Below are positions 1-64,000 of a stretch of DNA of 64,000 bases, piece by piece. A model generated the notes under the pieces. The model saw only the letters and a list, made by a program, of their open reading frames with translations, was not told the DNA's origin and did no database searches. The stretch spans positions 62,001-126,000 of the forward strand of contig NZ_BJNE01000005.1 in assembly GCF_006539525.1 (NCBI RefSeq). Direction: 5' to 3'. A program made the position numbers and the translations under genes. This DNA is from Glutamicibacter nicotianae. GTDB taxonomy: Bacteria > Actinomycetota > Actinomycetes > Actinomycetales > Micrococcaceae. Every line of letters begins with the position of its first letter. Position 1 is the first letter of the stretch.

Positions 1-631
1 TCGGCGTCGGATCATTGGGCTGGCTGGAGGTCAGCGCCATGATGGCAAAGAGCAGCAGCACCGCAACCTGGAACCCGACCAGCACGTACTGGAAGACCTT
101 GGTGGCGTTCATGCCCCGATAGGAAATCCAGGCGGCCACCGCAATGAACACCAGCGTGGTGGGAATGTTGATCCACAAGTTCGTGGTCAGCTCGGCAATC
201 CAATCCTGCCCGGTGAGCTGGGCAAGGAGGATGTAGAAGAAGTCCACGGCCACGGCCGCCAGATTGGAGAGCACAATCACCGTCGCGGCGATCAGGCCCC
301 AGCCGCCCATCCAGCCGATCATCGGCCCGAAGGCACGTGTCGCCCAGGTGAAGGAGGTGCCCGAATCCGGCATGGCGCTGTTCAGCTCGCGGTAGCCCAG
401 GGCCACCAGCAGCATCGGCAGGAAGCCGGCCAGCAGGATCGCCGGCAGGCTGGTGCCGACTTCGGCCACGGTGGCGCCGAGCCCCGCGGTGAGGGTGTAG
501 GCCGGGGCGATGCAGGAGATGCCGATAACGACAAGTCCCAGAACGCCCACGGTGCCCTTGGGCAGTCCTTTTTCGTGCAGTCCGCTCTCGGAGCGTGCAG
601 GCGGCGATGCCTGCCTCAGGTCTTGCGACAT
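1..631 (-). CDS. APC-family amino acid/polyamine permease (C-terminus outside window)
   Basis: The frame opens at ATG 631 and stays open to the left edge, giving about 210 visible residues. After a hydrophilic N-terminal tail of roughly 25 residues come alternating hydrophobic helices. The first carries GISCIAPAYTLTAG, the unwound helix-1 substrate region typical of APC permeases, and PDSGTSFTWATRAFGPMIGW follows, the usual loop before helix 3. A substrate is not readable from the sequence. It lies downstream of a stress protein and putrescine oxidase on the same strand, so putrescine or another amine is the likely cargo (inference). The gap to the upstream gene is about 150 nt, so it may have its own promoter. 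The missing half prevents a finer call. Confidence 0.85.
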   Translation of the reverse strand, partial: MSQDLRQASPPARSESGLHEKGLPKGTVGVLGLVVIGISCIAPAYTLTAGLGATVAEVGTSLPAILLAGFLPMLLVALGYRELNSAMPDSGTSFTWATRAFGPMIGWMGGWGLIAATVIVLSNLAAVAVDFFYILLAQLTGQDWIAELTTNLWINIPTTLVFIAVAAWISYRGMNATKVFQYVLVGFQVAVLLLFAIMALTSSQPNDPTP

Positions 632-784
632 GGTGGTTACCTTCAAACTTTCAGCGGGGTGTGCGTGCGTCGGCTACAAGTACCGAGCCACCTTCCGTCA
701 GGGGTCAGTGAGGCGCCGTCCGCGCAGTTTCGCGGCAGGCGTCCGGGGAATATAAGGGGTGGTGCAGGATTTTTGCGGTGTTTC

Positions 785-1657
785 CTAGCGGGCCACATCA
801 AGGGTCGGGATGACGCCGATGGGCACGTTGAGCTGGCCGAGTATCCGCTGGGCCTTGGGCCCGATGAATAGACGGCGCGGAGCGGCCAGCCGGGCGGAAC
901 CGAGCAGCGCCAGGTCCCCGTCCTGCCAGGACAGCTGGGCCGTGGCTTCATCCAGTCCCTGCCCGGAGACCACCTCGATGGCCGCATCCAGGCCCAGGGA
1001 CTCGGTCAGTTCCTCCAGATAGCTGCGGGTCTTGGCCAGGTGGTCGCCCAGCTCTTGCTCGGAGTTGGCCAGCTCCGCCTGGGAGATGAGCGTGGCCACG
1101 CGCAGCGGCAAAGCGCAGGCGGCGGCGATCCGCGCCGAGAGGCCGATGACCTCGCGTGCGCCGGGCCGGTCCCCGACGAAGGCGGTCAGCCGGGTGATCT
1201 TCCCGTTGGCCGCGCGCAGCGTGGCCAACGACGCCGGCGAGGACATGAATACTGCCATCGGCGATGAATGCAGCAGCGCGTTGGCAATCGCCCCGGGGCT
1301 GAAGAAGCCGGCGCGGTGGCGCTTGCGCCCGCCCAGCACAATCCCGTGCGCCCCGAATTCCTCGCCCAGGGCGATGAGCCCCTCGGCCACCGAGGGCACC
1401 GAGCGGGCTACCGCCGAGGCGGCGATGCCCTCCGGCACCAGGGCCAGGGCTTCGGCCGCCCAGCGGTCCACCTGGGCGGAGAGGATGGTGGAGAATCCAT
1501 GATCCCCGCCGGGGTAGACCGCATTGAACGGGGTGGAGGCTGGCAGCACGATGGCGATCTTCAAGGATGCATCGCGGGTGCCAGCCACCAGGGCGCTGGC
1601 CAGTTCGATGGCTTCGGCACCGCGCTGGTCAGCGGTGTAGCCTACAAGCAATTTCAT
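785..1657 (-). CDS. Universal stress protein, tandem UspA domains
   Basis: A 290-residue cytoplasmic protein made of two UspA-like halves (about 1-145 and 150-285). The N-terminal half starts KLLVGYTADQRGAEAIELA, the usual beta1-alpha1 of Usp proteins, and each half ends in a glycine-rich stretch before a short strand (GIVLGGRKRHRAGFFSPGAI; LALLGSARLAAPRRLFIGPK) resembling the ATP-binding G-2x-G-9x-G segment. Its ATG is only 3 nt beyond the putrescine oxidase stop, so the two are translated from one message. Usp proteins bind ATP or act in stress adaptation; a specific role here is unknown. Linkage to amine oxidation, which releases H2O2 and aldehyde, may be meaningful (inference). Confidence 0.9.
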   Translation of the reverse strand: MKLLVGYTADQRGAEAIELASALVAGTRDASLKIAIVLPASTPFNAVYPGGDHGFSTILSAQVDRWAAEALALVPEGIAASAVARSVPSVAEGLIALGEEFGAHGIVLGGRKRHRAGFFSPGAIANALLHSSPMAVFMSSPASLATLRAANGKITRLTAFVGDRPGAREVIGLSARIAAACALPLRVATLISQAELANSEQELGDHLAKTRSYLEELTESLGLDAAIEVVSGQGLDEATAQLSWQDGDLALLGSARLAAPRRLFIGPKAQRILGQLNVPIGVIPTLDVAR

Positions 1658-1660
1658 GGC

Positions 1661-3088
1661 TTAGGCGTTCGCCTCTTCCTTGGCACCGGTCAGCGTGGCC
1701 ACCCCGTCATAGCTCTGGTCGTAATCGGTGCCGTCCAGTGCGGCAATGATGCGTGCGGCCGAGCGCCGGCCCATGCGCACCGCGCCGTCCACGTGCTGGA
1801 ACCCTTCGCCGGCCAGGTCGGAGGAGGAGAAGTAGATCGGTCCGACATTCTCGTTCTGCGCCGGGCCGAAGCGGTGCAGGCCGCCCAAATCGTAGCTGGT
1901 GGCGTAGGCTCCGCGGGTCCATTCCTCGGCGGCGAAGTCCGAGAGGTAGAAGACCTTGGGATCCAGGGCCTTCTCCCCCAGGTAGCCGGCCATGGACTTG
2001 AGGATCGCCGTGCGGCGCTGCTGCTCGTCCAGTTCCCACATGGCATCGGCCTTCAGATCCGAGATGAAGCCGACCAGGGTGCCGGTTTCCTCGCCGATGT
2101 AGGTGTTGTCATAGATTTCCTGGACCAGATTGGCCGGGCCGAAACAGGTGCCGGAGAGCCCTTCTTCGCGCCAGAACGGGGTGCCGTAGACGGCATGCAC
2201 CTTGATCACCAGGCCCATGGACTGGTGCTGGTGGGTGACCTGCTGCTTGCGCGGCAGCGCCGGAACGTAGGAGATGCGCGAGTACAGGTTCGGCGGCACC
2301 GCCAGCACGGCCTTCTTGGCCGAGACGGTTACGCTGCTGCCGTGGGCCACCACGCCGCCGTCGAACCATTCGAGCTTGAGCACCGGGTTGCCCAGGAAGA
2401 CGATGTCCTCGCCCAGCTTTTCGGCCAGTGTCTTGGAGACGCCCTGCATGGTGCCCACGATGCGCCGGTCCAGGATGAAGTCCTCGTCGACCAGGTTGTC
2501 GAAGGAGCCGGCCGAGGACGCCATGAGCACCGCCTGCAGCGCGGAGAAGGTGTGCGCCGGCTTGGTGAGCATGCCCCCGGCGATGAACAGTCCCACGTTG
2601 TTGCAGGCCAGTTCGTCGGCGGAGTGCTGGCGCAGGAAGTGGTGGAAGGAGATCTTGTCCAGTTCTTCGGCCTGCGGGTGCTCCCATGGCCTGTCCGGAT
2701 CCATGCCAGCGGCCAGTTCGTTCATCAGCGCTACCAGCTTGTCCATTTCGGCTACGGTGCTGGCGGCTACCGGGAAGTCCTCCCCTTCGTAGGCGATCCG
2801 TTCGCCGTCCTCGGTGAGGTAGACGCTCTTGCCGGCCTTGTAGCGTTCGAAGGTCTCGATGCCCAGCTCGTTGATCAGCGAGTAGAGTCCGGTCTGGTCG
2901 GGGCTGATCCACTGGCCGCCGATTTCGATGGTCGCCCCGTCCATCTGCTCGGTCCAGGTGCGGCCGCCCACGCGGTCGCGGGCTTCGAGCACGGCGACGG
3001 ACTTGCCTGCCTTGCTCAGCTCATAGGCCGCTGTCAGCCCCGAGGGTCCCGCACCGATGACGACGACGTCGCGTTCGAGATGTTCCAT
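1661..3088 (-). CDS. puo: Putrescine oxidase (FAD-dependent monoamine oxidase)
   Basis: Oxidises putrescine to 4-aminobutanal with release of ammonia and H2O2. The protein (475 aa from ATG 3088) has the N-terminal dinucleotide-binding motif GAGPSGLTAAYEL, then EARDRVGGRTWTE, the GG-motif of flavin amine oxidases, and a C-terminal FAD segment near QHVDGAVRMGRRSAARI. FIAGGMLTKPAHTFSALQAV and similar stretches match what I remember of Micrococcus/Kocuria putrescine oxidase almost throughout. An in-frame ATG lies 18 nt upstream at 3106, but an AAGGGAG ribosome site fits the ATG at 3088. It heads a leftward operon with a Usp gene and probably the permease, and is divergent from a TetR regulator. 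Confidence 0.93.
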   Translation of the reverse strand: MEHLERDVVVIGAGPSGLTAAYELSKAGKSVAVLEARDRVGGRTWTEQMDGATIEIGGQWISPDQTGLYSLINELGIETFERYKAGKSVYLTEDGERIAYEGEDFPVAASTVAEMDKLVALMNELAAGMDPDRPWEHPQAEELDKISFHHFLRQHSADELACNNVGLFIAGGMLTKPAHTFSALQAVLMASSAGSFDNLVDEDFILDRRIVGTMQGVSKTLAEKLGEDIVFLGNPVLKLEWFDGGVVAHGSSVTVSAKKAVLAVPPNLYSRISYVPALPRKQQVTHQHQSMGLVIKVHAVYGTPFWREEGLSGTCFGPANLVQEIYDNTYIGEETGTLVGFISDLKADAMWELDEQQRRTAILKSMAGYLGEKALDPKVFYLSDFAAEEWTRGAYATSYDLGGLHRFGPAQNENVGPIYFSSSDLAGEGFQHVDGAVRMGRRSAARIIAALDGTDYDQSYDGVATLTGAKEEANA

Positions 3089-3107
3089 GATCGCTCCCTT
3101 GCACAAT

Positions 3108-3128
3108 TAAATGAATATGGTTCATTTA
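3108..3128. promoter_or_regulatory. Perfect inverted repeat, likely TetR operator
   Basis: TAAATGAA, five bases (TATGG), then TTCATTTA: an uninterrupted 8+5+8 inverted repeat. It sits 20 nt upstream of the putrescine oxidase ATG and about 65 nt upstream of the tetR ATG, so one bound dimer could control both divergent genes. Size and symmetry fit TetR-family operators; binding itself is inferred. Confidence 0.7.
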
Positions 3129-3193
3129 CCTGTCATATAGCATAGGGTACGAACATCCAGTTGTGAAGCACCCCACGTCAGGAAGAGGTCCGC

Positions 3194-3841
3194 ATGAGCG
3201 AAACGGAAGCGAGACGAGCCGGCCGCCCACGCAAGGCGGTGCTGAACCGGGAGCGCATCACCGAGCATGCGCTGGAACTGGTTTCCGGGGACGGCTACGA
3301 GTCATTGACCATGCAGCGGCTGGCAAAGTCCCTCGGCGTCTCGCCCTCGGCGCTCTACAACCACGTCGATTCGAAGCACGACCTGCTGCAGTGGATCCAG
3401 GAATGGGTCATGGCCGATATCGACACGTCGGTCTTCGATGAGGCGGGCATCAAGGAAGCGCTGCTGAAGTGGGCTACGAGCTACCGCAACGTCTTCGCCC
3501 GGCACATTCCGCTGATCCCGGTCATTGCGGTCCTGCCGGTCACCGATTCCCCGCGCACCCTGGGCATGTACGAGCGCGTGGCCGAAGCACTGGCGGACTT
3601 CGGCATGGCGGAGAACGAGATTGTGCCGACGATTGTCGCACTGGAGTCGTTCATTTTCGGCTCGGCCATGGACACCGCCGCGCCCCATGACATTTTCGAT
3701 ACCAGCAACCACCAGGATCTGACTCCGCATTTCACCCGGGCCGTGGCGGCGCAACGCCGCTCGAAGCTCGATACCAGCGATGATTCGTTCCAGCGCGGGC
3801 TCACGGCTCTGGTATCCGGCCTGCTGGCCAACGGAAGCTGA
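3194..3841 (+). CDS. TetR-family transcriptional regulator
   Basis: A 215-residue DNA-binding regulator. Residues about 12-60 form the TetR helix-turn-helix: a basic lead (RRAGRPRKAVLNRERI), then YESLTMQRLAKSLGVSPSAL and the recognition helix ending YNHVDSKHDLL. The remaining part is a helical ligand domain with no recognisable signature, so the effector cannot be read; putrescine or its aldehyde product is a reasonable guess from context. Start at 3194 has a purine-rich ribosome site (AGGAAGAGG). It is divergent from putrescine oxidase and followed after 2 nt by the small lapA-like gene, indicating a bicistronic message. Confidence 0.9.
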   Translation: MSETEARRAGRPRKAVLNRERITEHALELVSGDGYESLTMQRLAKSLGVSPSALYNHVDSKHDLLQWIQEWVMADIDTSVFDEAGIKEALLKWATSYRNVFARHIPLIPVIAVLPVTDSPRTLGMYERVAEALADFGMAENEIVPTIVALESFIFGSAMDTAAPHDIFDTSNHQDLTPHFTRAVAAQRRSKLDTSDDSFQRGLTALVSGLLANGS

Positions 3842-3843
3842 CC

Positions 3844-4053
3844 ATGGATAATGAGCCGAAGCCGCGGATCACCGGCAAGCAGTGGGCTTCCATTGCACTG
3901 GTGGCTATTGCACTGGTCTTCATCCTGCAGAACCTGACCTATGTGCGCGTGGAATTCTTCCTCTTCCACACCGCCGCGCCGTTGTGGCTGATCCTGCTGA
4001 TCACCTTGGCGGCAGGCTACGCCATCGGGTGGTTTTCCCGGCGGCGGAACTAG
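3844..4053 (+). CDS. Small LapA-domain (DUF1049) membrane protein
   Basis: A 69-residue protein with two predicted transmembrane helices (about residues 13-31 and 42-62) joined by a short loop (YVRVEFFLFHTAAP) and ending in a positively charged RRRN tail. This layout matches LapA/DUF1049 proteins, whose role in Gram-positives is not established. The ATG is 2 nt past the tetR stop, suggesting translational coupling. The last 93 bases, covering the second helix, recur at 16279-16371 with 69 bases identical in a row. Confidence 0.8.
   Translation: MDNEPKPRITGKQWASIALVAIALVFILQNLTYVRVEFFLFHTAAPLWLILLITLAAGYAIGWFSRRRN
3961..4053 (+). repeat. lapA 3' segment, copy 1 of dispersed direct repeat
   Basis: Matches 16279-16371 base for base from 3961 to 4029 (69 nt), then with a few substitutions to the shared TAG stop. 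It encodes the second transmembrane helix of the intact lapA-type gene. Confidence 0.95.
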
Positions 4054-4059
4054 CACGGC

Positions 4060-4095
4060 GGAGAACCCCGAACACCGCGGTGTTCGGGGTTCTCC
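4060..4095. terminator. 36-nt perfect palindrome, probable bidirectional terminator
   Basis: Bases 4060-4077 are the exact reverse complement of 4078-4095 (GGAGAACCCCGAACACCG and its complement), giving a stem of about 16 bp with a CGCG apex. It lies between the converging lapA-type gene and manA. There is no long U-tract on either side, so it may also protect 3' ends. Confidence 0.75.
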
Positions 4096-4145
4096 AGCAG
4101 CAAGCAGGCCTCGTCGGCCAGGAATCCGCTACCTGGCCGCAGCGC

Positions 4146-5357
4146 TCAGCGGGCGCTGGTCGTCGCCACCCACAATTCGCCGCGGCCTTCGGTGCGCACA
4201 TACTGCTCATCCGGGGTCAAGTAGATCGCTTCGCCGCGCCGCGGGCTCGAGCTGCCCAACGCTCCGGAAACCATCAGCTCCCCTGACTCCGCGATTGCCA
4301 CGGCAGGACCTGCCAGCGGCAGCTGCGAATCATCCTGCAAACGGTGCAGTGCGAAGCCGGTGCCAGCCGGCCGGTAGCTGGTGATGTTCACGCCGGTCGG
4401 CTCGGCGGCCAGGAAGGGCGGGGCCATGGGTGCGAAGTCCAGCACCCGGAGCAATTCATCCAGGTCAACATGCTTGGAGGTCAGCCCGCCGCGCATCACG
4501 TTGTCGCTGGGACCCATCAGCTCGATGCCCAGACCCGAAAGGTAGGCGTGGATGTTCCCGGCGTCCAGGAACAGTGCCTCGCCACGGGCCAGGGTGACCT
4601 TGTTGAGCAGCAGCGTGAGCACGATCCCCGGATCGCCGGGGTAGGCGCCAGCCACATCCCTGAGGGTGGCGAAGCTCGAAGCGAAGCGTCCGCTGCGGGC
4701 CACCATGCTGCCTGCCAGCCGCACGACCAGGCCGGTCAGCTCCTCGATGGCCTGCTGGTACTGTCCGCCGAGCACCAGGCCGAGCGCGGTCTCCATGGGG
4801 TTGCGCGTTGACAGGAGCGTTTCGAACAGCTCCAGCGGTCTGAGGGATTCCACCCCCAGTTCCGCCGCGGCCATCCGCAGCGTGGAGAGGACCCCCTGCA
4901 CCTCATCCAGCGGACGAAATCCGGACAGCGCCTGGAACCCGTCTTTGAGCGCGACAATGATTTCCGGCTTGGCGAAGCTGTCCTTGTAATTCCGGTGGGG
5001 TGCGCCCAGCGGTATTCCTGCGCGTTCCTCGGCGGCGAAGCCCAAGGCCGCTTGGGCCGCGGTGGGATGGGCCTGCAGCGACAGCGGGGTTTCGGCGGCC
5101 AGGATCTTGAGCAGGAATGGCAGCGATTGGCCCTGCCCGCCAGTGCCCAGTGCGCGCTGCGGTTCGGCACTGATCCATGCCGCGAGATCGGGAAAGTCCG
5201 GTTGCGCGGCGTTGATCTTCGAGGGGTTGGCCGGGTGCGCCCCCAGCCAGAGTTCGGCTTGCGGTTCTCCGCTGGCCGGCGCCCCGAGGAAGCCGGGAAT
5301 GGCGGTGCGCGAACCCCAGGCGTAGGGGCGCGGCGTATTGGTGATGCTCACTAGCAC
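4146..5357 (-). CDS. manA: Mannose-6-phosphate isomerase, class I
   Basis: Interconverts mannose-6-phosphate and fructose-6-phosphate, passing mannose from mannan into glycolysis. The 403-aa protein opens with NTPRPYAWGSRTAIPGFLG, and AELWLGAHPANPSKI plus PFLLKILAAETPLSLQAHPT carry the zinc-site Gln/His pattern of type I PMI. KPEIIVALKDGFQALSGFRP supplies the conserved metal-binding Glu, and LDAGNIHAYLSGLGIELMG is the family signature near residue 270. It is the last gene of the leftward mannan operon and overlaps the preceding kinase gene by 7 nt, which ties kinase and isomerase together. Confidence 0.95.
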   Translation of the reverse strand: MLVSITNTPRPYAWGSRTAIPGFLGAPASGEPQAELWLGAHPANPSKINAAQPDFPDLAAWISAEPQRALGTGGQGQSLPFLLKILAAETPLSLQAHPTAAQAALGFAAEERAGIPLGAPHRNYKDSFAKPEIIVALKDGFQALSGFRPLDEVQGVLSTLRMAAAELGVESLRPLELFETLLSTRNPMETALGLVLGGQYQQAIEELTGLVVRLAGSMVARSGRFASSFATLRDVAGAYPGDPGIVLTLLLNKVTLARGEALFLDAGNIHAYLSGLGIELMGPSDNVMRGGLTSKHVDLDELLRVLDFAPMAPPFLAAEPTGVNITSYRPAGTGFALHRLQDDSQLPLAGPAVAIAESGELMVSGALGSSSPRRGEAIYLTPDEQYVRTEGRGELWVATTSAR

Positions 5358-6349
5358 TGGATCTGGACGCTTTCATCGGTGGCGGTTACGGTCTGGGAAA
5401 CCATGGACTGCAGGGGATGCTGCGCCGCGAGGCTGGCCAGATGGGCGGCCCCGTCCAGTCCGGAGCCGGCGGCCGGCCGCAGCACCGCCGACGGTGCCAG
5501 TTGCGCCAGACGCACCGAGAATTCGGACATGATCGGCTCGCTGCCAAAGACCCCGCCCAGGCAGGCCACCGGTTGCACAGTGCCGGTGTCCTTGCCCCGG
5601 ACCCGGTCCAGGGCTGTGGCTACCGAGTGCGCCAGTTCGCCGGCCGCGCGCTGGCAAATGCCGGCGGCCACCTGGTCGGTTGCCGCCAGTTCGGAGGCCG
5701 ATCGGGCGAAGGACGCCACCAGCGCAACCCGCGCAGCAGAGGACTGCAGGCTGATATAGGCCTCTTCCAGGTCAGGCCACTGTTCGCGGACCGGTTCGGC
5801 CAGAGCCGTGGCGGGACCGCGGCCGTCGTGGGCGCGCATGACGCAGTTCAGCACCTGCTGCCCGATCCAATAGGCGCTGCCGGCATCGCCCATGATGTTG
5901 CCCCAGCCGTCCACCCGGGCCACGGACTTCTCGCCCACGGCCAGGGTGACCACTCCGGTGCCCGCGGCCACCACGGCGCCGGGGCCGTCGGCGAAGGCAC
6001 CCAGGTAACTGGTGACCGAGTCGTGGGCCAGCAGCACCCGCTGCCCGCGCGGGGCTTCGAGCATCGCCGACAGCTTGGCGGCATCGTATTCTTCCCGGGT
6101 CAGCCCGGTGGATCCGATGGCAATGGTTGCAAACGGGGTGCCAGCCTCCCGTTGGGCGTGGCTGATTGCCGCGGCCAGCTGGGGCAGGATCTCCTTGTGG
6201 GTCTGCACCCCCGGCAGCAGGATTTCCCTGGAGCCGGTGCCGGGTTCAGCACCGGTGTGCGGGCGCAGCTTGATGCCGGTCTGCCCTGCATCGACGGCCA
6301 GCAGGCCGTTGCCCAGCTCGGGCTGGGTTTCACGTAGGTGGTGGTTCAC
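5351..6349 (-). CDS. BadF/BadG-type ATPase, sugar kinase candidate (possible mannokinase)
   Basis: A 332-aa member of the BadF/BadG/BcrA/BcrD ATPase family, which includes N-acetylglucosamine kinases. The N-terminal LAVDAGQTGIKLR is the phosphate-1 motif of the actin-like ATPase fold; DSVTSYLGAFADGPGAVVAAGTGVV (two pieces) is phosphate-2; VDGWGNIMGDAGSAYWIG is the signature loop; CLGGVFGSE is near the adenosine motif. It lies between beta-mannosidase and manA and overlaps manA by 7 nt. The pathway needs an ATP-dependent mannose kinase and no other kinase is present in the operon, so mannose phosphorylation is my inference. A paralogue is at 21350-22279. Confidence 0.85.
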   Translation of the reverse strand: MNHHLRETQPELGNGLLAVDAGQTGIKLRPHTGAEPGTGSREILLPGVQTHKEILPQLAAAISHAQREAGTPFATIAIGSTGLTREEYDAAKLSAMLEAPRGQRVLLAHDSVTSYLGAFADGPGAVVAAGTGVVTLAVGEKSVARVDGWGNIMGDAGSAYWIGQQVLNCVMRAHDGRGPATALAEPVREQWPDLEEAYISLQSSAARVALVASFARSASELAATDQVAAGICQRAAGELAHSVATALDRVRGKDTGTVQPVACLGGVFGSEPIMSEFSVRLAQLAPSAVLRPAAGSGLDGAAHLASLAAQHPLQSMVSQTVTATDESVQIQC

Positions 6350-6363
6350 GGTGTTTTGGATTC

Positions 6364-8847
6364 CTAAGCTAGGTTCAGCAGCTGGTTGGCCGAGCGCAGC
6401 ACGCGTGGGCCGGAGAGGGCTTCGGGGTCCAGGCCGCGTTCTGTGCTGATGGTGAAGCGGGTGCTTTCCCCTGGCAACAAGGTGACCAGGCCCTGGTCCA
6501 CGCGGGCCTGGGGATCCAGCTTGTCGGCGAGCACCACCAGGTCCCGGACCAGGTTGGCCGCGGTGACCGTGAGCACCAGTCCCCCGGGGGTGGTGTCCAC
6601 CGTCGTGGACAGTTCAGGCGCGGCCAGCTCGGTGTCCCGGGCTTCGGCGTAGAACCACAGTCCGCGGGTCTCGCCCAGCGAGGCGCAGAGCAGCTCGGCG
6701 GCGGCCTTGCCGGCGGTGCCCAGCTGGGCAGGGATTGGCAGGCGCAGGGTGCCGCGCGGCGGCACGCTCACGGATTCCACGGCGTGCTCCAGCACCTCGC
6801 CGGTGTAGCCGCGGCGCGACAAGTCCAGCTCCCCGGCCCAGGTTTCGCCGGTGTCGTTGCCCAGCACGACTTCCAGCCCTTGATTCTGCGGCACCACGGT
6901 GATGGTGCGCGGGGCGAAGGCGTTGCGGATCGCGTGGAAGAGCGGTTTTTCCACCCCGTCGCCGTCAATGGCGGCCCAGGAGGTCACCGGCCAGCAGTCG
7001 TTCAGCTGCCACACGATAGCCCCGGAGTTGTGCGGGGCCAGCGAGCGGAAGTGCTCCAGCGCGCAGGAGATCGCATTGGCCTGGTTCAGTTGCATCGCCC
7101 AGTGCCAGTCCTCCATCGTCTCGGGCATCGGATAGTGGGCCATCAGCCCGACGGTCAGCTTCGCGTTGCCTTCCATCGCCTTCTGGTGCACGACCATGCC
7201 CGGGGATTCAGGGGTCAGCGGGCTGTCGGAGATGGAGCGGGTCAGCGTGGACCAGGCGGCCGGACCCTGCCAGCCGAATTCAGCGACGAAGCGCGGGGTG
7301 TAGCTGCGGTATTCGGGCCAGTCGCGCTGGTTCCACAAATCCCAGATGTGCATGGTGCCGTGCTCTTCGGCGTTCGGGTGCTCGCCGTGCGGGCTGAAGG
7401 GGCTGCCCGGAGAGTAGTGAACCGTGGCGGCCAGTTCGGCCACGATCTGCGGCAGCAGCTCGTGGTAGTAGGCCCCGCCCCAGGACTTGCCGTCCAGGAA
7501 GCGCTTCCAGTCCCAGTCCTCGTAGCCCCAGAGGTTCTCGTTGTTTCCGCAGAACATGGCCAGCGACGCATGGTGCGCCAGCCGTGCCACGTTGTCCCGG
7601 GCCTCGGCGATGACCTCGCCGCGCAGCGGCTCCTCCTCCGCATAGGCGGCGCAGGCGAACAGGAAGTCCTGCCAGCTGAGCAATCCCAGTTCATCGCAGG
7701 CGGCGAAGAAGTCATCGGACTCGTAGATGCCGCCGCCCCAGACGCGGATCAGGTTCAGTCCTGCGGCCTTGGCCTGCTCCAGCCGGGCGCGGTAGCGGTC
7801 GGCTCCGATGCGCACAGGGAAGGCGTCATCGGGGATCCAGTTGGCGCCCTTGACGTACACCGGCTGCTCGTTGACCAGCAGCTGGAAGGGGGTGCCCGCC
7901 TCATCCGGGGTGCTGTCCCAGCGCACGGTGCGGAACCCGACCCGGCGTTCGGCGCAGTCCAGCAACGCTTCGCCGGCGCGCAGGAACACCTGCACGTCGT
8001 ACAGCGGCTGCTCGCCGTAGCCGGCAGGCCACCAGGTGTCGACCTTGTCCAGTTCCAGGACCAGGTCGGGGAAGCTTCCGTTGGCCGCAACCGGCACGGA
8101 CGCCTGGGCGCCGTCGGCGGCAACTACCAGCTCCAGCCCCTCCACCGGTGCCGGCACATCCAGGGTTCCGCACACGCTGATCCGTCCGCCGTCCCCGGCC
8201 GGCTCGGCCTGGACCAGCACCTGCTCCAGCCGGGCGGTGGACCAGGAGACCAGGTTGACCGGCTTCCAGATTCCGCTGGTCGCGGTCTTGATGCCCCAGT
8301 CCCAGCCGAAGCTGCAGGCCGATTTGCGGATCGCGTCGTAGGGCAGCGGGTAGGGGCGCGGGCGCATCCCGAGGATCTGGGATTGCTCGTTCGCGTATTT
8401 CACCGGGCTGCTGAAGTCGACCACCAGCTCGTTTTCTCCGCGGTGCAGCAGTCCGGTGACGTCGACGCGGTAGCTGCGGTGCTGGTTGGCTGCCGAGAGG
8501 ATCGGTGCGCCGTTCAGGCTCACCTGCGCCACGGTGTCCAGGCCGTCGAATTCAAGTTCGTGGTACTCGGCCGCTTCCAGTTCTTCGGCGCTGAGCGCGA
8601 AGCTGGTGCGGTAGCTGAAGTCGCTCAGGCCAATCCAGGACTGCAAGGCTTCGTTGTCATCCAGGTAGGGGTCCTCGATCAGTCCGGCGCGCAGCAGGTC
8701 CAGGTGGATGACCCCTGGCACCTGGGCGGGGATGCTCGCGGCGGCGATCTGCTCCGGGACCGGCCCGGCGGTGGCCTTAGCGGTCCATCCGGTGTGCAGC
8801 GCGGTGCGGGTCAGCGCGGTGGCGATGGCGTCTTGGGTTTCAGGCAT
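6364..8847 (-). CDS. Beta-mannosidase, glycoside hydrolase family 2
   Basis: Removes beta-linked mannose from imported manno-oligosaccharides in the cytoplasm (no signal peptide). The 827-aa protein has a GH2 jelly-roll sugar-binding domain (about 1-200, with PAQVPGVIHLDLLRAGLIEDP and the usual SFGWDWG), an Ig-like domain, then a TIM barrel from about 320. The acid/base Glu sits in FCGNNENLWG (E437) and the nucleophile in FVAEFGWQG (E523). VNEQPVYVKGANWIPDD is the typical barrel entry. The length fits the 800-900 aa of bacterial beta-mannosidases. It lies between the ABC permease and kinase genes in the mannan operon. Confidence 0.95.
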   Translation of the reverse strand: MPETQDAIATALTRTALHTGWTAKATAGPVPEQIAAASIPAQVPGVIHLDLLRAGLIEDPYLDDNEALQSWIGLSDFSYRTSFALSAEELEAAEYHELEFDGLDTVAQVSLNGAPILSAANQHRSYRVDVTGLLHRGENELVVDFSSPVKYANEQSQILGMRPRPYPLPYDAIRKSACSFGWDWGIKTATSGIWKPVNLVSWSTARLEQVLVQAEPAGDGGRISVCGTLDVPAPVEGLELVVAADGAQASVPVAANGSFPDLVLELDKVDTWWPAGYGEQPLYDVQVFLRAGEALLDCAERRVGFRTVRWDSTPDEAGTPFQLLVNEQPVYVKGANWIPDDAFPVRIGADRYRARLEQAKAAGLNLIRVWGGGIYESDDFFAACDELGLLSWQDFLFACAAYAEEEPLRGEVIAEARDNVARLAHHASLAMFCGNNENLWGYEDWDWKRFLDGKSWGGAYYHELLPQIVAELAATVHYSPGSPFSPHGEHPNAEEHGTMHIWDLWNQRDWPEYRSYTPRFVAEFGWQGPAAWSTLTRSISDSPLTPESPGMVVHQKAMEGNAKLTVGLMAHYPMPETMEDWHWAMQLNQANAISCALEHFRSLAPHNSGAIVWQLNDCWPVTSWAAIDGDGVEKPLFHAIRNAFAPRTITVVPQNQGLEVVLGNDTGETWAGELDLSRRGYTGEVLEHAVESVSVPPRGTLRLPIPAQLGTAGKAAAELLCASLGETRGLWFYAEARDTELAAPELSTTVDTTPGGLVLTVTAANLVRDLVVLADKLDPQARVDQGLVTLLPGESTRFTISTERGLDPEALSGPRVLRSANQLLNLA

Positions 8848-8904
8848 GGGAATTATGCTCCGTTTCTAGAATTCTGTCGGGTCGCGAGGGATCGTGCTGG
8901 CGGC

Positions 8905-9723
8905 CTACTTGACCGCGCCGGCCACCAGGCCGCGGTAGATCCAGCGCTGCAGGAAGATGAAGGCGATCAGGGTCGGCAGGATGACCAGGATGGTGCCGGC
9001 GGAGATGACCTCCCACTGGGCGCCGAAGGGCCCCTTGAAGTTGAACAGCGAGGTGGAGATCATGCCCTCCGACGGCAGGTAAAGGAAGGGCAGGTAGAAC
9101 TCGTTGTAGATCGCGATGCCCTTGATGATGATCACGGTGGCGATGGCCGGCTTGAGCAGGGGCAGGATGATCTTCCAGTAGATCGTCCAGTAGTTGGCCC
9201 CATCCAGCCGGGCCGCCTCGTCCAGCGAGGTGGGGATGCTGGCCATGAACTGCAGGAAGATGAAGATCGCGATGATATCCGTGCCGAGGAACAGCAGCAC
9301 CAGCGCCGAGCGCGTGTTGAACAGGCCCATGCTGGAGATCAGCTGGAACGTGGCCACCTGGCTGGTGACCGAGGGGATCAGGCTGGCTACCAGGAACAGG
9401 CCCATGACCAGCTTCTTTCCGCGGAAGTTGAAGCGGTCGATCGCGTAGGCGGTCATCGTGCCGATCAGGATCGTGCCGGCCAGGGAGATCGCCAGGATGA
9501 CGGTCGTGTTGATGAATCCTTCGACCATGCCGCCCTGCTCGAATGCGGTGGCGAAGTTATCGAAGTTCAGCCAGTTCTGCGGCGAGGTCAGCGGTCCGGT
9601 GCTGGCGTATTCGCTGCTGGACTTGAAGCTGGCCAGCAGCACTACCGACAGCGGCAGCAGCACCGCCACGGCGGCGGCGACCAGGGAAAGGTACTTCAGG
9701 GTGGTGGGGGCCAGTTTTTTCAC
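8905..9723 (-). CDS. ABC sugar transporter permease, MalG/ThuG type
   Basis: A 272-aa inner-membrane subunit with six predicted helices. DEAARLDGANYWTIYWKIIL is the EAA loop that contacts the ATPase and marks binding-protein-dependent permeases of the CUT1 family. The start is GTG at 9723 within a GTGA overlap with the upstream permease gene, so the two are coupled. It acts with the adjacent permease and binding protein to import manno-oligosaccharides (inferred from beta-mannosidase immediately downstream). No ATPase gene is in the operon, as is common where a shared MsmK/MsiK-type ATPase energises several CUT1 importers. Confidence 0.93.
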   Translation of the reverse strand: MKKLAPTTLKYLSLVAAAVAVLLPLSVVLLASFKSSSEYASTGPLTSPQNWLNFDNFATAFEQGGMVEGFINTTVILAISLAGTILIGTMTAYAIDRFNFRGKKLVMGLFLVASLIPSVTSQVATFQLISSMGLFNTRSALVLLFLGTDIIAIFIFLQFMASIPTSLDEAARLDGANYWTIYWKIILPLLKPAIATVIIIKGIAIYNEFYLPFLYLPSEGMISTSLFNFKGPFGAQWEVISAGTILVILPTLIAFIFLQRWIYRGLVAGAVK

Positions 9724-10691
9724 GACAGGTCAACCTTTTCGTCGGGGAATACCTTGCGCTGCACCCAGGTCACGAGCAGGACGATGATCAGCAGGATCAC
9801 GGCCATCGCCGAGGCCAGGCCGACGGATCGATAGGTGAAGGCGGTTTGCAAGGTTTGGATCACGAACGTCGCGGTGCCGTTGGCCCCGCCGGTCATGATG
9901 AACGGTATTTCGAAGACGGACAGCGCTCCGGAGATCGCGAGGATGAACGACAGCCCGATGATGCGGCGGATGCCCGGGAAGATGATGTACCTGAATTGGT
10001 GCCAGGGCCCCGCGCCGTCGATCTTCGCGGCTTCGTAGAGCTCAGCCGGGATGGACTGAATGGCGCCGAGGAACAGGATGAAGTTCAGGCCCGTGTACCG
10101 CCAGACCGAGGTCGTGGCCAGCGAATAGTTGGCAATCGACGCGTCGCCCAGCCATTGGGGCGGCTCGGTCACGCCGAACCAGGACAGCACGGTGTCCAGC
10201 GTGCCATCGGGCTGGAAGAGGTAGAGGAAGACGAAGCCGATGGCCACGCCGTTGATGAGGTAGGGGAAGAAGATGACGCCGCGGAAGAAGTTGGAGAACC
10301 GGGTGTTGAAGCTGAGGATTACCGCGAAGTACAGGGCCAGGGCCATCTGGACGAAGGACGCGGCGAAGTAGTAGATGCTCACGCCGAAGACGCCGAAGAT
10401 GCGCGGGTTGGTGAACACCTCCTGGTAGTTCTCGAAGCCGACCCAATCCCCGACAGGACCCAGGCCGTTCCAATCCGTGAAGGAATACCAGATCATGTTG
10501 ACGGCCGGGACATAGGTCAGCAACAGCAGCAGTCCCACGCCCAGCGCCAGGAAAAGGTACGGGGTGAGCGAGAAGCCGGGCTTCTTGCGGTTGGGCCCTG
10601 GCTTGGAAGCCTTCGCTCGCGGGCCGGCGAGCGAGGCCGGCGTGGCGGCCTCGGGCTGGGCCTGATGCGAGTCTGTCGGTGAGACGGTCAT
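9720..10691 (-). CDS. ABC sugar transporter permease, MalF/ThuF type
   Basis: A 323-aa permease partner. A cytoplasmic Pro/Ala/Lys-rich tail of about 45 residues precedes the first helix (SLTPYLFLALGVGLLLLLTY); the EAA loop is YEAAKIDGAGPWHQFRYIIF. An upstream in-frame ATG at 10787 would overlap the binding-protein gene and add a low-complexity Arg/Pro stretch; the ATG at 10691 has an AGGAGAAG ribosome site at proper distance and is chosen. The stop overlaps the next permease start. With 8905-9723 it forms the CUT1 channel of the mannan operon. Confidence 0.93.
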   Translation of the reverse strand: MTVSPTDSHQAQPEAATPASLAGPRAKASKPGPNRKKPGFSLTPYLFLALGVGLLLLLTYVPAVNMIWYSFTDWNGLGPVGDWVGFENYQEVFTNPRIFGVFGVSIYYFAASFVQMALALYFAVILSFNTRFSNFFRGVIFFPYLINGVAIGFVFLYLFQPDGTLDTVLSWFGVTEPPQWLGDASIANYSLATTSVWRYTGLNFILFLGAIQSIPAELYEAAKIDGAGPWHQFRYIIFPGIRRIIGLSFILAISGALSVFEIPFIMTGGANGTATFVIQTLQTAFTYRSVGLASAMAVILLIIVLLVTWVQRKVFPDEKVDLS

Positions 10692-10750
10692 GGTTCTTCT
10701 CCTGGGTGGGGCGGGCCGGCTATGGAACCGGCCCGCCTGCGACGGTGATG

Positions 10751-12073
10751 CTACTTGCTGGACAGGTCGTTGACTGCTTGTCCCCAAGCCTCGTTCAACC
10801 CGGCGAAGACCGAGTCCTTGTCGCCCTCAGCCTGGCCGCGGGCCACGTCGATCAGCTTCTGCCGATAGATGTTGCCCCAGACATCGACCTGCGCCTTGTC
10901 CGCGGTGTCGCTGAACAGCGATTCCTCGCCTTCAGGGGCAGGGCTCAGTTCCAGCAGTTCAACGCCGTTGGATTCCAGGTCGTCCAGGTTGGCAGGAAGC
11001 TCGTCGGCGGTGACCGCGGAGATCATGCCCTCGTCCTGGGTGAATCCGGAATCTTCGAGCAGGAAGTCAATCCACGCGCGGGAGGCGGCCTGGTTCTCGG
11101 AGTTCTTGTTGATGCCCAGGTAGTAGTCGCCGGCAATCGTCGCGGCCTGCTTGCCATCCACGCTGGCCGGGTAGGCCATGAAGCCCACGTTCTCAACGTC
11201 CGCTCCGGCGTCCTTGGCCGATGCCTCAAGCTGGCCCAGCGCCCAGGAACCGAGCACCATGGTGGCGATCTTGCCCTGGGCGAAGTCGGTCTTGGAGCGT
11301 TCCCAGTTGGTGGTCAGCGGATCAGGTTCGGTCAGGCCCTCGGCAACCACGTTGTAGAGCATCGAATCGAGCGAGTAGATGTCGGTGCCCTCGGTCCACG
11401 GGGCTGCGCTGTGGGACATCTCGGTCTGCGCATCCGGGTTCATGGTCACTGCGCCAACGATGTTGGTCCACTGGCCGCCCAGAGGCCAGCCGTCCTTGTA
11501 GTTGGTGTACAGCGGAATGGCGTCGGTCTTGTCCTTGACCAGTTTCAGGTCGGCAATGAATTCGTCTTCGGTTTTCGGCAGGTCAGTGATGCCGGCTTCC
11601 TTGAATACTTCCTTGTTGTAGACGACGCCGTTGGCATTGCCGCCCAGAGCCAATCCGTATTGCTGGCCGCCCACCGACTTGGCCGACAGGAAGCGGTAGG
11701 TGTCTTCCATCTCAGCCGTGGTGCCCAGGGAAGTGAAGAAATCCGCGTACTGCGACTGCGGAACGCCATTGGGAATCAGCAGGACATCGCCGTACCCGTT
11801 GGGGGTGCTCATGCGGGTCTTGACGTCGTCCTCGTAGTTGGTGATGGCTTCGATTTCCACATTGACGTCCGGGTATTCCTTCTGGAATTCGGCGACGTAC
11901 TTGTCCCACGTGCCGGACTGCTCCAAGTCGGTGCGGTTGGTCAGGAAGGTGATGTCGCCGGCGGCTTCGCCGTCGGTCGAGGGTGCCTCGGCTCCATTGG
12001 AACCGCAGGATGTCAGTGCGAGACCGGCGATTGCCAGGGCGGCAATTCCTGCCAGTGCATTGCGACGGGCCAT
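10751..12073 (-). CDS. Extracellular sugar-binding lipoprotein (ABC family 1)
   Basis: A 440-aa solute-binding protein. It has an N-terminal signal peptide (RRNALAGIAALAIAGLALTS) followed by a lipobox whose cysteine would be lipidated (LTSC, Cys about 23), a Ser/Ala/Asp-rich spacer, then the type-1 extracellular binding fold; ERSKTDFAQGKIATMVLGSW is a motif of that family. The in-frame ATG at 12103 is rejected because AGGAGAG lies just ahead of the ATG at 12073. It is the first gene of the leftward mannan operon, so its promoter lies in the regulated gap upstream. The ligand is inferred to be manno-oligosaccharide. Confidence 0.92.
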   Translation of the reverse strand: MARRNALAGIAALAIAGLALTSCGSNGAEAPSTDGEAAGDITFLTNRTDLEQSGTWDKYVAEFQKEYPDVNVEIEAITNYEDDVKTRMSTPNGYGDVLLIPNGVPQSQYADFFTSLGTTAEMEDTYRFLSAKSVGGQQYGLALGGNANGVVYNKEVFKEAGITDLPKTEDEFIADLKLVKDKTDAIPLYTNYKDGWPLGGQWTNIVGAVTMNPDAQTEMSHSAAPWTEGTDIYSLDSMLYNVVAEGLTEPDPLTTNWERSKTDFAQGKIATMVLGSWALGQLEASAKDAGADVENVGFMAYPASVDGKQAATIAGDYYLGINKNSENQAASRAWIDFLLEDSGFTQDEGMISAVTADELPANLDDLESNGVELLELSPAPEGEESLFSDTADKAQVDVWGNIYRQKLIDVARGQAEGDKDSVFAGLNEAWGQAVNDLSSK

Positions 12074-12235
12074 TTCAACTCTCCTTTGAACTAAAGCGAC
12101 CACCAGTGCGAGTGTCGGTGGTTCTGCAGAATGGGGGGTCTTGCGTTCAGCGTTGCGTGCCTTGCTTGGGCTGGGATACAGCCTACGTCACATTTTCCGC
12201 TTCAGGCAACAGTCCATGACAACGCTGTCTAAATC

Positions 12236-12249
12236 TGTCCAGCAGGACA
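12236..12249. promoter_or_regulatory. Operator-like palindrome TGTCC-AGCA-GGACA
   Basis: A perfect 5+4+5 inverted repeat in the gap between the binding-protein gene and LacI gene 1. Its half-site TGTCC also recurs as a phased array upstream of the mannanase gene. Confidence 0.55.
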
Positions 12250-12309
12250 TTTGAGCCCATAAATTGATACTGACTAGCAATTATCTGTAAATTTGCATCA
12301 GCGCGAGGG

Positions 12310-12322
12310 TAGACAATGTCTA
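12310..12322. promoter_or_regulatory. Operator-like palindrome TAGACA-A-TGTCTA
   Basis: A perfect 6+1+6 inverted repeat 51 nt upstream of the LacI gene 1 ATG, placed where it could allow autoregulation as well as control of the divergent transporter operon. Confidence 0.5.
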
Positions 12323-12373
12323 TTTAAATGTCCTACGTTGTCATTGCTACTCCCCGAGCCTGAGAGGACGAGA

Positions 12374-13378
12374 ATGTCGATCCGCCAACGTGCCACCCTC
12401 GATGATGTGGCCAGGCTGGCCCATGTCAGCCCAAAGACCGTCTCCCGGGTTTTCTCCCAGCGCCATCTGGTTTCCCCGGCAACCGCCGAAGCGGTGCTGG
12501 CCGCCGCCAAGCGGTTGAAATTCCGCCCGAACACCGTGGCGCGCAACCTGAGAGGCGGTGCCTCGAACACCGTCGGATTCGTGATCGGCGAGCTGCTCAA
12601 TCCGTTCTATTCCACTGTGGCCACCGGGCTTGAACGCGTGCTGGCGGATAACGGGAAGACGCTGATCGTGGCCAGCACCGACGACACCGCCGAAGGCGAG
12701 GAACGCGTCGCCGACACCCTGCTGGCCCAACGCGTCGCCGCCCTGCTCATGGTCCCGGTGGGCGAAGACCAGTCCTATCTGGAAGGCGAACGCCAGCTTG
12801 GCTGCCCGGTGATTTCCATCGACCGCCCGGCCCGCAATCTCGTGGCCGACTCGGTAGTCCTGGAGAATCGGACCGGCGCATTTTCCGCCACCCGCTCGCT
12901 CATGGCCCGCGGACACCGCAAGATCGCCTATATCTGCAACCCGGCAGCCGTCTATACCCAAGCCGAACGCATCCAGGGCTACCGGGAGGCGATTGCTTCC
13001 GGGGGCCGCGCGGAACCCACGCCATGGGAACGGCTGCTGGATGACCCCGCCGCCAATCCCGCCGCAGTAGTCGCAGACCTGCTGGCCATGGACGATGCAC
13101 CCACGGCGATCATTGCCGGAAACAACCGCATGTGCATCGGCGCCCTGCAGGTGCTCGACTCGCTGGAGCACCCGCCAGCCTTGATCGGCTTCGACGACTT
13201 CGACACGGCAGACATCCTGGGGGTCAGCGTGGTGAGCCACGATGCGGTGGACATGGGCCGGCAGGCCGCCGAGCTGGCCTTGGAACGGATCATGGATCCC
13301 ACCGGCTTCACCCGGCAAATCATCATCCCCACCAAACTCATCCACCGTGGCAGCGGGGAACACCCGCCCTACGCCTAG
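12374..13378 (+). CDS. LacI-family regulator 1 of mannan utilisation
   Basis: A 334-aa repressor: a LacI helix-turn-helix at residues 7-30 (ATLDDVARLAHVSPKTVSRV), the hinge helix (RPNTVARNLRGGASNTVG), then a periplasmic-binding-protein-like sugar-sensing domain (residues 60-330). ATG 12374 is preferred over an in-frame ATG at 12293, because the extra residues lack family similarity and the true N-terminus matches its paralogue. It is divergent from the transporter operon and upstream of the mannanase, so it is the likely local regulator, with mannose or mannobiose as possible effector. It is about 80% identical by eye to the regulator at 15089-16096. Confidence 0.93.
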   Translation: MSIRQRATLDDVARLAHVSPKTVSRVFSQRHLVSPATAEAVLAAAKRLKFRPNTVARNLRGGASNTVGFVIGELLNPFYSTVATGLERVLADNGKTLIVASTDDTAEGEERVADTLLAQRVAALLMVPVGEDQSYLEGERQLGCPVISIDRPARNLVADSVVLENRTGAFSATRSLMARGHRKIAYICNPAAVYTQAERIQGYREAIASGGRAEPTPWERLLDDPAANPAAVVADLLAMDDAPTAIIAGNNRMCIGALQVLDSLEHPPALIGFDDFDTADILGVSVVSHDAVDMGRQAAELALERIMDPTGFTRQIIIPTKLIHRGSGEHPPYA

Positions 13379-13423
13379 ACTCTTCCTTCCCGCAGCGGGC
13401 GCGGGATCAACTGCGAACTGCGA

Positions 13424-13481
13424 TGTCCTGAAATGTCCATTTTTGTCCCTAAACCTGTCCAAGCAGAAGGCCGGAAATGTC
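13424..13481. promoter_or_regulatory. Phased TGTCC repeats upstream of mannanase
   Basis: TGTCC begins at 13424, 13434, 13444 and 13456, with TGTC again at 13478. The 10, 10 and 12 bp steps place the copies on nearly the same helix face, as in an array of protein-binding half-sites. The same pentamer and spacing occur in the control region at 12226-12333. Confidence 0.55.
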
Positions 13482-13644
13482 TTGTGGACCATCAGAACCG
13501 GCCATAGACTCGGTTCTCATCCGAGGCGCTGGGACCTCGGATCTTCACCGTGCATCCACTCGCCTGCGGAGCTGATATTCCGCGGATCCACTTTTTCCGA
13601 ATTCATGTTGCCGCGCCTTGATGCGCGATGCAGGAAGGACAATC

Positions 13645-14892
13645 ATGATCGCACGCACTCTGGCCGCCACAGCCATGGCAGCCTTGGCCCTGGGGTCCCT
13701 GGCGACCGTCGCGCAGGCCGATACAGGTACCGGATTCCACGTTGATTCCGGCAAGATCTACGATGCCAACGGGCAGCAATTCATTCCGCAGGGCGTCAAC
13801 ATCCCCTACGCCTGGTACCAGGATGAAACCCAATCCTTCGCCGATGCCCGGGCCGCTGGCGCCAACGCGGTGCGCGTAGTGCTCAGCGGCGGACGCTGGG
13901 GCGCCACCAGCACCTCCGAGGTCACCGAGGTCATCAACCTGTGCAAGGAGAACCAGCTGGTCTGCATCCTGGAAGACCACGACACCACCGGCTACGGCGA
14001 AGATTCCGCGGCCACCCCGCTGTCTTCCTCGGTGAACTTCTGGAAAGGCGTCTCGTCGGCAATCAAGGGCCAAGAAGACTACGTCATGGTCAATATCGGC
14101 AATGAACCCTACGGCAACTCGGGATACTCGTCCTGGGCTTCCGATACAGTCGATGCCATCGGACAGCTGCGGTCAGCCGGAATCGAGAACACCCTGGTCG
14201 TGGATGGACCCAACTGGGGCCAGGACTGGTCCTACACGATGCGGGATAACGCATCAACAGTCGCTGCCGCGGATGACAACCTCGTCTTCGACGTCCACAT
14301 GTATGGTGTGTTCGATTCAGCCTCCGCGGTGACCTCGTACCTCGATTCATTCACCAGCCAGAACTTGGCCATCATGGTCGGCGAGTTCGCCAACCACCAC
14401 ACCTCGGGCACCCCGGACGCGGATACCATCCTCTCCTACACCCGCAACCAGGGCATCGGCATGCTCGGCTGGTCGTGGTCCGGCAACGGTGGCGCGGATG
14501 CACCGCTGGACATGGTCGAAGACTTCGACGCGTCAAGGCTCACCAGCTGGGGACAGCGTTTCATCAACGGCAACGACGGGCTCAAGGCACGTTCACCCCA
14601 GATCGCCAGCGTCTACACCTCCGGCGGCGGCAGCGACCGGGGAACCGCCCCCAACGGATACCCTTACTGCAGCTCCAGCGCCTCCGATCCTGACGGCGAC
14701 GGCTGGGGCTGGGAGAACTCCGCTTCCTGCGTCGTCGCGGACGGCAATGCGGACGGCAATGCGGACGGCACCGGGGACGGGAACGAGGACGCGACAGCGC
14801 CCAACGGATACCCTTACTGCAGCTCCAGCGCCTCCGATCCTGACGGCGACGGCTGGGGCTGGGAGAACTCGGCCTCCTGCGTGGTGCGTTGA
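13645..14892 (+). CDS. Secreted endo-beta-1,4-mannanase, GH5, with two C-terminal carbohydrate-binding repeats
   Basis: Cuts beta-mannan outside the cell. A signal peptide spans about residues 1-30 (AATAMAALALGSLATVAQA). The GH5 barrel covers about 35-330: acid/base Glu154 in VNIGNEPYGN and nucleophile Glu247 in IMVGEFANHH, with the mannanase-like GVNIPYAWYQ near the start. Two copies of a 28-residue module (NGYPYCSSSASDPDGDGWGW continuing ENSASCVV), resembling CBM10-type Cys/Trp modules, close the protein, separated by an Asp-Gly-Asn-Ala repeat linker. ATG 13645 follows AGGAAGGA and starts the signal peptide directly; the in-frame ATG at 13618 is rejected. It is flanked by two LacI genes. 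Confidence 0.93.
   Translation: MIARTLAATAMAALALGSLATVAQADTGTGFHVDSGKIYDANGQQFIPQGVNIPYAWYQDETQSFADARAAGANAVRVVLSGGRWGATSTSEVTEVINLCKENQLVCILEDHDTTGYGEDSAATPLSSSVNFWKGVSSAIKGQEDYVMVNIGNEPYGNSGYSSWASDTVDAIGQLRSAGIENTLVVDGPNWGQDWSYTMRDNASTVAAADDNLVFDVHMYGVFDSASAVTSYLDSFTSQNLAIMVGEFANHHTSGTPDADTILSYTRNQGIGMLGWSWSGNGGADAPLDMVEDFDASRLTSWGQRFINGNDGLKARSPQIASVYTSGGGSDRGTAPNGYPYCSSSASDPDGDGWGWENSASCVVADGNADGNADGTGDGNEDATAPNGYPYCSSSASDPDGDGWGWENSASCVVR
14650..14720 (+). repeat. Carbohydrate-binding module repeat, copy 1
   Basis: Seventy-one bases identical to 14800-14870 (offset exactly 150). It encodes the first GWGWEN module of the mannanase. Identity at silent positions points to recent duplication or homogenisation. 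Confidence 0.9.
14737..14772 (+). repeat. 12-bp tandem repeats encoding linker
   Basis: Three consecutive units of GCGGACGGCAAT (third ends ACC) encode Ala-Asp-Gly-Asn repeats in the linker between the two binding modules. Such a tract can vary in copy number by slippage. Confidence 0.8.
14800..14870 (+). repeat. Carbohydrate-binding module repeat, copy 2
   Basis: Exact partner of 14650-14720, encoding the C-terminal GWGWEN module that ends the mannanase. Confidence 0.9.
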
Positions 14893-14939
14893 GCTGAGGC
14901 AGCTCGCCGTTTCGGCAGAAACTGACTAGCAGGATTTGC

Positions 14940-14990
14940 GGCTGGCCGGTGCATTTGTGAATTTTCCGATGCACCGGCCAGCCGTTGTTC
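14940..14990 (+). terminator. Rho-independent terminator after mannanase
   Basis: GGCTGGCCGGTGCAT at 14940-14954 pairs with its exact complement at 14969-14983 (15-bp stem, 14-nt loop), followed by a modest GTTGTT tail. It lies 48 nt after the mannanase stop. Confidence 0.8.
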
Positions 14991-15088
14991 CGTGCCCGGT
15001 ACCAGCAGTGCGGAATATAAGATGGCCGTAGTGGTGTTCACTGCACGCCACCTTCCAGATGCCGATGCCGGAACCGGGACAACTCAGT

Positions 15089-16096
15089 ATGAACATTCAA
15101 CAGCGGGCTACCTTGGATGACGTGGCTCGGCTTGCCAACGTCAGCCCCAAGACGGTCTCCCGAGTCTTCACCCAGCGCGATCTGGTGTCGGCCGCAACCG
15201 TTGAACGCGTCCTGGCGGCGGCCAAACGGCTGAAGTTCCGTCCCAACAGCGTGGCCAGGAACCTGCGTGGCGGAGCCTCGTCCACCGTGGGTCTGATCAT
15301 CGGCGAAATGCTCAACCCCTTCTACTCTAGGGTTGCCACCGGACTGGAAAAGGTCCTGTCCGAGCACGGAAAGACGCTGATCGTGGCGACCACCGACGAC
15401 ACCGCCGAGGGCGAGGAACGAGTCGCCGACACACTGCTGTCCCAGCGCGTGTCCGCCCTGCTGATGATCCCGGTGGGCGAGGACCAGTCATATCTGGAGG
15501 GCGAGCGCCAGCTGGGTTCCCCGGTCATTGCCATCGACCGCCCGGCCCGCAATCTCGTCGCGGATTCAGTGGTCATGGAAAACCGCAACGGCGCGTTCGA
15601 GGCCACACGCTCGCTCATGGAGCACGGCCACCGCAAAATTGCCTACATCTGCAATCCCGCCAACGTGTACACCCAGGTCGAACGCCTGCGCGGCTACCGC
15701 GAAGCACTGGCCGGGACAGGCAAGGCCGCTGCCACGCCCTGGGAGCGACTGATCGATGACCCGGCCATCGACCCGGTTCATGTGGTGTCCGAGCTGTTGG
15801 ACATCGCCGATCCTCCGACCGCCATCATCGCGGGCAACAACCGCATGTGCGTCGGGGTATTGCGCGCGCTGCATGGGAAGGACAACCCGCCGGCCTTGAT
15901 AGGTTTCGACGACTTCGACACTGCCGATATTCTCGGGGTATCAGTGGTCAGCCACGACGCCATGGAAATGGGCAGGCGCGCCGGGGAACTCGCCATGGAA
16001 CGCATCGCTGATCCCACCGGATTCACCCAGCAGCTGGTCCTGCCCACGCGCCTGATCCTGCGCGGCAGTGGTGAACGCCCGCCGCTGGCGTCATAG
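15089..16096 (+). CDS. LacI-family regulator 2 (paralogue of regulator 1)
   Basis: A 335-aa regulator with the same organisation as 12374-13378: helix-turn-helix ATLDDVARLANVSPKTVSRV, hinge RPNSVARNLRGGASSTVG, sugar-binding domain with DRPARNLVADSVVMENRNGA. About 80% of residues match regulator 1, and the recognition helix differs at only a few positions, so the two probably bind similar DNA. The effector pocket regions also agree closely. ATG 15089 matches the paralogue start; an in-frame ATG at 15059 would add 10 residues and cannot be excluded, as neither has a strong ribosome site. It has its own transcript, since a terminator separates it from the mannanase. Confidence 0.92.
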   Translation: MNIQQRATLDDVARLANVSPKTVSRVFTQRDLVSAATVERVLAAAKRLKFRPNSVARNLRGGASSTVGLIIGEMLNPFYSRVATGLEKVLSEHGKTLIVATTDDTAEGEERVADTLLSQRVSALLMIPVGEDQSYLEGERQLGSPVIAIDRPARNLVADSVVMENRNGAFEATRSLMEHGHRKIAYICNPANVYTQVERLRGYREALAGTGKAAATPWERLIDDPAIDPVHVVSELLDIADPPTAIIAGNNRMCVGVLRALHGKDNPPALIGFDDFDTADILGVSVVSHDAMEMGRRAGELAMERIADPTGFTQQLVLPTRLILRGSGERPPLAS

Positions 16097-16227
16097 CGAA
16101 CCGCTGCTCGCCAGCGGCTGGTCGTCCAGATCGCGGGCTGGCCGGCGCCCGGGATGAATCGAAGATTAGCGGCGAAGGCTCCGGGAAAATTTCCCTGGAT
16201 ACCTTCTGGAGCATCCGCTCACGAATC

Positions 16228-16371
16228 ATGGCCCTGCCCAACCGGCAGGCTGCCTCCGTAGAGCTCGTGGGGATAGCCCTCTTCCACACCGCCGCGCCGT
16301 TGTGGCTGATCCTGCTGATCACCTTGGCGGCAGGCTACGCCATCGGGCGGTTCTCCAAGCGACGGAACTAG
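16228..16371 (+). pseudogene. Truncated copy of lapA-type gene
   Basis: An open frame of 47 codons whose last 31 (LFHTAAPLWLILLITLAAGY onward to the stop) match the C-terminal half of the protein at 3844-4053, while the first transmembrane helix is replaced by an unrelated stretch (MALPNRQAASVELVGIA). DNA identity is unbroken for 69 bases. The remaining protein would have one helix and a basic tail. It could be a decayed duplicate or a small one-helix protein; no good ribosome site is visible, so I call it a gene fragment. Its TAG overlaps the stop of the convergent gene in a shared CTAG. Confidence 0.7.
16279..16371 (+). repeat. lapA 3' segment, copy 2 of dispersed direct repeat
   Basis: Second copy of 3961-4053, offset 12,318 bases. 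The first 69 bases are identical, and differences cluster in the last 24. Confidence 0.95.
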
Positions 16372-16556
16372 TCGTCGAGGATGGCCCACTCCCCTACTTG
16401 CTCGTTGTCGGAGTCGTAGACGTCCTCCTGGGCGCCGGCAACGATCGGATACATCGTGATGTTCGTCGACCAGTCCCGCAGAATCTTCTGCAGCTCTTCC
16501 AACGGTTTGAGCTGCATGTTCTCGGTATCGAAGTTGACTTCCAAAACAAAACGCAT
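16368..16556 (-). CDS. Small acidic protein of unknown function
   Basis: Sixty-two codons starting at ATG 16556 behind a GGGAGCAGG ribosome-like site. The sequence (MRFVLEVNFDTENM..., ending EQVGEWAILDD) is acidic, soluble and has a beta-alpha-beta look: a strand, a helix rich in Leu/Glu (KPLEELQKILRDWS) and a short strand. No family recognised. Codon use is typical of the window, and the start region is well formed, so I think it is real. It converges on the lapA fragment, sharing a CTAG stop overlap. Confidence 0.6.
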   Translation of the reverse strand: MRFVLEVNFDTENMQLKPLEELQKILRDWSTNITMYPIVAGAQEDVYDSDNEQVGEWAILDD

Positions 16557-16663
16557 GGCCTGCTCCCATCCTTGTCGGTTGCCGCCATCCTATGCCCGCA
16601 AGGCCAGAAACACGAGACTTGCCGCAAGTCCCAAGGCAGAACCGGTGCCAATCGGGGACGCAC

Positions 16664-16698
16664 GAAAAACGGGACCCCGAGTTGCCCCGGGATCCCGT
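16664..16698 (-). terminator. Rho-independent terminator of the gene at 16721
   Basis: Read leftwards, ACGGGATCCCGGGGC pairs with the later GGGGTCCCGT (outer stem 16669-16674 with 16693-16698 plus an inner CCCG/CGGG) and runs straight into TTTTT. A good stem-plus-U-tract terminator just after the stop at 16721. Confidence 0.8.
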
Positions 16699-16720
16699 CG
16701 TCTGAAAATGCTTGGGAAAG

Positions 16721-17092
16721 CTACTGTACAGCGCTCATGTAGCTCAGCGACTGGAGCGCTTCGTTGCCGCCGACCTTGTATAACGCCAGGACCAGTCCGC
16801 CGAACACGACGCCCATCAGGGCAGAAAAGCCCAGGGAGATCTTGACCAGCGAACGGACCTCGCAGCGGCTGATCTCGGCTTCATCGTTCAGGTAGCGAGC
16901 TGCGCCTTCGGTGAAGCTGGCTGCCGGGGTCAATGCGGGAACCGGAGCGGTGAGCAGATTCGAGGCAGTGTCGATTGCCCCGCTGCGCAAATAGGCAACA
17001 GTCATGCGGTTCTTGCGATCCTGGCGAAGCTTGACGATGTTGGCGCCGTGGCGTGCCAAGAGGATGTCTTCACCGAGTGGGATCGAGGCCAT
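16721..17092 (-). CDS. Hypothetical protein with one C-terminal transmembrane helix
   Basis: A 123-aa protein of unknown family. Residues 1-75 are soluble (SIPLGEDILLARHGANIVKL, then a basic patch KLRQDRKNRM), followed by an Ala/Pro-rich stretch and one hydrophobic helix near residues 87-107 (LGFSALMGVVFGGLVLALY). An in-frame ATG exists at 17146, but AGGAG is positioned ahead of ATG 17092, so that start is used. The frame ends just before a clear terminator. Neighbours do not suggest a role. Confidence 0.65.
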   Translation of the reverse strand: MASIPLGEDILLARHGANIVKLRQDRKNRMTVAYLRSGAIDTASNLLTAPVPALTPAASFTEGAARYLNDEAEISRCEVRSLVKISLGFSALMGVVFGGLVLALYKVGGNEALQSLSYMSAVQ

Positions 17093-17451
17093 TGCTGCTG
17101 CTCCTAAAGAATTATCATTTTGCGCATTTCCAGTCATATCCATCATTTCCGACCATTTATCTATTGAGAAGTGGTTTGTTCAGAAGCCCACACGACCTTG
17201 TGATGCAATCCGCATGATTCTGGGGCTAAATCGACTTTTCTGGTGACGGGGAGCATAGTTTCCAATAATTGTTCCGGGTTAGTTATTGGCTGGTATTTCG
17301 TAGGTCACAGGGAATTGCGACTGATGCCATTTCATGGATTATTCGTCGTCGATAAATGCGCAGACCAGCGCGTGAAATGGTTGGCGGCACGGCAGAGCCC
17401 CAGTCCAAAAGTGGACTGGGGCTCAGCACGATCAGCGCAAAGGGCCAAACC
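17093..17451. other. Gap with promoter-like AT-rich sequence and a hairpin
   Basis: About 360 nt with no convincing gene. Bases 17100-17330 are unusually AT-rich for this window and probably carry the promoter of the leftward gene at 16721-17092. The right end holds the strong hairpin at 17395-17424. Confidence 0.5.
17395..17424 (-). terminator. Strong hairpin after small membrane protein gene
   Basis: GAGCCCCAGTCCA and TGGACTGGGGCTC pair perfectly (13 bp) around the four bases AAAG. It lies 28 nt past the stop of the gene at 17452. No U-tract follows on either strand, so it may stabilise the 3' end rather than terminate by itself. Confidence 0.65.
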
Positions 17452-17697
17452 CTATGCGGTCTTCAGATCCTTGCCGTCCTGCTTGCGCTGGCGCTTCGCT
17501 GCGCGGATCTGCAATGCCAGGTCGTGGTTCGACAGGTCTTCCGGCGAGGCAACGCCGCGCTTGCGGGCCTTGGCAATCAGCGCCTGGCGGATTTCCGCCT
17601 GATGAGTGCGCTTGTACCGGATGACCAGCACAGCAGTTGCAACGGCCAGAACAATCAACGTCACCACTGCGGTGATCAGAGTTGCGTCAAAATTCAT
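17452..17697 (-). CDS. Small membrane protein with N-terminal helix and basic tail
   Basis: Eighty-one residues: a single transmembrane helix at about 6-26 (LITAVVTLIVLAVATAVLVI) and a strongly basic cytoplasmic tail (YKRTHQAEIRQALIAKARKR, ...RAAKRQRKQDG). It resembles uncharacterised actinobacterial small membrane proteins, but I do not recognise a named family. The ATG at 17697 is preferred because GGGGAGG precedes it; an in-frame ATG at 17721 is possible. It stands alone and is followed by a hairpin. Confidence 0.6.
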   Translation of the reverse strand: MNFDATLITAVVTLIVLAVATAVLVIRYKRTHQAEIRQALIAKARKRGVASPEDLSNHDLALQIRAAKRQRKQDGKDLKTA

Positions 17698-17896
17698 GGA
17701 CTTCTCAACCTCCCCATTCATTCAGTCGCAGCTGCGGCAGGTTCCACTGCCGTGCTGGAGAACCGGTCCCCAGCGGCCAACGGGCCGCAGCCATGCTAAG
17801 AGAAGAACATCAAGTTTAGCATGTTTCTTCGAGCAATGCCGTGAGGCAGACCGCTCCTGCGAACACCGAACGGTCGAGAAACGGCAAGAATGCGGG

Positions 17897-18385
17897 TCAG
17901 AACTCTCCGCTGCCGTGTCCGTGTTCGAACACCAGCGAGGTTTGCGTCGTCGCGACTGCGGGATTCGCAGAAAGGTTGTCGAGCACGAACTGGCGCACGT
18001 CCGAGGAGTTGCGCACCGCGACGTGCAGGACGAAGTCGTCGGCACCACCGAGGAAGAACAGTTGCCGCACCCCGGGCTTGCTTCGCATGTCATTGGCGAA
18101 GTTCGACATCAGGTGACGGGCTCCGGGCCGGATCTTCACGAAGATCAGCGCTTCCAATTCGCGGCCCAGCACCGCCGGGTCCACTTCAATGGTGAAGCGC
18201 GAGATGACTCCCGAATCACGCAAGGCCTTCAAGCGCGCCAGGCAGGTCGACGGCGCGATGCCCAGCTCTTCGGCCAGGGAGTTGTTGGTCCGCCGCGAGT
18301 TCTTCGCCAGCAGCGCCAGCAACTTGCGGTCAATGCCGTCAAGCTGCGTCGCACGGCTTTCCCGTCCTGGTTCATTCAGTGGCAT
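17897..18385 (-). CDS. Lrp/AsnC-family transcriptional regulator
   Basis: A 162-aa regulator. Residues about 15-60 hold the winged helix-turn-helix (DGIDRKLLALLAKNSRRTNN, then SLAEELGIAPSTCLARLKAL), and the rest is the RAM ligand/oligomerisation domain with the typical GADDFVLHVAV. Lrp-type regulators sense amino acids or other small metabolites and form octamers on DNA. It is read in the same direction as the MFS/ferredoxin genes upstream, with 152 nt between, so it could control them; its own promoter is likely. Two ATGs are not in question: only the one at 18385 gives a complete domain. Confidence 0.92.
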   Translation of the reverse strand: MPLNEPGRESRATQLDGIDRKLLALLAKNSRRTNNSLAEELGIAPSTCLARLKALRDSGVISRFTIEVDPAVLGRELEALIFVKIRPGARHLMSNFANDMRSKPGVRQLFFLGGADDFVLHVAVRNSSDVRQFVLDNLSANPAVATTQTSLVFEHGHGSGEF

Positions 18386-18537
18386 TCGGCCGCACCTGCT
18401 CCTCGTTTTTGCGGATCGCTGGATTCATCATACGACCTCGGATGGCGCCCCTTGGCGCTTTTCCCCACCAGTTCCCGGCGACGCGCAGCTTCCTTGCCGG
18501 TGGGCTGCACGATGCCGCAAGCTGGTTGGCCCAGGAT

Positions 18538-19794
18538 TTACGGAACGCTCTTGATCTGGCGTACCAGCACGGCGCCGAGGAGGCTGATCACCACCGAGCA
18601 CAGGAACAGGGTCGGGTAGCCGCCAAACCAGGTCACCGTCAGCCAGGCGATCAGCGGCGCGACCACCTGAGGCAGGGAGTTGGCAATGTTGATCATGCCC
18701 AGGTCCTTGCCGCGAGAATCGGCATTCGGCAAAACCTGTGTCAGCAGCGCGAAGTCCACCGCCAGATACGCGCCGAAGCCGATGCCCAGGAGCACTGCGG
18801 CGATGATGGCGGTGGTGAACGAGGTAGCGAAGGTGAGCACGCCTGCCGCGGCGGCCACGATCACCGAGGAGAGGATGACGTATTTCTTGCGCTTGCCATC
18901 CTTGTCCGACAGCTTGCCGGAAATCACCGAGGAGAAGATGACGCAGAAGGCGTAGATCGCCGTCAGCACCAGCACTCCCTGGGCCGGCTCCGGATGCTTG
19001 ATGGCGTCCTGCAGGAAGAACAGCAGGTAGACCAGGCAGAGCTGGCAGCCCAGATACAGCAGGAAGCGGGTCAGCCAGGCCCAGCCGAAATCGCTGTGCT
19101 TGACCGGGTTGATCCAGAAGCTGCGCAGGAATTCCAGCGGCTTCAGCGGCTCCAGCGCGCCCTTGGGCAGCGCGACGTCTTGGCGCATCAGCACGAAAGG
19201 GATGGAGCAAATCGCCACGGCGGTTGCGACAATCGCGTAGCCGAAGACCAGATTGCTGGCAGCGACCATGCCGATCACTGCACCGATCAGCGAACCGCAG
19301 GTTTGACCTAGGGCCACCAGCCCGCCAACCATGCCGCGCTGCTCCACCGGCACCTTGTCCGGGATGGCCGCGAAGATCGCTGCCAATGCTGCATTGCCGG
19401 CCGCTTGCATCAGCGCCCAGCCGATGACCAGCGTGCTGACGGTGTGCGCTGTCGACATCAGCAGCAGGGCCAGTGCAGCGCAGATCGTTCCGAAGAACAC
19501 CCACGGAATGCGCCGCCCGAATTTCGAGGTGCTGCGGTCGCTCAGGGCGCCGAACAGCGGGTTGGCTACCAGCGAGACGGCCGCGCCGACACCGGTGACC
19601 AGCGAAAGAATCGCATTCTTCTGGCTGGCGTCCAGCTGTTCGGCGTGCAAGCCGAGCAGCACCTGGATCGGTGCGAAGAAGCCGACATTGATGCCGATGT
19701 GGACAATGACCACCGCGGCGATCCAGCCGGGGCCAACTCGTTTGATGGGCGTCCGCAGGGCCGCGGGAACGTCCATCGGTTCGGCTGCACTCAT
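18538..19794 (-). CDS. MFS transporter
   Basis: A 418-aa carrier with about 12 predicted helices. The loop after helix 2 reads NPLFGALSDRSTSKFGRRIP, the MFS signature, and SGKLSDKDGKRKKYV repeats it in the second half after a central cytoplasmic loop containing LPKGALEPLKPLEFLRSFW. Length and layout suit sugar or metabolite MFS carriers related to glycoside:cation symporters, but the substrate is not readable. It is 7 nt downstream of the ferredoxin reductase gene and clearly part of the same leftward operon, so it probably moves the compound handled by that redox pair. Confidence 0.88.
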   Translation of the reverse strand: MSAAEPMDVPAALRTPIKRVGPGWIAAVVIVHIGINVGFFAPIQVLLGLHAEQLDASQKNAILSLVTGVGAAVSLVANPLFGALSDRSTSKFGRRIPWVFFGTICAALALLLMSTAHTVSTLVIGWALMQAAGNAALAAIFAAIPDKVPVEQRGMVGGLVALGQTCGSLIGAVIGMVAASNLVFGYAIVATAVAICSIPFVLMRQDVALPKGALEPLKPLEFLRSFWINPVKHSDFGWAWLTRFLLYLGCQLCLVYLLFFLQDAIKHPEPAQGVLVLTAIYAFCVIFSSVISGKLSDKDGKRKKYVILSSVIVAAAAGVLTFATSFTTAIIAAVLLGIGFGAYLAVDFALLTQVLPNADSRGKDLGMINIANSLPQVVAPLIAWLTVTWFGGYPTLFLCSVVISLLGAVLVRQIKSVP

Positions 19795-19801
19795 AAGTTT
19801 C

Positions 19802-20935
19802 CTACCGGCCTAACTCGCGCGGACCCACGGTTGGGTCCTTCAATTGTTCAATGCTTGGGGTGGCTGACTTGGCGATCAGCCGTTTCACTGCCTTGGCCAT
19901 CAGGCCTCCATCGATCATCGAGGCTGACACCAATGAGCCATTGGCATCGAGACCGAAGACCATCTGGATCTTGCCTCGCCGGTTCAGGCGGGTCACGGTG
20001 CTGGCGGCCTGGCTGAAGTCGCCGACCGTTTCCACGTGCATTTCGTGGCGGTCGCTCCAGAACCACGGTACCGATCGCTGCACAGCGGCAGTGCCCATGA
20101 TCGTCGCCGCCGCCTGGGCTGCATCTTCCATCGCGGCTTCCCAATGCACGGTGCGCGGCTGGTTTTCTTCCCGGGCGGTGTCGCCGATGGCCAGCACCTG
20201 CGGGCAGCTGAGCGACCGCTGCTGCGCATCCACCAGGATCCCGTCATCCACCTCCAGGCCCAGCTGCTCGGCGAGCGCGGTTTCAGGTTCGACTCCGATG
20301 GCCGCCACGATCAGCTCTGCCTCATGGCGCTGGCCGTTGACCAGGGCATGGTTCGGACCGAGCTCCGTGACCGCACCGGTCACGGTGGTGATGCCGTGGT
20401 TGGCATGGTCTGCGTGCAGCTGTTCGGCAAGCTCCTGGCCCAGCACATGGGCCAGCGGCGCGTTGGAGTTGGAAACCAGGGTGACCTGCGCGCCGAGCAT
20501 CTTGGCGGTGGAAGCGAATTCGGCCCCGACCAGTCCCGCTCCGATGACCAGCACTCTCTGGCCGAACATCCCGGATTCCAGGACCTCGGAGATCCAAGCC
20601 GCGTCGGCCGCGCTGTGCAGGCTGCGCGCGTGGTGCCCGCCGGGGATCTCCAATGCCTTGGGCCGGGTGCCGGTCGCCAGCACCACCCAGTCATCGGCCG
20701 CCTGAGGCAGCTGCAGGCGCTCCACCTCTTCCTGGATCAGCCCGACATTATTGTCCTGGTACCAGGACAGCGGTGCAAACGGTTCAAACTGCAGGGATTT
20801 GCTCAGCGGAGGGCGGTCATAGGGCAGGCCTTGGGCATCGCTGATCTTGATGGATCCGGGGTAGTTCTGCTGCACCAGATGCCGGGCCAGGGTGTATCCG
20901 GCGACCCCGCCTCCGATAATGTGCACGGAAGGCAT
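19802..20935 (-). CDS. FAD/NAD(P)H-dependent ferredoxin reductase, shortened form
   Basis: Passes electrons from NAD(P)H to the Rieske ferredoxin encoded immediately upstream. The N-terminal GGGVAGYTLARHL binds FAD, PYDRPPLSKS is the family hallmark, LVIGAGLVGAEFASTAKMLG binds NAD(P)H, and LSCPQVLAIGDTA is the C-terminal FAD motif. At 377 aa it is short: only about 50 residues lie between PYDRPP and VVLATGTRP, where oxygenase-type reductases usually have about 75, so a beta-rich piece of the FAD domain is missing without a frameshift. The gene starts on the base after the ferredoxin stop. No oxygenase gene is near. Confidence 0.88.
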   Translation of the reverse strand: MPSVHIIGGGVAGYTLARHLVQQNYPGSIKISDAQGLPYDRPPLSKSLQFEPFAPLSWYQDNNVGLIQEEVERLQLPQAADDWVVLATGTRPKALEIPGGHHARSLHSAADAAWISEVLESGMFGQRVLVIGAGLVGAEFASTAKMLGAQVTLVSNSNAPLAHVLGQELAEQLHADHANHGITTVTGAVTELGPNHALVNGQRHEAELIVAAIGVEPETALAEQLGLEVDDGILVDAQQRSLSCPQVLAIGDTAREENQPRTVHWEAAMEDAAQAAATIMGTAAVQRSVPWFWSDRHEMHVETVGDFSQAASTVTRLNRRGKIQMVFGLDANGSLVSASMIDGGLMAKAVKRLIAKSATPSIEQLKDPTVGPRELGR

Positions 20936-21253
20936 CTAGACTTCAAGCTCCAAGAAGCCATCCACAACGTTCACCGTGTAGGTCCGGGCATCTACGGTAG
21001 CTGGCATGCACAGCACCTTGCCGGTCTTCAAGTCGAAGCTCGATGAGTGCAATGGGCACTCCACCGTGCAGTCTTCGATCCAGCCATCGGAGAGCGACGC
21101 GACTTCGTGCGTGCATTCATCCTGCAGGGCATAGAAGTTGCCGTCTTCGGCGTGGAAGATCGCGATGTCTTCGCTTGCGCCGCTGTCTTTGGCTTCAACC
21201 AGCAGCGATTCGCCTTCTGGGACAAGATCTACGGGACCAACTCGGAAACTCAC
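20936..21253 (-). CDS. Rieske-type [2Fe-2S] ferredoxin
   Basis: A 105-aa soluble electron carrier. The cluster ligands are visible as DECTHEVASLSD (Cys and His of CTH) and VECPLHSSSFDLKTG (Cys and His of CPLH). The size and absence of extra domains match ferredoxins of ring-hydroxylating dioxygenases and related NADH-dependent oxygenases rather than an oxygenase subunit. It is the first gene of a three-gene leftward operon with its reductase and an MFS carrier. The terminal acceptor is not encoded in this window. Confidence 0.92.
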   Translation of the reverse strand: MSFRVGPVDLVPEGESLLVEAKDSGASEDIAIFHAEDGNFYALQDECTHEVASLSDGWIEDCTVECPLHSSSFDLKTGKVLCMPATVDARTYTVNVVDGFLELEV

Positions 21254-21349
21254 GATGACTCCTTAATAATCACTAGGTTCTGAGCTAATCTTGTCACTTA
21301 TTGTTTGCCAGCACCTATTTGATGGCCCGTGTTCACCGCTGTCCACGAC

Positions 21350-22279
21350 TTACGGCTGCACACGAAAGCGCGATACGAGCTGATGCAATGGATGCTCATC
21401 CGGCAAGAGCGCCAGACCTTGGGCCCCATCCAGCCCATTGCCCGTCGAGTCCTGGACATGCGCAGCGGGGATGAGCAGCTGCAGCTGCTGCACGAAGCTG
21501 TTCCTGACGTATTCCCCGGCGAGCACTCCCCCGATGGCCGCGATTGGAAGCCGTCCTGCGCCCCGTTCCAATCCCGCGCGGCGCACTGCCGCCGCGGCGG
21601 AACAGGCCAATTCCTCTCCAGCCCGCGCGCAGATTTCGGCGGCTACGTCATCGGTGGCCGCCAGCTGGGCGACGTTCTGGGCGAAGGCGGCTACTGTTGC
21701 CACCCTGTTTGGCATGGCCTGCAGCTCGATGTACGCCTCGGTCAGGTCGGGCCAGAGCTGAGCGAGCTCTTCGGTCAGCGCGGTGGCTGGCCCTCTGCCG
21801 TCGAAGCCCCGCATGGCAGCGCTCATTGCCTGCTGGCCAATCCAATAGCCGCTGCCGGCATCTCCCATGATGTAGCCCCAGCCATCGACTCGCGCAACCG
21901 AGCCAGGGCCCACCGCCAGGGTGACAACACCGGTTCCGGCGGCAACAACCACGCCTTGGCGGTCGCCCAGTGCTCCGAGATAGCTGGTCACCGAATCATG
22001 CGCCAGCGCAATATCAGTGATCTCTGGGGATCCAATGAGTTCAAAGAGCTGCCGTGCGTCGTGTTCGGCTTTCACCAGACCGGTAGTGCCGACACCAATC
22101 ATCGTGATTACTCCGGGGGTCTCGGCCAGCGCGTGGCGGATAGCTCGTGCCAGTTGCGGCAGGACCGGCTCGTTGGTTTGCACGCCGGGAAAGCGCAGCT
22201 CGTTGATCTCGCCGCGGTGTTCGAAGCGGATCTTGATCCCGGTCTGACCGCCATCTACTGCCAACACTTCTTGAACCAC
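21350..22279 (-). CDS. BadF/BadG-type ATPase, sugar kinase candidate (paralogue)
   Basis: A 309-aa protein with LAVDGGQTGIKIRF (phosphate-1), HDSVTSYLGALGDRQGVVVA (phosphate-2) and VDGWGYIMGDAGSGYWIGQQ, the same landmarks as the kinase at 5351-6349; by eye the middle third is about half identical. It is divergent from the galactarate dehydratase gene with GntR-type palindromes between, so it may belong to that regulon. The substrate is unknown: the dehydratase pathway needs no kinase, so either a different sugar enters here or the kinase serves the neighbouring genes. It could also act on an amino sugar, as in NAGK relatives. Confidence 0.8.
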   Translation of the reverse strand: MVQEVLAVDGGQTGIKIRFEHRGEINELRFPGVQTNEPVLPQLARAIRHALAETPGVITMIGVGTTGLVKAEHDARQLFELIGSPEITDIALAHDSVTSYLGALGDRQGVVVAAGTGVVTLAVGPGSVARVDGWGYIMGDAGSGYWIGQQAMSAAMRGFDGRGPATALTEELAQLWPDLTEAYIELQAMPNRVATVAAFAQNVAQLAATDDVAAEICARAGEELACSAAAAVRRAGLERGAGRLPIAAIGGVLAGEYVRNSFVQQLQLLIPAAHVQDSTGNGLDGAQGLALLPDEHPLHQLVSRFRVQP

Positions 22280-22376
22280 TGATGTTCTCCCTTTGCGCTT
22301 GCCTTCAGCCTACTTCGGCGCTGGAACGTACAGGATCCTGAACATGGAAAACCGGCAAACGATGGTAATTCAATAT

Positions 22377-22389
22377 CTTGTATTACAAG
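22377..22389. promoter_or_regulatory. GntR-type operator palindrome 1
   Basis: CTTGTA-T-TACAAG, a perfect 6+1+6 inverted repeat in the gap between the kinase and galactarate dehydratase genes. It is of the size and symmetry bound by FadR-subfamily regulators such as the one encoded at 23645. Confidence 0.65.
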
Positions 22390-22401
22390 TTTTAAACTTG
22401 T
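22385..22401. promoter_or_regulatory. GntR-type operator palindrome 2
   Basis: ACAAGTTT-T-AAACTTGT, a perfect 8+1+8 inverted repeat overlapping palindrome 1 by five bases and ending 49 nt before the dehydratase ATG. The overlap suggests two dimers on offset faces or alternative sites. Confidence 0.65.
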
Positions 22402-22450
22402 AACATAACTTATGCCACGTTTCGCCCAGACCACTCGCAGGAGTCAAACC

Positions 22451-23584
22451 ATGAGCTACACCCCGGACGCCATCCGCCACGTCAAGCTGTCCACAGCACG
22501 GCTTCCACTGGCCACCCCCATTTCAGATGCGAAGGTCTTCACAGGCCGCCAGAAGCCCATGACAGAAGTGGTCTTCCTCTTTGCCGAGATCTTGACCGAA
22601 CAAGGGCATGAAGGCTTCGGATTCTCCTACTCCAAGCGGGCGGGCGGACCAGCACAGTATGCCCACGCCAAGGAAGTCGCCCAGACGATGATCGGCGAGG
22701 ATCCCAACGACATCGCCAAGCTCTACACCAAGCTGCTGTGGGCCGGCGCTTCGGTGGGCCGCTCCGGCGTGGCCACCCAGGCACTGGCGGCGCTGGATAT
22801 CGCGCTCTACGACTTGAAGTCCAAGCGCGCCGGACTGCCGCTGGCCAAGTTCCTCGGATCGCACCGCGACTCGGTTCGCACCTACAACACCTCCGGCGGT
22901 TTCCTGAACGCCAGCATAGAAGAGGTCAAGGATCGGGCGACCCAGTCCATCGAGGAAGGCATCGGCGGCATCAAGATCAAGGTCGGCCTGCCGGACAACG
23001 CCGAGGACTTGCGCCGCGTCGCCGCGGTCCGCGAGCACATCGGCCCGGATGTCCCGCTCATGGTCGACGCCAACCAGCAATGGGACCGGGCAACCGCACT
23101 GCGCATGGGGCGCCGGCTCGAAGAATTCAACCTCGTCTGGATCGAGGAACCGCTGGATGCCTACGATGCCGAGGGACACGCAGCATTGGCCGCCGCGTTG
23201 GATACGCCGATTGCCACCGGTGAAATGCTGGCTTCCGTATCCGAGCACGAACGCCTGATTTCAGCACGCGCCTGCGACATCATCCAGCCCGACGCTCCGC
23301 GCGTTGGCGGCATCACCCAGTTCCAGCGGCTGGCAACCCTCGCCGACCAGGCTGGCCTGGACCTGGCACCGCACTTCGCCATGGAAATCCACCTGCACCT
23401 GGCGGCGACCTACCCCCGCGAACCGTGGGTGGAGCACTTCGACTGGCTCGACCCGCTGTTCAATGAGCACTTGGAAACCAAGGACGGCCGGATGCTGCTG
23501 CCGCAGCGTCCAGGGCTGGGCTTCACGCTCAGCGACCAGGCCCGCGCCTGGACCACCGAAACCGCTGAATTCGGCACCGCCTGA
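22451..23584 (+). CDS. L-talarate/galactarate dehydratase (enolase superfamily)
   Basis: Dehydrates galactarate (and L-talarate) to 5-keto-4-deoxyglucarate. The 377-aa protein has the capping domain followed by the barrel with KIKVGLPDN (catalytic Lys), MVDANQQWDRATALRMGRRL and WIEEPLDAYDAEGH (metal ligands), ATGEMLASVSEHE, and LAPHFAMEIHLHLAA (catalytic His). QPDAPRVGGITQF and the C-terminal GLGFTLSDQARAW agree closely with the Salmonella enzyme as I recall it. ATG 22451 has a CAGGAG site; the in-frame ATG at 22412 does not. Its product is the substrate of KdgD encoded at 30976. Confidence 0.92.
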   Translation: MSYTPDAIRHVKLSTARLPLATPISDAKVFTGRQKPMTEVVFLFAEILTEQGHEGFGFSYSKRAGGPAQYAHAKEVAQTMIGEDPNDIAKLYTKLLWAGASVGRSGVATQALAALDIALYDLKSKRAGLPLAKFLGSHRDSVRTYNTSGGFLNASIEEVKDRATQSIEEGIGGIKIKVGLPDNAEDLRRVAAVREHIGPDVPLMVDANQQWDRATALRMGRRLEEFNLVWIEEPLDAYDAEGHAALAAALDTPIATGEMLASVSEHERLISARACDIIQPDAPRVGGITQFQRLATLADQAGLDLAPHFAMEIHLHLAATYPREPWVEHFDWLDPLFNEHLETKDGRMLLPQRPGLGFTLSDQARAWTTETAEFGTA

Positions 23585-23598
23585 GTGCCTGGACTCCC

Positions 23599-23640
23599 GC
23601 GCCGGAACCGCCTGCCAGACGGTTCCGGCGCTTATCCTTT
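23599..23640 (+). terminator. Hairpin between dehydratase and gntR
   Basis: GCGCCGGAACCG (23599-23610) pairs with its complement at 23620-23631 around nine bases, followed by the pyrimidine-rich TTATCCTTT. It stands immediately before the gntR start, so gntR needs read-through or a promoter here. Confidence 0.75.
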
Positions 23641-23644
23641 AACC

Positions 23645-24361
23645 ATGCACAGCGACAAACCCAATCTGGCATCGGCCCTCGTCAGGCACCTGCGCGAGCA
23701 GATCAGCGGCGGTGCCATCCCTCCGGGACAGAAGCTGCCCAGCGAGAATGAGCTGATTGCCGAGCACGGGGTATCGCGCACCGTGGTCCGCGAGGCCATC
23801 ACCCGGCTGCAGGCCGAAGGCCTGGTCTACACGCGGCGCGGTGCCGGCAGCTTCGCCTTGACCCCGCCACCTCCTACCGAGCCCGCCGCTCAAACGCTGG
23901 TTCCGCGGACCGTCGCCGAACGCCGGCAGCTGATCGAGTACCGGGTAGGGTTCGAGACCGAGGCCGCCGCCGCAGCGGCCAGCACCCGCACCGAGGCTGA
24001 CCTGTCAGCAATGGACCAGGCGCTGCGGGGCTTCGAGGCCGCGGCGGGCAACGCCGCAGTGAGCATGAGCTGCGATTTCGAATTCCACCTGGCCGTGGCC
24101 AGGGCTACCGGCAACCCGTATTTCGGACAGGCAGTCCAGAATTTCGGCCCCTCCATGATCGCGATGCCGCGCGGCCGGTTGGATTTTGCTGACGCGATCA
24201 CCGCCGACCGGCTGGGCTCGGTAGCCGCCGAGCACCGCGCGGTGCGTGACGCCATTGCCTCCGGCGATCCGCAGATGGCCGCCGCGGCCATGCGCCTGCA
24301 CCTGGGAAATTCAATCCTGCGACTGCAGGCCGAAGCCGGGGCACGCAGCCGCAGCATGTAG
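23645..24361 (+). CDS. GntR-family regulator, FadR/FCD subfamily
   Basis: A 238-aa regulator with the winged helix at about 5-75 (LREQISGGAIPPGQKLPSEN, SRTVVREAITRLQAEGLVYT) and a helical FCD ligand domain with the metal-binding pattern (DFEFHLAVARATGNPYF, then AAEHRAVRDAI). FCD regulators usually respond to carboxylic acids, fitting control of galactarate use. ATG 23645 begins the domain; earlier in-frame ATGs run into the terminator. No ribosome site precedes it, and a TATCCT box lies 6 nt upstream, so a leaderless transcript is possible. Confidence 0.9.
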   Translation: MHSDKPNLASALVRHLREQISGGAIPPGQKLPSENELIAEHGVSRTVVREAITRLQAEGLVYTRRGAGSFALTPPPPTEPAAQTLVPRTVAERRQLIEYRVGFETEAAAAAASTRTEADLSAMDQALRGFEAAAGNAAVSMSCDFEFHLAVARATGNPYFGQAVQNFGPSMIAMPRGRLDFADAITADRLGSVAAEHRAVRDAIASGDPQMAAAAMRLHLGNSILRLQAEAGARSRSM

Positions 24362-24415
24362 AAGACCCTCGGCTGCCTGGAATTGAGCACAATGCCGGGC
24401 CTCCGAGGGTCTTTC
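24362..24415. terminator. Terminator between converging gntR and gntP
   Basis: AAGACCCTCGG at 24362-24372 pairs with CCGAGGGTCTT at 24403-24413, then CTTTCC follows on the plus strand. The 30-nt loop is long. Position directly after the gntR stop and before the gntP stop suits a shared terminator. Confidence 0.65.
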
Positions 24416-24435
24416 CTCATCTTTGAGTGCGGGAT

Positions 24436-25794
24436 CTAGGAAATCACCAGGTCCAGCGCGAAGACGCCAACCAGCCCGAGCACCGCCAGCGTCGTGGTGT
24501 AGGTCGTGCGCACCGCGAGCGCCTGCCCGACATTGAGGTTGAAATATTCCTTGAACATCCAGAAGCCCGGATCGTTCACATGGCTGAAGGCGATCGAGCC
24601 GCAGGCGGTGGCCAGCACCATCAGTTCCGGGGACGCTCCGGTGGCAACGACCAGCGGGGCGGCGATGCCGGCCGCGGTCGATACCGCCACCGTTGCCGAG
24701 CCCAGCGCAATGCGCAGGATCACCGCGATGATCCAGGCGAGGAACAGCGGGCTGAGGTTCCAGCCGGCGGTGGTGTCCGCGATGTAGTCGGCGATGCCTG
24801 CCGAGACCAGCACCTGCTTGAAGGCGCCGCCGGCGCCGATGACCAGCAGGATCATGGCCATGGCCCGGGCTGCCTCGCTCATCGACTTGGCGACCTGCGC
24901 CATGGAGCGGTTATGCAGCGGACCGAAGGCCACAATTGCCACGAGCAGGGCGATGAGCAGTGCCACTTCCGCGGATCCCAGCAGCGCCAGCACGTCCTCG
25001 GCGCCCTGGCTGAGTGCCATGGTCATGCGCATGATTTCGGAACCTGCAATCAGCGCGATGGGCAGCAGCGCCACCAGGAACGACAGGGCGGCCGAGGGCA
25101 GTTCCTCATCGGCGAAGTCCTTTTCTGCCAGCAGCCCCGAAGGCATCTGCGGGTTCATTTTCCGCACGAAGGCCAGCCGCGGCCAGACCATCGCAATGGC
25201 CACCCCGACCGGGATGGCAATGAGCAGTCCGTAGGCCAGCGTCAGCCCGACCGAGGCGTTGTACAGTCCCGCCACGGCGGTCGGCCCCGGGTGCGGCGGC
25301 AGGAAGGAATGCATGGTGGACAGCGAAATGGACATCGGCAGCCCGACCCATAGCAGGTTGACCTTGGTGGCGCGCACCAGGGTGAAGGCCACCGGCGCCA
25401 GGATCACGAACGCTACCTCGTAGAACATGGTCACGCCGATCAGCATCGCGGATATGACCATGGCCCACTGCACTCCGCGTTCGCCGAAGACCGAGAGGAT
25501 CTTGCGGGCGATCCGCTGCGCCGCCCCGGCATCGCCCATGACGCGGCCGATCATGGCGCCCAGGCCGATGACGATGGCGGTGCTTCCCAGCTGCCCGCCC
25601 AGGCCATCGGTGATGATCTCCGGGATGTCCGCGATGCCTGCGGGCTCGCCGTCCACGGTCAGCGATCCGGTGGCGACGGCCCAGAAGGCCACGAGGGTGG
25701 CTACGAGGATCAAGGCGATGAATCCGTTGAGCTTGAACCTCATCATGAGGATCAGCAGCACGATGACCGCCAGCGCTACGACAAGCAGGGGCAT
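24436..25794 (-). CDS. GntP-family gluconate/sugar-acid permease
   Basis: A 452-aa membrane protein with about 12 hydrophobic segments. GLGAMIGRVMGDAGAAQRIA and MHSFLPPHPGPTAVAGL are hallmark stretches of GntP/GntT symporters, as is CGSIAFSHVNDPGFWM near the C-terminus. The family carries gluconate and related hydroxy-acids with protons. It stands convergent with the GntR and galactarate dehydratase genes and has a long upstream gap, so uptake of a sugar acid related to that pathway is likely but not proven. Length fits the family. Confidence 0.93.
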   Translation of the reverse strand: MPLLVVALAVIVLLILMMRFKLNGFIALILVATLVAFWAVATGSLTVDGEPAGIADIPEIITDGLGGQLGSTAIVIGLGAMIGRVMGDAGAAQRIARKILSVFGERGVQWAMVISAMLIGVTMFYEVAFVILAPVAFTLVRATKVNLLWVGLPMSISLSTMHSFLPPHPGPTAVAGLYNASVGLTLAYGLLIAIPVGVAIAMVWPRLAFVRKMNPQMPSGLLAEKDFADEELPSAALSFLVALLPIALIAGSEIMRMTMALSQGAEDVLALLGSAEVALLIALLVAIVAFGPLHNRSMAQVAKSMSEAARAMAMILLVIGAGGAFKQVLVSAGIADYIADTTAGWNLSPLFLAWIIAVILRIALGSATVAVSTAAGIAAPLVVATGASPELMVLATACGSIAFSHVNDPGFWMFKEYFNLNVGQALAVRTTYTTTLAVLGLVGVFALDLVIS

Positions 25795-26216
25795 AGAGGG
25801 GCTCCGATCTGGGGAGTACTTCGGAAAAGGGGGGTTGAATCTCGGCAGTGCGGGCGGTGGCGGGGCCTCGAATCACGTGAGGTGCCGCATAGCGCCGTGT
25901 GCCTGCAATCACGTTAGTAAGCCCGCATTGTCCCCGTCCAAGACTCGATCCGCATGTTTTGATACCCAGCCAGCATCACTTGGATCACCCGTACGGCGGC
26001 AAATCCCGCGATCCCCCGAAATTCCGGCGATCCACGCGCCGCGGGGTATTCCGCGCAGCATTGCGCCGCTCACCGAGAATAGGGCATTTGGTGACGAGGC
26101 TCACAATGGTTGGCATGTTGCAACTATCCAGGAGTTGCCGGTCCGCAGACGCGCCAAGGCCGCGGAAAGCTTCGCTTGAAGCCTTCCGCGGCCTTGGGCT
26201 GCGGTGCGGTAGCGGG
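25795..26216. other. Gap upstream of gntP ending in a long hairpin
   Basis: About 420 nt without a convincing gene. The left part should contain the gntP promoter. I see no strong inverted repeat there apart from CACGTGAGGTG-like bits of low significance. The right end holds the large hairpin at 26154-26197 that ends the stress-protein operon. Confidence 0.5.
26154..26197 (-). terminator. Long hairpin ending the tct-usp operon
   Basis: CCAAGGCCGCGGAA (26154-26167) pairs with its exact complement at 26184-26197, and inside the loop GCTTC pairs with GAAGC, making a nearly continuous stem of about 19 bp. It lies 20 nt past the stress-protein stop. No U-tract. Confidence 0.7.
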
Positions 26217-26609
26217 TCAGCCGGCCTTGACGGCCAGCACCGGATGCTGCGCCTGCAGCAGGATGCGCTGGGCATGGGAGCCCATGATGAACTTGCCCAC
26301 CTGGCTGCGCTGGCGCAGCCCGATGACGATCAGCGACACCTCGTGCTTCTCGGCCAGCCCCAGGAACTCCTCGGTCAGATCATCACGGTAGCTCGACTCC
26401 ACGATCCGGGCCTCGATCCCCGCCGCGGTGGCAGCAGCCAGCACCCGGGCGAGGTCCTCGGGCGACGCGGTGTGCTTGTCCACCAGCGACCCCTCGCGCG
26501 AGGAGTTCACGATGAGCAGCGGCTCCTCGCGCAGCTTCGCCTCGCGAATGGCCGCGTCAACCGCTGCCTGCCCTACCGGGGTAGGGACGTATCCCACGAT
26601 GATGCTCAT
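26217..26609 (-). CDS. Universal stress protein, single UspA domain
   Basis: A 130-aa protein with one complete Usp domain: IIVGYVPTPVGQAAVDAAI at the start and LIVIGLRQRSQVGKFIMGSH near the end, which contains the G-2x-G-9x-G(S) ATP-binding pattern, followed by the terminal strand HPVLAVKAG. It overlaps the TctA gene stop by 4 nt (ATGA), so it is made in step with the transporter. Usp proteins paired with secondary or tripartite transporters, as TeaD with the TeaABC system of Halomonas, can modulate transport; that role is an inference here. Confidence 0.92.
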   Translation of the reverse strand: MSIIVGYVPTPVGQAAVDAAIREAKLREEPLLIVNSSREGSLVDKHTASPEDLARVLAAATAAGIEARIVESSYRDDLTEEFLGLAEKHEVSLIVIGLRQRSQVGKFIMGSHAQRILLQAQHPVLAVKAG

Positions 26610-28135
26610 GCGTTTTCCTTTTCATTAACGGCCTGCACGGCCATCGAGCGGTTCTTGTGCTGGTCGATGGCCGACTTGATCATCGGCCACACGGCGACGA
26701 AGACGAACACCACCAGCAGCGTTGCGGAGATCGGGCGGGTCAGGAAGCCCGAAGGGTCGCCTTCCAGCACCAGCAGCGAACGGCGCAGGTTGGATTCCAG
26801 CAGGCTGCCCAGCACGAACGCCAGCACCAGCGGGCCGGGCTCGAAACCGAATTTCTTCATCAGGTAGCCCACCGCGCCGAACATGACCACCAGCATCACG
26901 TCGAACATGGAGTTGCGGATGGTGTACGCGCCCAGCAAGGTGATCAACGCGGTGATCGGTGCCAGGATCGCGGCGCGGATGCGCAGGATCCGCACAAACA
27001 CGCCGATCAGCGGGATGGACATGATCAGCAGCAGGATGTTCCCGATGTACATCGAGTTCACCACGCCCCAGAACAGCTCCGGGTCATTGGAGATCAGCTG
27101 CGGTCCCGGGGTGACGCCCTGGATCAGCAGCGCACCGAAGATGATCGCCATCGTCGCATTGGCCGGGATGCCCAGGGTCAGCAGCGGGATGAACGAGCTG
27201 GTGGCAGCCGCGTTGTTCGCGGTTTCAGGTCCGGCGACGCCCTCGATCGCGCCCTTGCCGAAGCGCGAAGGATCCTTCGCGGTCTTCTTCTCCAGCGCGT
27301 AGGAGGCCAGCGAGGAGATCGTCGCTCCGCCGCCGGGCAGGATGCCCAGGAAGAAGCCGAGCACCGAGCCGCGGCCGATCGCCCCGGAGGCCTGCTTGAT
27401 GTCCTTGCCCGCCGGCCACACATTGGCCACCTTCAGCGGGGCGGACACCGCCCGGTGCCGCTCCTCCAGGTTGTAGAGGATCTCGCCCACGCCGAACAGG
27501 CCCATGGCGATCGGCACGAAGTCGATGCCGTCGGCCAGCGACAGGTTGCCGAAGGTGAAGCGCTCGGCCCCGGTGAAGCCATCGCGTCCCACGGTGGCCA
27601 GGAACAGGCCCACCGCGGCGGCGATGATCGCCTTGATCTTGGAGCCGCCGGAGATGGTGGCCACCAGCAGGATGCCCAGCAGCGCCAGCGCCGTGTACTC
27701 CGGCGGGCCGAAGTCAAGGGCGAAACTTGCCACCAGCGGCGCCAGGAAGGTCAGCCCGACAATGGCGATCGTGCCGCCAATGAACGAGCCGATGGCGGCA
27801 ATGCCCAGTGCGGTGCCGGCCCGGCCCTGCTTGGCCATGACATAGCCGTCGAAGACCGTCACCACGGAGCTGGCTTCGCCGGGGAGGCGCAGCAGCACCG
27901 AGGTGATCGTGCCGCCGTACTGGGCGCCGTAGAAGATGCCGGCCAGCATGATGATCGCGGTGACCGGCTCGACGCCATAGGTCAACGGCAGCAGGATCGC
28001 GATGGTGGCTGCCGGGCCGAGGCCTGGCAGCACGCCGATCAGCATGCCGATGACGACGCCGAGCAGGCAGTAGAGGAGGTTTGTGGGGTCCAGGACGGTG
28101 CCGAAGCCGTCCAGAACTGGTCCGAAGAAGTCCAT
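26606..28135 (-). CDS. Tripartite tricarboxylate transporter large membrane subunit, TctA family
   Basis: A 509-aa integral membrane protein with about 12 helices. LLGVVIGMLIGVLPGLGPAA near the N-terminus and AGIFYGAQYGGTITSVLLRL are the signature repeats of TctA, and GFFLGILPGGGATISSLASY is the second-half counterpart. It forms the channel of a binding-protein-dependent secondary carrier with TctB and TctC. It is the third of four genes in a leftward operon and overlaps the stress-protein gene. The divergent glucarate genes suggest glucarate or a similar diacid as the cargo (inference). Confidence 0.95.
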   Translation of the reverse strand: MDFFGPVLDGFGTVLDPTNLLYCLLGVVIGMLIGVLPGLGPAATIAILLPLTYGVEPVTAIIMLAGIFYGAQYGGTITSVLLRLPGEASSVVTVFDGYVMAKQGRAGTALGIAAIGSFIGGTIAIVGLTFLAPLVASFALDFGPPEYTALALLGILLVATISGGSKIKAIIAAAVGLFLATVGRDGFTGAERFTFGNLSLADGIDFVPIAMGLFGVGEILYNLEERHRAVSAPLKVANVWPAGKDIKQASGAIGRGSVLGFFLGILPGGGATISSLASYALEKKTAKDPSRFGKGAIEGVAGPETANNAAATSSFIPLLTLGIPANATMAIIFGALLIQGVTPGPQLISNDPELFWGVVNSMYIGNILLLIMSIPLIGVFVRILRIRAAILAPITALITLLGAYTIRNSMFDVMLVVMFGAVGYLMKKFGFEPGPLVLAFVLGSLLESNLRRSLLVLEGDPSGFLTRPISATLLVVFVFVAVWPMIKSAIDQHKNRSMAVQAVNEKENA

Positions 28136-28159
28136 AATGGGTCAACCTTTGGTTGCGGC

Positions 28160-28744
28160 TTAGAAAAGCCGGGGAATCGTGGTGCCGAGCGCGGCGATGA
28201 AGATGGCGTAGAAGGCCACGACGACCAGCACCGAGTACAGCACCGCCGAGCGCCAGCGCTCGCCGCCCAGCCAGCGCATCCAGACGAAGCACAGCAGCAG
28301 CGCCGGGATCTCGAAGCCGATCAGCGGCATCAGCACCACCATCAGGATCAGGGTGGCGAAGCCGATGACGGTGTACCAGCTCATGGCACTGAACTTCTCC
28401 CCGTCTTTCCCGCCGCGCCGGCCCACGATGAGCTGCACCACGGCCATGGCCGCTGCAATCAGCGAGACGATGAAGGGCCACATCCCGGCGCTGGGCGCCG
28501 CGGGGGTGCCCAGTCCCAGGCCAACGGACAGCGCCATGCCGGCGCCGCCCAGTCCCAGCACCACCAGGCTGGAGGCAAGGTTCGCCACGCCCCCAGCCCG
28601 TTCCGGGGCTTCGGCTTCCCATTGGGCGGCGAGTTCTTCCGGGGTCAGCGCCTCGGGCGACTCGTCATTCTCGGACTGCACCGGTCCGGGATCCGCGGGG
28701 GACGCGGCGGTCACCGGCGGATGTTCAGCGTGCTTGGCTTGCAT
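28160..28744 (-). CDS. Tripartite tricarboxylate transporter small subunit, TctB family
   Basis: A 194-aa protein with a long acidic N-terminal tail (about 50 residues, rich in Ala/Pro/Glu) and four predicted helices, the usual TctB layout. Sequence conservation in TctB is low, and the assignment rests on topology (SSLVVLGLGGAGMALSVGLG; TVIGFATLILMVVLMPLIGF) and the place between TctC and TctA. The longer tail than in most TctB proteins is notable. Twenty-four nt separate it from tctA. Confidence 0.88.
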   Translation of the reverse strand: MQAKHAEHPPVTAASPADPGPVQSENDESPEALTPEELAAQWEAEAPERAGGVANLASSLVVLGLGGAGMALSVGLGLGTPAAPSAGMWPFIVSLIAAAMAVVQLIVGRRGGKDGEKFSAMSWYTVIGFATLILMVVLMPLIGFEIPALLLCFVWMRWLGGERWRSAVLYSVLVVVAFYAIFIAALGTTIPRLF

Positions 28745-28794
28745 GATGTTCGTCCTGTGCTTGAAGTGTTCCTGGTCAGCTGGCTGCCGCCGGG

Positions 28795-29793
28795 CTACTT
28801 GCCGGCCAGCGAGATGCTGTACTCGTCGGTCAGTTCCTTGTACTTCGCGGCCAGCTCATTCCACTCGGTAGTGACCTCTTCGCCGGAAATCTCGTTCGGG
28901 GTCAGCATGTTCTTCTCGTTGAACGACTTGTAGGCGTCCGTGGCTACCGCGTCCTTGATGGAGGCCACCAGCTTCTGCTTGGCGTCATCGCTCAGGCCCT
29001 TCGGAGCGGCGATGGCGCGGTACTGCGAGACCGGGACTTCATAGCCTGCCTCGATGGCGGTGGGAACGTCCGGCAGGAACTCATTGCGCTCGGCAGAGAA
29101 GACCACAATCGGGGTGACGGTGCCGGCATCGATCTGCGGCTTGGCTTCGCCCAGCTGCACAGTTGAGACCTGCACCTGGTCGCCCATCACGGCGGTCAGT
29201 GCCGGGGATCCCGAATCGAAGGGAACCGTGGTGCCCTCGACATCCGCCTGGGCCAGGATCAGTTCCTGGGCCAGCTGCGAGCCGGTGCCCACGCCGGTGG
29301 TGCCGAAGGACAGCTTCTTGTCGCTGTTCTTGATATCGTCGAAGTTCTTCAGGCCCGACTTGGTGCTGGCCACCATGACGTAGTCGTCCTGGCTCAGCCC
29401 CATGAGCACATCGAGGTCATCGAGCGAGACCGCTTCCTCCTCGGAAACCGCCAGTGGAGTAATGGTGATCAGCGAGGCGTTGAGCAGCACCAGGTTCTGC
29501 CCGTCCGGGGCCATGGCCGCTACCTCTTCGGTGGCCAGCGCGCCGTTGGCGCCCGGCTTGTTCACCACTGGCAGGGCAACGCCCAGGGAGTCCGCCATGC
29601 CATCGGCCGCGGCGCGCGCGATCAGGTCGGTGGAGCCGCCGGGTGCCTGGCCCACAGTCAGGGTGATGGGGCCGCTGGGGAATTCGGCGGAGGCCGAGCC
29701 CCCGCCGACGTTGCCGCCGCAGGCGGAAAGGGCCAGCACCGCACCGGCGGCCGAGAGGGCGAGCAGCGAACGACGAGTCAAGCGGTTTTTCAT
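28795..29793 (-). CDS. Tripartite transporter solute-binding lipoprotein, TctC family
   Basis: A 332-aa exported lipoprotein. Signal peptide NRLTRRSLLALSAAGAVLAL with lipobox LSAC (Cys about 24), then a TctC/Bug domain opening GPITLTVGQAPGGSTDLIAR and containing VVNKPGANGALATEEVA and LSFGTTGVGTGSQLAQE, typical of family members binding carboxylates through two water-mediated loops. ATG 29793 has AGGAGAA; the in-frame ATG at 29835 lies before the signal and is rejected. First gene of the leftward transporter operon, divergent from the LysR gene. Confidence 0.93.
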   Translation of the reverse strand: MKNRLTRRSLLALSAAGAVLALSACGGNVGGGSASAEFPSGPITLTVGQAPGGSTDLIARAAADGMADSLGVALPVVNKPGANGALATEEVAAMAPDGQNLVLLNASLITITPLAVSEEEAVSLDDLDVLMGLSQDDYVMVASTKSGLKNFDDIKNSDKKLSFGTTGVGTGSQLAQELILAQADVEGTTVPFDSGSPALTAVMGDQVQVSTVQLGEAKPQIDAGTVTPIVVFSAERNEFLPDVPTAIEAGYEVPVSQYRAIAAPKGLSDDAKQKLVASIKDAVATDAYKSFNEKNMLTPNEISGEEVTTEWNELAAKYKELTDEYSISLAGK

Positions 29794-29876
29794 GGGAAGT
29801 TCTCCTGATAATCGAGTGTGTGTGACCTGGGGCAAGCTATTCCGTGAGACAGCTCACCTTGTAGGCCTTGGGGTCA

Positions 29877-29909
29877 AGCGTAGAAACTTGAAGTGATGCA
29901 TGTCCAAGG
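29877..29909 (-). promoter_or_regulatory. Shared promoter-like element, copy at tctC
   Basis: Read leftwards: CTTGGACATGCATCAC, then TACGCT after a 19-base interval from TTGGAC (29907-29902 to 29882-29877). The same element occurs at 30869-30901 and 49807-49838. It lies about 85-115 nt upstream of the tctC ATG. Probably a sigma-70-type promoter with regulator contacts; the shared TTGGACA..GCATCAC exceeds what a -35 box needs. Confidence 0.55.
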
Positions 29910-29945
29910 TTGAATGTGCATAGAATGATTCCGGAAAGGTATCAA

Positions 29946-30836
29946 ATGTTTACTCTGGACCAGGCGCGTAGTTTCGTTGCGGTTGCCGAGGAGCTGCACT
30001 TCGGCCGGGCGGCAGAGCGGCTGAACATGACCCAGCCGCCGCTGAGCCGGCAGATCCAGAAACTAGAGCGCACCGTCGGGGTGGAACTGCTCGAGCGCGA
30101 CAACCGCCGAGTGGCCCTCACCGCGGCAGGCCACGCCTTCCTGCAGGATGCCCGGCGGCTGGTCGTGGCCGCCGAACGCGCCCCCGATAATGCCCGCCGC
30201 ATCGCCGCGGGCCAGCTGGGCGAACTGCGCATCGGCTTCACCGCGGCCTCGGGCTTCAGCCTGCTCGGCTCGCTGCTGGGGGAAATCTCCTCGCAAATGC
30301 CGCAGGTCCATCTGGAGCTGGCGGAAATGGTCACCGGCGAACAGGTCGACGCCCTGCTGGATGGCGACATCGACCTGGGCCTGGCGCGTCCGCCCTTCGA
30401 CGAGAACCTCTTCGAGTCCGCACTGCTGTTGACCGAGGGTCTTTATGTTGCGGTGCCGTCCGGCCACCGGCTGACCCGATTGCAGCGAGATGTCTTATTC
30501 GAGGACCTGCGCAACGAGCCCCTGATCATGCACTCCCCCACCAAGGCCCGCTACTTCTATGACCTGGTGGTGCGCCGCGTCGAGATCGAGCACAAGAACG
30601 TGCGCCATACCGTCAGCCAGGTGCTGACCATGATCGCGCTGGTCTCTGCCGGGCGAGGCATCGCCTTCGTCCCGGAGAGCGCCAAGCTGCTCGGCGTGGG
30701 CGGGGTCAGCTACCTGCGGCTGGGCGAGGTCGCCGACGATCCGGTGCAGCTGCACGCCATCTGGAGCAAGTCCTCGCGCAATCCCGCGCTGGGGCGGGTG
30801 GTATCGATCGTGCGCCACGCACTGCACGCCGAATGA
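29946..30836 (+). CDS. LysR-family regulator of sugar-acid genes
   Basis: A 296-aa regulator. The winged helix is at 1-60 (TLDQARSFVAVAEELHFGRA, AERLNMTQPPLSRQIQKLER); the remaining part is a two-lobed inducer domain (GELRIGFTAASGFSLLGSLL). ATG 29946 follows GGAAAGG and starts at the family position; ATG 29910 is earlier but unsupported. It lies between the leftward tct operon and the rightward glucarate genes, the normal arrangement for a LysR activator controlling both; glucarate or a pathway intermediate is the likely effector. It is a paralogue of the LysR protein at 48821-49771. Confidence 0.93.
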   Translation: MFTLDQARSFVAVAEELHFGRAAERLNMTQPPLSRQIQKLERTVGVELLERDNRRVALTAAGHAFLQDARRLVVAAERAPDNARRIAAGQLGELRIGFTAASGFSLLGSLLGEISSQMPQVHLELAEMVTGEQVDALLDGDIDLGLARPPFDENLFESALLLTEGLYVAVPSGHRLTRLQRDVLFEDLRNEPLIMHSPTKARYFYDLVVRRVEIEHKNVRHTVSQVLTMIALVSAGRGIAFVPESAKLLGVGGVSYLRLGEVADDPVQLHAIWSKSSRNPALGRVVSIVRHALHAE

Positions 30837-30868
30837 TGCGCGCTGGGTATCAAACAATACAAATATGG

Positions 30869-30901
30869 GCTTGGACAGGCATCACTACCGGTTCCTAGGC
30901 T
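30869..30901 (+). promoter_or_regulatory. Shared promoter-like element, copy at kdgD
   Basis: GCTTGGACAGGCATCACT, then TAGGCT at 30896-30901, 19 bases after TTGGAC (30871-30876). About 75-105 nt upstream of the kdgD ATG. GTAT-N6-ATAC (30847-30860) just upstream could be a LysR contact site. Confidence 0.6.
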
Positions 30902-30975
30902 GAGGGTAATACCAATGCACTACCCCCAGCTTTCCCGCCTCGCATGATGCGGGAACCCAGTCAAAGGAACGAATC

Positions 30976-31914
30976 ATGGCCCAGTACACCCCCGCCGAAC
31001 TTGCCGCCAAGCTCAAGGACGGCCTGCTGTCCTTCCCGGTGACCGCGTTTGACGCGAATCTGGAAATCGACGAGGCCGCGTACCGCAATCACCTGGCCTG
31101 GCAGTCCAGCTTCGACGTCGCTGGCCTGTTTGCCGCCGGCGGCACCGGCGAAGGCTTCACGCTGACCCCGGAAGAAGCAGCACGGGTAGTCCGCCTGGCG
31201 GTCGAGGAAGCGGGAACCAGCGTTCCCGTCCTTGCCTCGGCCGGCGGCTCCACCAAGCAGGCCATCCAGAATGCGCAGGATGCCGAGGCCGCGGGCGCCG
31301 AAGGCCTGCTGCTGCTGCCGCCATACCTGACCGAATGCGACCAGGAAGGCCTCTACCAGCACGTATCGGCCATCTGCTCCGCAACCAAGACCGGCGTGAT
31401 CGTGTACAACCGTGCCAACGCCATCTACTCGGCTGATACCGTCGCCCGGCTGGCAGACAACCACGAGAACTTCATCGGCTTCAAGGACGCGCTGGGCGAT
31501 ATCGAGCACCTGACCAAGGTGTACGCCAAGAACGGGGACCGCCTGTTCTACCTGGGCGGGCTGCCTACCGCCGAGACCTTCGCGCTGCCGCTGCTGCAGC
31601 TGGGCATGAGCACCTACTCCTCGGCCATGTACAACTTCGTTCCGGAATTCGCGCTGGACTTCTACAAGGACGTCCGCGCCCAGGACCTGCAGGCGGTCAA
31701 CGAGAAACTGAACCGCTTCGTACTTCCGTACCTGGAAATCCGCGACCGAGTCAAGGGCTATGGCGTGTCCATCGTCAAGGGCGGATTGAAGGCCATCGGC
31801 CGCGACTCCGGCTCGGTGCGCCCGCCGCTGCAGGATCTGACCGAGCAGGACCTGGCAGACCTGTCCGCGCTGATCCAGAAGGCAGGCATCGTTCCTGCCG
31901 GTGCAAGCCTCTAA
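30976..31914 (+). CDS. kdgD: 5-dehydro-4-deoxyglucarate dehydratase
   Basis: Converts 5-keto-4-deoxyglucarate to 2-oxoglutarate semialdehyde with loss of water and CO2. A 312-aa DapA-type barrel: GLFAAGGTGEGFTLTPEE carries the substrate-carboxylate loop, VIVYNRANAIYS the catalytic Tyr region, and GFKDALGDIEHL the Schiff-base Lys (Lys170). The phrase GGLPTAETFALPLLQLGMST and the C-terminal GYGVSIVKGGLKAIGRDSGS are specific to KdgD rather than other DapA relatives. First gene of the rightward kdgD-dehydrogenase-gudD operon. It can also take product from the galactarate dehydratase at 22451. Confidence 0.94.
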   Translation: MAQYTPAELAAKLKDGLLSFPVTAFDANLEIDEAAYRNHLAWQSSFDVAGLFAAGGTGEGFTLTPEEAARVVRLAVEEAGTSVPVLASAGGSTKQAIQNAQDAEAAGAEGLLLLPPYLTECDQEGLYQHVSAICSATKTGVIVYNRANAIYSADTVARLADNHENFIGFKDALGDIEHLTKVYAKNGDRLFYLGGLPTAETFALPLLQLGMSTYSSAMYNFVPEFALDFYKDVRAQDLQAVNEKLNRFVLPYLEIRDRVKGYGVSIVKGGLKAIGRDSGSVRPPLQDLTEQDLADLSALIQKAGIVPAGASL

Positions 31915-31963
31915 CGGGCATTCGCACTTCAGGCACACCAAGAATTCGACTCAGGAGTAATTC

Positions 31964-33565
31964 ATGAGCACCACAACGCAGAACCTGGCCGGCCAGTCCA
32001 TCCTTGCCGGAACCAGCACCGAAGGCAGCGGCCGGACGGTCAACGGCTACAACCCGGCGACCAACCAGCCGCTGGAACCTGCCTACAGCCTCATCGATGA
32101 GCAGCAGCTGAAGCTTGCCACCTCTGCCGCGGCCGAGGCCTTCGAATCCTTCCGCTGCCTGGAACCGGTGAAGCACGCTGACTTCCTGGACGCCATCGCG
32201 GAGAACATCGAGGCAGTGGGCACCGAACTGGTAGCCCGCGCCATGGCCGAGACCGGCCTGCCCGAGGCGCGCCTGACCGGCGAGCGCGGGCGTACCACCG
32301 GGCAGCTGCGGCTGTTCGCCCAGGTCATCCGCAAGGGCGACCAGCACGGCGTGCGCGTGGACCCGGCCCTGCCCGAGCGCACCCCGGCCCCGCGCGTGGA
32401 CATCCGACAGCGCAAGATCCCGGTAGGCCCGGTGGCGGTCTTCGGCGCATCGAACTTCCCGCTGGCCTTCTCCACCGCCGGCGGCGACACCGCTTCGGCG
32501 CTGGCTGCCGGCTGCCCGGTGGTCTTCAAGGCGCACAATGCCCATCCGGGCACCAGCGAAATCGTGGGACAGGCGATCACCAAGGCGGTCAAGGATGCCG
32601 GCCTGCATCCGGGAGTCTTCTCCCTGGTCTACGGCCCGGGTGCTTCCATCGGCCAGGCGCTGGTGAAGGATCCAGCCATCAAGGCCGTGGGCTTCACCGG
32701 TTCCCGCGCCGGCGGTACCGCACTGATGGCCGCCGCCGCTGCCCGCCCGGAACCCATCCCGGTGTACGCCGAGATGAGCTCCATCAACCCGGTCATCTTC
32801 TTCGACGGCGCACTGGCCGAGGACCCGGCAGCGCATGCCGCCGCCTACCTCGGATCGGTCACCGGTTCCTCGGGACAGCTGTGCACCGCACCGGGCCTGG
32901 TCTTCGTCCCCGAGGGCGAGGCTGGCGACGAATTTGTGCGCGCCATCAGCGGCCAGGCACCGGAGACTTCCGGGCAGACCATGCTCACCGAAGGAATCTA
33001 CCGCTCGTGGGTCAAGGGCACCGAGACCCTGTCCGCCCAGGAAGGCGTGAAGCTTGTAGGCCGTGGCACGGACGGGGCCACCGAGAACGCCCCGGCCCCG
33101 GTCGTCTACTCCGCCGGCATCAGCCAGCTGCTGGAGAACCCGGTGCTGCAGGACGAGATCTTCGGCGCCGCCTCGCTGGTCATCCGCTACGGCAGCGGCG
33201 AGGAACTGGCCACCGCGCTCTCCCGCCTGGAAGGACAGCTGACCGCAACGTTGCAGCTGACCGAGGCGGACCACGCCACCGCGGCCCAGGTCATTCCGAC
33301 CCTGGAGACCAAGGTGGGCCGCATCCTGGTCAATGGCTGGCCGACCGGTGTCGAGGTGGGCCATGCGATGGTCCACGGCGGCCCGTTCCCCGCCACTTCC
33401 GACCCGCGCACCACCTCGGTGGGCACCCTGGCCATCGAGCGCTTCCTGCGCCCGGTTGCCTACCAGAACTTCCCGGAGGCGCTCTTGCCCAACCCGATTG
33501 CGGCAGGCAACCCGTGGAACTTGACCCGCCGCATCGACGGCGTCCTGCAGGCGAAAGGCGAATAA
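31964..33565 (+). CDS. 2-oxoglutarate semialdehyde dehydrogenase
   Basis: Oxidises the semialdehyde formed by KdgD to 2-oxoglutarate with NAD(P)+. A 533-aa aldehyde dehydrogenase: GPVAVFGASNFPLAFSTAGG is the nucleotide-binding entry, VGFTGSRAGG the Rossmann Gly loop, VYAEMSSINPVIF includes the general-base Glu, and SSGQLCTAPGLVF the catalytic Cys (Cys307). The extended length and the GWPTGVEVGHAMVHGGPFPA region match the KGSADH group (2,5-dioxovalerate dehydrogenases) rather than generic enzymes. It lies between kdgD (49 nt) and gudD (3 nt) in a tight operon. Confidence 0.93.
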   Translation: MSTTTQNLAGQSILAGTSTEGSGRTVNGYNPATNQPLEPAYSLIDEQQLKLATSAAAEAFESFRCLEPVKHADFLDAIAENIEAVGTELVARAMAETGLPEARLTGERGRTTGQLRLFAQVIRKGDQHGVRVDPALPERTPAPRVDIRQRKIPVGPVAVFGASNFPLAFSTAGGDTASALAAGCPVVFKAHNAHPGTSEIVGQAITKAVKDAGLHPGVFSLVYGPGASIGQALVKDPAIKAVGFTGSRAGGTALMAAAAARPEPIPVYAEMSSINPVIFFDGALAEDPAAHAAAYLGSVTGSSGQLCTAPGLVFVPEGEAGDEFVRAISGQAPETSGQTMLTEGIYRSWVKGTETLSAQEGVKLVGRGTDGATENAPAPVVYSAGISQLLENPVLQDEIFGAASLVIRYGSGEELATALSRLEGQLTATLQLTEADHATAAQVIPTLETKVGRILVNGWPTGVEVGHAMVHGGPFPATSDPRTTSVGTLAIERFLRPVAYQNFPEALLPNPIAAGNPWNLTRRIDGVLQAKGE

Positions 33566-33568
33566 TCC

Positions 33569-34897
33569 ATGGCTGCACAACCCACCATTGCCTCGGTGAA
33601 GGTCATCCCGGTTGCCGGGCATGACTCCATGCTGCTGAACCTCTCCGGTGCGCACGGGCCGTTCTTCACCCGCAATATCGCCATCGTCACCGACTCCGAG
33701 GGTCGCACCGGCCTGGGCGAGGTGCCTGGCGGCGAGGCCATCCGCTCGACCATCGAGGAAGCCGGCGCACTGCTGGCCGGTGCCCCGGTCGCCACCTACC
33801 GTTCGCTGCTGCGCCAGGTCTCTGCCCGCTTCGCGGACCGCGACGCGGGCGGCCGCGGCGCGCAGACCTTCGATCTGCGCACCACCGTGCACGCGGTCAC
33901 CGCACTGGAATCGGCGCTGCTGGATCTGCACGGCCAGTTCCTCGGCGTGCCGGTGGCCGAGCTGCTCGGCGACGGGCAGCAGCGCGACGCGGTGCCGATG
34001 CTCGGCTACCTGTTCTACGTGGGCAACCCGGACACGACGGACCTGCCGTACCTGCGCGAACCGCAGGGCAAGGACGCCTGGGAGCGCCTGCGCCGCGAGG
34101 AAGCCATGACCCCTCAGGCCGTGGTGCGCCTGGCCGAGGCGGCGCAGGCCCGCTACGGATTCAAGGACTTCAAGCTCAAGGGCGGCGTCCAGGCAGGCGA
34201 CGCGGAAGTCGACGCGGTAATCGCATTGAAAGAACGTTTCCCTGACGCACGCATTACCCTGGATCCCAACGGCGGCTGGCTGCTCGAAGACGCCATCCGG
34301 CTTGGCAAGCGCATGCGCGCAGTGGTGGCCTACGCCGAGGATCCTTGCGGTCCCGAGGGCCGCTTCTCCGGGCGCGAGGTCATGAGCGAATTCCGCCGCG
34401 CGACGGGGCTGCCTACCGCGACGAACATGATTGCCACCGACTGGCGCGAAATGGCGCACGCGGTGCGCACCAATGCAGTGGACATCCCCCTGGCGGACCC
34501 GCACTTCTGGACCATGTCGGGTTCGGTGCGCGTTGCCCAGCTGTGCAACGAGTTCGGACTGACTTGGGGGTCGCACTCGAATAACCACTTCGATATCTCG
34601 CTGGCCATGTTCACCCAGGTCGGCGCCGCCGCTCCGGGCGAGATCACTGCGCTGGATACCCACTGGATCTGGCAGGATGGCCAGGGCCTGACCGAGGAGC
34701 CGTTGGTGATCCGGGACGGGGAGATCAAGGTTCCGCAGCGCTCCGGTCTGGGTGTCACCCTGGACATGGATCGCGTCGCCGAGGCCCATGAGCTGTATCT
34801 TGAGCATGGGCTGGGTTCGCGCGACGATTCGGTGTCCATGCAATACCTGATTCCCGGCTGGACCTTCGACTCGAAGAGTCCCGCGCTGGTTCGCTAA
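33569..34897 (+). CDS. gudD: Glucarate dehydratase
   Basis: Dehydrates D-glucarate (and L-idarate) to 5-keto-4-deoxyglucarate. The 442-aa enolase-superfamily protein has [20 protein letters not shown] (KxK catalytic motif), [19 protein letters not shown] and [20 protein letters not shown] (metal ligands), [32 protein letters not shown] and [15 protein letters not shown] (catalytic His). These match glucarate dehydratase rather than other subgroups. The usual length is about 445. It begins 3 nt after the dehydrogenase stop and ends the operon before a terminator. Confidence 0.95.
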
Positions 34898-34924
34898 TGG
34901 GTCGCGACGTAATCTGAATACTGC

Positions 34925-34975
34925 GCCGTGGACGGTTGAGTGGGCTTTTGCCGCTTAACCGTCCACGGCTTCGAT
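34925..34975 (+). terminator. Terminator after gudD
   Basis: GCCGTGGACGGTT (34925-34937) pairs with AACCGTCCACGGC (34957-34969), loop of 19 nt containing CTTTTG; tail TTCGATAAG is weak. It lies 27 nt past the gudD stop. Confidence 0.75.
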
Positions 34976-35019
34976 AAGCCCCGGTTATGGATTCACCAGT
35001 TCCGGGCGGGAAAGGCAAT

Positions 35020-35961
35020 ATGCAAGGAGTTCTACAGGGGTTCTCCGTTGTCTTGATCCTCATCGGCATCGGCCTGCTGACATCAATCGCCCTGCCCCGG
35101 AAACGCGCGGCGATTGCCCAGGGGCTGACCCCGCTGATCTTCTACATCACCAACCCCGCCCTGATGTTCACGCTGCTTGCCAGCACCGATCTGCGTGCGG
35201 TAGTCGGAGTCTTCACCCCGATAGCCTTGCTGGTTGCCGTGGTGACCGGCGCTGCCTATGTCTTGGTCGCGCGGCTGGTCTTCAAAACGCCAGGTCATCG
35301 GTTGCCGGCTGCTGCCATGTCAACGAGCTATGTGAATGCCGGAAACATCGGTGTGCCACTGGCACTGTACGCGGTGGGGAGCACCAGTCCCGTCGTGTCG
35401 GTGCTCATCGCGCAGTTGCTGATTATCGCTCCGGTCTACCTGTGCATGTTCGCGGTGCTCTCCCGCGCCAAATCCGGTGCCGCGGATAGCTCGCACGGCG
35501 CGAAAATGATCGTCAAATCCATTGCCAACCCGGTCACCATTGCGACCTTCCTCGGTGCGGTGTTCTCCTTCTTCGGTCTGGAACTGCCTGAAGTCATTCA
35601 TGCGCCGGTGCAAATGATCGGCGACGCGTCCATTCCCCTGCTGCTGATGTCCTTCGGCATGGCGCTCTACGGCCAACGCCCGTTTTCAGACAAGGACTTG
35701 AGAGGCGAAATCTACCTGGCGACCGCGTTCAAGGTGTTCTTCATGCCGTTGATCGCCTGGCTTGCAGCCCGCTTCGTTTTTGGCCTCTCCGGAATCGAAT
35801 TGCTCGGAGTGGTGATCATGGCGGCGCTTCCCACCGCGCAGAACGTCTTGCTGTTCGCCCAGCAATTCAAGCTGCCTGTCGCTGTGCCACGTGAAGTGGT
35901 CCTGGCAAGCACCTTGCTGACATTCCCCAGCGTACTGGTCATCGCCTTCCTGCTGAGCTAG
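35020..35961 (+). CDS. AEC-family (auxin efflux carrier type) transporter
   Basis: A 313-aa membrane protein with ten predicted helices in two inverted halves of five, each containing a broken helix (TPLIFYITNPALMFTLL in half one; VIMAALPTAQNVLLFAQQF in half two), the AEC/BASS-like fold. STSYVNAGNIGVPLALYAVG carries the conserved Asn/Gly pair of AEC proteins. Bacterial relatives move malate, malonate or other organic acids. ATG 35020 has an AAAGG site; the in-frame ATG at 34987 adds a Pro/Gly-rich tail. Separated from the glucarate operon by a terminator, so probably its own transcript. Substrate unknown. Confidence 0.88.
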   Translation: MQGVLQGFSVVLILIGIGLLTSIALPRKRAAIAQGLTPLIFYITNPALMFTLLASTDLRAVVGVFTPIALLVAVVTGAAYVLVARLVFKTPGHRLPAAAMSTSYVNAGNIGVPLALYAVGSTSPVVSVLIAQLLIIAPVYLCMFAVLSRAKSGAADSSHGAKMIVKSIANPVTIATFLGAVFSFFGLELPEVIHAPVQMIGDASIPLLLMSFGMALYGQRPFSDKDLRGEIYLATAFKVFFMPLIAWLAARFVFGLSGIELLGVVIMAALPTAQNVLLFAQQFKLPVAVPREVVLASTLLTFPSVLVIAFLLS

Positions 35962-35970
35962 GCACGCGCG

Positions 35971-36015
35971 GCTCCGGGCAGCCGCGGAATGCCGAACCCG
36001 GAGCGGAACTTTTTA
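35971..36015 (+). terminator. Rho-independent terminator of the AEC gene
   Basis: GCTCCGGG (35971-35978) pairs with CCCGGAGC (35997-36004), and GGAACTTTTTATT follows, a usable U-tract. Confidence 0.7.
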
Positions 36016-36410
36016 TTCAAAGAATTAGCCTTGCTTCTCTGAAGTTCCTCGCGCAGGATCCAACGCTCGCAAAGCCGTGACCAGAAATCATCGACTACTG
36101 CCAAGTAGCTACTCTAGGCTGATGACATCATGCGAATAATTACGCGTTTGACTTAGTCAGCTCGGATCTGAAAATTTTGCGCTTGCTGAAGTCGCAGATA
36201 ACCATCATTCATTTTCCGAATCCACGAGTCAGCAGGGATCAACGCACAGAAATATGTGAAACACCTTTTTAGTACATGTACAAATATAAAAGATTTATTT
36301 GAGAAGTACTTCCTTTAGGAGTTGGAGAGCAGTTACGCTCCTACCGGCACACACCGCATCGATTGATCACCGACTTTTGTGCGCCCAAAAACCCTACAAG
36401 GAGAACATCA
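36016..36410. other. AT-rich leader region of the secreted protease
   Basis: About 395 nt with no gene, distinctly AT-richer than the rest, ending in the protease ribosome site. GTACATGTAC (36272-36281) and GAAGTACTTC (36303-36312) are perfect 10-bp palindromes sharing GTAC centres; the segment from 36230 to 36300 is likely to hold the promoter. No other element is clear. Confidence 0.5.
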
Positions 36411-38354
36411 ATGGCACGTTTTTCCACCCCTCTTCGGAGGACCTTGGCCGTCTCGGCGGCCGTAGTGATCGGCATGAGCGGCTTCGGCATTGGCGCCTTG
36501 CCAGCCACTGCCTCCCCCGTTCCGATTCCCGCTGAAAAGTCCCTCCCCAAAGCCAGCGCAGACAACAAGGTCAAGATCGGTTCGGTTGAATCAGGCGAAG
36601 CCTACGACCAGTTCATCGTCACCTACAAGGCATCAGCCAAGGAAGCGGGCAAGTCCTCCCGCGCCAAGGCCTGGGGCAAAGCAGCCAAGGCAGCAGGCGT
36701 TTCCGTCAAGGAGATGCGCGCCATGGCCACCGGCAGCTTCGTGGTGAAGGCCGACAAGAAACTCAAGGGCGATGGCGCCAAGGAGTTCATGGCCGATATC
36801 GCGCAGTCCGGCCTCGTGGAAACGGTGGAACCAGATGCCATCATGAAGATCTCCATGACTCCCAACGACACCCGCTACGGCGAGCAGTGGCACTACAGCG
36901 GCACCAACGGCATGCGCTTGCCGTCGGCGTGGGACGTCGCCACCGGCGAAGGCAGCATCGTCGCTGTCCTGGATACCGGCATCACCTCGCATTCCGACCT
37001 GAATGCCAACGTCATTTCCGGCTACGACTTCGTCTCCAGCTCCACCTCGGCCCGCGACGGCAACGGCCGGGACGCCAACCCGCAGGATGAGGGCGACTGG
37101 TACGCCGCCGGTGAATGCGGCGGCAGCTACTCGGGCAGCTCCTCCTGGCACGGCACCCACGTGGCCGGCACCGTAGCCGCGGTCACCAACAACTCCAGCG
37201 GCGTGGCTGGTGTTGCTCCGGATGCCAAGATCCAGCCTGTGCGCGTCCTGGCCAAGTGCGGCGGCAGCCTCTCCGACATCGCCGATGCCATCATCTGGGC
37301 CTCTGGCGGTTCGGTCCCAGGCGTTCCGAATAACCCGACTCCGGCTGACACCATCAACATGTCGCTTGGCGGTGGCGGCGCGTGCGGCTCCACCTACCAG
37401 GCAGCCATCAACTCGGCGGTGTCCCGTGGCACGTCGGTGGTTGTTGCCGCCGGCAACGAAAGCCAGAACGCTTCGAATTCCCGCCCGGCCAACTGCGAGA
37501 ACGTCATTACCGTAGCGGCAAGCAACCCATCGGGCGCTCCGTCGTACTACACGAACTACGGCTCGGCCATTGATGTCACCGCGCCAGGCGGCGACACCCG
37601 CTACGCTGGCCAGGGCGTGCTGTCCACGATCAACACCGGCACCACCACCCCGTCCAGCCAGGGCTACACCTTCTACCAGGGCACGTCCATGGCCACCCCG
37701 CACGTAGCGGGCATGGTCGCGCTGATGAAGTCGGTCGACCCGTCGATGTCCCCGGCCGCAGTGGAAACCGCATTGAAGCAAGGCACCCGCGCGATGCCAG
37801 GCGGTTGCAGCATCGGTTGCGGTGCCGGTCTGGTGGATGCTGCCAAGATCATGAGCGCCATGGAAGGCACCGACCCAACTCCGGATCCGGAGCCTAGCGG
37901 CAACCTGCTGAAGAACGCCGGCTTCGAGAATGGATCGGAATACTGGACCGCCAACCGCGCGGACACCTTCGAGTCCGGCTCGGCAGCCCGCTCCGGCAAC
38001 GGATTGGCCGGCCTGAATGGCTGGGGCAATTCCAACACCTACACCTTGGACCAGAAGATCACCATCCCAGCAGATGCTTCCGCTGCGCAGCTGGAGTTCT
38101 ACCTGCATGTGCTGACCAACGAAACCACTGCGTACAGCCAGTATGACAAGCTGACCGTCCAGGTCCTGGACGGATACGGAACCTACAACATGGGAACCTG
38201 GTCCAACCTGGATGCCAGCTCAAATTACGAACTGCAGACCGTTGACCTGAGCAACTTCCTGGGTGAAACCGTCACCCTGCGCTTCAAGGGCGTGGAAGAC
38301 AGCTCGCAGGCCACGCTGTTCCGCATCGATGATGCTTCGGTAGCCATCAGCTAG
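36411..38354 (+). CDS. Secreted subtilisin-type serine protease (S8) with C-terminal beta domain
   Basis: A 647-aa exported protease. A signal peptide spans about 1-35 (TLAVSAAVVIGMSGFGIGAL); an I9-like propeptide (about 60-150, FIVTYKASAKEAGKSSRAKA, VETVEPDAIMKIS) should keep it inactive until processed. The catalytic domain has Asp188 (VAVLDTGITSHSDL), His247 (SWHGTHVAGTVAA) and Ser426 (QGTSMATPHVAGM), with oxyanion Asn in VVAAGNES. A Pro/Asp/Glu linker follows (TDPTPDPEPS), then a 155-residue beta-rich domain (NLLKNAGFENGSEYWTANRA), of the carbohydrate/galactose-binding-like type. ATG 36411 sits behind AAGGAGAA. Stand-alone gene. Confidence 0.95.
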   Translation: MARFSTPLRRTLAVSAAVVIGMSGFGIGALPATASPVPIPAEKSLPKASADNKVKIGSVESGEAYDQFIVTYKASAKEAGKSSRAKAWGKAAKAAGVSVKEMRAMATGSFVVKADKKLKGDGAKEFMADIAQSGLVETVEPDAIMKISMTPNDTRYGEQWHYSGTNGMRLPSAWDVATGEGSIVAVLDTGITSHSDLNANVISGYDFVSSSTSARDGNGRDANPQDEGDWYAAGECGGSYSGSSSWHGTHVAGTVAAVTNNSSGVAGVAPDAKIQPVRVLAKCGGSLSDIADAIIWASGGSVPGVPNNPTPADTINMSLGGGGACGSTYQAAINSAVSRGTSVVVAAGNESQNASNSRPANCENVITVAASNPSGAPSYYTNYGSAIDVTAPGGDTRYAGQGVLSTINTGTTTPSSQGYTFYQGTSMATPHVAGMVALMKSVDPSMSPAAVETALKQGTRAMPGGCSIGCGAGLVDAAKIMSAMEGTDPTPDPEPSGNLLKNAGFENGSEYWTANRADTFESGSAARSGNGLAGLNGWGNSNTYTLDQKITIPADASAAQLEFYLHVLTNETTAYSQYDKLTVQVLDGYGTYNMGTWSNLDASSNYELQTVDLSNFLGETVTLRFKGVEDSSQATLFRIDDASVAIS

Positions 38355-38387
38355 CCCTGAATCTCCATCTGGTTACCAATTAAGTGC

Positions 38388-38430
38388 AGTGGGGCGTCGG
38401 AATCATCCGGCGCCCCACTGTTCTTCGCTT
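38388..38430 (+). terminator. Terminator of the protease gene
   Basis: AGTGGGGCG (38388-38396) pairs with CGCCCCACT (38411-38419), with an inner TCGG/TCCGG mismatch loop, then GTTCTTCGCTTTCT. Lies between the converging protease and lactate permease genes. Confidence 0.75.
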
Positions 38431-38449
38431 TCTAGCTCATTTGCGGTGC

Positions 38450-40243
38450 CTAGCGCAGATCGACTGCTCGACTTGCAACCGAATCACGCTTGAGCATCCA
38501 TGCCCCGATGCCGGCCAACGCCAGCAGGAGGAGCACCAGCATGACTGTTCCGGGATTCAGGCCAATGCCGTAGACGAACAGGTACGCGATGACGCCGCCG
38601 GCCAGGCAGTAGTAGCTGGTTACCAAAATGGTCTTGCGCAGCAGGTCGCCTTCGCGGCCCAGCAATCCCACAGTTGCCGATGCAGCCACGATGTTGTGAA
38701 TCGAGATGGGGTTGCCACCGGCCCCGCCAACCGCCTGGGCTGCCACAATCGATTCTGGAGCAACACCGATTTGCGCACCAGTGGAGAACTGGAACTGCGA
38801 GAAGGTCAGGTTGGAGATGGTGTTGGACCCGGCGACGAATGCACCCAAGGCGCCAATCCACGGCGCGATCAGCGGCCACACGCCACCAGAAACCGCCGCG
38901 GCGCCCTCGGCCAGCGTCACCGGGATACTGGCCAGACCAGAGTTATTCAGCTCGGGGCCGGACTGGATCAGGATACGCACCAGGGGCACTGCGAAGAGCA
39001 GCGCTACCGCGGTGCCCCACAACTGCGCTGCCGAAACCTTGAAGGCACGGGCGATCTGCGCGCCGCTCATCTTGTGCAAGGCGAAGGCCAGGCAGGAGGC
39101 CAAGATCAGCATGAATCCAGGCAGGTAGAACGGCTGGATCGAAGTGGTGATTCCCGTGCCGTGGATGTCGGCAACCGGAATCTGGAGTCCTGTCAGGAAG
39201 GTCTTCACTTCCGGAATCACACGGGTCAGCACTAACAGCACGCCCATCAGGATGTACGGTGCCCAGGCGCTCTTCTTGCTGATGGTAACGGTGTTGTCTA
39301 CGGCGTTTTCCGGATCGAGCTTGCCGTTCCAACGCTCATTCCAGCTGGCACGCGGTCCGAAGTCGAAAATCTCCTTCGGCATCAGGAAGCCGCGACTGGA
39401 CGTGAACATCACCAGTGCCAGGCCAACCAGCGCGCCGAACAGCGACGGGAACTCCGGGCCGAGGAAGCGTGCGGTCAGAACCGAAGGCACGGTGAAGGCC
39501 AGTGACGCGTAGATGGCGAATGGCCAGATTTTCAAGCCGTCGCTGAAGCGGCGTTCCGGCCCGAAGAATCCAGTGAGCATGCAGACCATGATCAACGGGA
39601 TCAGCAGGCCTATAATGCCGTGCATGAATGCAACTTGGAAACCGATGCTGCTGATGAATTCGGGCATGGTCAATCCGAGGACATTGATGCGTTCGGCCAC
39701 AGCAGGATCGCCGCCAAGCCCCTGATTCACACCGATCAGAATCGGGGTGCCCACAGCACCGAAGCTGACCGGGGTGCTCTGGATGATCAGGCCAACCATG
39801 ACCGCAGCCATCGCTGGGAAACCCAAAGCGAGCAGCAGCGGTGCAATCACCGCAGCTGGAGTGCCGAATCCGGATGCGCCTTCGATGAAGCTGCCAAAGA
39901 GCCAGCCGATGATGATGGCCTGCACCCGTCGGTCAGCTGAAATGTTATTGAAGCCCGCCCGGATGGTGTTCATCGCGCCACCGACCGTCAGGGTCGCGAG
40001 CAAGAGCAATGCGCCGAAGACGATATACAGCATGGTTGATGCGATAACCAGGCCTTCAATGGACGCTGCGAGCACCCCGTTGAAGTCCATTTTCCACACC
40101 CAAAGCGCGACTACTACCGCAACGACGTATCCAACGGGCATGGCGTATTTTGCGGGCCAACGGAGCCCGGCGAGAAGAATACCCACCACAAGAATCGGTG
40201 CCAGTGCCAACAGTGCGAGCACACCTAAGTTGTCCATATCCAT
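38450..40243 (-). CDS. lldP: L-lactate permease 1 (LctP family)
   Basis: Proton-coupled import of L-lactate, D-lactate or glycolate. A 597-aa protein with about 13-14 helices. [20 protein letters not shown] is the family signature; [20 protein letters not shown] and [20 protein letters not shown] near the C-terminus are also diagnostic. ATG 40243 has an AAAGGAC site. A 29-nt operator of the LldR type lies 75 nt upstream, tying it to the lactate regulator at 56782 although it is 18 kb away. It is a paralogue of 57514-59190 and about 40 residues longer. Confidence 0.94.
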
Positions 40244-40316
40244 GGTCCTTTCTGACCATACTCGCGCAGAAATCCACCCACGCGTGGACTCGATCGTTGC
40301 AGCAAGATGACCTATA

Positions 40317-40345
40317 TATGGTCAGACCACTATGGTCTGACCATA
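40317..40345. promoter_or_regulatory. LldR-type double operator
   Basis: TATGGTCAGACCA, CTA, TGGTCTGACCATA: a 29-nt palindrome, broken only at the 3-nt centre, containing two 11-bp sites TGGTCNGACCA. The TGGTC..GACCA half-sites match the GntR/FadR lactate and pyruvate regulator type (LldR, PdhR). The same motif occurs at 59214, 59229 and 59304. Confidence 0.85.
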
Positions 40346-40552
40346 AGAGCATAACGTGAAACACGTCACCATGGTGAGCCTCGTCACGAAAACCGCGGAT
40401 GCAGAACATATTCACGGGCTATTTATCCAGACAGCGACTTGGGTTGACCTTGTTCTTCTGGTCCAGGTCCCCCCGCGAGCCGGCGCCGCAAAATTTCTAA
40501 GATTTCCACCAGCCCCCATGCCTTTCACCTCGATGGAGCTGTTTAAATGCAG

Positions 40553-40580
40553 AAGTGCGGCACCTTGTGGTGCCGCACTT
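40553..40580 (-). terminator. Hairpin after extradiol dioxygenase gene
   Basis: AAGTGCGGCACC, TTGT, GGTGCCGCACTT: a perfect 12-bp stem with a tetraloop, 27 nt past the stop of the gene at 40607. Read leftwards it is followed by CTGCATTTAAAC, a weak U-rich tail. Confidence 0.75.
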
Positions 40581-40606
40581 CCTGCCGGTCAAGCTTCATG
40601 CAGCGA

Positions 40607-41404
40607 TTAGCTCAAGGTCCAGGAGCGCTTGGACAGCCCATACCAGAAACCGTCAATAGCGGTCTTGGCATCGATGCCGCCCGAGGCGTAGGCAGCTCCC
40701 AGCGCAACGTACAACGGAGCCCAGTGTTCCGAGCGCGGATGTGCTTCGCGCGCTGCCGGAGCCTTGTGCAGGAAGTCCAGGATGGAGTCCACGTCGCCGC
40801 GGGCCATGGCCTCTTCGGCCCAGTGGTCGAACTCACTGGAGGCCGTTGGCGGGGCTACGTCCGGTCCGCCGGCCGGGTTGAACCAGCGCAGGTTATGGGT
40901 GGTGAATCCGGAGCCGACGATCAGGGTTCCCCTATCCCGCAAGGGGGCCAAGGACTTGCCCAAATCGAAAAGCCCCGAGGGATCCAGGGTCGGCATGGAC
41001 ATCTGAACCACCGGCACGTCGGCATCCGGGAACATTTCCTTCAGCGGCACGTAGGCGCCGTGGTCCAGACCTCGGGACTCATCGCGCTCCACGTGGTGCC
41101 CGTAGGCGGAGGTCAGTCGCTCGACTTCATTGGCCAGTTCCGGTGCCATGGGCGCGTCGTAGCGGACGTCGTAGTACTTCTGGTCAAAGCCCCAGAAGTC
41201 GTAGACCAATTCGTTCTTCTGCCGGGTCGCGCTCAGCGTCACCGGGGCATTTTCCCAGTGCGCGGAGATCATCAGAATATCTTTGGGCTTCTCGAAGGTG
41301 CCGGACCAATCGGCCAGTTCACTGGTCCAGCGCTGGTCATCGGCCAGCGGCGGAGCACCGTGGCTGAGGAAGAGGACGGGAGGGGTATCGGATCGCTGAG
41401 TCAT
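40607..41404 (-). CDS. Class III extradiol ring-cleavage dioxygenase, YgiD/DODA type
   Basis: A 265-aa cytoplasmic protein of the LigB superfamily. PVLFLSHGAPPLADDQ near the N-terminus and ILMISAHWENAPVTLSA supply the metal-binding His residues; YDFWGFDQKYYDVRYDAPM and LDHGAYVPLKEMFPDADVPV complete the active site. Relatives convert 4,5-DOPA or similar catechols, or their natural substrate remains unknown in bacteria. It stands alone between the lactate permease and an ABC operon, with its own hairpin downstream. No local partner suggests the catechol used. Confidence 0.92.
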   Translation of the reverse strand: MTQRSDTPPVLFLSHGAPPLADDQRWTSELADWSGTFEKPKDILMISAHWENAPVTLSATRQKNELVYDFWGFDQKYYDVRYDAPMAPELANEVERLTSAYGHHVERDESRGLDHGAYVPLKEMFPDADVPVVQMSMPTLDPSGLFDLGKSLAPLRDRGTLIVGSGFTTHNLRWFNPAGGPDVAPPTASSEFDHWAEEAMARGDVDSILDFLHKAPAAREAHPRSEHWAPLYVALGAAYASGGIDAKTAIDGFWYGLSKRSWTLS

Positions 41405-41483
41405 AATTCAAAGCTACCAATCATTAGTTGAAGCGTCAACCTTTTGGAATCGTTTGCCGTTCCTGCCTCCAACCTACTGCGCA

Positions 41484-41522
41484 CTGGGGCCATCGTCCAT
41501 AACTCATGGACGAAGGCCCCAG
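41484..41522 (-). terminator. Hairpin after ABC ATPase gene
   Basis: CTGGGGCCATCGTCCAT pairs with ATGGACGAAGGCCCCAG with a single A-A mismatch and a 5-nt loop, 12 nt past the end of the gene at 41534. No U-tract follows leftwards. Confidence 0.6.
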
Positions 41523-41533
41523 CACCCGGGGCA

Positions 41534-42607
41534 CTAGGCTCCCCGGCCCCTCTGCCCGGACTCAACCACTTCCACCGGGAAGTGGCATTCGGTGCTGTGC
41601 AATCCTTGCACCGGACCATCGCCAGGCATCCCCAAACGAATAGTTCCTCCCTGCTCACGCACCCGCACTTGGGGCCGTTCGGCACTGCACACCGGCTGCG
41701 CCTTCCAGCACCGGGTACGGAAACGGCACCCCGAAGGCGGATCCAACGGCGAGGGCAGCTCACCGCGCAGCACAATCCGCCCGGCCGGCCGCTGCGCCGG
41801 ATCCAGCTTCGGCGATGCGGACAGCAACGAAGCAGTATACGGATGCAACGGCGAATCAAACACCTGCTCGGTCGTTCCGGTCTCGATGATCCTGCCCAGA
41901 TACATCACCGCCACCCGGTCAGTCACATGCCGCACCACCGACAAATCATGCGAAATGAACAGGTAGCTGACACCCAGCTCTTGCTGCAACTCGTTGAGCA
42001 GGTTCAGAACCTGGGCCTGCACCGAGAGGTCCAGCGCGGACACCGGCTCGTCCAGGATGATCAGCTCCGGGTTCAATGCCAATGCCCGTGCAATGCCCAA
42101 TCGCTGGCGCTGCCCTCCGGAGAACTCCTGCGGGGACTTGTCCGCATCGGTTCGGCGCAACCCCACCAAATCGAGCAGCTCATGTAGCCGCCGCTGCTTG
42201 GCAGCCCCGCGATACAGATCGCGGTGCGTAGCAAAGGGCTCGGTGATGATCTGCCCGGCGCTCATCCGCGGGTTCAGCGAGGCGAACGGGTCCTGGAAGA
42301 CCATCTGCACCCGGCGCCGCCACGTCAGCAAGTCCTTGCCGTGCAGGGCGAAAGGATCCTTGTCGTCAAAGAGCACCTGTCCCGCGTCCGGGGTTTCAAG
42401 CATCATCAAGGTGCGCGCCAGCGTGGACTTGCCGCACCCGGATTCGCCCACCAGGCCCAGGGTCTCGCCGCGCTTGATGCTCAGGTTGATGCCGTCCAGG
42501 GCGCGCAGTTCGCGGGAGCCCGACGCGCCGGCTGAAACGTGGAAGAACTTGCTCAGATCCTTGACCTGCAGCACGGTATCCGAGCGCTGGATAGTTGCGG
42601 TGCTCAT
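41534..42607 (-). CDS. Peptide/nickel-type ABC transporter ATPase, OppF/DppF family
   Basis: A 357-aa ATPase. Walker A is [15 protein letters not shown], the Q-loop MVFQDPFASLNPRMS, the signature EFSGGQRQRLGIARAL, Walker B LIILDEPVSALDLSVQAQ, then the H-loop FISHDLSVV. The C-terminal extension with PLDPPSGCRFRTRCWKAQPV and its Cys residues is the Opp/Dpp ATPase hallmark, binding an iron-sulfur cluster in relatives. ATG 42607 overlaps the stop of the partner ATPase gene (ATGA). A longer in-frame start at 42949 would lie inside that gene and is rejected. Last gene of the five-gene operon. Confidence 0.94.
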   Translation of the reverse strand: MSTATIQRSDTVLQVKDLSKFFHVSAGASGSRELRALDGINLSIKRGETLGLVGESGCGKSTLARTLMMLETPDAGQVLFDDKDPFALHGKDLLTWRRRVQMVFQDPFASLNPRMSAGQIITEPFATHRDLYRGAAKQRRLHELLDLVGLRRTDADKSPQEFSGGQRQRLGIARALALNPELIILDEPVSALDLSVQAQVLNLLNELQQELGVSYLFISHDLSVVRHVTDRVAVMYLGRIIETGTTEQVFDSPLHPYTASLLSASPKLDPAQRPAGRIVLRGELPSPLDPPSGCRFRTRCWKAQPVCSAERPQVRVREQGGTIRLGMPGDGPVQGLHSTECHFPVEVVESGQRGRGA

Positions 42608-43638
42608 GCGGGAATCTCCTTCTCGGTGGAGCCGGTTTGGCTGACGGTGGCGTGCGGCACCTGCTCGGCGAAGTGGCAGGCTGCCCGTTGGCCCGGACCG
42701 GTTTCCCGCAACGCCGGGCGTTCTGCCCGGCACAGCTCTGAGGCAAGCGGGCAGCGGTCCTGGTAGACGCACCCGGCGGGGATGCGGCTGAGCTCCGGCG
42801 GGCTGCCCGGGATCGAGGACAGCGCCTGCCCGCGCTGGCCTTGGCCGGGCACCGATTCCAGCAAGCCCTTGGTGTAAGGGTGGGTGGGGTTGGCGAAAAC
42901 CGTCTGCACGCTGCCCTGTTCCACTACATTGCCGGCATACATGATGCACACGTCATCGGCTTCTTCGGCCACTACCGCCAGGTCGTGGGTGATCAGCACC
43001 AGCGCCATGTCGGTTTCGGTACGCAGGCGCTTGAGCAACGCCATGATCTGCGCCTGCACTGTCACATCCAAGGCGGTGGTCGGCTCATCGGCAATCAGCA
43101 GGCGCGGGTTCAACGCCACCGCCATCGCGATCAGGATGCGCTGGCGCATTCCGCCGGAGAACTGGTGCGGATAGGAGTTCACCCGGGTTTCCGGCTCCGG
43201 GATTCCCACCCGGCGCATCAAATCCACGGCTTCGGCCTTGGCCTGCTTCTTGCCCATGCCGCGGTGGATCCTGAAGGCTTCGCCCAGTTGGGCGCCCACC
43301 GTATAGACCGGATTCAGCGCCGCCAGCGCATCCTGGAAGACGATACCCAGCCCGGGACTTGCCACCTGGCGGCGCCGTGAACTGCTCATCTGGTTCAAGT
43401 CCTCGCCCAGCAGCTCAGCGCTGCCGCCGGATACCTGGGCGACCGGGTCCAGCAGCCCGGCGATCGCCTTGGCAGTCATGGATTTGCCGCACCCGGACTC
43501 CCCCAGCAGGGCCAACGTGGTGCCGCTGCGGGCGGTGAACCCCACGTTGTTGACCACCCGCAAGGTGCCCTGCGGGGTACGGATATCAACATCCAGGTTC
43601 TGGACCTGCAGCACGGCCTGATCGGTGATGGTGCTCAT
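42604..43638 (-). CDS. Peptide/nickel-type ABC transporter ATPase, OppD/DppD family
   Basis: A 344-aa ATPase paired with 41534-42607. Walker A is [16 protein letters not shown], signature [16 protein letters not shown], Walker [20 protein letters not shown]-loop LITHDLAVV, and a C-terminal Cys-containing extension ([17 protein letters not shown]). It drives uptake through the two permeases. It overlaps the downstream ATPase and, by 4 nt, the upstream permease gene, giving fixed stoichiometry. The substrate class cannot be read from an ATPase. Confidence 0.94.
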
Positions 43639-44624
43639 TTTGCATCCTTTACTATGGTCTTCAGCGCCTTGGCCGAACGCTTATCCAAGGTCAAACGCCA
43701 CCGCTGGGCCGGGTCGGTGGCGATCCGCAGCCACGCGGCCAGCGCGTTGGCCGCCACCGCGGTGATCACGATGGCCAGGCCCGGCAGGATCGAGAGCCAC
43801 CACGCGGTCTGCAGATACTGGCGGCCCTGGGCCACCAGCAGACCCCAAGAAACTTCCGGCGGCTGGATCCCGATGCCCAGGAAGGACAGCGAGGATTCGG
43901 CCAGCATCACGAAACAGAATTCCAATGTCGCCAAGGTCAGCAGGGTTGGGGTGACCACCGGGATCACATGCCGGGCAATGATCGCATTGGGCTTGGTGCC
44001 GAAGGTGCGGGCGGCATCCACGAAAGTCCGCGACTGCAGCTCAGCGGCCTCGGCCCGGGCGGTACGCAGGTAGATCGGGATGCGGGTGATCGCCAGGATC
44101 AGCACGATATTCGCTGCCGAAGGGCTGAAGACGAACAGCACCACCACGGCGAGCAGCAGCGAGGGGAAGGACATGATCACATCGGCGATGCGCATCGAGA
44201 CGGTCTCGCGCCGGCCCCGGTGATAACCGGCCCACACACCCCACAGCGAGCCAATCAGCAAGGCGATCGCCACCGCCGGGACCGCAACCATCATCGTGGT
44301 GCGGGTGGCCACCACAATGCGGGCGAGCACCGAACGGCCCAGCGAATCCGAGCCCAGGATGTAGGCCCACCCGTTGGCCGGGTCGAAGGGGGGCTTGTTC
44401 ATGAACATCAAATCCTGCTTGGTGGCCAGCTCGCCCATCAACGGCGGACCGAAGATCGCGGTCAGCGCCACCACTGCCAGGACTACGGCCGCTACGGTGG
44501 CGACCTTGTCGCGCAGCAGCAGGTTCAGCATGCTCGGCTTGCTGCCGCGCGCCAGCTTGGTCCGCGGTTGCTTGGCGTGCGGTTCCTCGGCTTGCGGGCC
44601 TTGGGGGTTCATCGTCTGCGTCAT
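43635..44624 (-). CDS. Peptide-type ABC transporter permease, OppC/DppC family
   Basis: A 329-aa membrane subunit. A Lys/Arg-rich cytoplasmic tail precedes helix 1 (TVAAVVLAVVALTAIFGPPL); the loop after it contains WAYILGSDSLGRSVLARIVV, the OppC_N to permease junction, and the EAA-like loop is FVDAARTFGTKPNAIIARHV. Five to six helices are predicted. It overlaps both neighbours by 4 nt. A C-terminal tail of about 30 residues (DPAQRWRLTLDKRSAKALKT) follows the last helix. Confidence 0.93.
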   Translation of the reverse strand: MTQTMNPQGPQAEEPHAKQPRTKLARGSKPSMLNLLLRDKVATVAAVVLAVVALTAIFGPPLMGELATKQDLMFMNKPPFDPANGWAYILGSDSLGRSVLARIVVATRTTMMVAVPAVAIALLIGSLWGVWAGYHRGRRETVSMRIADVIMSFPSLLLAVVVLFVFSPSAANIVLILAITRIPIYLRTARAEAAELQSRTFVDAARTFGTKPNAIIARHVIPVVTPTLLTLATLEFCFVMLAESSLSFLGIGIQPPEVSWGLLVAQGRQYLQTAWWLSILPGLAIVITAVAANALAAWLRIATDPAQRWRLTLDKRSAKALKTIVKDAK

Positions 44625-45664
44625 GGCAGGCTCCTTGTCAGCTCGTGCTCCGTGGCGTCGGCGCGCTCAGCGGCAACGGCCGGTGCCGGCTGCGACGGGC
44701 GATGCCGGGACGCATCGCGCCGGGCGCTGCGCCGCGCCCGCTTGCCGGCGCTGGGCCGCACCCTCGGGTCGAGCAGCGCGTAGCCGAGGTCGATCAGGAT
44801 GTTCAATGCGAAGATCGCCACCGCGGTGAGCAGCACGCAGGCCTGCAGCACCGCGAAATCGCGTTGCAGGATCGAATCGATCATCAGCTTGCCGATGCCC
44901 GGCCAGCCGAAGATGGTTTCCACCACCACGGCGCCATTGACCAGTCCCACGGTCAGGTCCCCGGCCACGGTCAATGCGGGAGCCGCGGCGTTGCGCAGCG
45001 CATGGCTGGCGATCACCCGGCGCTGGGTCGCGCCCTTGGAACGCGCCAGCTTGATATACGGTTCGGACAGGGCCGAGACCATGGCCCCGCGGATCACCTG
45101 CACCAGCGTGCCAAAGGGCCGCATCAGCAGCGTGGCCACCGGCAGGAACCAGGCGGCCGCCCCGACCACCCCGGAGGTCGGCACCCAGCCCAAGCTGATC
45201 GCAAAGACCCAGATGCCCACGATAGCCAGCCAGAAGTCCGGGATGGATGCGGCGATCATCGAGGTGAAGCTCGCAAAGCGGTCCAGCAGCCCGTTGGGCT
45301 TCAGCGCGGCAATCGAGCCGACCACCACTGCCAGCACGATGGCCAGCAGCATCGTCATCGCCGCCAGCTGCAGTGTTGCCGGGAAGGCGCGCAACGCCAT
45401 GGCTGCGGCGTCTTCCCCGGTGCGCATCGATGCGCCGAAGTCCAGGCGCAGCAGTCCGCCGAAATATTGGGCCATCTGCGCCCAGATCGGCTGGTCCAGG
45501 CCGTTGCGTGCAGCAAAGTCCTCGCGCATCGCCTCGGTCGCGTTCAGCGGCAGGTACAGTGCCGCCGGGTTGCCGGTCATGCGGGCCAGCGCGAAGACGC
45601 CGATGACTACGACGACCAGGGGCAGCGCGGAGGAGATAATCCTCTTTCGCAAATAGGTCAGCAT
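44621..45664 (-). CDS. Peptide-type ABC transporter permease, OppB/DppB family
   Basis: A 347-aa partner permease. TYLRKRIISSALPLVVVVIG is the first helix and the family start; the periplasmic loop carries FAARNGLDQPIWAQMAQYFG, and the EAA loop is YIKLARSKGATQRRVIASHA. ATG 45664 follows GAGG and fits the family start better than ATG 45682. Its last 40 residues are very rich in Arg/Ala/Pro, unusual for OppB; they end in a 4-nt overlap with the next permease gene. Confidence 0.92.
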   Translation of the reverse strand: MLTYLRKRIISSALPLVVVVIGVFALARMTGNPAALYLPLNATEAMREDFAARNGLDQPIWAQMAQYFGGLLRLDFGASMRTGEDAAAMALRAFPATLQLAAMTMLLAIVLAVVVGSIAALKPNGLLDRFASFTSMIAASIPDFWLAIVGIWVFAISLGWVPTSGVVGAAAWFLPVATLLMRPFGTLVQVIRGAMVSALSEPYIKLARSKGATQRRVIASHALRNAAAPALTVAGDLTVGLVNGAVVVETIFGWPGIGKLMIDSILQRDFAVLQACVLLTAVAIFALNILIDLGYALLDPRVRPSAGKRARRSARRDASRHRPSQPAPAVAAERADATEHELTRSLP

Positions 45665-45694
45665 CTCACATCCTCGTTTCACTCATGGCGGCGC

Positions 45695-47272
45695 CTACTT
45701 GCTGGAGACTTCGGCCAGGCGCAGCTCGTCGCCTGTCGAGGAATTCGGGGTGTAGTCGATATTCGCCGCGACCCCGAGCATGCCGGTCTGGTGGGCGATG
45801 TGCGCGAACTGCACCACCTCGTCGTTCTGGTACTTGAAGACCTTCTCGAAGGCCGCCTGGCGGTCTTCGCCGGTGGCGGCATCCGCGGTGGCAATCAGCT
45901 CGTCGAGCTCCTTGGTGCCAAAGGCCGACTGGGCGCCCTTGGTAGTCATGTACTGGTCCACGGTGAAGGCGGCGTCGCCGGCCTGGTTGCCGTGCTGGGT
46001 CATCAGCATGATCGCCCCGTCCTCATCGGTGGGGAACGGGCGGACCTGGTAGGTCAGGTGCTGGCTGGTCTCCAGCATCTTCAGGTTCACTGTCAGCCCG
46101 ACCTGGGAGAGCTGTTCCTGGATCACCTGGGCCAGCTCCTGGATCTTGGGGAACTGGGCGGTGCGCACGATCATGTTGATCGGGGCTGAGACGTCCTCGC
46201 CGGCGGCCTTGGCTTCTTCGACCAGCGCTTTGGCCTTCTCCGGGTTGTATTCCCAGACTGGCAGGTCTTCGCTGTGTCCCACCACGCCGGCGGGGACCAG
46301 CTGGGCGGCGGCCTTGTCGCGTCCGCCGTACAGCGAAGCGACAATGGATTCCTTGTCGATGGCGTAGTTGATGGCCCGGCGCACGCGCTCGTCGTTGAGC
46401 GGGGCTTTGTCATTGTGCATGCGCAGCGCCACGGTTTCGTTGTTCGGGTAGGTGACGCCCAGCTCGCCGATATTGTCTTCCGGGCTCAGGCCGGTGGCGA
46501 TATCCGCCTCGCCGGAGGTGATCATGGCCGCGCGGACGCTGCCTTCGGAGCGCCACTGGTAGTTGGCCTTGGCAAAGGACGGGGCTTCGCCCCAGTAATC
46601 GGCATAGGCGGAGACATCGATGGACTGCCCGGCTTTCCAGTCATCAATCTGGTAGGGGCCGGTGCCAATCGGTTCGCGCACCTTCTCGGTGGCCGAGGTT
46701 TCCTCCGGGACGACTTCCAGGAAGGACAGGCGCAATGGCAGGATCGGGTCCTTCTTCACCGCGGTGACTTCCAGGGTGTAGTCGTCCACGACCTTCAGCT
46801 TCAGGTCGTCGTCGCCGAAGACATAGCCTTCAACGTTGCAGCCCAGCTCGGAGTTGACCGCACGGTCAATGGTGGCGGCGGCATCGGCGGCGGTGAAGTC
46901 GGAGCCGTCATGGAATTTCACGCCCTCGCGCAGCTTCAGCGTCCAGGTCTGGTCATCGTCGCTGGACCACTCGGTGGCCAGTTTCGGCTCCAGCTCGCCG
47001 CTGGAAGGGTTGCGTTCGATCAGCGGCTCGGTGATGGTCGAGCGAACCACCACGCCGGTGCTGGTCAGGTTCGATTCGCAGGCTTCCAAGGTGGGCGGTT
47101 CCTGCTGCAGCACCACGCGCAGGGTGTCGCTGGCGGTGCCGGAGGCAGGTGCGCCGGCAGCCTGTTCCGAGTTGGCTACCGAGCAGCCTGACAGGGCGGT
47201 GGTGCCCAGCAGGGCGGAGGCGGCGACGGCCAGAGAGAGCCTGCGGGTGCGGTGGTGGTTGGTCAACATCAT
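45695..47272 (-). CDS. ABC solute-binding lipoprotein, family 5 (OppA/DppA type)
   Basis: A 525-aa exported lipoprotein. Signal peptide HRTRRLSLAVAASALLGTTA with lipobox LSGC (Cys about 30), then a family-5 binding fold: TEPLIERNPSSGELEPKLAT, KLREGVKFHDGSDFTAADAA, and VREPIGTGPYQIDDWK are the standard landmarks. The family binds peptides, nickel, opines, sugars or sugar acids, so peptide import is not assured. First gene of the leftward operon; divergent from a D-2-hydroxyacid dehydrogenase, which points to a small organic solute (inference). Confidence 0.92.
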   Translation of the reverse strand: MMLTNHHRTRRLSLAVAASALLGTTALSGCSVANSEQAAGAPASGTASDTLRVVLQQEPPTLEACESNLTSTGVVVRSTITEPLIERNPSSGELEPKLATEWSSDDDQTWTLKLREGVKFHDGSDFTAADAAATIDRAVNSELGCNVEGYVFGDDDLKLKVVDDYTLEVTAVKKDPILPLRLSFLEVVPEETSATEKVREPIGTGPYQIDDWKAGQSIDVSAYADYWGEAPSFAKANYQWRSEGSVRAAMITSGEADIATGLSPEDNIGELGVTYPNNETVALRMHNDKAPLNDERVRRAINYAIDKESIVASLYGGRDKAAAQLVPAGVVGHSEDLPVWEYNPEKAKALVEEAKAAGEDVSAPINMIVRTAQFPKIQELAQVIQEQLSQVGLTVNLKMLETSQHLTYQVRPFPTDEDGAIMLMTQHGNQAGDAAFTVDQYMTTKGAQSAFGTKELDELIATADAATGEDRQAAFEKVFKYQNDEVVQFAHIAHQTGMLGVAANIDYTPNSSTGDELRLAEVSSK

Positions 47273-47552
47273 TGTGATCCTTCGCGAAGAGTGATGGGTT
47301 CAGTGAGTGGAGCATCCGGCGTGGCAGGACTGCCGGCGTTGATTCAAAAGCTTTGACCGATGAACCCGCATGGTCAAGGGAAAACAGGTCCCTTCGGTGG
47401 CGCCCGGCGAGCGCCGCAGTGGCGATCCGCGCCTTTGGCAAATGTGACTTGCGCGACATTTCGGGGTTATTTGACGATCAATGCCTCAACAGCATTGATC
47501 CATCCAATCTGCGTGTTGGACGTGAATTGATTGGTCTTCCTAGGATGCTGGT

Positions 47553-48545
47553 ATGCCCACAAATACCAGCGCCATGACGCACTCAAAGAACTCCCCCATC
47601 ACCGGCGACGCCATTCTGCGCGTGGGACCGGTGAATCCAGAGGTGGCCCAGGCCCTGCAGGCCGACCTCGGCGCGCAGGTGCTGCCCGAGCCAGGCCCAG
47701 AACGCGAAGCACTGCTCGAGGAGCACGGAACGCAGATCCGCGTGGCCGTCTGTTCCGGACGCATCGGGGTGGACTCGGAGCTGATGCAGCGCCTGCCAAA
47801 TCTCGAGGCGATCATCAATTTCGGAGTGGGCTACGACGCCACCGATGTTGCCCAAGCCCAGGCCCGCGGCATCGTAGTCAGCAATACCCCGGACGTGCTG
47901 ACCGAGTGCGTGGCCGATACTGCGCTGGGACTCTACCTGTCGACGCTGCGCTCGCTCGGCGCTGCCGAACGCTTCCTGCGTGCGGGCGCCTGGGCTGCCG
48001 GAGAGAATTTCCCGCTGGCCACCCGGGCCAGCGGCACGAAGGTAGGCATCCTTGGCCTGGGCCGCATCGGCCAAGCAATCGCAAACCGCCTGGAAGCCTT
48101 TGGGTGTGAAATCCACTATCACAACCGCTCGGAAAAGCCCGATAGCCGTTATGCCTACCATCCCTCGGCCCTCGCCTTGGCTGAGGCCACCGATGTGCTG
48201 ATGATCGCCGCGGCCGGTGGATCCCAGTCCGCTGGGCTGGTGGACCGCGAGGTCATCGAAGCCGTCGGTCCGCGCGGATTCATCATCAACATTGCCCGCG
48301 GTTCGGTCATCGACGAACCAGCGCTGGTCCAGGCCCTGGCCAATAAGGACATTGCAGGGGCAGGGCTGGATGTTTTCACCAAGGAACCGAGCGTCCCCGC
48401 CGAACTGTTGAACCTGGACAATGTCGTGCTGCTGCCCCACGTGGGCAGCGGAACCCACGAAACCCGCGCCGACATGGCAGCCTTGGCCCTGGGCAATTTG
48501 CGCTCCTACCTAGAGGATCGCACGCTGCTCACTCCGATCTCCTGA
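47553..48545 (+). CDS. D-2-hydroxyacid dehydrogenase 1
   Basis: Reduces a 2-keto acid to a D-2-hydroxy acid, or the reverse, with NAD(P)H. A 330-aa protein with the catalytic domain split around a Rossmann fold: KVGILGLGRIGQAIANRLEA is the dinucleotide motif, NIARGSVIDEPALVQAL holds the catalytic Arg, AGLDVFTKEPSVP the Glu, and LPHVGSGTHETRADMA the His. FGVGYDATDVAQAQARGIVV is the usual substrate loop. Family members act on glyoxylate, hydroxypyruvate or 2-ketogluconate; this one is closest in look to that group. ATG 47553 has AGGA. It is divergent from the ABC operon. Confidence 0.92.
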   Translation: MPTNTSAMTHSKNSPITGDAILRVGPVNPEVAQALQADLGAQVLPEPGPEREALLEEHGTQIRVAVCSGRIGVDSELMQRLPNLEAIINFGVGYDATDVAQAQARGIVVSNTPDVLTECVADTALGLYLSTLRSLGAAERFLRAGAWAAGENFPLATRASGTKVGILGLGRIGQAIANRLEAFGCEIHYHNRSEKPDSRYAYHPSALALAEATDVLMIAAAGGSQSAGLVDREVIEAVGPRGFIINIARGSVIDEPALVQALANKDIAGAGLDVFTKEPSVPAELLNLDNVVLLPHVGSGTHETRADMAALALGNLRSYLEDRTLLTPIS

Positions 48546-48595
48546 TCGGATCCCCAGCTCGATGCCGGCCCACCGGCATCACCACTTCTGCCTAA

Positions 48596-48655
48596 GCGGC
48601 GACGAGCGGCCGATTTTGCCATGCAAGGCCGGCCGCTCGCCGCGGATTTTGGTAG
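48596..48655 (+). terminator. Imperfect hairpin after dehydrogenase 1
   Basis: GCGGCGACGAGCGGCC pairs with GGCCGCTCGCCGC, leaving CGA bulged; a GATTTTGG tail follows. About 50 nt past the stop. Weaker evidence than the other terminators here. Confidence 0.5.
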
Positions 48656-48820
48656 GAGAATCAACAACCTCCCAGCGCAGCGAACTTCGTTGGCATCCAG
48701 AGCAGAGATTGCTGAACCCGGCACAGCTCTCAAAAGCAGTGCGCTGGCACTGCTGCCGGCTGTTGCCGGGCGGGCCGCCTTCGTTCGCCGCCCCGGCTGG
48801 CAACTGGCGAAACCCGTTGC

Positions 48821-49771
48821 CTATTTCCCTGCGCTGCTGCCGTCACCCGCTTTCCGAGGGGTCGCATCATTCCCCTGCAATTCGGCCAGGTAGAGTTCGC
48901 GCAATCGCTGCGCCGCGGGATTCCCGGCCTCGGACTCCCACGCCAGGAAGATGTCCGAGTGGTTCAGCTCCTCCATCCCTCCCGGACCCACCAGCTCCTC
49001 GAAGACCACCCCCGGCGGGGCGAAGTCGCGGGCACTGGCTGGCACCAGGGAGACACCCAAGCCCACCGAGACCAGCGCCATCAGCGCTGGGATCTGGCTG
49101 GCCACCTGGGTGACCGTGGGGCTGACACCCACCGAATCAAACAGCCGCAGCACCAGATCGTAGAAGTAGCGCGCCTCGTGGGTGGAGTACATCATCAGCG
49201 GCAGGCCGACCAGTTCCTTGATCAGCACCCCCTTGCCGGTTTCCAGGTGGTGCCCGGCCGGCAGCGCGACGACCAGCCGGTCCTTCTTGACCAGGTGGGT
49301 TTGCACGCCCGGCCGGTGCACCGCCGGGCGCAGCAGCCCCAGGTCGATCTGTCCCTTGCTCAGCGCATCGAGCTGGTCGATGGATACACCCTCGCGCAGC
49401 ACCAGCGTGATCTCCGGCAGTTCGCGGGCCGCCAGCGCGAGCAGCCGCGGCAGCACCGACTGGCCGGCTACCGAGGTGTAGCCGAGGATCACGGTGCCCG
49501 ATTCCCCGGTGGCGACCTTGGAGACTTCCAAACTGGTTTTCTGGCACAGATCCAGGATGCGCCGCGCGTTGGGGAGCAGCACCTGTCCTGCCGCGGTCAG
49601 CGCCACCTGCCGCGAGGTGCGGGTGAACAGCTTGGCATCCAATTCGCGTTCCAGCAGCTGGATTTGCCGGCTGAGCGGGGGCTGGGTCATATTCAGCCGC
49701 TCCGCCGCGGCGCCGAAGTGCAGCTCCTCGGCCACGGCCACAAAAGATTCCAGCTGGATCAGCGAGAACAT
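48821..49771 (-). CDS. LysR-family regulator 2, paralogue of the glucarate-locus regulator
   Basis: A 316-aa regulator. The N-terminal 70 residues (QLESFVAVAEELHFGAAAER, LNMTQPPLSRQIQLLERELD) agree with the LysR protein at 29946 at most positions, including the recognition helix TQPPLSRQIQ, so both probably bind similar DNA. The inducer domain is more divergent, suggesting a different effector. ATG 49771 has GGAG at proper spacing; ATG 49828 is unsupported. Divergent from the glucarate-dehydratase-like gene, with a shared promoter element between. Confidence 0.93.
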   Translation of the reverse strand: MFSLIQLESFVAVAEELHFGAAAERLNMTQPPLSRQIQLLERELDAKLFTRTSRQVALTAAGQVLLPNARRILDLCQKTSLEVSKVATGESGTVILGYTSVAGQSVLPRLLALAARELPEITLVLREGVSIDQLDALSKGQIDLGLLRPAVHRPGVQTHLVKKDRLVVALPAGHHLETGKGVLIKELVGLPLMMYSTHEARYFYDLVLRLFDSVGVSPTVTQVASQIPALMALVSVGLGVSLVPASARDFAPPGVVFEELVGPGGMEELNHSDIFLAWESEAGNPAAQRLRELYLAELQGNDATPRKAGDGSSAGK

Positions 49772-49790
49772 CAATTCACTCCTTGAATTG
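49772..49790. promoter_or_regulatory. Possible LysR box overlapping its own start
   Basis: CAATTC, seven bases, GAATTG: a perfect inverted repeat directly upstream of the LysR 2 start codon, covering its ribosome site, and upstream of the -35 of the divergent dehydratase gene. Confidence 0.45.
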
Positions 49791-49806
49791 TTGGTTGCCA
49801 ATTTTA

Positions 49807-49838
49807 GCTTGGACAGGTATCGATTCACTTTCTAGGGT
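49807..49838 (+). promoter_or_regulatory. Shared promoter-like element, copy at dehydratase-like gene
   Basis: GCTTGGACAGGTATC, then TAGGGT at 49833-49838, 18 bases after TTGGAC (49809-49814). It matches the elements at 30869-30901 and, in reverse, 29877-29909. About 37-68 nt upstream of the ATG at 49875. Confidence 0.6.
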
Positions 49839-49874
49839 GATTCTAAACGTCCCTTACCGACTGGAGCTACCCCC

Positions 49875-51155
49875 ATGACGCAATCCCAATCCCACCGAAT
49901 CGCCGATATCCAGATCACTCCTGTCGCCTTCGCCGATCCACCGCTGCTCAATTCCGTGGGAGTGCACGAACCGTATGCATTGCGCGCCATCGTGGTGCTG
50001 CACACCGAATCCGGCCACTACGGGCTGGGCGAGACCTATGGAGACAGCGCGCACCTGGCCCGGCTGGAACGCGCCGCCGGGTTCCTGCGCGGCACCGACG
50101 TGTTCAAGCTCAACCAGATCGCCGAGCTCGTGGAGGACTCGCTGCGCGGGGACCAGGGCCAGGGCGGGCACGGCACCGGCGGCATGGTCACCACCACCTC
50201 GCTGGCCGACCGGGTGCTTTCCGCCTTCAATGTCGCCGCACTGGATGCGCAGGGCAAGATCCTGGGACTGCCGGTGAGCACGCTGCTGGGCGGGGCGGTG
50301 CGCGAGCGCGTGGACTTCAGCGGCTACCTGTTCTACAAGTGGGACCGCCACCCGGGGCATGAGCCGGATGCCTGGGGCGAGGCGCTGGACCCCGAGGGCA
50401 TCGTGCGCCAGGCACGCACCATGGTCGAACGCTACGGATTCAAGGCGCTGAAGCTCAAGGGCGGGGTCTTCCCGCCCGAGCAGGAGGCCGCCGCAATCGA
50501 AGCCTTGCACCAGGTCTTCCCCGGAACGCCGCTGCGTCTGGACCCCAACGGGGTGTGGAATGTGGCTACCGGGATCGAGGTGGGCCGGCGGCTGGACGGA
50601 GTGCTGGAATACCTGGAGGATCCGTGCCTGAGCGCGGAAGACAACGCCGCGGTGCGCCGGGCCATCCCGATGCCGTTGGCGACGAACATGTGCGTGGTTT
50701 CCTTCAATGACCTGCCCGAAGCGATCGAACGCAAAGCCATAGACATCGTCCTGTCGGACCACCACTTCTGGGGCGGACTCAGCCGTTCCGCGCTGCTCGC
50801 CGGCATCGCGCGCACCTTCGGCCTGAAGCTGTCCATGCATTCGAATTCGCATCTGGGCATCAGCTTTGCGGCGATGGTGCAGCTGGCTGCGGCGACCGAG
50901 AACATCGACTACGCCTGCGACACCCACTGGCCGTGGAAGCGCCCGGACGAGGATGTCATCCTCCCCGGGGCGCTGGAACTGGCGGGCGGTGCCGTCGCGG
51001 TGCCCGAGGCACCGGGCCTGGGGATCGAGCTTGACCCGGAGGGGTTGGCACGGCTGCACCAGCAATACCTGGACTGCGGGCTGCGCGAACGCGACGACAC
51101 CGGCTACATGCGCCGCATCGACCCGTCCTTCGAGCTGGCGAGCCCCCGATGGTAG
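49875..51155 (+). CDS. Glucarate-dehydratase-like enzyme (enolase superfamily)
   Basis: A 426-aa dehydratase of the glucarate dehydratase subgroup: FKALKLKGGVFPPEQEAAAI (KxK), LRLDPNGVWNVATGIEVGRR and LEYLEDPCLSAEDNAAVRRA (metal ligands), LATNMCVVSFNDLPEA, DIVLSDHHFWGGLSRS and LSMHSNSHLGISFA (catalytic His). Compared with GudD at 33569 it has DHHFWGG in place of DPHFWTM and HSNSHLG in place of HSNNHFD, plus altered capping residues, so the substrate may differ (another aldarate or aldonate). It overlaps the next dehydrogenase gene by 7 nt. Regulated with LysR 2. Confidence 0.9.
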   Translation: MTQSQSHRIADIQITPVAFADPPLLNSVGVHEPYALRAIVVLHTESGHYGLGETYGDSAHLARLERAAGFLRGTDVFKLNQIAELVEDSLRGDQGQGGHGTGGMVTTTSLADRVLSAFNVAALDAQGKILGLPVSTLLGGAVRERVDFSGYLFYKWDRHPGHEPDAWGEALDPEGIVRQARTMVERYGFKALKLKGGVFPPEQEAAAIEALHQVFPGTPLRLDPNGVWNVATGIEVGRRLDGVLEYLEDPCLSAEDNAAVRRAIPMPLATNMCVVSFNDLPEAIERKAIDIVLSDHHFWGGLSRSALLAGIARTFGLKLSMHSNSHLGISFAAMVQLAAATENIDYACDTHWPWKRPDEDVILPGALELAGGAVAVPEAPGLGIELDPEGLARLHQQYLDCGLRERDDTGYMRRIDPSFELASPRW

Positions 51156-52120
51156 CGCCGTTGCGGGTAGTCGTCACCGACGCCATCGTCGCCCGCTTCG
51201 AGCCGCTGTTCCGCAGCCTGTCACCGCACCACGACTGGCACTTTGCCGCCTCGATGGCGCCGGGGCCGCAACTGGAACTGATAGCCGAGGCCGACGTGCT
51301 GGTCTGCGCCCGGCTGAGTGCCGAGCAGGCCGCGGCTACCCGCGCCGGGCTGGTTCATGTCACCGGTTCCGGCACCGACCGGCTGGCACTCGACCGGCTC
51401 TCCTCCGGCACCACGGTGGCGCGCACCGCGCATCACGAACGGGCCATCGCCGAGCACATCCTGATGGTCATCCTGGCCGCGCAGCGCCGCCTGCTTGAGG
51501 TCACCGCGCAGTTGCGCGCTGGCAGCTGGCAGACCCTGGCCACCGATCCGCAAACGCCGCTGCACCGTACGCTCGCCGAGCTGACCATCGGCTTCGTGGG
51601 GCTCGGTGCCATCGGCACGCAGGCCCTTGAACTCTGCGGCAGCCTGGGTGCCCGCTGCGTCGCCGTGCGACGCACCGTCCCCGAGGAGCTCCCGCCCCAT
51701 GCGGCCTGGGTGGGCACCATGGATGCATTGCCACGCCTGCTGTCCGAGGCAGACGTGCTGGTGCTGTGCGTGCCGCTGACCGATGAGACCACCGGGCTGA
51801 TCGGCAGCGAGCAGCTAGCCGCACTGCGCCCCGGGGCAGTGCTGGTCAACGTCGCCCGTGGCCCGGTGCTGGACCTGGCTGCGTTGCACGAGGCGCTGGA
51901 TTCGGGCCGCTTGGGTGCCGCGGCGCTGGATGTATGGTGGCAGGCGCCGGAGGGTATGCAGGCACCGGAGGACACCCGGCGCCTTGCCAACCATCCCCGA
52001 GTCATCGCTACCCCGCATTATTCAGGCCATTCGAACGACACCTTCACCCGCCGGGTGCAGGAGATCTGTGCGAATATCGATGGCTACGCGAACTGCCTGC
52101 CCGTGCGAAACGCTGATTAG
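51149..52120 (+). CDS. D-2-hydroxyacid dehydrogenase 2
   Basis: A 323-aa dehydrogenase. TIGFVGLGAIGTQALELCGS is the nucleotide motif, VNVARGPVLDLAALHEAL holds the catalytic Arg, ALDVWWQAPEGM takes the place of the usual DVFxxEP, with Trp-Trp-Gln-Ala-Pro and Glu one position later, and ATPHYSGHSNDTF contains the His. The DVWW variation is seen in some family members, so activity is likely but the Glu position is unusual. ATG 51149 overlaps the dehydratase stop (ATGGTAG), so the two products are made together and should act on successive compounds. It differs clearly from dehydrogenase 1. Confidence 0.88.
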   Translation: MVAPLRVVVTDAIVARFEPLFRSLSPHHDWHFAASMAPGPQLELIAEADVLVCARLSAEQAAATRAGLVHVTGSGTDRLALDRLSSGTTVARTAHHERAIAEHILMVILAAQRRLLEVTAQLRAGSWQTLATDPQTPLHRTLAELTIGFVGLGAIGTQALELCGSLGARCVAVRRTVPEELPPHAAWVGTMDALPRLLSEADVLVLCVPLTDETTGLIGSEQLAALRPGAVLVNVARGPVLDLAALHEALDSGRLGAAALDVWWQAPEGMQAPEDTRRLANHPRVIATPHYSGHSNDTFTRRVQEICANIDGYANCLPVRNAD

Positions 52121-52130
52121 AATAGGAGTT

Positions 52131-52574
52131 ATGCAAGAAGAAGAATTGATGCAGACGGTCGAAGAAGAATTCACCGCCATCTTATTGCGTGCCCGCCAAA
52201 TGCTGATCCGTCGTGCCAAGATCATCCACCCGGATCTGCAGGACCCGGGGTACCGCTTGCTTGCAGTGGTCATCCGTGATGAGGCGCAGCAGCAGGGGGC
52301 GCTCGCAGAGAAGCTGCGCTTGGACAAGGCAACCATTTCGCGCCTCGTGCAGCACCTTGAGTCCTTGGACCTTGTCACCCGTACCCAGGATCCTTCCGAT
52401 GGCCGGGCCCAGCTGGTCTCGGCAACAGATATAGCCAAGGAAAAATGGCGTTCGAGCGGCAACACGCTGCGTCAGGAACTGCGCCGCCAGCTCAAGGAAT
52501 GGGAAGCATCCGAACTGAAGAACTTCGGAGATCTCCTGCACCGCCTCAACCACAGCTTTGACGAAATTCTCTAA
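52131..52574 (+). CDS. MarR-family transcriptional regulator
   Basis: A 147-aa regulator. The winged helix lies at about 40-110: YRLLAVVIRDEAQQQGALAE, KLRLDKATISRLVQHLESLD, and the wing VTRTQDPSDGRAQLVSAT with the typical Asp-x-Arg. N- and C-terminal helices for dimerisation flank it. ATG 52131 is 2 nt beyond AGGAG, rather close; ATG 52149 in frame is an alternative. Ten nt separate it from dehydrogenase 2, so it may be in that operon and sense its metabolite, or it may be autonomous. Confidence 0.85.
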   Translation: MQEEELMQTVEEEFTAILLRARQMLIRRAKIIHPDLQDPGYRLLAVVIRDEAQQQGALAEKLRLDKATISRLVQHLESLDLVTRTQDPSDGRAQLVSATDIAKEKWRSSGNTLRQELRRQLKEWEASELKNFGDLLHRLNHSFDEIL

Positions 52575-52590
52575 ACCGCTAGAGGAGCCG

Positions 52591-52632
52591 AAGCCTTGGA
52601 AACCCTACAGTTTCCAAGGCTTCAGCTTTTTA
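52591..52632. terminator. Bidirectional Rho-independent terminator
   Basis: AAGCCTTGGAAAC, CCTACA, GTTTCCAAGGCTT: perfect 13-bp stem. On the plus strand CAGCTTTTT follows. It separates the converging MarR and helicase genes. Confidence 0.85.
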
Positions 52633-52636
52633 AGCA

Positions 52637-55600
52637 TCAATCCATCAGTGCCAAGAAATCATCGGCAGAAAGCGCGGCGCTCTGAGCCCCCTCGGCAGTG
52701 TCGCCCAAGACATCGTTGAACAGCTGCGTCTTCTTGGCCTGCAGCGCGAGCACCTTGGATTCGATGGTGTCCTTGGCTACCAAACGATACACATAGACGG
52801 GCCGGGTCTGCCCGATGCGATGGGCACGGTCAATCGCCTGTGCTTCGGCCTGGGGGTTCCACCACGGGTCAAGCAGGATGCAATAGTCCGCTGAGGTGAG
52901 GTTGATGCCGAATCCTCCGGACTTCAGCGAGATGAAGAAGACCGGGAAATCCCCCTCGCTGAAACCGTCAATCAGTTCCTTGCGCCGCGGTCCACTGGTG
53001 GAGCCATCAAGGTAACCGTGCTCAATGCCCAATTCCTCGGCGACGTCGCGTGCCCTGGACAGGAAGCTGGTGAATTGGCTGAAGACCAGGATCTTGTGTC
53101 CCTCGGAAACCGCATCCCCCATGAGCTCACGCAGCATTTCCAGCTTCGCGCTGGGCGCATTGCCTTCGCCTACCAGCGAGGGATCCAAAGCCAGCTGGCG
53201 CAGCAAGGTCAGCGACTGGAGAATCTGGAAGCGATTCGAATCGACATCGTCAACCAGGCCCAGCACTTCTTGCCGCACGCGCTGGAAGCGGCGGTCATAG
53301 GCTTTCCGGTGCCCTGGCTCCAGCTCGACTTCCAGGACCTGTTCGGTCTTTGCCGGTAGCTCGGGAACGACCTGCTCCTTGGTGCGGCGCAGCACGAATG
53401 GTCGCAGACGGTTCTTCAAGCGTTCCATCCGCTCTTGGTCCCCGTCGGCGATTGGCTTCTGGTAGTTGTCCTTGAAGGACTTCGCACCACCCAGCAGGCC
53501 AGGTGCGGCCAGCGAGACCAACGCCCACAGTTCCATGAGGTTGTTCTCCATGGGCGTGCCCGTGACCACGAATTTGCACGGCACCGGCAGCTGCCGGGCC
53601 TGCTTGTAGCCCTTGGACGCGTGGTTCTTCAGCTGCTGGGCCTCGTCCATGATCATCACGTTGAAACCGGCAGCCTCGAAATCCTCATAGGCCAAGCGGA
53701 AGATCGTATAGCTGGTCACCACCAGCTGCGCATCGCCGATCTGCGCAGCCAAATCCTGGCCGCTTTTCTTTGCGGTTGAGGTAATGCCGGTGACGCTTAT
53801 CTGCGGGGCGAAACGCTGCGCCTCATTGATCCAGTTGCCCACCACCGAGGTAGGGGCAAGCACCAGGAATTTCTGGCTGGGATCTTCAACGCGTGCCTGT
53901 TCCAGGCAGGCCAGCAGCTGCACGGTTTTGCCCAGCCCCATGTCGTCGGCGAGGACCCCGCCAAGACCATGGGTGCGCAAGAAGTCCAGCCAGGACAGGC
54001 CATGGCTCTGGTAGGGGCGCAACTGCGCGTTGAAGGTATCCGAGAGCTCAACAGGCTTCATCTCTTCGCCGCTTTGCAATGCCTTCATGGTCTGCAGCCA
54101 CTGGTTGTGCTGGGCTTCGATAATTCCCAGATCCACCAGTTCCTGCCACCAGTCGATGCTCAACTTGTGGATGCGAATCGTATCGCCCTGCACCGTGCCC
54201 AGCTCCCCGGCTTCGGAGATCAGCTGGCGCAGCTGGGCAAAATCCGCACCATCAATCGGGATCACCGTCAGGTCATCGAGGATGAGGTACTCATCTTGCT
54301 TGGTCAGGGCTTCGAGCAGCAGCGCGAACGGCACTTTGATCTCGCCGAGGAGCACTTCCACGGACAGGTCGAACCAGTCACCCGTGCTTTCACCCGCTTC
54401 GACGCTGACCGTCGCCGGGGCATCGCTGATCCGGTACTTCGGCAGCCGGTTCTGCTCCTCGATGATGACATCGGGATGCTCTTCCAGCAGCGGCAGTGCG
54501 TGGACCAGGAAGTCGATGGACTCAGAGGTGCTGAATTCCTTCGGAGGGAAAATCCCTGATGCGGTCAGTTGCCCCAGCGAACCCAGCTCGCCGAGCTTGT
54601 CCTGCACCGAAGCTGCAATTTCCCTTTCCACGGCATGCTGGCGAGGCCCCTTAGATGAGTACTCCCAGGAATAGCGCACGGTCAGCGGGGCTTGGATGCT
54701 TTCCAAGGACAGCTTGAGGCTGGGGCGCGCGGGAACCGGGATACGGTAGCTGCCATCTTCGCTCTTCAGCGGCGCCATCACGCGCAATCGGTCCAGATGC
54801 TGGGTCTCGAAAAGATCGATGGCTCCATCCGGAATGATGTGCGCACCGGAGTCGATGAACGCCGCCAGTTCCTTCGTGACAGGTTCAGCGAACTGCGCCA
54901 ATCCGAGTTCCTTGGCCTTCGGCAAGGGGCTGGAGGCGTAGGCCAGCAGGGTCGGTGGCGTACCGATCGGCAAGAGGTGGTGGTGCTCTTCGCGCGGCCC
55001 GCGCAACTTGCCTTCCATGCGCAGGCCCTGTTCAGTGCGGCGCACATCCACGTGCGCCATGGCTGGTATCTCGCTGAATTCCACCGGGAGCTTGGCAGCG
55101 GAACCGCCGTTGACGATCTGCACTCCGGCGTCGCGCAGGGCCTCGAAGGCATCCAGCAGGTCCTGGCCAGGCAGATCCATCAGCGAGATCCAGTCCTTGG
55201 GATCCCACGAATGCCGGTAGGTGCTCTGTTCTACGTGTTCACGCAGCCGGTCCAGTTCAACGACCGCTCGGCGCTGCTTCTTGGAGAAGCGCTCATCGAA
55301 GGCGACGTTGCGCCAGCTGACTCCAGTCTGGACCCAAGGGCTCTTGGTGCCCCGGCGGGCCGGCCGCGCCTGCAAGGTCAGCGCGTCCGCGCCTCCGTAA
55401 CGGGGTTCGCTGACCACTTTCAGGATCAATCCCAGCGGTTCCTCGTCAACCAGTTGCTCATCTGGAATTGCTGGAAGCAGACGGTCCAGGGTTCGTTCCC
55501 ACTGCGGCTTGCTGTTGCGTTTCCATGCGAAAGGGTCCACCCCGGAGTCGGAGACGAAGAAGCCCTGGTCTTCTTCGGTGGTGACTTCAATGAGCAAGGC

Positions 55601-55852
55601 GGCGACATCCTCGCAGGATTGAACGCCCGGATGCTTGCTGCAGAAGCTGGTGAAGCTGATATTGCCGCGGTTGATTTGCAGCTCGGCCATCACCGATTCG
55701 CGCAGCACCATTGCGGAAATGCGGGAAAATCCCGGCTTCATGTACCGGTGGACGATCTCCACTTTTCCGGAATCGCAGAGGAACTGGCCCAGGTTGTATT
55801 CGGATTCGGTCACCAAGGTCTGGGCCGCAGAAAGTGTCAGCTGGAATTCCAT
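52637..55852 (-). CDS. SNF2-family DEAD/DEAH helicase-like ATPase
   Basis: A 1071-aa double-stranded-DNA translocase candidate. The N-terminal half (1-590) is accessory and includes a Cys-containing SWIM-like stretch near residues 40-90. The ATPase core starts at about 600: LRPYQSHGLSWLDFLRTHGL, motif I DDMGLGKT (about 637), motif II DEAQ (about 732), VTGTPMENNLMELWAL (motif III). The second lobe has ILVFSQFTSFL and motif VI AIDRAHRIGQTRPVYVYRLV (about 1007). The domain order matches bacterial SNF2 proteins in DNA repair or transcription recycling. It stands alone, convergent with MarR. Confidence 0.94.
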   Translation of the reverse strand: MEFQLTLSAAQTLVTESEYNLGQFLCDSGKVEIVHRYMKPGFSRISAMVLRESVMAELQINRGNISFTSFCSKHPGVQSCEDVAALLIEVTTEEDQGFFVSDSGVDPFAWKRNSKPQWERTLDRLLPAIPDEQLVDEEPLGLILKVVSEPRYGGADALTLQARPARRGTKSPWVQTGVSWRNVAFDERFSKKQRRAVVELDRLREHVEQSTYRHSWDPKDWISLMDLPGQDLLDAFEALRDAGVQIVNGGSAAKLPVEFSEIPAMAHVDVRRTEQGLRMEGKLRGPREEHHHLLPIGTPPTLLAYASSPLPKAKELGLAQFAEPVTKELAAFIDSGAHIIPDGAIDLFETQHLDRLRVMAPLKSEDGSYRIPVPARPSLKLSLESIQAPLTVRYSWEYSSKGPRQHAVEREIAASVQDKLGELGSLGQLTASGIFPPKEFSTSESIDFLVHALPLLEEHPDVIIEEQNRLPKYRISDAPATVSVEAGESTGDWFDLSVEVLLGEIKVPFALLLEALTKQDEYLILDDLTVIPIDGADFAQLRQLISEAGELGTVQGDTIRIHKLSIDWWQELVDLGIIEAQHNQWLQTMKALQSGEEMKPVELSDTFNAQLRPYQSHGLSWLDFLRTHGLGGVLADDMGLGKTVQLLACLEQARVEDPSQKFLVLAPTSVVGNWINEAQRFAPQISVTGITSTAKKSGQDLAAQIGDAQLVVTSYTIFRLAYEDFEAAGFNVMIMDEAQQLKNHASKGYKQARQLPVPCKFVVTGTPMENNLMELWALVSLAAPGLLGGAKSFKDNYQKPIADGDQERMERLKNRLRPFVLRRTKEQVVPELPAKTEQVLEVELEPGHRKAYDRRFQRVRQEVLGLVDDVDSNRFQILQSLTLLRQLALDPSLVGEGNAPSAKLEMLRELMGDAVSEGHKILVFSQFTSFLSRARDVAEELGIEHGYLDGSTSGPRRKELIDGFSEGDFPVFFISLKSGGFGINLTSADYCILLDPWWNPQAEAQAIDRAHRIGQTRPVYVYRLVAKDTIESKVLALQAKKTQLFNDVLGDTAEGAQSAALSADDFLALMD

Positions 55853-56145
55853 ACTCGCCGTTCATTGTTCGTGCAGTGGGTGCCCGAGAGCTCGATTCCA
55901 TCTTAGCGAGCAGCCAGACAAGTTGCCCGATGACGAAAAGTTACCCCTGCCCTTTACGCGCTGGCACCTCAGCCGATAGAAAAGAACCACAGAATCACGA
56001 GTTCCGCTCTTTGAGCCCTGGCTGAGTGGACGGCAACCCTCCTGCGTCATTGTGCGGGGTGCCCCAGGTGAAGATTCGACGCATCTTGAACGCCAAGGTG
56101 CGTAAGCGATGGCGCCCCTTGCGCCAGAAAGGGGATTAATTCCTC

Positions 56146-56691
56146 ATGTCTAATGCAGCATCTACCCTGACCGTATCCGAAGACCGCGCACAGCGCCTGC
56201 AGGAAGCAGGCAAGGGCTGGGGCGAACGCATCTCGGCGGCCCCGCAAAGCGCCAAATTGACCTTTACCGTCGAGGGCGAGGGGTTCGATTCGGTAGCCAG
56301 CAACATTGTCTCCGGGAAGCACACTTTCCAGGTCGACGAACCAACTGCCCTGGGCGGCAATGATGCCGCGGCAAGCCCGGTGGAATATGCGCTCGGCGCG
56401 CTGATCTCCTGCCAGGTTGTGGTCTACCGCTTGTACGCGCAAAACCTCGGCATCCAGGTGGACGAGGTGAAGATCCAGGCCAACGGCCACCTCGATGTCC
56501 GTGGCCTCTTCGGCATTGACAAGTCTATCCGCCCGGGCTTCTCGTCGGTGGAACTGGACATCCAGATCACCGGCCCCGAATCGGCCGAACGCTACGAGGA
56601 ACTGCGCCAGGCCGTGGACGCCCACTGCCCCGTGCTGGACCTGTTCGCCAACCCGGTGCCGGTGCGCACCGCGGTGAGCATCGCCAGCTAG
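56146..56691 (+). CDS. OsmC-family protein
   Basis: A 181-aa protein with the OsmC fold: GNDAAASPVEYALGALISCQ ends in the first reactive Cys, and QAVDAHCPVLDLFANP holds the second, the pair used for peroxide reduction in OsmC/Ohr. The N-terminal 35 residues are helical and charged. Spacing and context resemble the YhfA-like or general OsmC subgroup rather than Ohr. Its AAAGGGG ribosome site lies slightly far upstream. Not operonic with neighbours; followed by a large hairpin. Confidence 0.9.
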   Translation: MSNAASTLTVSEDRAQRLQEAGKGWGERISAAPQSAKLTFTVEGEGFDSVASNIVSGKHTFQVDEPTALGGNDAAASPVEYALGALISCQVVVYRLYAQNLGIQVDEVKIQANGHLDVRGLFGIDKSIRPGFSSVELDIQITGPESAERYEELRQAVDAHCPVLDLFANPVPVRTAVSIAS

Positions 56692-56702
56692 CAGATGCGG
56701 CA

Positions 56703-56756
56703 ATGGCGCCCCGGGGCCGGATCGGAAAATTTCCGAACCGTTATCCGGGGCGCCAT
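56703..56756. terminator. Composite hairpin between OsmC and LldR genes
   Basis: ATGGCGCCCCGG (56703-56714) pairs with its exact complement (56745-56756), and CGGAAAATTTCCG (56723-56735) forms an inner hairpin. It lies between two converging genes. No U-tract. Confidence 0.6.
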
Positions 56757-56781
56757 GCGCATGCTGAAATCTTGCTTATCC

Positions 56782-57489
56782 CTACCGCGTCTGCGAGTAG
56801 AACCAGTTGATGTGCTCTTCGAGCAGCTGGGCTGCCCGTTCGCGCTGATTCGTCGCAAAGGCGTGGTGGATGGCCTTGTGCTGGCGGCGCAGCACGCGCA
56901 CCACCGGTTGCCAGGCCTCGTCGCTGGGCACCGAGTCCGAGACATAGTCACTGATCGAATTGCGCAGGGATTCCATCATGGATTCGACCACCGAATTCCC
57001 GGCCATGGAGGCCAGCAGCACATGGAATTCGGCGTCAATGCGGTGGAAGGCCTCGCGCGAAAGCTGCGGATCGTCCATGCGCATGATCAGCACCGCGGTG
57101 CGGTCGATCACCTGCTGGGCATAAACCGGGTCGCGCGGGTTCATTTGCGCGGCCCAGGTTTCCAGCAGGATGCGCGATTCGACAATTTCGCGGACGTTAA
57201 TCCCCTTGGCTGCCAAGTGCAGCCGCAAGGCCTGCGAAATGCCGGCCGAGGGGTTGGAAATGATCACCGCTCCGGAGTTCGGTCCAGAACCGGTGGAAGT
57301 CCTGATAATGCCCATCACGTCAAGGATGCGGATGGCATCGCGGACTGATGCCCGCGAGATCCCATGCCGCTCCGCGAGCGCACGCTCGCCGGGAAGCTGG
57401 TCTCCTACGGAGAGCTTCTCTTTGCGCAGATCCTCTTCAATCGCTTGGAGAACGATCTGGTACGCACGCGGAGCTGGGTTCATTGACAT
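56782..57489 (-). CDS. lldR: GntR/FadR-family lactate-operon regulator
   Basis: A 235-aa regulator of the FadR subgroup. Winged helix at about 8-80 (GDQLPGERALAERHGISRAS, VRDAIRILDVMGIIRTSTGS), then an FCD domain (ESRILLETWAAQ, DAEFHVLLASMAGNSVVESM, LRRQHKAIHHA) with the metal-site residues Asp, His, His. LldR proteins of actinobacteria repress lactate genes until L-lactate binds. It follows lactate permease 2 by 24 nt on the same strand and would be cotranscribed. TGGTCNGACCA operators upstream of both permeases and lutA are its likely sites. Confidence 0.9.
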   Translation of the reverse strand: MSMNPAPRAYQIVLQAIEEDLRKEKLSVGDQLPGERALAERHGISRASVRDAIRILDVMGIIRTSTGSGPNSGAVIISNPSAGISQALRLHLAAKGINVREIVESRILLETWAAQMNPRDPVYAQQVIDRTAVLIMRMDDPQLSREAFHRIDAEFHVLLASMAGNSVVESMMESLRNSISDYVSDSVPSDEAWQPVVRVLRRQHKAIHHAFATNQRERAAQLLEEHINWFYSQTR

Positions 57490-57513
57490 CGGATCTATTT
57501 TAGCGGTTCATGG

Positions 57514-59190
57514 CTAGGGCAGCATCCAGGACAGAACCGGGGTGGACTGCAGGTAGACCAAGCAGCACAGCACCAGCAGCATGCCTACGGACCAGCCGGC
57601 AACCTTCTTGAGGATCACCGATTCCTGGCCTTCCATCTTCACCGAGGTGGCGGCGATGGCCAGGTTCTGCGGGGAGATCAGCTTGCCGACCACGCCGCCG
57701 GAAGTGTTGGCGGCAACCAGCAGGTTCGGATCGATGCCGGCATTGATGCCAGCGGTTTGCTGTAGTTTGGCGAACAGCGCGTTGGCCGAGGTGTCCGAGC
57801 CGGTCACCGCGGTGCCGATCCAGCCCAGGATTGGCGACAGGAAGGCGAAGAACGCGCCGGTTCCCGCCAGCCAGGTGCCGATGGTGATGGTCTGGCCGGA
57901 CAGGTTCATCACGTAGGCCAGGCCGAGGACCGACAGGATGGTCAGTGCCGCGAAGCGCATGTTGTAGATGGTCTTGCCGATTTCGGCAGCACCCTCGGCG
58001 AAGGTCATCTTGTATTCGCCATTGCCGTCATTCAACGAGTAGACCAGGGCCACGATCAGGCCGGTGATCAGCAGCAGGGTGCCCGGGGAAGACAGCCACT
58101 GGAAGTTGTAGACGGTGGAGGTGACCGCTTCGCCTTCGGCGTTCAGGATCTTGCCATCCAGGCCCGGCCAGCCGAACTTGATGTCGGTGCTTGCCAGCCA
58201 TGCAGGAATGTCGACGCCCAGCTTCCACAGCTTGGCCACGCCGAAGATGACGATGACCAGCAGGTATGGGAACAGAGCCATCCAGGTGTTGCCTGCGTGC
58301 AGCTTGGTGTTGCCTTCGTGCGGAAGCGCAGCGGCTTCAGCGGTCAGTACGCGCTGGCGTGCTTCGTCGGCGCCCTTTGGAGTCCAGAACCGAAGCAGGA
58401 TTACTGCAGCGGCCAGGCCGATCAGCGAGGCGACGATATCGGTCAGCTCGTAAGAGAAGTAGGTGGAGCACAGCCACTGCGCGACACCGAAGGAAATGCC
58501 GATGGTCAGCGTCGCCGGCAGGGTCTGGCGCATGCCGCGCCAGCCATCGAGGATCAGCACCAGGATCGATGGGACAAACAGTGCCAGCAGCGGGGACTGG
58601 TGGCCAACGATGGCGCCGATGTCGGCAGCCGGGATGCCGGTCAGCGCGCCTGCGGTGGTAATCGGAATGGCCACGGCGCCGAAGGCTACCGGGGCGGTGT
58701 TGGCGATCAGCACGGCGCAGGCAGCGCGCAGCGGGGACAGGCCCAATGCCAGCAGCATGGTGGCGGTAATCGCCACAGGTGCGCCGAAGCCTGCCAACGC
58801 CTCAAGCAGGCCGCCGAAGCAGAAAGCAATCAGCACGGCCTGGATGCGCACATCGCCGCCGCCGATGACGTCGAAGACCCTGCGCAGGTCCTCGAAGCGG
58901 CCGGATTTGACGGTCACCTGGTAGAGGAAGATCGCCATCACGACGATCCAGACAATCGGGAAGGCACCGAACACCATGCCCATGACCCCGGAGTTCAACG
59001 CGAGCCCGACGGGCATGTGCCAGCCGAAGATCGCGACGATGATCGCTACAGCCAGCGACCCCAGGCCGGCCCAGTGGGCCTTGACCTTGATGATCGCGAG
59101 GAGCACGAAGAATGTGAGCAGCGGGATGAGTGCAACCAGCGCCGATAGCGCGATGCTCCCCGCAATGGGGTCTGTCGTGGGTGTAAACAC
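57514..59190 (-). CDS. lldP: L-lactate permease 2 (LctP family)
   Basis: A 558-aa importer with about 13 helices. FGGLLEALAGFGAPVAITAT and FLSPILGWIGTAVTGSDTSA, followed by LVAANTSGGVVGKLISPQNL, are the LctP signature regions. It starts with GTG at 59190 behind AAGGA. Divergent from lutABC with LldR-type operators between, and followed by lldR, so this copy is the dedicated partner of the Lut system. A second copy is at 38450. The large cytoplasmic loop (APKGADEARQRVLTAEA-like, about residues 270-310) distinguishes it from copy 1. Confidence 0.94.
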   Translation of the reverse strand: MFTPTTDPIAGSIALSALVALIPLLTFFVLLAIIKVKAHWAGLGSLAVAIIVAIFGWHMPVGLALNSGVMGMVFGAFPIVWIVVMAIFLYQVTVKSGRFEDLRRVFDVIGGGDVRIQAVLIAFCFGGLLEALAGFGAPVAITATMLLALGLSPLRAACAVLIANTAPVAFGAVAIPITTAGALTGIPAADIGAIVGHQSPLLALFVPSILVLILDGWRGMRQTLPATLTIGISFGVAQWLCSTYFSYELTDIVASLIGLAAAVILLRFWTPKGADEARQRVLTAEAAALPHEGNTKLHAGNTWMALFPYLLVIVIFGVAKLWKLGVDIPAWLASTDIKFGWPGLDGKILNAEGEAVTSTVYNFQWLSSPGTLLLITGLIVALVYSLNDGNGEYKMTFAEGAAEIGKTIYNMRFAALTILSVLGLAYVMNLSGQTITIGTWLAGTGAFFAFLSPILGWIGTAVTGSDTSANALFAKLQQTAGINAGIDPNLLVAANTSGGVVGKLISPQNLAIAATSVKMEGQESVILKKVAGWSVGMLLVLCCLVYLQSTPVLSWMLP

Positions 59191-59213
59191 GGTGTGGGCG
59201 TCCTTACTCGAGA

Positions 59214-59239
59214 TGGTCTGACCATATGTGGTCCGACCA
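59214..59239. promoter_or_regulatory. LldR-type operators upstream of lactate permease 2
   Basis: TGGTCTGACCA (59214-59224) and TGGTCCGACCA (59229-59239), both near-perfect palindromes separated by four bases. They begin 24 nt upstream of the permease GTG, so bound regulator would block transcription. Confidence 0.82.
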
Positions 59240-59274
59240 CCTAGAGTACAAGGTGAGAGCTATCACAACAAGTC

Positions 59275-59304
59275 TTGACTATTTCGAAGAACCTCGCATA
59301 GTAT
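59275..59304 (+). promoter_or_regulatory. Probable lutABC promoter
   Basis: TTGACT (59275-59280), 18 bases, TAGTAT (59299-59304). The -10 box directly abuts and overlaps by one base the LldR-type operator that follows. Confidence 0.6.
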
Positions 59305-59314
59305 GGTCTGACCA
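59304..59314. promoter_or_regulatory. LldR-type operator upstream of lutA
   Basis: A single TGGTCTGACCA over the expected transcription start, 23 nt before the lutA ATG, giving direct repression by overlap with the promoter. Confidence 0.8.
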
Positions 59315-59336
59315 CACCCTGAAAGAGTCATTTATT

Positions 59337-60101
59337 ATGCGAATTGCTCTCTTTGCCACGTGCATTGTGGATGCTATGTATCCGGAAACAGCCAAGTCGA
59401 CCGTGAAAATCCTGGAACGCTTGGGCCATGAAGTCATTTTCCCCAAGGCGCAAGCCTGCTGTGGGCAAATGCATATGAATTCCGGATATATGCCTGAAGC
59501 GCTGCCCGTCGTCGAAAACCACATTAATGCCTTCGACACCGAAGACTATGATGTCGCGGTCGCCCCCTCGGGTTCCTGCGTCGCTTCGGTCAAGCACCAG
59601 CACCCGTACCTGGCCGAGCGCCTGGGCAAGCCCGAGCTCAAGGACCGCGCAGTTGCCGTCGGCAAGCGCACCTATGAGCTGAGCCAGCTGCTGGTGGATG
59701 TCCTGGGGATCACCAACGCGGCAGAGCAGCTGGGCAGCTACTTCCCGCAGACCATCACCTACCACCCTTCCTGCCACGGCATGCGTTCGCTGAAGCTCGG
59801 CGACCGCCAGCTGGATCTGCTCAAGACCGTTGGCGGCATCACCGTCAACGAGCTTCCGGAAGCCGACCAGTGCTGCGGCTTCGGCGGCACCTTCGCGATC
59901 AAGAACTCCGATGTTTCCTCGGCGATGCTCGAAGACAAGATGAAGAACATCTGTTCCACCGGCGCTTCGGCCTGCGCAGGCGGCGACGCCTCCTGCCTGA
60001 TGCACATCGGCGGCGGCCTTTCGCGCACCGGAGCCAAGCCAAAGACCCTGCACCTGGCCGATATCCTGGCCAGCACCATGGAAGAGACGGTGTCACTGTG
60101 A
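59337..60101 (+). CDS. lutA: L-lactate oxidation iron-sulfur protein LutA
   Basis: A 254-aa cytoplasmic subunit of the LutABC lactate dehydrogenase complex, which oxidises L-lactate to pyruvate. It contains two CCG (cysteine-rich) domains: FPKAQACCGQMHMNSGYM and NELPEADQCCGFGGTFAI, each with an upstream Cys (FATCIVD; YHPSCHGM), as in heterodisulfide-reductase-like proteins. ATG 59337 gives the family start; an earlier in-frame start at 59226 would cover the promoter. The ribosome site is weak. First gene of a three-gene operon with GTGA overlaps. Confidence 0.94.
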   Translation: MRIALFATCIVDAMYPETAKSTVKILERLGHEVIFPKAQACCGQMHMNSGYMPEALPVVENHINAFDTEDYDVAVAPSGSCVASVKHQHPYLAERLGKPELKDRAVAVGKRTYELSQLLVDVLGITNAAEQLGSYFPQTITYHPSCHGMRSLKLGDRQLDLLKTVGGITVNELPEADQCCGFGGTFAIKNSDVSSAMLEDKMKNICSTGASACAGGDASCLMHIGGGLSRTGAKPKTLHLADILASTMEETVSL

Positions 60102-61570
60102 CCCAGGTATTCCTCGGCATGCCTGCCGGCGGACAGGGCAACCTGTTCGAGACCGAGCCATTCCCCAAGGCGGCGCACCGCGAACTGGGCAATACCCAGA
60201 TGCGCAAGAACCTGCGCCACGCCACCCACACCATTCGCGACAAGCGGCTGAACGTCGTCGGCGAGCTCCCTGATTGGGAAGAGCTGCGCGACGCCGGTAG
60301 CGCCATCAAGAACCTGACGATGGCCAACCTCGAAGAGCGGCTGGAGGAGTTCGAGAAGAACTTCACCGCCCGCGGCGGCGTCGTCCACTGGGCCCGTGAC
60401 GCGGCCGAAGCCAACAAGATCGTCACCGAGCTGGTCAAGGCCACCGGCTCGAATGAGGTAGTCAAGGTCAAGTCCATGGCCACCCAGGAAATCGGCCTGA
60501 ACGAGCACCTGGAAACCGAGGGCATCGAAGCCTTCGAGACCGACCTCGCCGAGCTGATCGTCCAGCTGGGCAACGACAAGCCAAGCCACATCCTGGTTCC
60601 GGCCATCCACAAGAACCGCACCGAGGTGCGCGACATCTTCCTCAAGGAGATGCCGGTGGTGGACCCGAACCTGACCGATGAGCCGGCCAAGCTGGCCGAG
60701 GCCGCGCGCAAGCACCTGCGCAAGAAGTTCCTCGCCGCCAAGGTCGCCATCTCCGGCGCGAACTTCGCGCTGGCCGACACCGGAACCCTGGGCGTCGTGG
60801 AATCCGAGGGCAACGGCCGAATGTGCCTGACCCTGCCGGAAACCCTGATCACCGTCATGGGCATCGAGAAAGTCCTCCCCCACTGGGAAGACATCGAGGT
60901 CTTCATGCAGCTGCTGCCGCGCTCCTCCACCGGCGAGCGCATGAACCCCTACACCTCGCTGTGGACCGGGGTCAGCGAAGACGACGGCCCGCAGAACGTG
61001 CACATCGTGCTGCTGGATAATGGCCGCACCCGGGCCCTGGCCGACCGTTTCGGCCGCACCGCACTGAACTGCATCCGCTGCTCGGCCTGCATGAACGTGT
61101 GCCCGGTCTACGAGCGCACCGGCGGCCACGCCTACGGCTCCACCTACCCGGGCCCGATCGGCGCGATCCTCTCCCCGCTGCTGACCGGCATCGAGGTCGA
61201 GGAAAACGGCTCCCTGCCGTACGCGTCCTCGCTGTGCGGCGCCTGCTACGACGCCTGCCCGGTGAAGATCAACATCCCTGAAATCCTCGTGCACCTGCGC
61301 GGCGACGATGTGGATGCCAACCGCGACAAGCACAAGATCCCTACCCAAATGGATCTGCTGATGAAGGGCGGCTCCTGGGCACTGGGCAAGGGCAAGAACA
61401 TTGGCCTGCTCGAGAAAGCCCTGCCGCTGGGCCGGCTGGTGTCCGGCAAGGACAAGAAGATCAAGAAGCTTCCGGGCATCGCCGCAGGCTGGACCGCCAG
61501 CCGCGACATTCCAGCCCCGCCAAGCAAGTCCTTCCGCGACTGGTGGAGCGACGAAAAGGAGTCCAAGTGA
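60098..61570 (+). CDS. lutB: L-lactate oxidation iron-sulfur protein LutB
   Basis: A 490-aa subunit with a LUD domain (about 60-290, SGANFALADTGTLGVVESEG) and a ferredoxin-like 4Fe-4S pair: NCIRCSACMNVCPVYERTGG and SSLCGACYDACPVKINIPEI near residues 325-400. It transfers electrons from lactate toward the quinone pool in the LutABC scheme. GTG 60098 overlaps the LutA stop in GTGA. A longer ATG frame from 59870 lies inside lutA and is rejected. Its own stop overlaps the lutC start. Confidence 0.94.
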   Translation: MTQVFLGMPAGGQGNLFETEPFPKAAHRELGNTQMRKNLRHATHTIRDKRLNVVGELPDWEELRDAGSAIKNLTMANLEERLEEFEKNFTARGGVVHWARDAAEANKIVTELVKATGSNEVVKVKSMATQEIGLNEHLETEGIEAFETDLAELIVQLGNDKPSHILVPAIHKNRTEVRDIFLKEMPVVDPNLTDEPAKLAEAARKHLRKKFLAAKVAISGANFALADTGTLGVVESEGNGRMCLTLPETLITVMGIEKVLPHWEDIEVFMQLLPRSSTGERMNPYTSLWTGVSEDDGPQNVHIVLLDNGRTRALADRFGRTALNCIRCSACMNVCPVYERTGGHAYGSTYPGPIGAILSPLLTGIEVEENGSLPYASSLCGACYDACPVKINIPEILVHLRGDDVDANRDKHKIPTQMDLLMKGGSWALGKGKNIGLLEKALPLGRLVSGKDKKIKKLPGIAAGWTASRDIPAPPSKSFRDWWSDEKESK

Positions 61571-62199
61571 GCGCAAAAGACGAAATCCTCGGGCGGATCC
61601 GCTCGGCGCTAGCCGATGCGCCCGTCGCGCCCGAAGTTCCACGCGAATACCGCAAGACCTCGGACATGGGCGAAGCCGAGCTCATCGAGCTGCTGGTCGA
61701 CCGCCTGGTGGATTACAAGGCCGGAGTGGACGTCATCGACGCCGCGCAGATCCCGGAATTCGTGGCCGCCAAGCTGGCCGGTGCCTCCAGCGTCGTCTAC
61801 CCGCACGGACTGGACACCAGTTGGCTCTCCGCGCTGGGCGAGAGCGTTGAGCAGCGCGTGGATGCCCCAGGCGCACGCCTGGGCATCGCCGAGCTGGATG
61901 AAACCAGCGCAGTGGTCACTTCCTCGGCAGTGTCGGTTGCCGAGTCGGGCACCATCATCCTTGATGGCGAGCCGAACCAGGGACGCCGCGCGATCTCGCT
62001 GGTGCCAGATCAGCATGTGTGCATCGTGCCGGTTTCCTCGATCGTGCGCCTGCTTCCGGAAGCCATGCCTCGGCTGACGATCACCCGTCCGCAGACCTGG
62101 ATCTCCGGTCCGTCGGCCACCAGTGATATCGAGCTGGAACGCGTCGAAGGCGTACACGGCCCGCGTACGCTGGACGTCCTGATGGTCCGCGGCCTCTAA
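61567..62199 (+). CDS. lutC: Lactate utilisation protein LutC
   Basis: A 210-aa LUD-domain subunit completing LutABC. The LUD core is visible as GIAELDETSAVVTSSAVSVA, ESGTIILDGEPNQGRRAISL and HVCIVPVSSIVRLLPEAM, and SDIELERVEGVHGPRTLDVL is the family C-terminus. GTG 61567 sits behind AAAGGAG and overlaps the LutB stop (GTGA). It has no Cys cluster and probably binds substrate or holds the complex together. Last gene before a strong terminator. Confidence 0.94.
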   Translation: MSAKDEILGRIRSALADAPVAPEVPREYRKTSDMGEAELIELLVDRLVDYKAGVDVIDAAQIPEFVAAKLAGASSVVYPHGLDTSWLSALGESVEQRVDAPGARLGIAELDETSAVVTSSAVSVAESGTIILDGEPNQGRRAISLVPDQHVCIVPVSSIVRLLPEAMPRLTITRPQTWISGPSATSDIELERVEGVHGPRTLDVLMVRGL

Positions 62200-62218
62200 G
62201 GCCAGCTCACCAAGCTAT

Positions 62219-62268
62219 CGCGGCCGGTTCCCCTCCTAAACCTCCAGGGAACCGGCCGCGAGTTTTTA
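62219..62268 (+). terminator. Rho-independent terminator of lutABC
   Basis: CGCGGCCGGTTCCC (62219-62232) pairs with GGGAACCGGCCGCG (62247-62260) and AGTTTTTAA follows, a strong stem and U-tract 20 nt past lutC. Confidence 0.9.
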
Positions 62269-62292
62269 ATGCCTTCCAGCTGCCATTGCCGG

Positions 62293-63087
62293 TTACTGCC
62301 CGGCAATGAAATCTTCCAAGCCGGCTTCAATGCGCTCACGCGCCGCGAAGACCGCCGAGGGCAGCCCAGCCTCGAACATCTGGCGGAAGCGCACCGGCGG
62401 GATGGAAACGCTCAGTCCCGCGACCACCTCGCCGGCCCCGTCCCGGATGGCCACGCCCAATGCGTTGGCGCCGACTTCGGTCTCTTCCAAGTTCACGGCA
62501 AAGCCCCGCCGGTTGGCCGTAATAAGCTCCTGCTCGAAACCGGCAAACCAGGACTGCGGGAAGTCGGTGCCGTTGATCCTCGATTCGAGAAGGTACAGGT
62601 CCTTGACCGCTGGGAGACCCAGCTGGGCGAGCATTGCCTTCCCAGCCGAGGCGGAATGCGCCGGCATCACCTCGCCTTGCCGGTCCCCCACACGCACGGC
62701 GCGCGAGCCTTGTACGGTGGCCAGGAAGCGCACTTGCGTGCCCGCGCGGACCATCAGGTTCACGGTCTCGTCCAGCTCATCGCTCAGTGCCTGCAGGTGC
62801 GGATGCACGCGGCGACGCAGCTCTGCCGTCCAGCTCATTCCCGCCGGAGCCACGCCCAAGGCCGGGCCGGGAATGTATCGATGAGCGGCATCCTGGTCGG
62901 CAAAACCGCGGTACACCAGCATGGCCAGCAGCCGGTGGGCCGTGGAGCGCGAGATGCCCAATTCCAGCGCCGCATCACTCAGGCGCAGGGTGCCGAAATC
63001 GCGCAGCAACTCAAGCAGGGCCAAGGCATTATCCACCGAGGCAATGGGATAGGACGGCCACTTCCGGCGGTATCTCTTGAACTGCAT
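62293..63087 (-). CDS. IclR-family transcriptional regulator
   Basis: A 264-aa regulator. Winged helix at about 15-75 (VDNALALLELLRDFGTLRLS, DAALELGISRSTAHRLLAML) and an IclR effector domain (VQGSRAVRVGDRQGEVMPAH, SASAGKAMLAQLGLPAVKDL, then VGANALGVAIRDGAGEVVAG). Members of this family commonly control aromatic acid catabolism. It is divergent from a MobA-like hydroxybenzoate monooxygenase with a TTCTGC-TCT-GCAGAA palindrome between, so it most probably regulates that gene. ATG 63087 has a closely placed GGAG. Confidence 0.9.
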   Translation of the reverse strand: MQFKRYRRKWPSYPIASVDNALALLELLRDFGTLRLSDAALELGISRSTAHRLLAMLVYRGFADQDAAHRYIPGPALGVAPAGMSWTAELRRRVHPHLQALSDELDETVNLMVRAGTQVRFLATVQGSRAVRVGDRQGEVMPAHSASAGKAMLAQLGLPAVKDLYLLESRINGTDFPQSWFAGFEQELITANRRGFAVNLEETEVGANALGVAIRDGAGEVVAGLSVSIPPVRFRQMFEAGLPSAVFAARERIEAGLEDFIAGQ

Positions 63088-63144
63088 GCTCCGAGCTTAC
63101 GCGCTGCATGCCGCCCGCTCCGAAGTGCGCAGCATGGCCCAGGA

Positions 63145-63159
63145 TTCTGCTCTGCAGAA
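63145..63159. promoter_or_regulatory. IclR-type operator palindrome
   Basis: TTCTGC-TCT-GCAGAA, a perfect 6+3+6 inverted repeat in the 170-nt gap between the divergent IclR and monooxygenase genes; size matches IclR sites. Confidence 0.55.
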
Positions 63160-63257
63160 CAACATGGCCTGAGATCGCGGAAAAGCAATAGCCTCAAGGC
63201 AATCCTTTTACCTTTCCACAGCGGCATCACGACGCTGTCAACCTGCAAAGGCCGAAC

Positions 63258-64000
63258 ATGCAGTACTACCTCAATGGCTTCCGCACCGGAAGCCCCGATA
63301 TCCAGCCAGCGCAGCGCGAGCACGACCCGGAGGTACTCCCCACTCAGGTTGATGTGCTCATCGCCGGAACCGGTCCGGCCGGGGCCATCTTGACTGCGCA
63401 GCTCGCCGAGTTCGGCGATCTGCACACCCTGGTCATCGAGAAGAATGGCGAACCGCTCCTGATGGGCCACGCCGATGGCGTCGCCTGCCGCACGGTGGAA
63501 ATGTTCAACGCCTTCGGCCTGGCAGACCGCCTGCTGCGCGAAGGCTACAGCGTGAACGAGACCGTCTTCTGGGGCCCTGATGCCAAAGACCGTTCGCAGA
63601 TCACGCGCAATAGCCGGGTCAAGGACGTTGCCGAAGGCCTGAGCGAATACCCGCACCTGATCGTGAACCAGGCCCGCCTCCAGGATTTCCTCTTCGACAA
63701 GGCCTCCAAGAGCCCAAGCCGTACAGCTCCCTACTATGGAGTAGAGCTGATCTCCGTGGAAAACACCAATGACGGGGACTATCCTGTGGCGGCCACCGTC
63801 CGGCGCAACGGCGAAGAGCAGCAGATCCAGGCCAAGTACGTGGTGGGCACCGATGGTGCCCGGTCCGCTGTGCGCCGGTCCCTGGGCATCAAGCTCGAAG
63901 GCGATGCCCGCAACCATGCGTGGGGCGTCATGGATATTCTGGCCACCACCGACTTCCCGGACATCCGCTTCAAGGCAGCCATCCAGTCCGCCGATGGCGG
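63258..64000 (+). CDS. FAD monooxygenase, 3-hydroxybenzoate 4-hydroxylase (MobA)-like (C-terminus outside window)
   Basis: Visible for 247 residues from ATG 63258, behind an AAAGG site, then cut by the window edge. The opening MQYYLNGFRTGSPDIQPAQ, LIAGTGPAGAILTAQLAEF (FAD motif, with Thr in place of the more usual Ala/Cys), GHADGVACRTVEMFNAFG, EYPHLIVNQARLQDFLFDKA and YVVGTDGARSAVRRSLGIKL (FAD motif 2) agree closely with 3-hydroxybenzoate 4-monooxygenase and related phenol hydroxylases. This enzyme would make protocatechuate or a catechol. The exact ring substrate cannot be told from the N-terminal part. Divergent IclR suggests inducible control. Confidence 0.85.
   Translation, partial: MQYYLNGFRTGSPDIQPAQREHDPEVLPTQVDVLIAGTGPAGAILTAQLAEFGDLHTLVIEKNGEPLLMGHADGVACRTVEMFNAFGLADRLLREGYSVNETVFWGPDAKDRSQITRNSRVKDVAEGLSEYPHLIVNQARLQDFLFDKASKSPSRTAPYYGVELISVENTNDGDYPVAATVRRNGEEQQIQAKYVVGTDGARSAVRRSLGIKLEGDARNHAWGVMDILATTDFPDIRFKAAIQSADG

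Follow-up and report, generated by a model that had tools for sequence, protein, structure and literature searches.

Genes of the sugar-acid cluster

The window, that is, the whole stretch of 64,000 nucleotides from the soil actinobacterium Glutamicibacter nicotianae that was analyzed, carries the following genes:

23585-24361: GntR/FCD protein gene, near gntP
24436-25794, minus strand: gntP, GntP-family permease (Pfam GntP_permease, 453 bits)
26217-29793, minus strand: tctC (28795-29793), tctB (28160-28744), tctA (26606-28135) and a universal-stress-protein-like gene, usp (26217-26609) (Pfam TctC, TctB, TctA, Usp)
29946-30836, plus strand: lysR1, LysR-type regulator (Pfam LysR_substrate, HTH_1), flanked by the candidate operators of tctC (divergent) and kdgD (downstream)
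30976-35961, plus strand: kdgD (30976-31914), aldehyde dehydrogenase, aldh (31964-33565), gudD (33569-34897) and a Mem_trans-domain permease (34987-35961)
47553-48545, plus strand: 2-hydroxyacid dehydrogenase, glyoxylate/hydroxypyruvate-reductase-like (Pfam 2-Hacid_dh, 2-Hacid_dh_C; NCBIfam matches all below cut-offs)
48821-49771, minus strand: lysR2, paralogous LysR-type regulator (HTH_1, LysR_substrate), divergent from the dehydratase-like gene
49875-52120, plus strand: mle2, enolase-superfamily dehydratase-like (49875-51155), and a 2-hydroxyacid dehydrogenase (51149-52120) (Pfam MR_MLE_C, 2-Hacid_dh_C)

KdgD (5-dehydro-4-deoxyglucarate dehydratase) scored 385 bits against TIGR03249 of NCBIfam, above the cut-off of 374. 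GudD reached 791 bits against TIGR03247 (cut-off 829), and its top PDB matches were glucarate dehydratases (697 bits and below). For the aldehyde dehydrogenase of the same operon, alpha-ketoglutarate semialdehyde dehydrogenase was considered; all the specific NCBIfam models listed scored far under their cut-offs. The mle2 product scored 278 bits against the glucarate dehydratase model TIGR03247 (cut-off 829), and its best PDB matches, 3vdg (“Probable glucarate dehydratase”) and 3va8 (“PROBABLE DEHYDRATASE”), stood well above the entries plainly named glucarate dehydratase.

The gene order tctC-tctB-tctA-usp recurs in relatives. The original prediction spoke of two loci 20 kb apart; they are indeed separated by a block in this genome, but form one contiguous cluster in 9 of the 11 relatives examined.

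The shared core element

One promoter-like element had been described at tctC, kdgD and the dehydratase-like gene, and re-reading of the sequence found all three sites where they had been placed:

29907-29877, minus strand: tctC core site, reading TTGGACATGCATCACTTCAAGTTTCTACGCT
30871-30901, plus strand: kdgD core site, reading TTGGACAGGCATCACTACCGGTTCCTAGGCT
49809-49838, plus strand: core site of the dehydratase-like gene (mle2), reading TTGGACAGGTATCGATTCACTTTCTAGGGT

The pattern of these sites stood, whereas the proposed spacing of 18–19 bases had to be corrected, as TTGGACA is followed by the -10 hexamer after 18 (tctC), 18 (kdgD) and 17 bases (dehydratase-like gene). Across the whole genome (3.55 Mb), TTGGACA-N17/18-TASGST had three exact matches, precisely these sites, and the reversed control had none; since the pattern was derived from the three sites, the telling point is that no fourth copy exists in the genome. 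Exact matches to TTGGACADGYATC also numbered exactly three in the whole genome, against one for the control. A loose search for the core in the window alone (up to three mismatches) revealed no enrichment, with 48 matches found and 54 expected. Genome-wide searches with the core, with TTGGACADGYATC and with a profile did not reveal the pattern at many unrelated promoters, and the element is more than a core promoter and specific to these operons, with conservation reaching upstream of the -35 box and into the spacer.

Architecture of the candidate operator

The description of a 33-nt promoter element in three operons was correct as to its promoter-like and shared character, but fell short in extent and in the number of operons. 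The element corresponds to the promoter-proximal half of a fixed-geometry, predicted LysR-type (LTTR) operator, which extends about 35 bp upstream of TTGGACA. Profile searches of the genome and of the window, in line with the weight-matrix search proposed with the original prediction, added the operons of gntP and of the dehydrogenase at 47553, both with sites conserved in relatives; the profile that found these two sites was built without them. Judged from sequence, at least five operons, not three, carry the candidate operator, a control region of about 67 bases common to these neighboring sugar-acid operons:

29877-29942, minus strand: tctCBA-usp operator/promoter, with ATAC-N7-GAAT (29928-29942), ATGC (29918-29921), TTGGACATGCATC (29895-29907) and -10 TACGCT (29877-29882)
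30836-30901, plus strand: kdgD-aldh-gudD-permease operator/promoter, with ATGC-N7-GTAT (30836-30850), ATAC (30857-30860), TTGGACAGGCATC (30871-30883) and -10 TAGGCT (30896-30901)
49774-49838, plus strand: mle2 operon operator/promoter, with ATTC-N7-GAAT (49774-49788), TTGC (49795-49798), TTGGACAGGTATC (49809-49821) and -10 TAGGGT (49833-49838)
25911-25976, minus strand: gntP operator/promoter (fourth), with ATGC-N7-GTAT (25962-25976), ATGC (25952-25955), TTGGACG (25935-25941) and -10 TAACGT (25911-25916)
47481-47546, plus strand: 2-hydroxyacid dehydrogenase operator/promoter (fifth), with ATGC-N7-GCAT (47481-47495), ATCC (47502-47505), TTGGACG (47516-47522), GAAT (47524-47527) and -10 TAGGAT (47541-47546)

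The layout consists of ATRC-N7-GNAT, an ATRC-like half-site, TTGGAC-A/G-n-GYATC overlapping the -35 box and the spacer, and then TAnnnT. At all five promoters of the window (gntP, tctCBA-usp, kdgD-aldh-gudD-permease, the dehydrogenase at 47553 and mle2-dehydrogenase), ATNC-N7-GNAT is fixed 20 bp upstream of TTGGAC and spans -35 to -21, counted from its first T. The half-site at -14 is found in all five sites. Four of them also have a GNAT half-site between the -35 and -10 boxes; the exception is gntP, whose spacer has no GYATC half-site. The position of the -10 hexamer is likewise fixed, except at mle2, where TAGGGT sits one base closer than in relatives. With the transcription start placed from the -10 hexamer, the dyad (T-N11-A) would lie at about -72 to -58, centered near -65. 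The sequence combines a T-N11-A dyad near -65, a degenerate second site at or just before the -35 box and, at tctC and mle2, a divergent regulator gene next to it, all features of LTTR operators, at which the regulator would bind and respond to an inducer.

When the tctC, kdgD and mle2 operons of 12 congeneric genomes were compared in register, 21 columns agreed, whereas 12,222 out-of-register shifts gave a mean of 0.83 agreeing columns and a maximum of 8. The bases between the conserved positions mostly differ from operon to operon, which speaks against the sites being alike merely through recent duplication of a promoter along with the paralogous lysR genes. Such an origin would fit the fact that lysR1 and lysR2 are paralogous, each with a divergent promoter; however, the promoters of kdgD, gntP and the dehydrogenase do not stand back to back with a lysR gene, and the split between LysR1 and LysR2 predates the genera sampled in our tree, which makes it highly improbable.

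Conservation in relatives

Relatives also have the tctC and kdgD sites beside orthologous genes, with the spacer bases mostly free to vary. In the 12 genus genomes aligned, TTGGACADGYATC is exact at tctC in 12/12, and the kdgD site is also present in 12/12, with one change within TTGGACADGYATC in L042 and two in L043. The mle2 site was present in all ten genus genomes in which the gene was found, including the window's own. The gntP site, a profile match at E 3.1e-4 in the whole genome, keeps its geometry in 8/8 distinct gntP upstream regions of the loci examined; it was not listed for G002, G010 and G012, the last of which has no gntP in the stretch examined. The dehydrogenase site scored 11 bits (E 0.016) in a profile search of the window with filters off, and its geometry recurs in all but one of the 12 distinct upstream regions of the loci examined, the exception being G066; of the 11 regions that have it, four belong to other genera. 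The whole-genome profile search, which scored 150 of 542 first-look candidates, did not list the dehydrogenase site, so it may have passed over other weak sites of the genome as well.

Two sites at E <= 1e-13 were found in 12/12 genus genomes with a lysR1 ortholog, a co-occurrence that is partly by construction, because 11 of them gave training sequences, and in 0/6 genus genomes without this ortholog. Two of these six had a single match each, G005 with E 5e-4 and G001 with E 0.027. The absence of strong sites from these genomes bears on the assumption that the operons merely share a promoter type of a housekeeping or alternative sigma factor, with the likeness of the spacers due to chance. 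TTGGAC-N18/19-TAnnnT does resemble a primary-sigma promoter, and the -10 hexamers are ordinary. Nevertheless, the uniqueness of the core in the genome and the conservation of the spacer and of a T-N11-A dyad as far as 35 bp ahead of the -35 box leave this assumption hardly any probability.

Beyond the genus, sites occur in 120 of 395 family genomes and 17 of 32 genera (own and training genomes counted in). At the level of the order, 37 of 297 genomes have them, 30 of these being outside the family by count. The site precedes kdgD in all four out-of-family loci examined; two of these have a LysR1 relative within the 3 kb examined, and the other two have none in that range. In G050, G066 and G166, the kdgD site persists though no lysR1 adjoins it, and a LysR1-like gene (55–58%) lies about 8 kb off, on another contig and about 6 kb off, respectively.

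The element might instead belong to another regulator, such as the GntR/FCD protein; a gene of this kind is found close to gntP in the window and, in relatives of the genus, close to the tct operon. There is a precedent in Halomonas, where the GntR-family protein GguR is the predicted galactarate/glucarate regulator, encoded beside a TctABC transporter (PMC5507952). However, in other genera it is lysR1 or lysR2 that usually adjoins the sites (the presence of GntR/FCD genes was checked in few loci), and the dyad is of the LTTR T-N11-A type, with BenM-like arms. We thus consider ownership by a GntR-type protein very unlikely. Overall, we hold it about 85% probable that what the promoters share is the promoter-proximal part of an operator of LysR type, serving one sugar-acid regulon.

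Two LysR paralogs and two classes of sites

LysR1 and LysR2 are identical at 124 of 298 aligned positions and at 46 of the 63 residues of the HTH domain, the next best pair-up reaching 33/63. The nearly identical recognition helices of the original prediction were borne out: NMTQPPLSRQIQ is common to LysR1 and LysR2 only, among the 19 LysR HTH domains found in the genome. The element is tied to these two closest paralogs. In the tree, lysR2 forms its own clade (19 rows, support 100/100), and all 19 lysR2 genomes also have a LysR1-clade gene. The best solved matches of the whole LysR1 protein were BenM and CatM; for the HTH alone, 5xxp, named only “LysR-type regulatory protein,” outscored both. 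Membership of LysR1 or LysR2 in the NCBIfam families of BenM or CatM was rejected (125–144 bits, cut-offs 580–600), although the proteins would function in a similar way.

The -14 base, with which the middle half-site begins, is A in 85/85 tctC and kdgD sites and T or G in 18/18 mle2 sites, and this difference is maintained over several genera. Such a consistent split implies two operator classes that are kept distinct, although it may be partly inherited, as the mle2 sites are all of one origin. Assigned by proximity and by this base, LysR1 most likely controls the four operons with A at -14 and LysR2 the mle2 operon, and some cross-binding between their sites is plausible.

True cross-regulation on the model of BenM and CatM in Acinetobacter, with both proteins binding all operators and integrating two inducers, is possible, though we hold it to be rather unlikely. 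The shared helix letters, the constant company of a LysR1-clade gene, and the operator geometry and TTGGACA-GYATC core common to both classes would all suit it, and likeness between the motifs of related LysR factors is said to permit cross-regulation (PMC6449761). Two rearranged loci point the same way. In G112, lysR2 is immediately followed by tctC, the tctC site lies between the two genes, and lysR1 is about 11 kb off; in G759, the tct operon has a LysR1-class site in front and continues past usp with mle2, and no LysR2-clade gene was found among matches at E <= 1e-30. On the other hand, the -14 base divides the classes throughout, and the tctC site of G112 remains in the LysR1 class even beside lysR2.

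A still more tentative proposal is that the two paralogs, anciently split but identical in the recognition helix, read one design, with recognition information in the -35 hexamer and spacer (TTGGAC-A/G-n-GYATC), and are separated, or cross-talk, mainly via the -14 base (A versus T/G). If so, a single base position would decide regulon membership and operons could switch master, as tctC in G112 and mle2 in G759 would seem to have done or begun to do.

Comparison with known systems

The candidate operator resembles those of BenM and CatM (benA and catB of Acinetobacter) in its T-N11-A site 1, its off-consensus sites towards the promoter and its paralogous regulators with similar DNA-binding domains; there, site 1 is ATAC-N7-GTAT, sites 2 and 3 are slightly off consensus, and the two proteins bind the same regions and regulate many common genes (PMC6628147). 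The BenM recognition helix QPPLSRQIQ aligns letter for letter with that of LysR1 and LysR2. The arms found here are mostly ATRC/ATTC and GTAT/GCAT/GAAT; outside the genus, some kdgD sites have ATAC-N7-GTAT exactly, as none of the window sites does. The Acinetobacter system differs in belonging to another phylum and to an aromatics pathway, and in that both regulators were shown to bind the same DNA there, whereas such sharing is a possibility here; furthermore, one operator design, including the nearly invariant TTGGAC, serves five operons here.

The same layout is seen at the promoter of BhbR1, an LTTR of Pigmentiphaga kullae: protection by the protein extends from -22 to -75, the dyad lies near -65, and a putative weak site on the -35 box shifts with inducer (PMC12016517); the conserved span in our sites would be about -72 to -25. 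That system differs in serving aromatic catabolism and in its companion BhbR2, which binds a different kind of palindrome. The GguR regulon shares with ours the predicted TctABC uptake of galactarate/glucarate next to catabolic genes (PMC5507952), but its regulator is of the GntR family rather than LysR.

Proposed mode of regulation

The LysR-type switch is well known, and the mechanism that we propose follows textbook LTTR logic. A LysR1 (or LysR2) dimer would hold the ATRC-N7-GNAT dyad as its recognition site, and the second dimer of the tetramer would sit near the -35 box. Without inducer, the latter would block the promoter by sitting on the GYATC half-site between the -35 and -10 boxes. 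The inducer, which is probably a hexaric acid or the product of its dehydration, would make this dimer shift about 11–22 bp upstream, onto the -14 ATRC half-site, where it would aid RNA polymerase at TTGGAC, a -35 that would be poor on its own. As the gntP site has no GYATC half-site, this repression step cannot be general. The predicted recognition sites of tctC and mle2 overlap the Shine-Dalgarno regions of lysR1 and lysR2, respectively, which would give autoregulation. With the same control region on all five operons, the cluster probably turns on together.

Significance

The proposed regulon would be new, though of a known kind; we found no earlier report of these genes under such a switch. 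It offers a testable regulon for the use of hexaric acids in this family and several related families, and would assign the dehydratase-like locus to the same physiology as the glucarate locus. The two paralogous regulators with identical recognition-helix letters, together with the naturally rearranged neighborhoods of G112 and G759, may serve as a good system for studying how LysR paralogs stay apart.

The Core Element in the Genome

The analysis concerns the following features of the window:

29946-30836, plus strand: lysR1, encoding LysR1
48821-49771, minus strand: lysR2, its paralog, encoding LysR2
29909-29877, leftward: predicted promoter-like element of tctC (tctCBA-usp)
30869-30901, rightward: predicted element of kdgD (kdgD-aldh-gudD-permease)
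49807-49838, rightward: predicted element of mle2, the dehydratase-like gene at 49875-51155
25911-25976, minus strand: predicted operator of gntP
47481-47546, plus strand: predicted operator of the hydroxyacid dehydrogenase gene at 47553

The elements of tctC, kdgD and mle2 lie where the original prediction had placed them, but the spacing of 18-19 bases that it had given has to be corrected, as the actual gap between TTGGACA and the -10 hexamer is 18, 18 and 17 bases. Our first pattern for the genome of the strain missed the mle2 site because its spacer length had been fixed at 18. Across the 3.55-Mb genome, the only exact matches to the pattern TTGGACA-N17/18-TASGST are these three sites, and its reversed control has none; the core is thus not spread over many unrelated promoters. 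The short pattern TTGGACADGYATC also has three exact matches in the whole genome, against one for its reversed control. With up to three mismatches, the window alone yielded 48 occurrences against 54 expected, which is no enrichment, the search being too loose to inform. Across the phylum, exact TTGGACADGYATC was found in 35 of 396 genomes, that of the strain included, and the reversed control was, judged by eye, at least as frequent. The short pattern therefore serves near home only, and a longer profile was adopted. With TAnnnT read as the -10 hexamer, the spacer of the mle2 promoter (49809-49838) is 17 bases, compared with 18 in the nine relatives from the genus that were compared.

Predicted Operator Architecture

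The cluster was fetched from 11 congeneric genomes, and the upstream regions of 12 kdgD, 12 tctC and 10 mle2 genes were aligned on TTGGACA. Most of the intervening positions differ between the three promoters, and the conserved blocks are equally spaced. All three have ATNC-N7-GNAT 20 bp ahead of TTGGACA, nTnC as a half-site at positions -14 to -11 (counted from the first T of TTGGAC) and, downstream, CTTGGACA-n-GnAT followed by TAnnnT. In register, 21 columns are conserved to at least 90% within each operon and carry the same base between operons, whereas 12,222 out-of-register shifts gave a mean of 0.83 and a maximum of 8 such columns. These columns take in -34 T, -32 C, -24 G, -22 A, -21 T, -13 T and -11 C, all upstream of the core promoter. 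The earlier claim of a similarity exceeding that of a core promoter is supported.

Judged by sequence, the T-N11-A dyad of LysR-type regulators (LTTRs) is recognizable in ATRC-N7-GNAT. Taking the -10 hexamer as reference, the dyad is predicted to span about -72 to -58, and the final conserved element, GYATC, about -29 to -25. One report on BhbR1 gives a protected span of -75 to -22, places the dyad near -65 and posits a weak site on the -35 element that moves upstream with inducer (PMC12016517). Site 1 of BenM/CatM is given as ATAC-N7-GTAT in another, with sites 2 and 3 departing slightly from the consensus (PMC6628147), and the general model of recognition and activation binding sites with a sliding dimer is summarized in a further paper (PMC12609908).

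BenM and CatM are the top solved matches of LysR1 in the whole-protein comparison, and every letter of the BenM recognition helix, QPPLSRQIQ, is the same in the LysR1 alignment. With the helix-turn-helix (HTH) domain alone, 5xxp and 1ixc ("LysR-type regulatory protein"), which we take to be CbnR, outscore BenM/CatM. On the opposite strand, the 7-base centers of the predicted tctC (29928-29942) and mle2 (49774-49788) recognition sites are GGAAAGG-like and AAGGAGT, respectively; they resemble the Shine-Dalgarno sequences of lysR1 and lysR2, and their conservation may be partly translational.

Additional Operons

The adopted profile, based on sequence only, covers 85 positions and was trained on 27 of the 34 sites; those of gntP and the dehydrogenase gene were outside the training set. 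In the whole genome, it recovered the three known sites (E = 2.6e-19, 6.0e-19 and 4.8e-13) and one further match upstream of gntP (E = 3.1e-4); besides those four there was none up to E = 10, although weak sites may be missed, since 150 of the 542 first-look candidates were scored. A fifth site, upstream of the hydroxyacid dehydrogenase gene, is absent from the whole-genome listing and was found in the window with filters off (11 bits, E = 0.016; next match E = 1.2). Both additional sites have the geometry of the three starting ones, and among the fetched loci it is kept in 8/8 distinct upstream regions of gntP and 11/12 of the dehydrogenase gene, the exception being G066. The proposed regulon is larger than the three operons of the original prediction, as the profile adds the gntP and dehydrogenase operons.

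TTGGACG is present in all eight gntP sites, none of which has the GYATC half-site; this suggests activation without a repression step. G002, G010 and G012 yielded no listed gntP site in the genus-wide profile search, and G012 has no gntP in the fetched stretch. The -10 hexamer of the dehydrogenase gene, TAGGAT (region 47541-47555), ends 7 nt upstream of the ATG, which may make the transcript leaderless. In 6/7 genus sequences, that of the window included, TTGGAC and the aligned start are 38 bases apart.

Proposed Assignment of the LysR Regulators

Two observations behind the original prediction hold: LysR1 and LysR2 are paralogs (124 of 298 aligned positions identical), and their recognition helix, NMTQPPLSRQIQ, is common only to them among the 19 LysR HTH domains found in the genome. 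Cross-regulation of the operators by both proteins, which had been put forward as a possibility, is a live alternative. The operators themselves fall into two classes at base -14, which is A in 47/47 kdgD and 38/38 tctC sites and T or G in 18/18 mle2 sites. This count excludes, from 77 rows, the mle2 site of G112 (too many anchor mismatches; also G), four sites without an identified downstream gene (all A), two gntP rows and one dehydrogenase row. By eye, the base is also A in 8/8 gntP and 11/11 dehydrogenase sites. In G112, where lysR1 is some 11 kb off, tctC is the gene immediately downstream of lysR2, and the tctC site is still of the A class. In G759, an A-class site precedes the tct operon, in which mle2 comes after usp, and the LysR matches at E ≤ 1e-30 include no LysR2-clade gene. 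Together, the class split and these two arrangements favor LysR1 as the predicted regulator of four operons and LysR2 as that of mle2, with cross-binding possible.

Among the 72 LysR rows of a tree, some of which drew long-branch warnings, the LysR2 clade (n = 19) had support of 100/100 and the LysR1-type clade (n = 47) of 99/93. No genome without a LysR1-clade gene was found among the 19 lysR2 rows, in a sample chosen via profile hits and with the same warnings. G066 and G166 were considered as cases of LysR2 alone running kdgD and rejected, each having a 57-58% LysR1-like gene; that of G066 branches deep, and no LysR2-clade gene was found in G166.

Cluster Organization and Distribution

The order tctABC-lysR1-kdgD-aldh-gudD-permease(s)-lysR2-mle2-dehydrogenase was found in 9/11 relatives, with the lysR genes about 5-7 kb apart. 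In the other two, G011 and G002, lysR2 and mle2 were not in the fetched stretch, nor was a lysR2 ortholog among the genome-wide LysR matches. In the window, the two LysR modules are split by a block (36363-48545) with a subtilase, a lactate permease, an Opp-type ABC transporter and the hydroxyacid dehydrogenase, and in G012 the dehydrogenase and a solute-binding gene lie beyond the tct operon, on its far side. Given these arrangements, the 20-kb gap most plausibly reflects a local rearrangement; the two separate loci of the original prediction are that far apart here but form one cluster in most of the fetched relatives. A universal-stress-protein-like gene (26217-26609) follows tctA, as in many fetched relatives. 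At L239 of G166 (10375-14245), kdgD, an aldehyde dehydrogenase gene and a permease gene stand behind the kdgD operator, with a gudD match of only 43 residues, and in L171 of G189 (3487-5212) lysR1 and kdgD are separated by two tandem same-strand operators, which lie about 1.6 kb from each other with a stretch of unassigned sequence in the middle.

Within the genus, all 12 genomes that have a lysR1 ortholog (11 served as training sources) carry two sites at E ≤ 1e-13, compared with none of the 6 that lack one, among which G005 and G001 have one weak match each. That of G005 was treated as chance, as no relative of the cluster genes lay within the 3 kb examined. Profile matches were found in 120/395 genomes and 17/32 genera of the family and in 37/297 genomes of the order, where 30 were counted outside the family, in eight families. 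The four out-of-family loci examined all have the site upstream of kdgD, and two have a LysR1 relative (53% identical) within the 3 kb examined. A public scan put names to several relatives, among them Arthrobacter sp. MYb213, MYb214 and S41 and Glutamicibacter sp. JC586.

Physiological Implications

KdgD scores above its equivalog cut-off. GudD reaches 791 of 829 bits, just below its own, and its best matches are glucarate dehydratases; the mle2 product belongs to the same dehydratase group but is more distant (278 bits; nearest PDB entries 3vdg and 3va8). In Halomonas, according to one study, TctABC is predicted to carry galactarate/glucarate under a GntR-family regulator (PMC5507952). We found no report of a LysR glucarate regulon or of this motif in Arthrobacter/Glutamicibacter, or of an LTTR operator in the present setting, in a literature collection that omits most subscription papers and all preprints. 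The shared element is real, specific and conserved, and as a predicted operator it is of the ordinary LTTR type; the theme of the cluster is likely the uptake and breakdown of hexaric acids.
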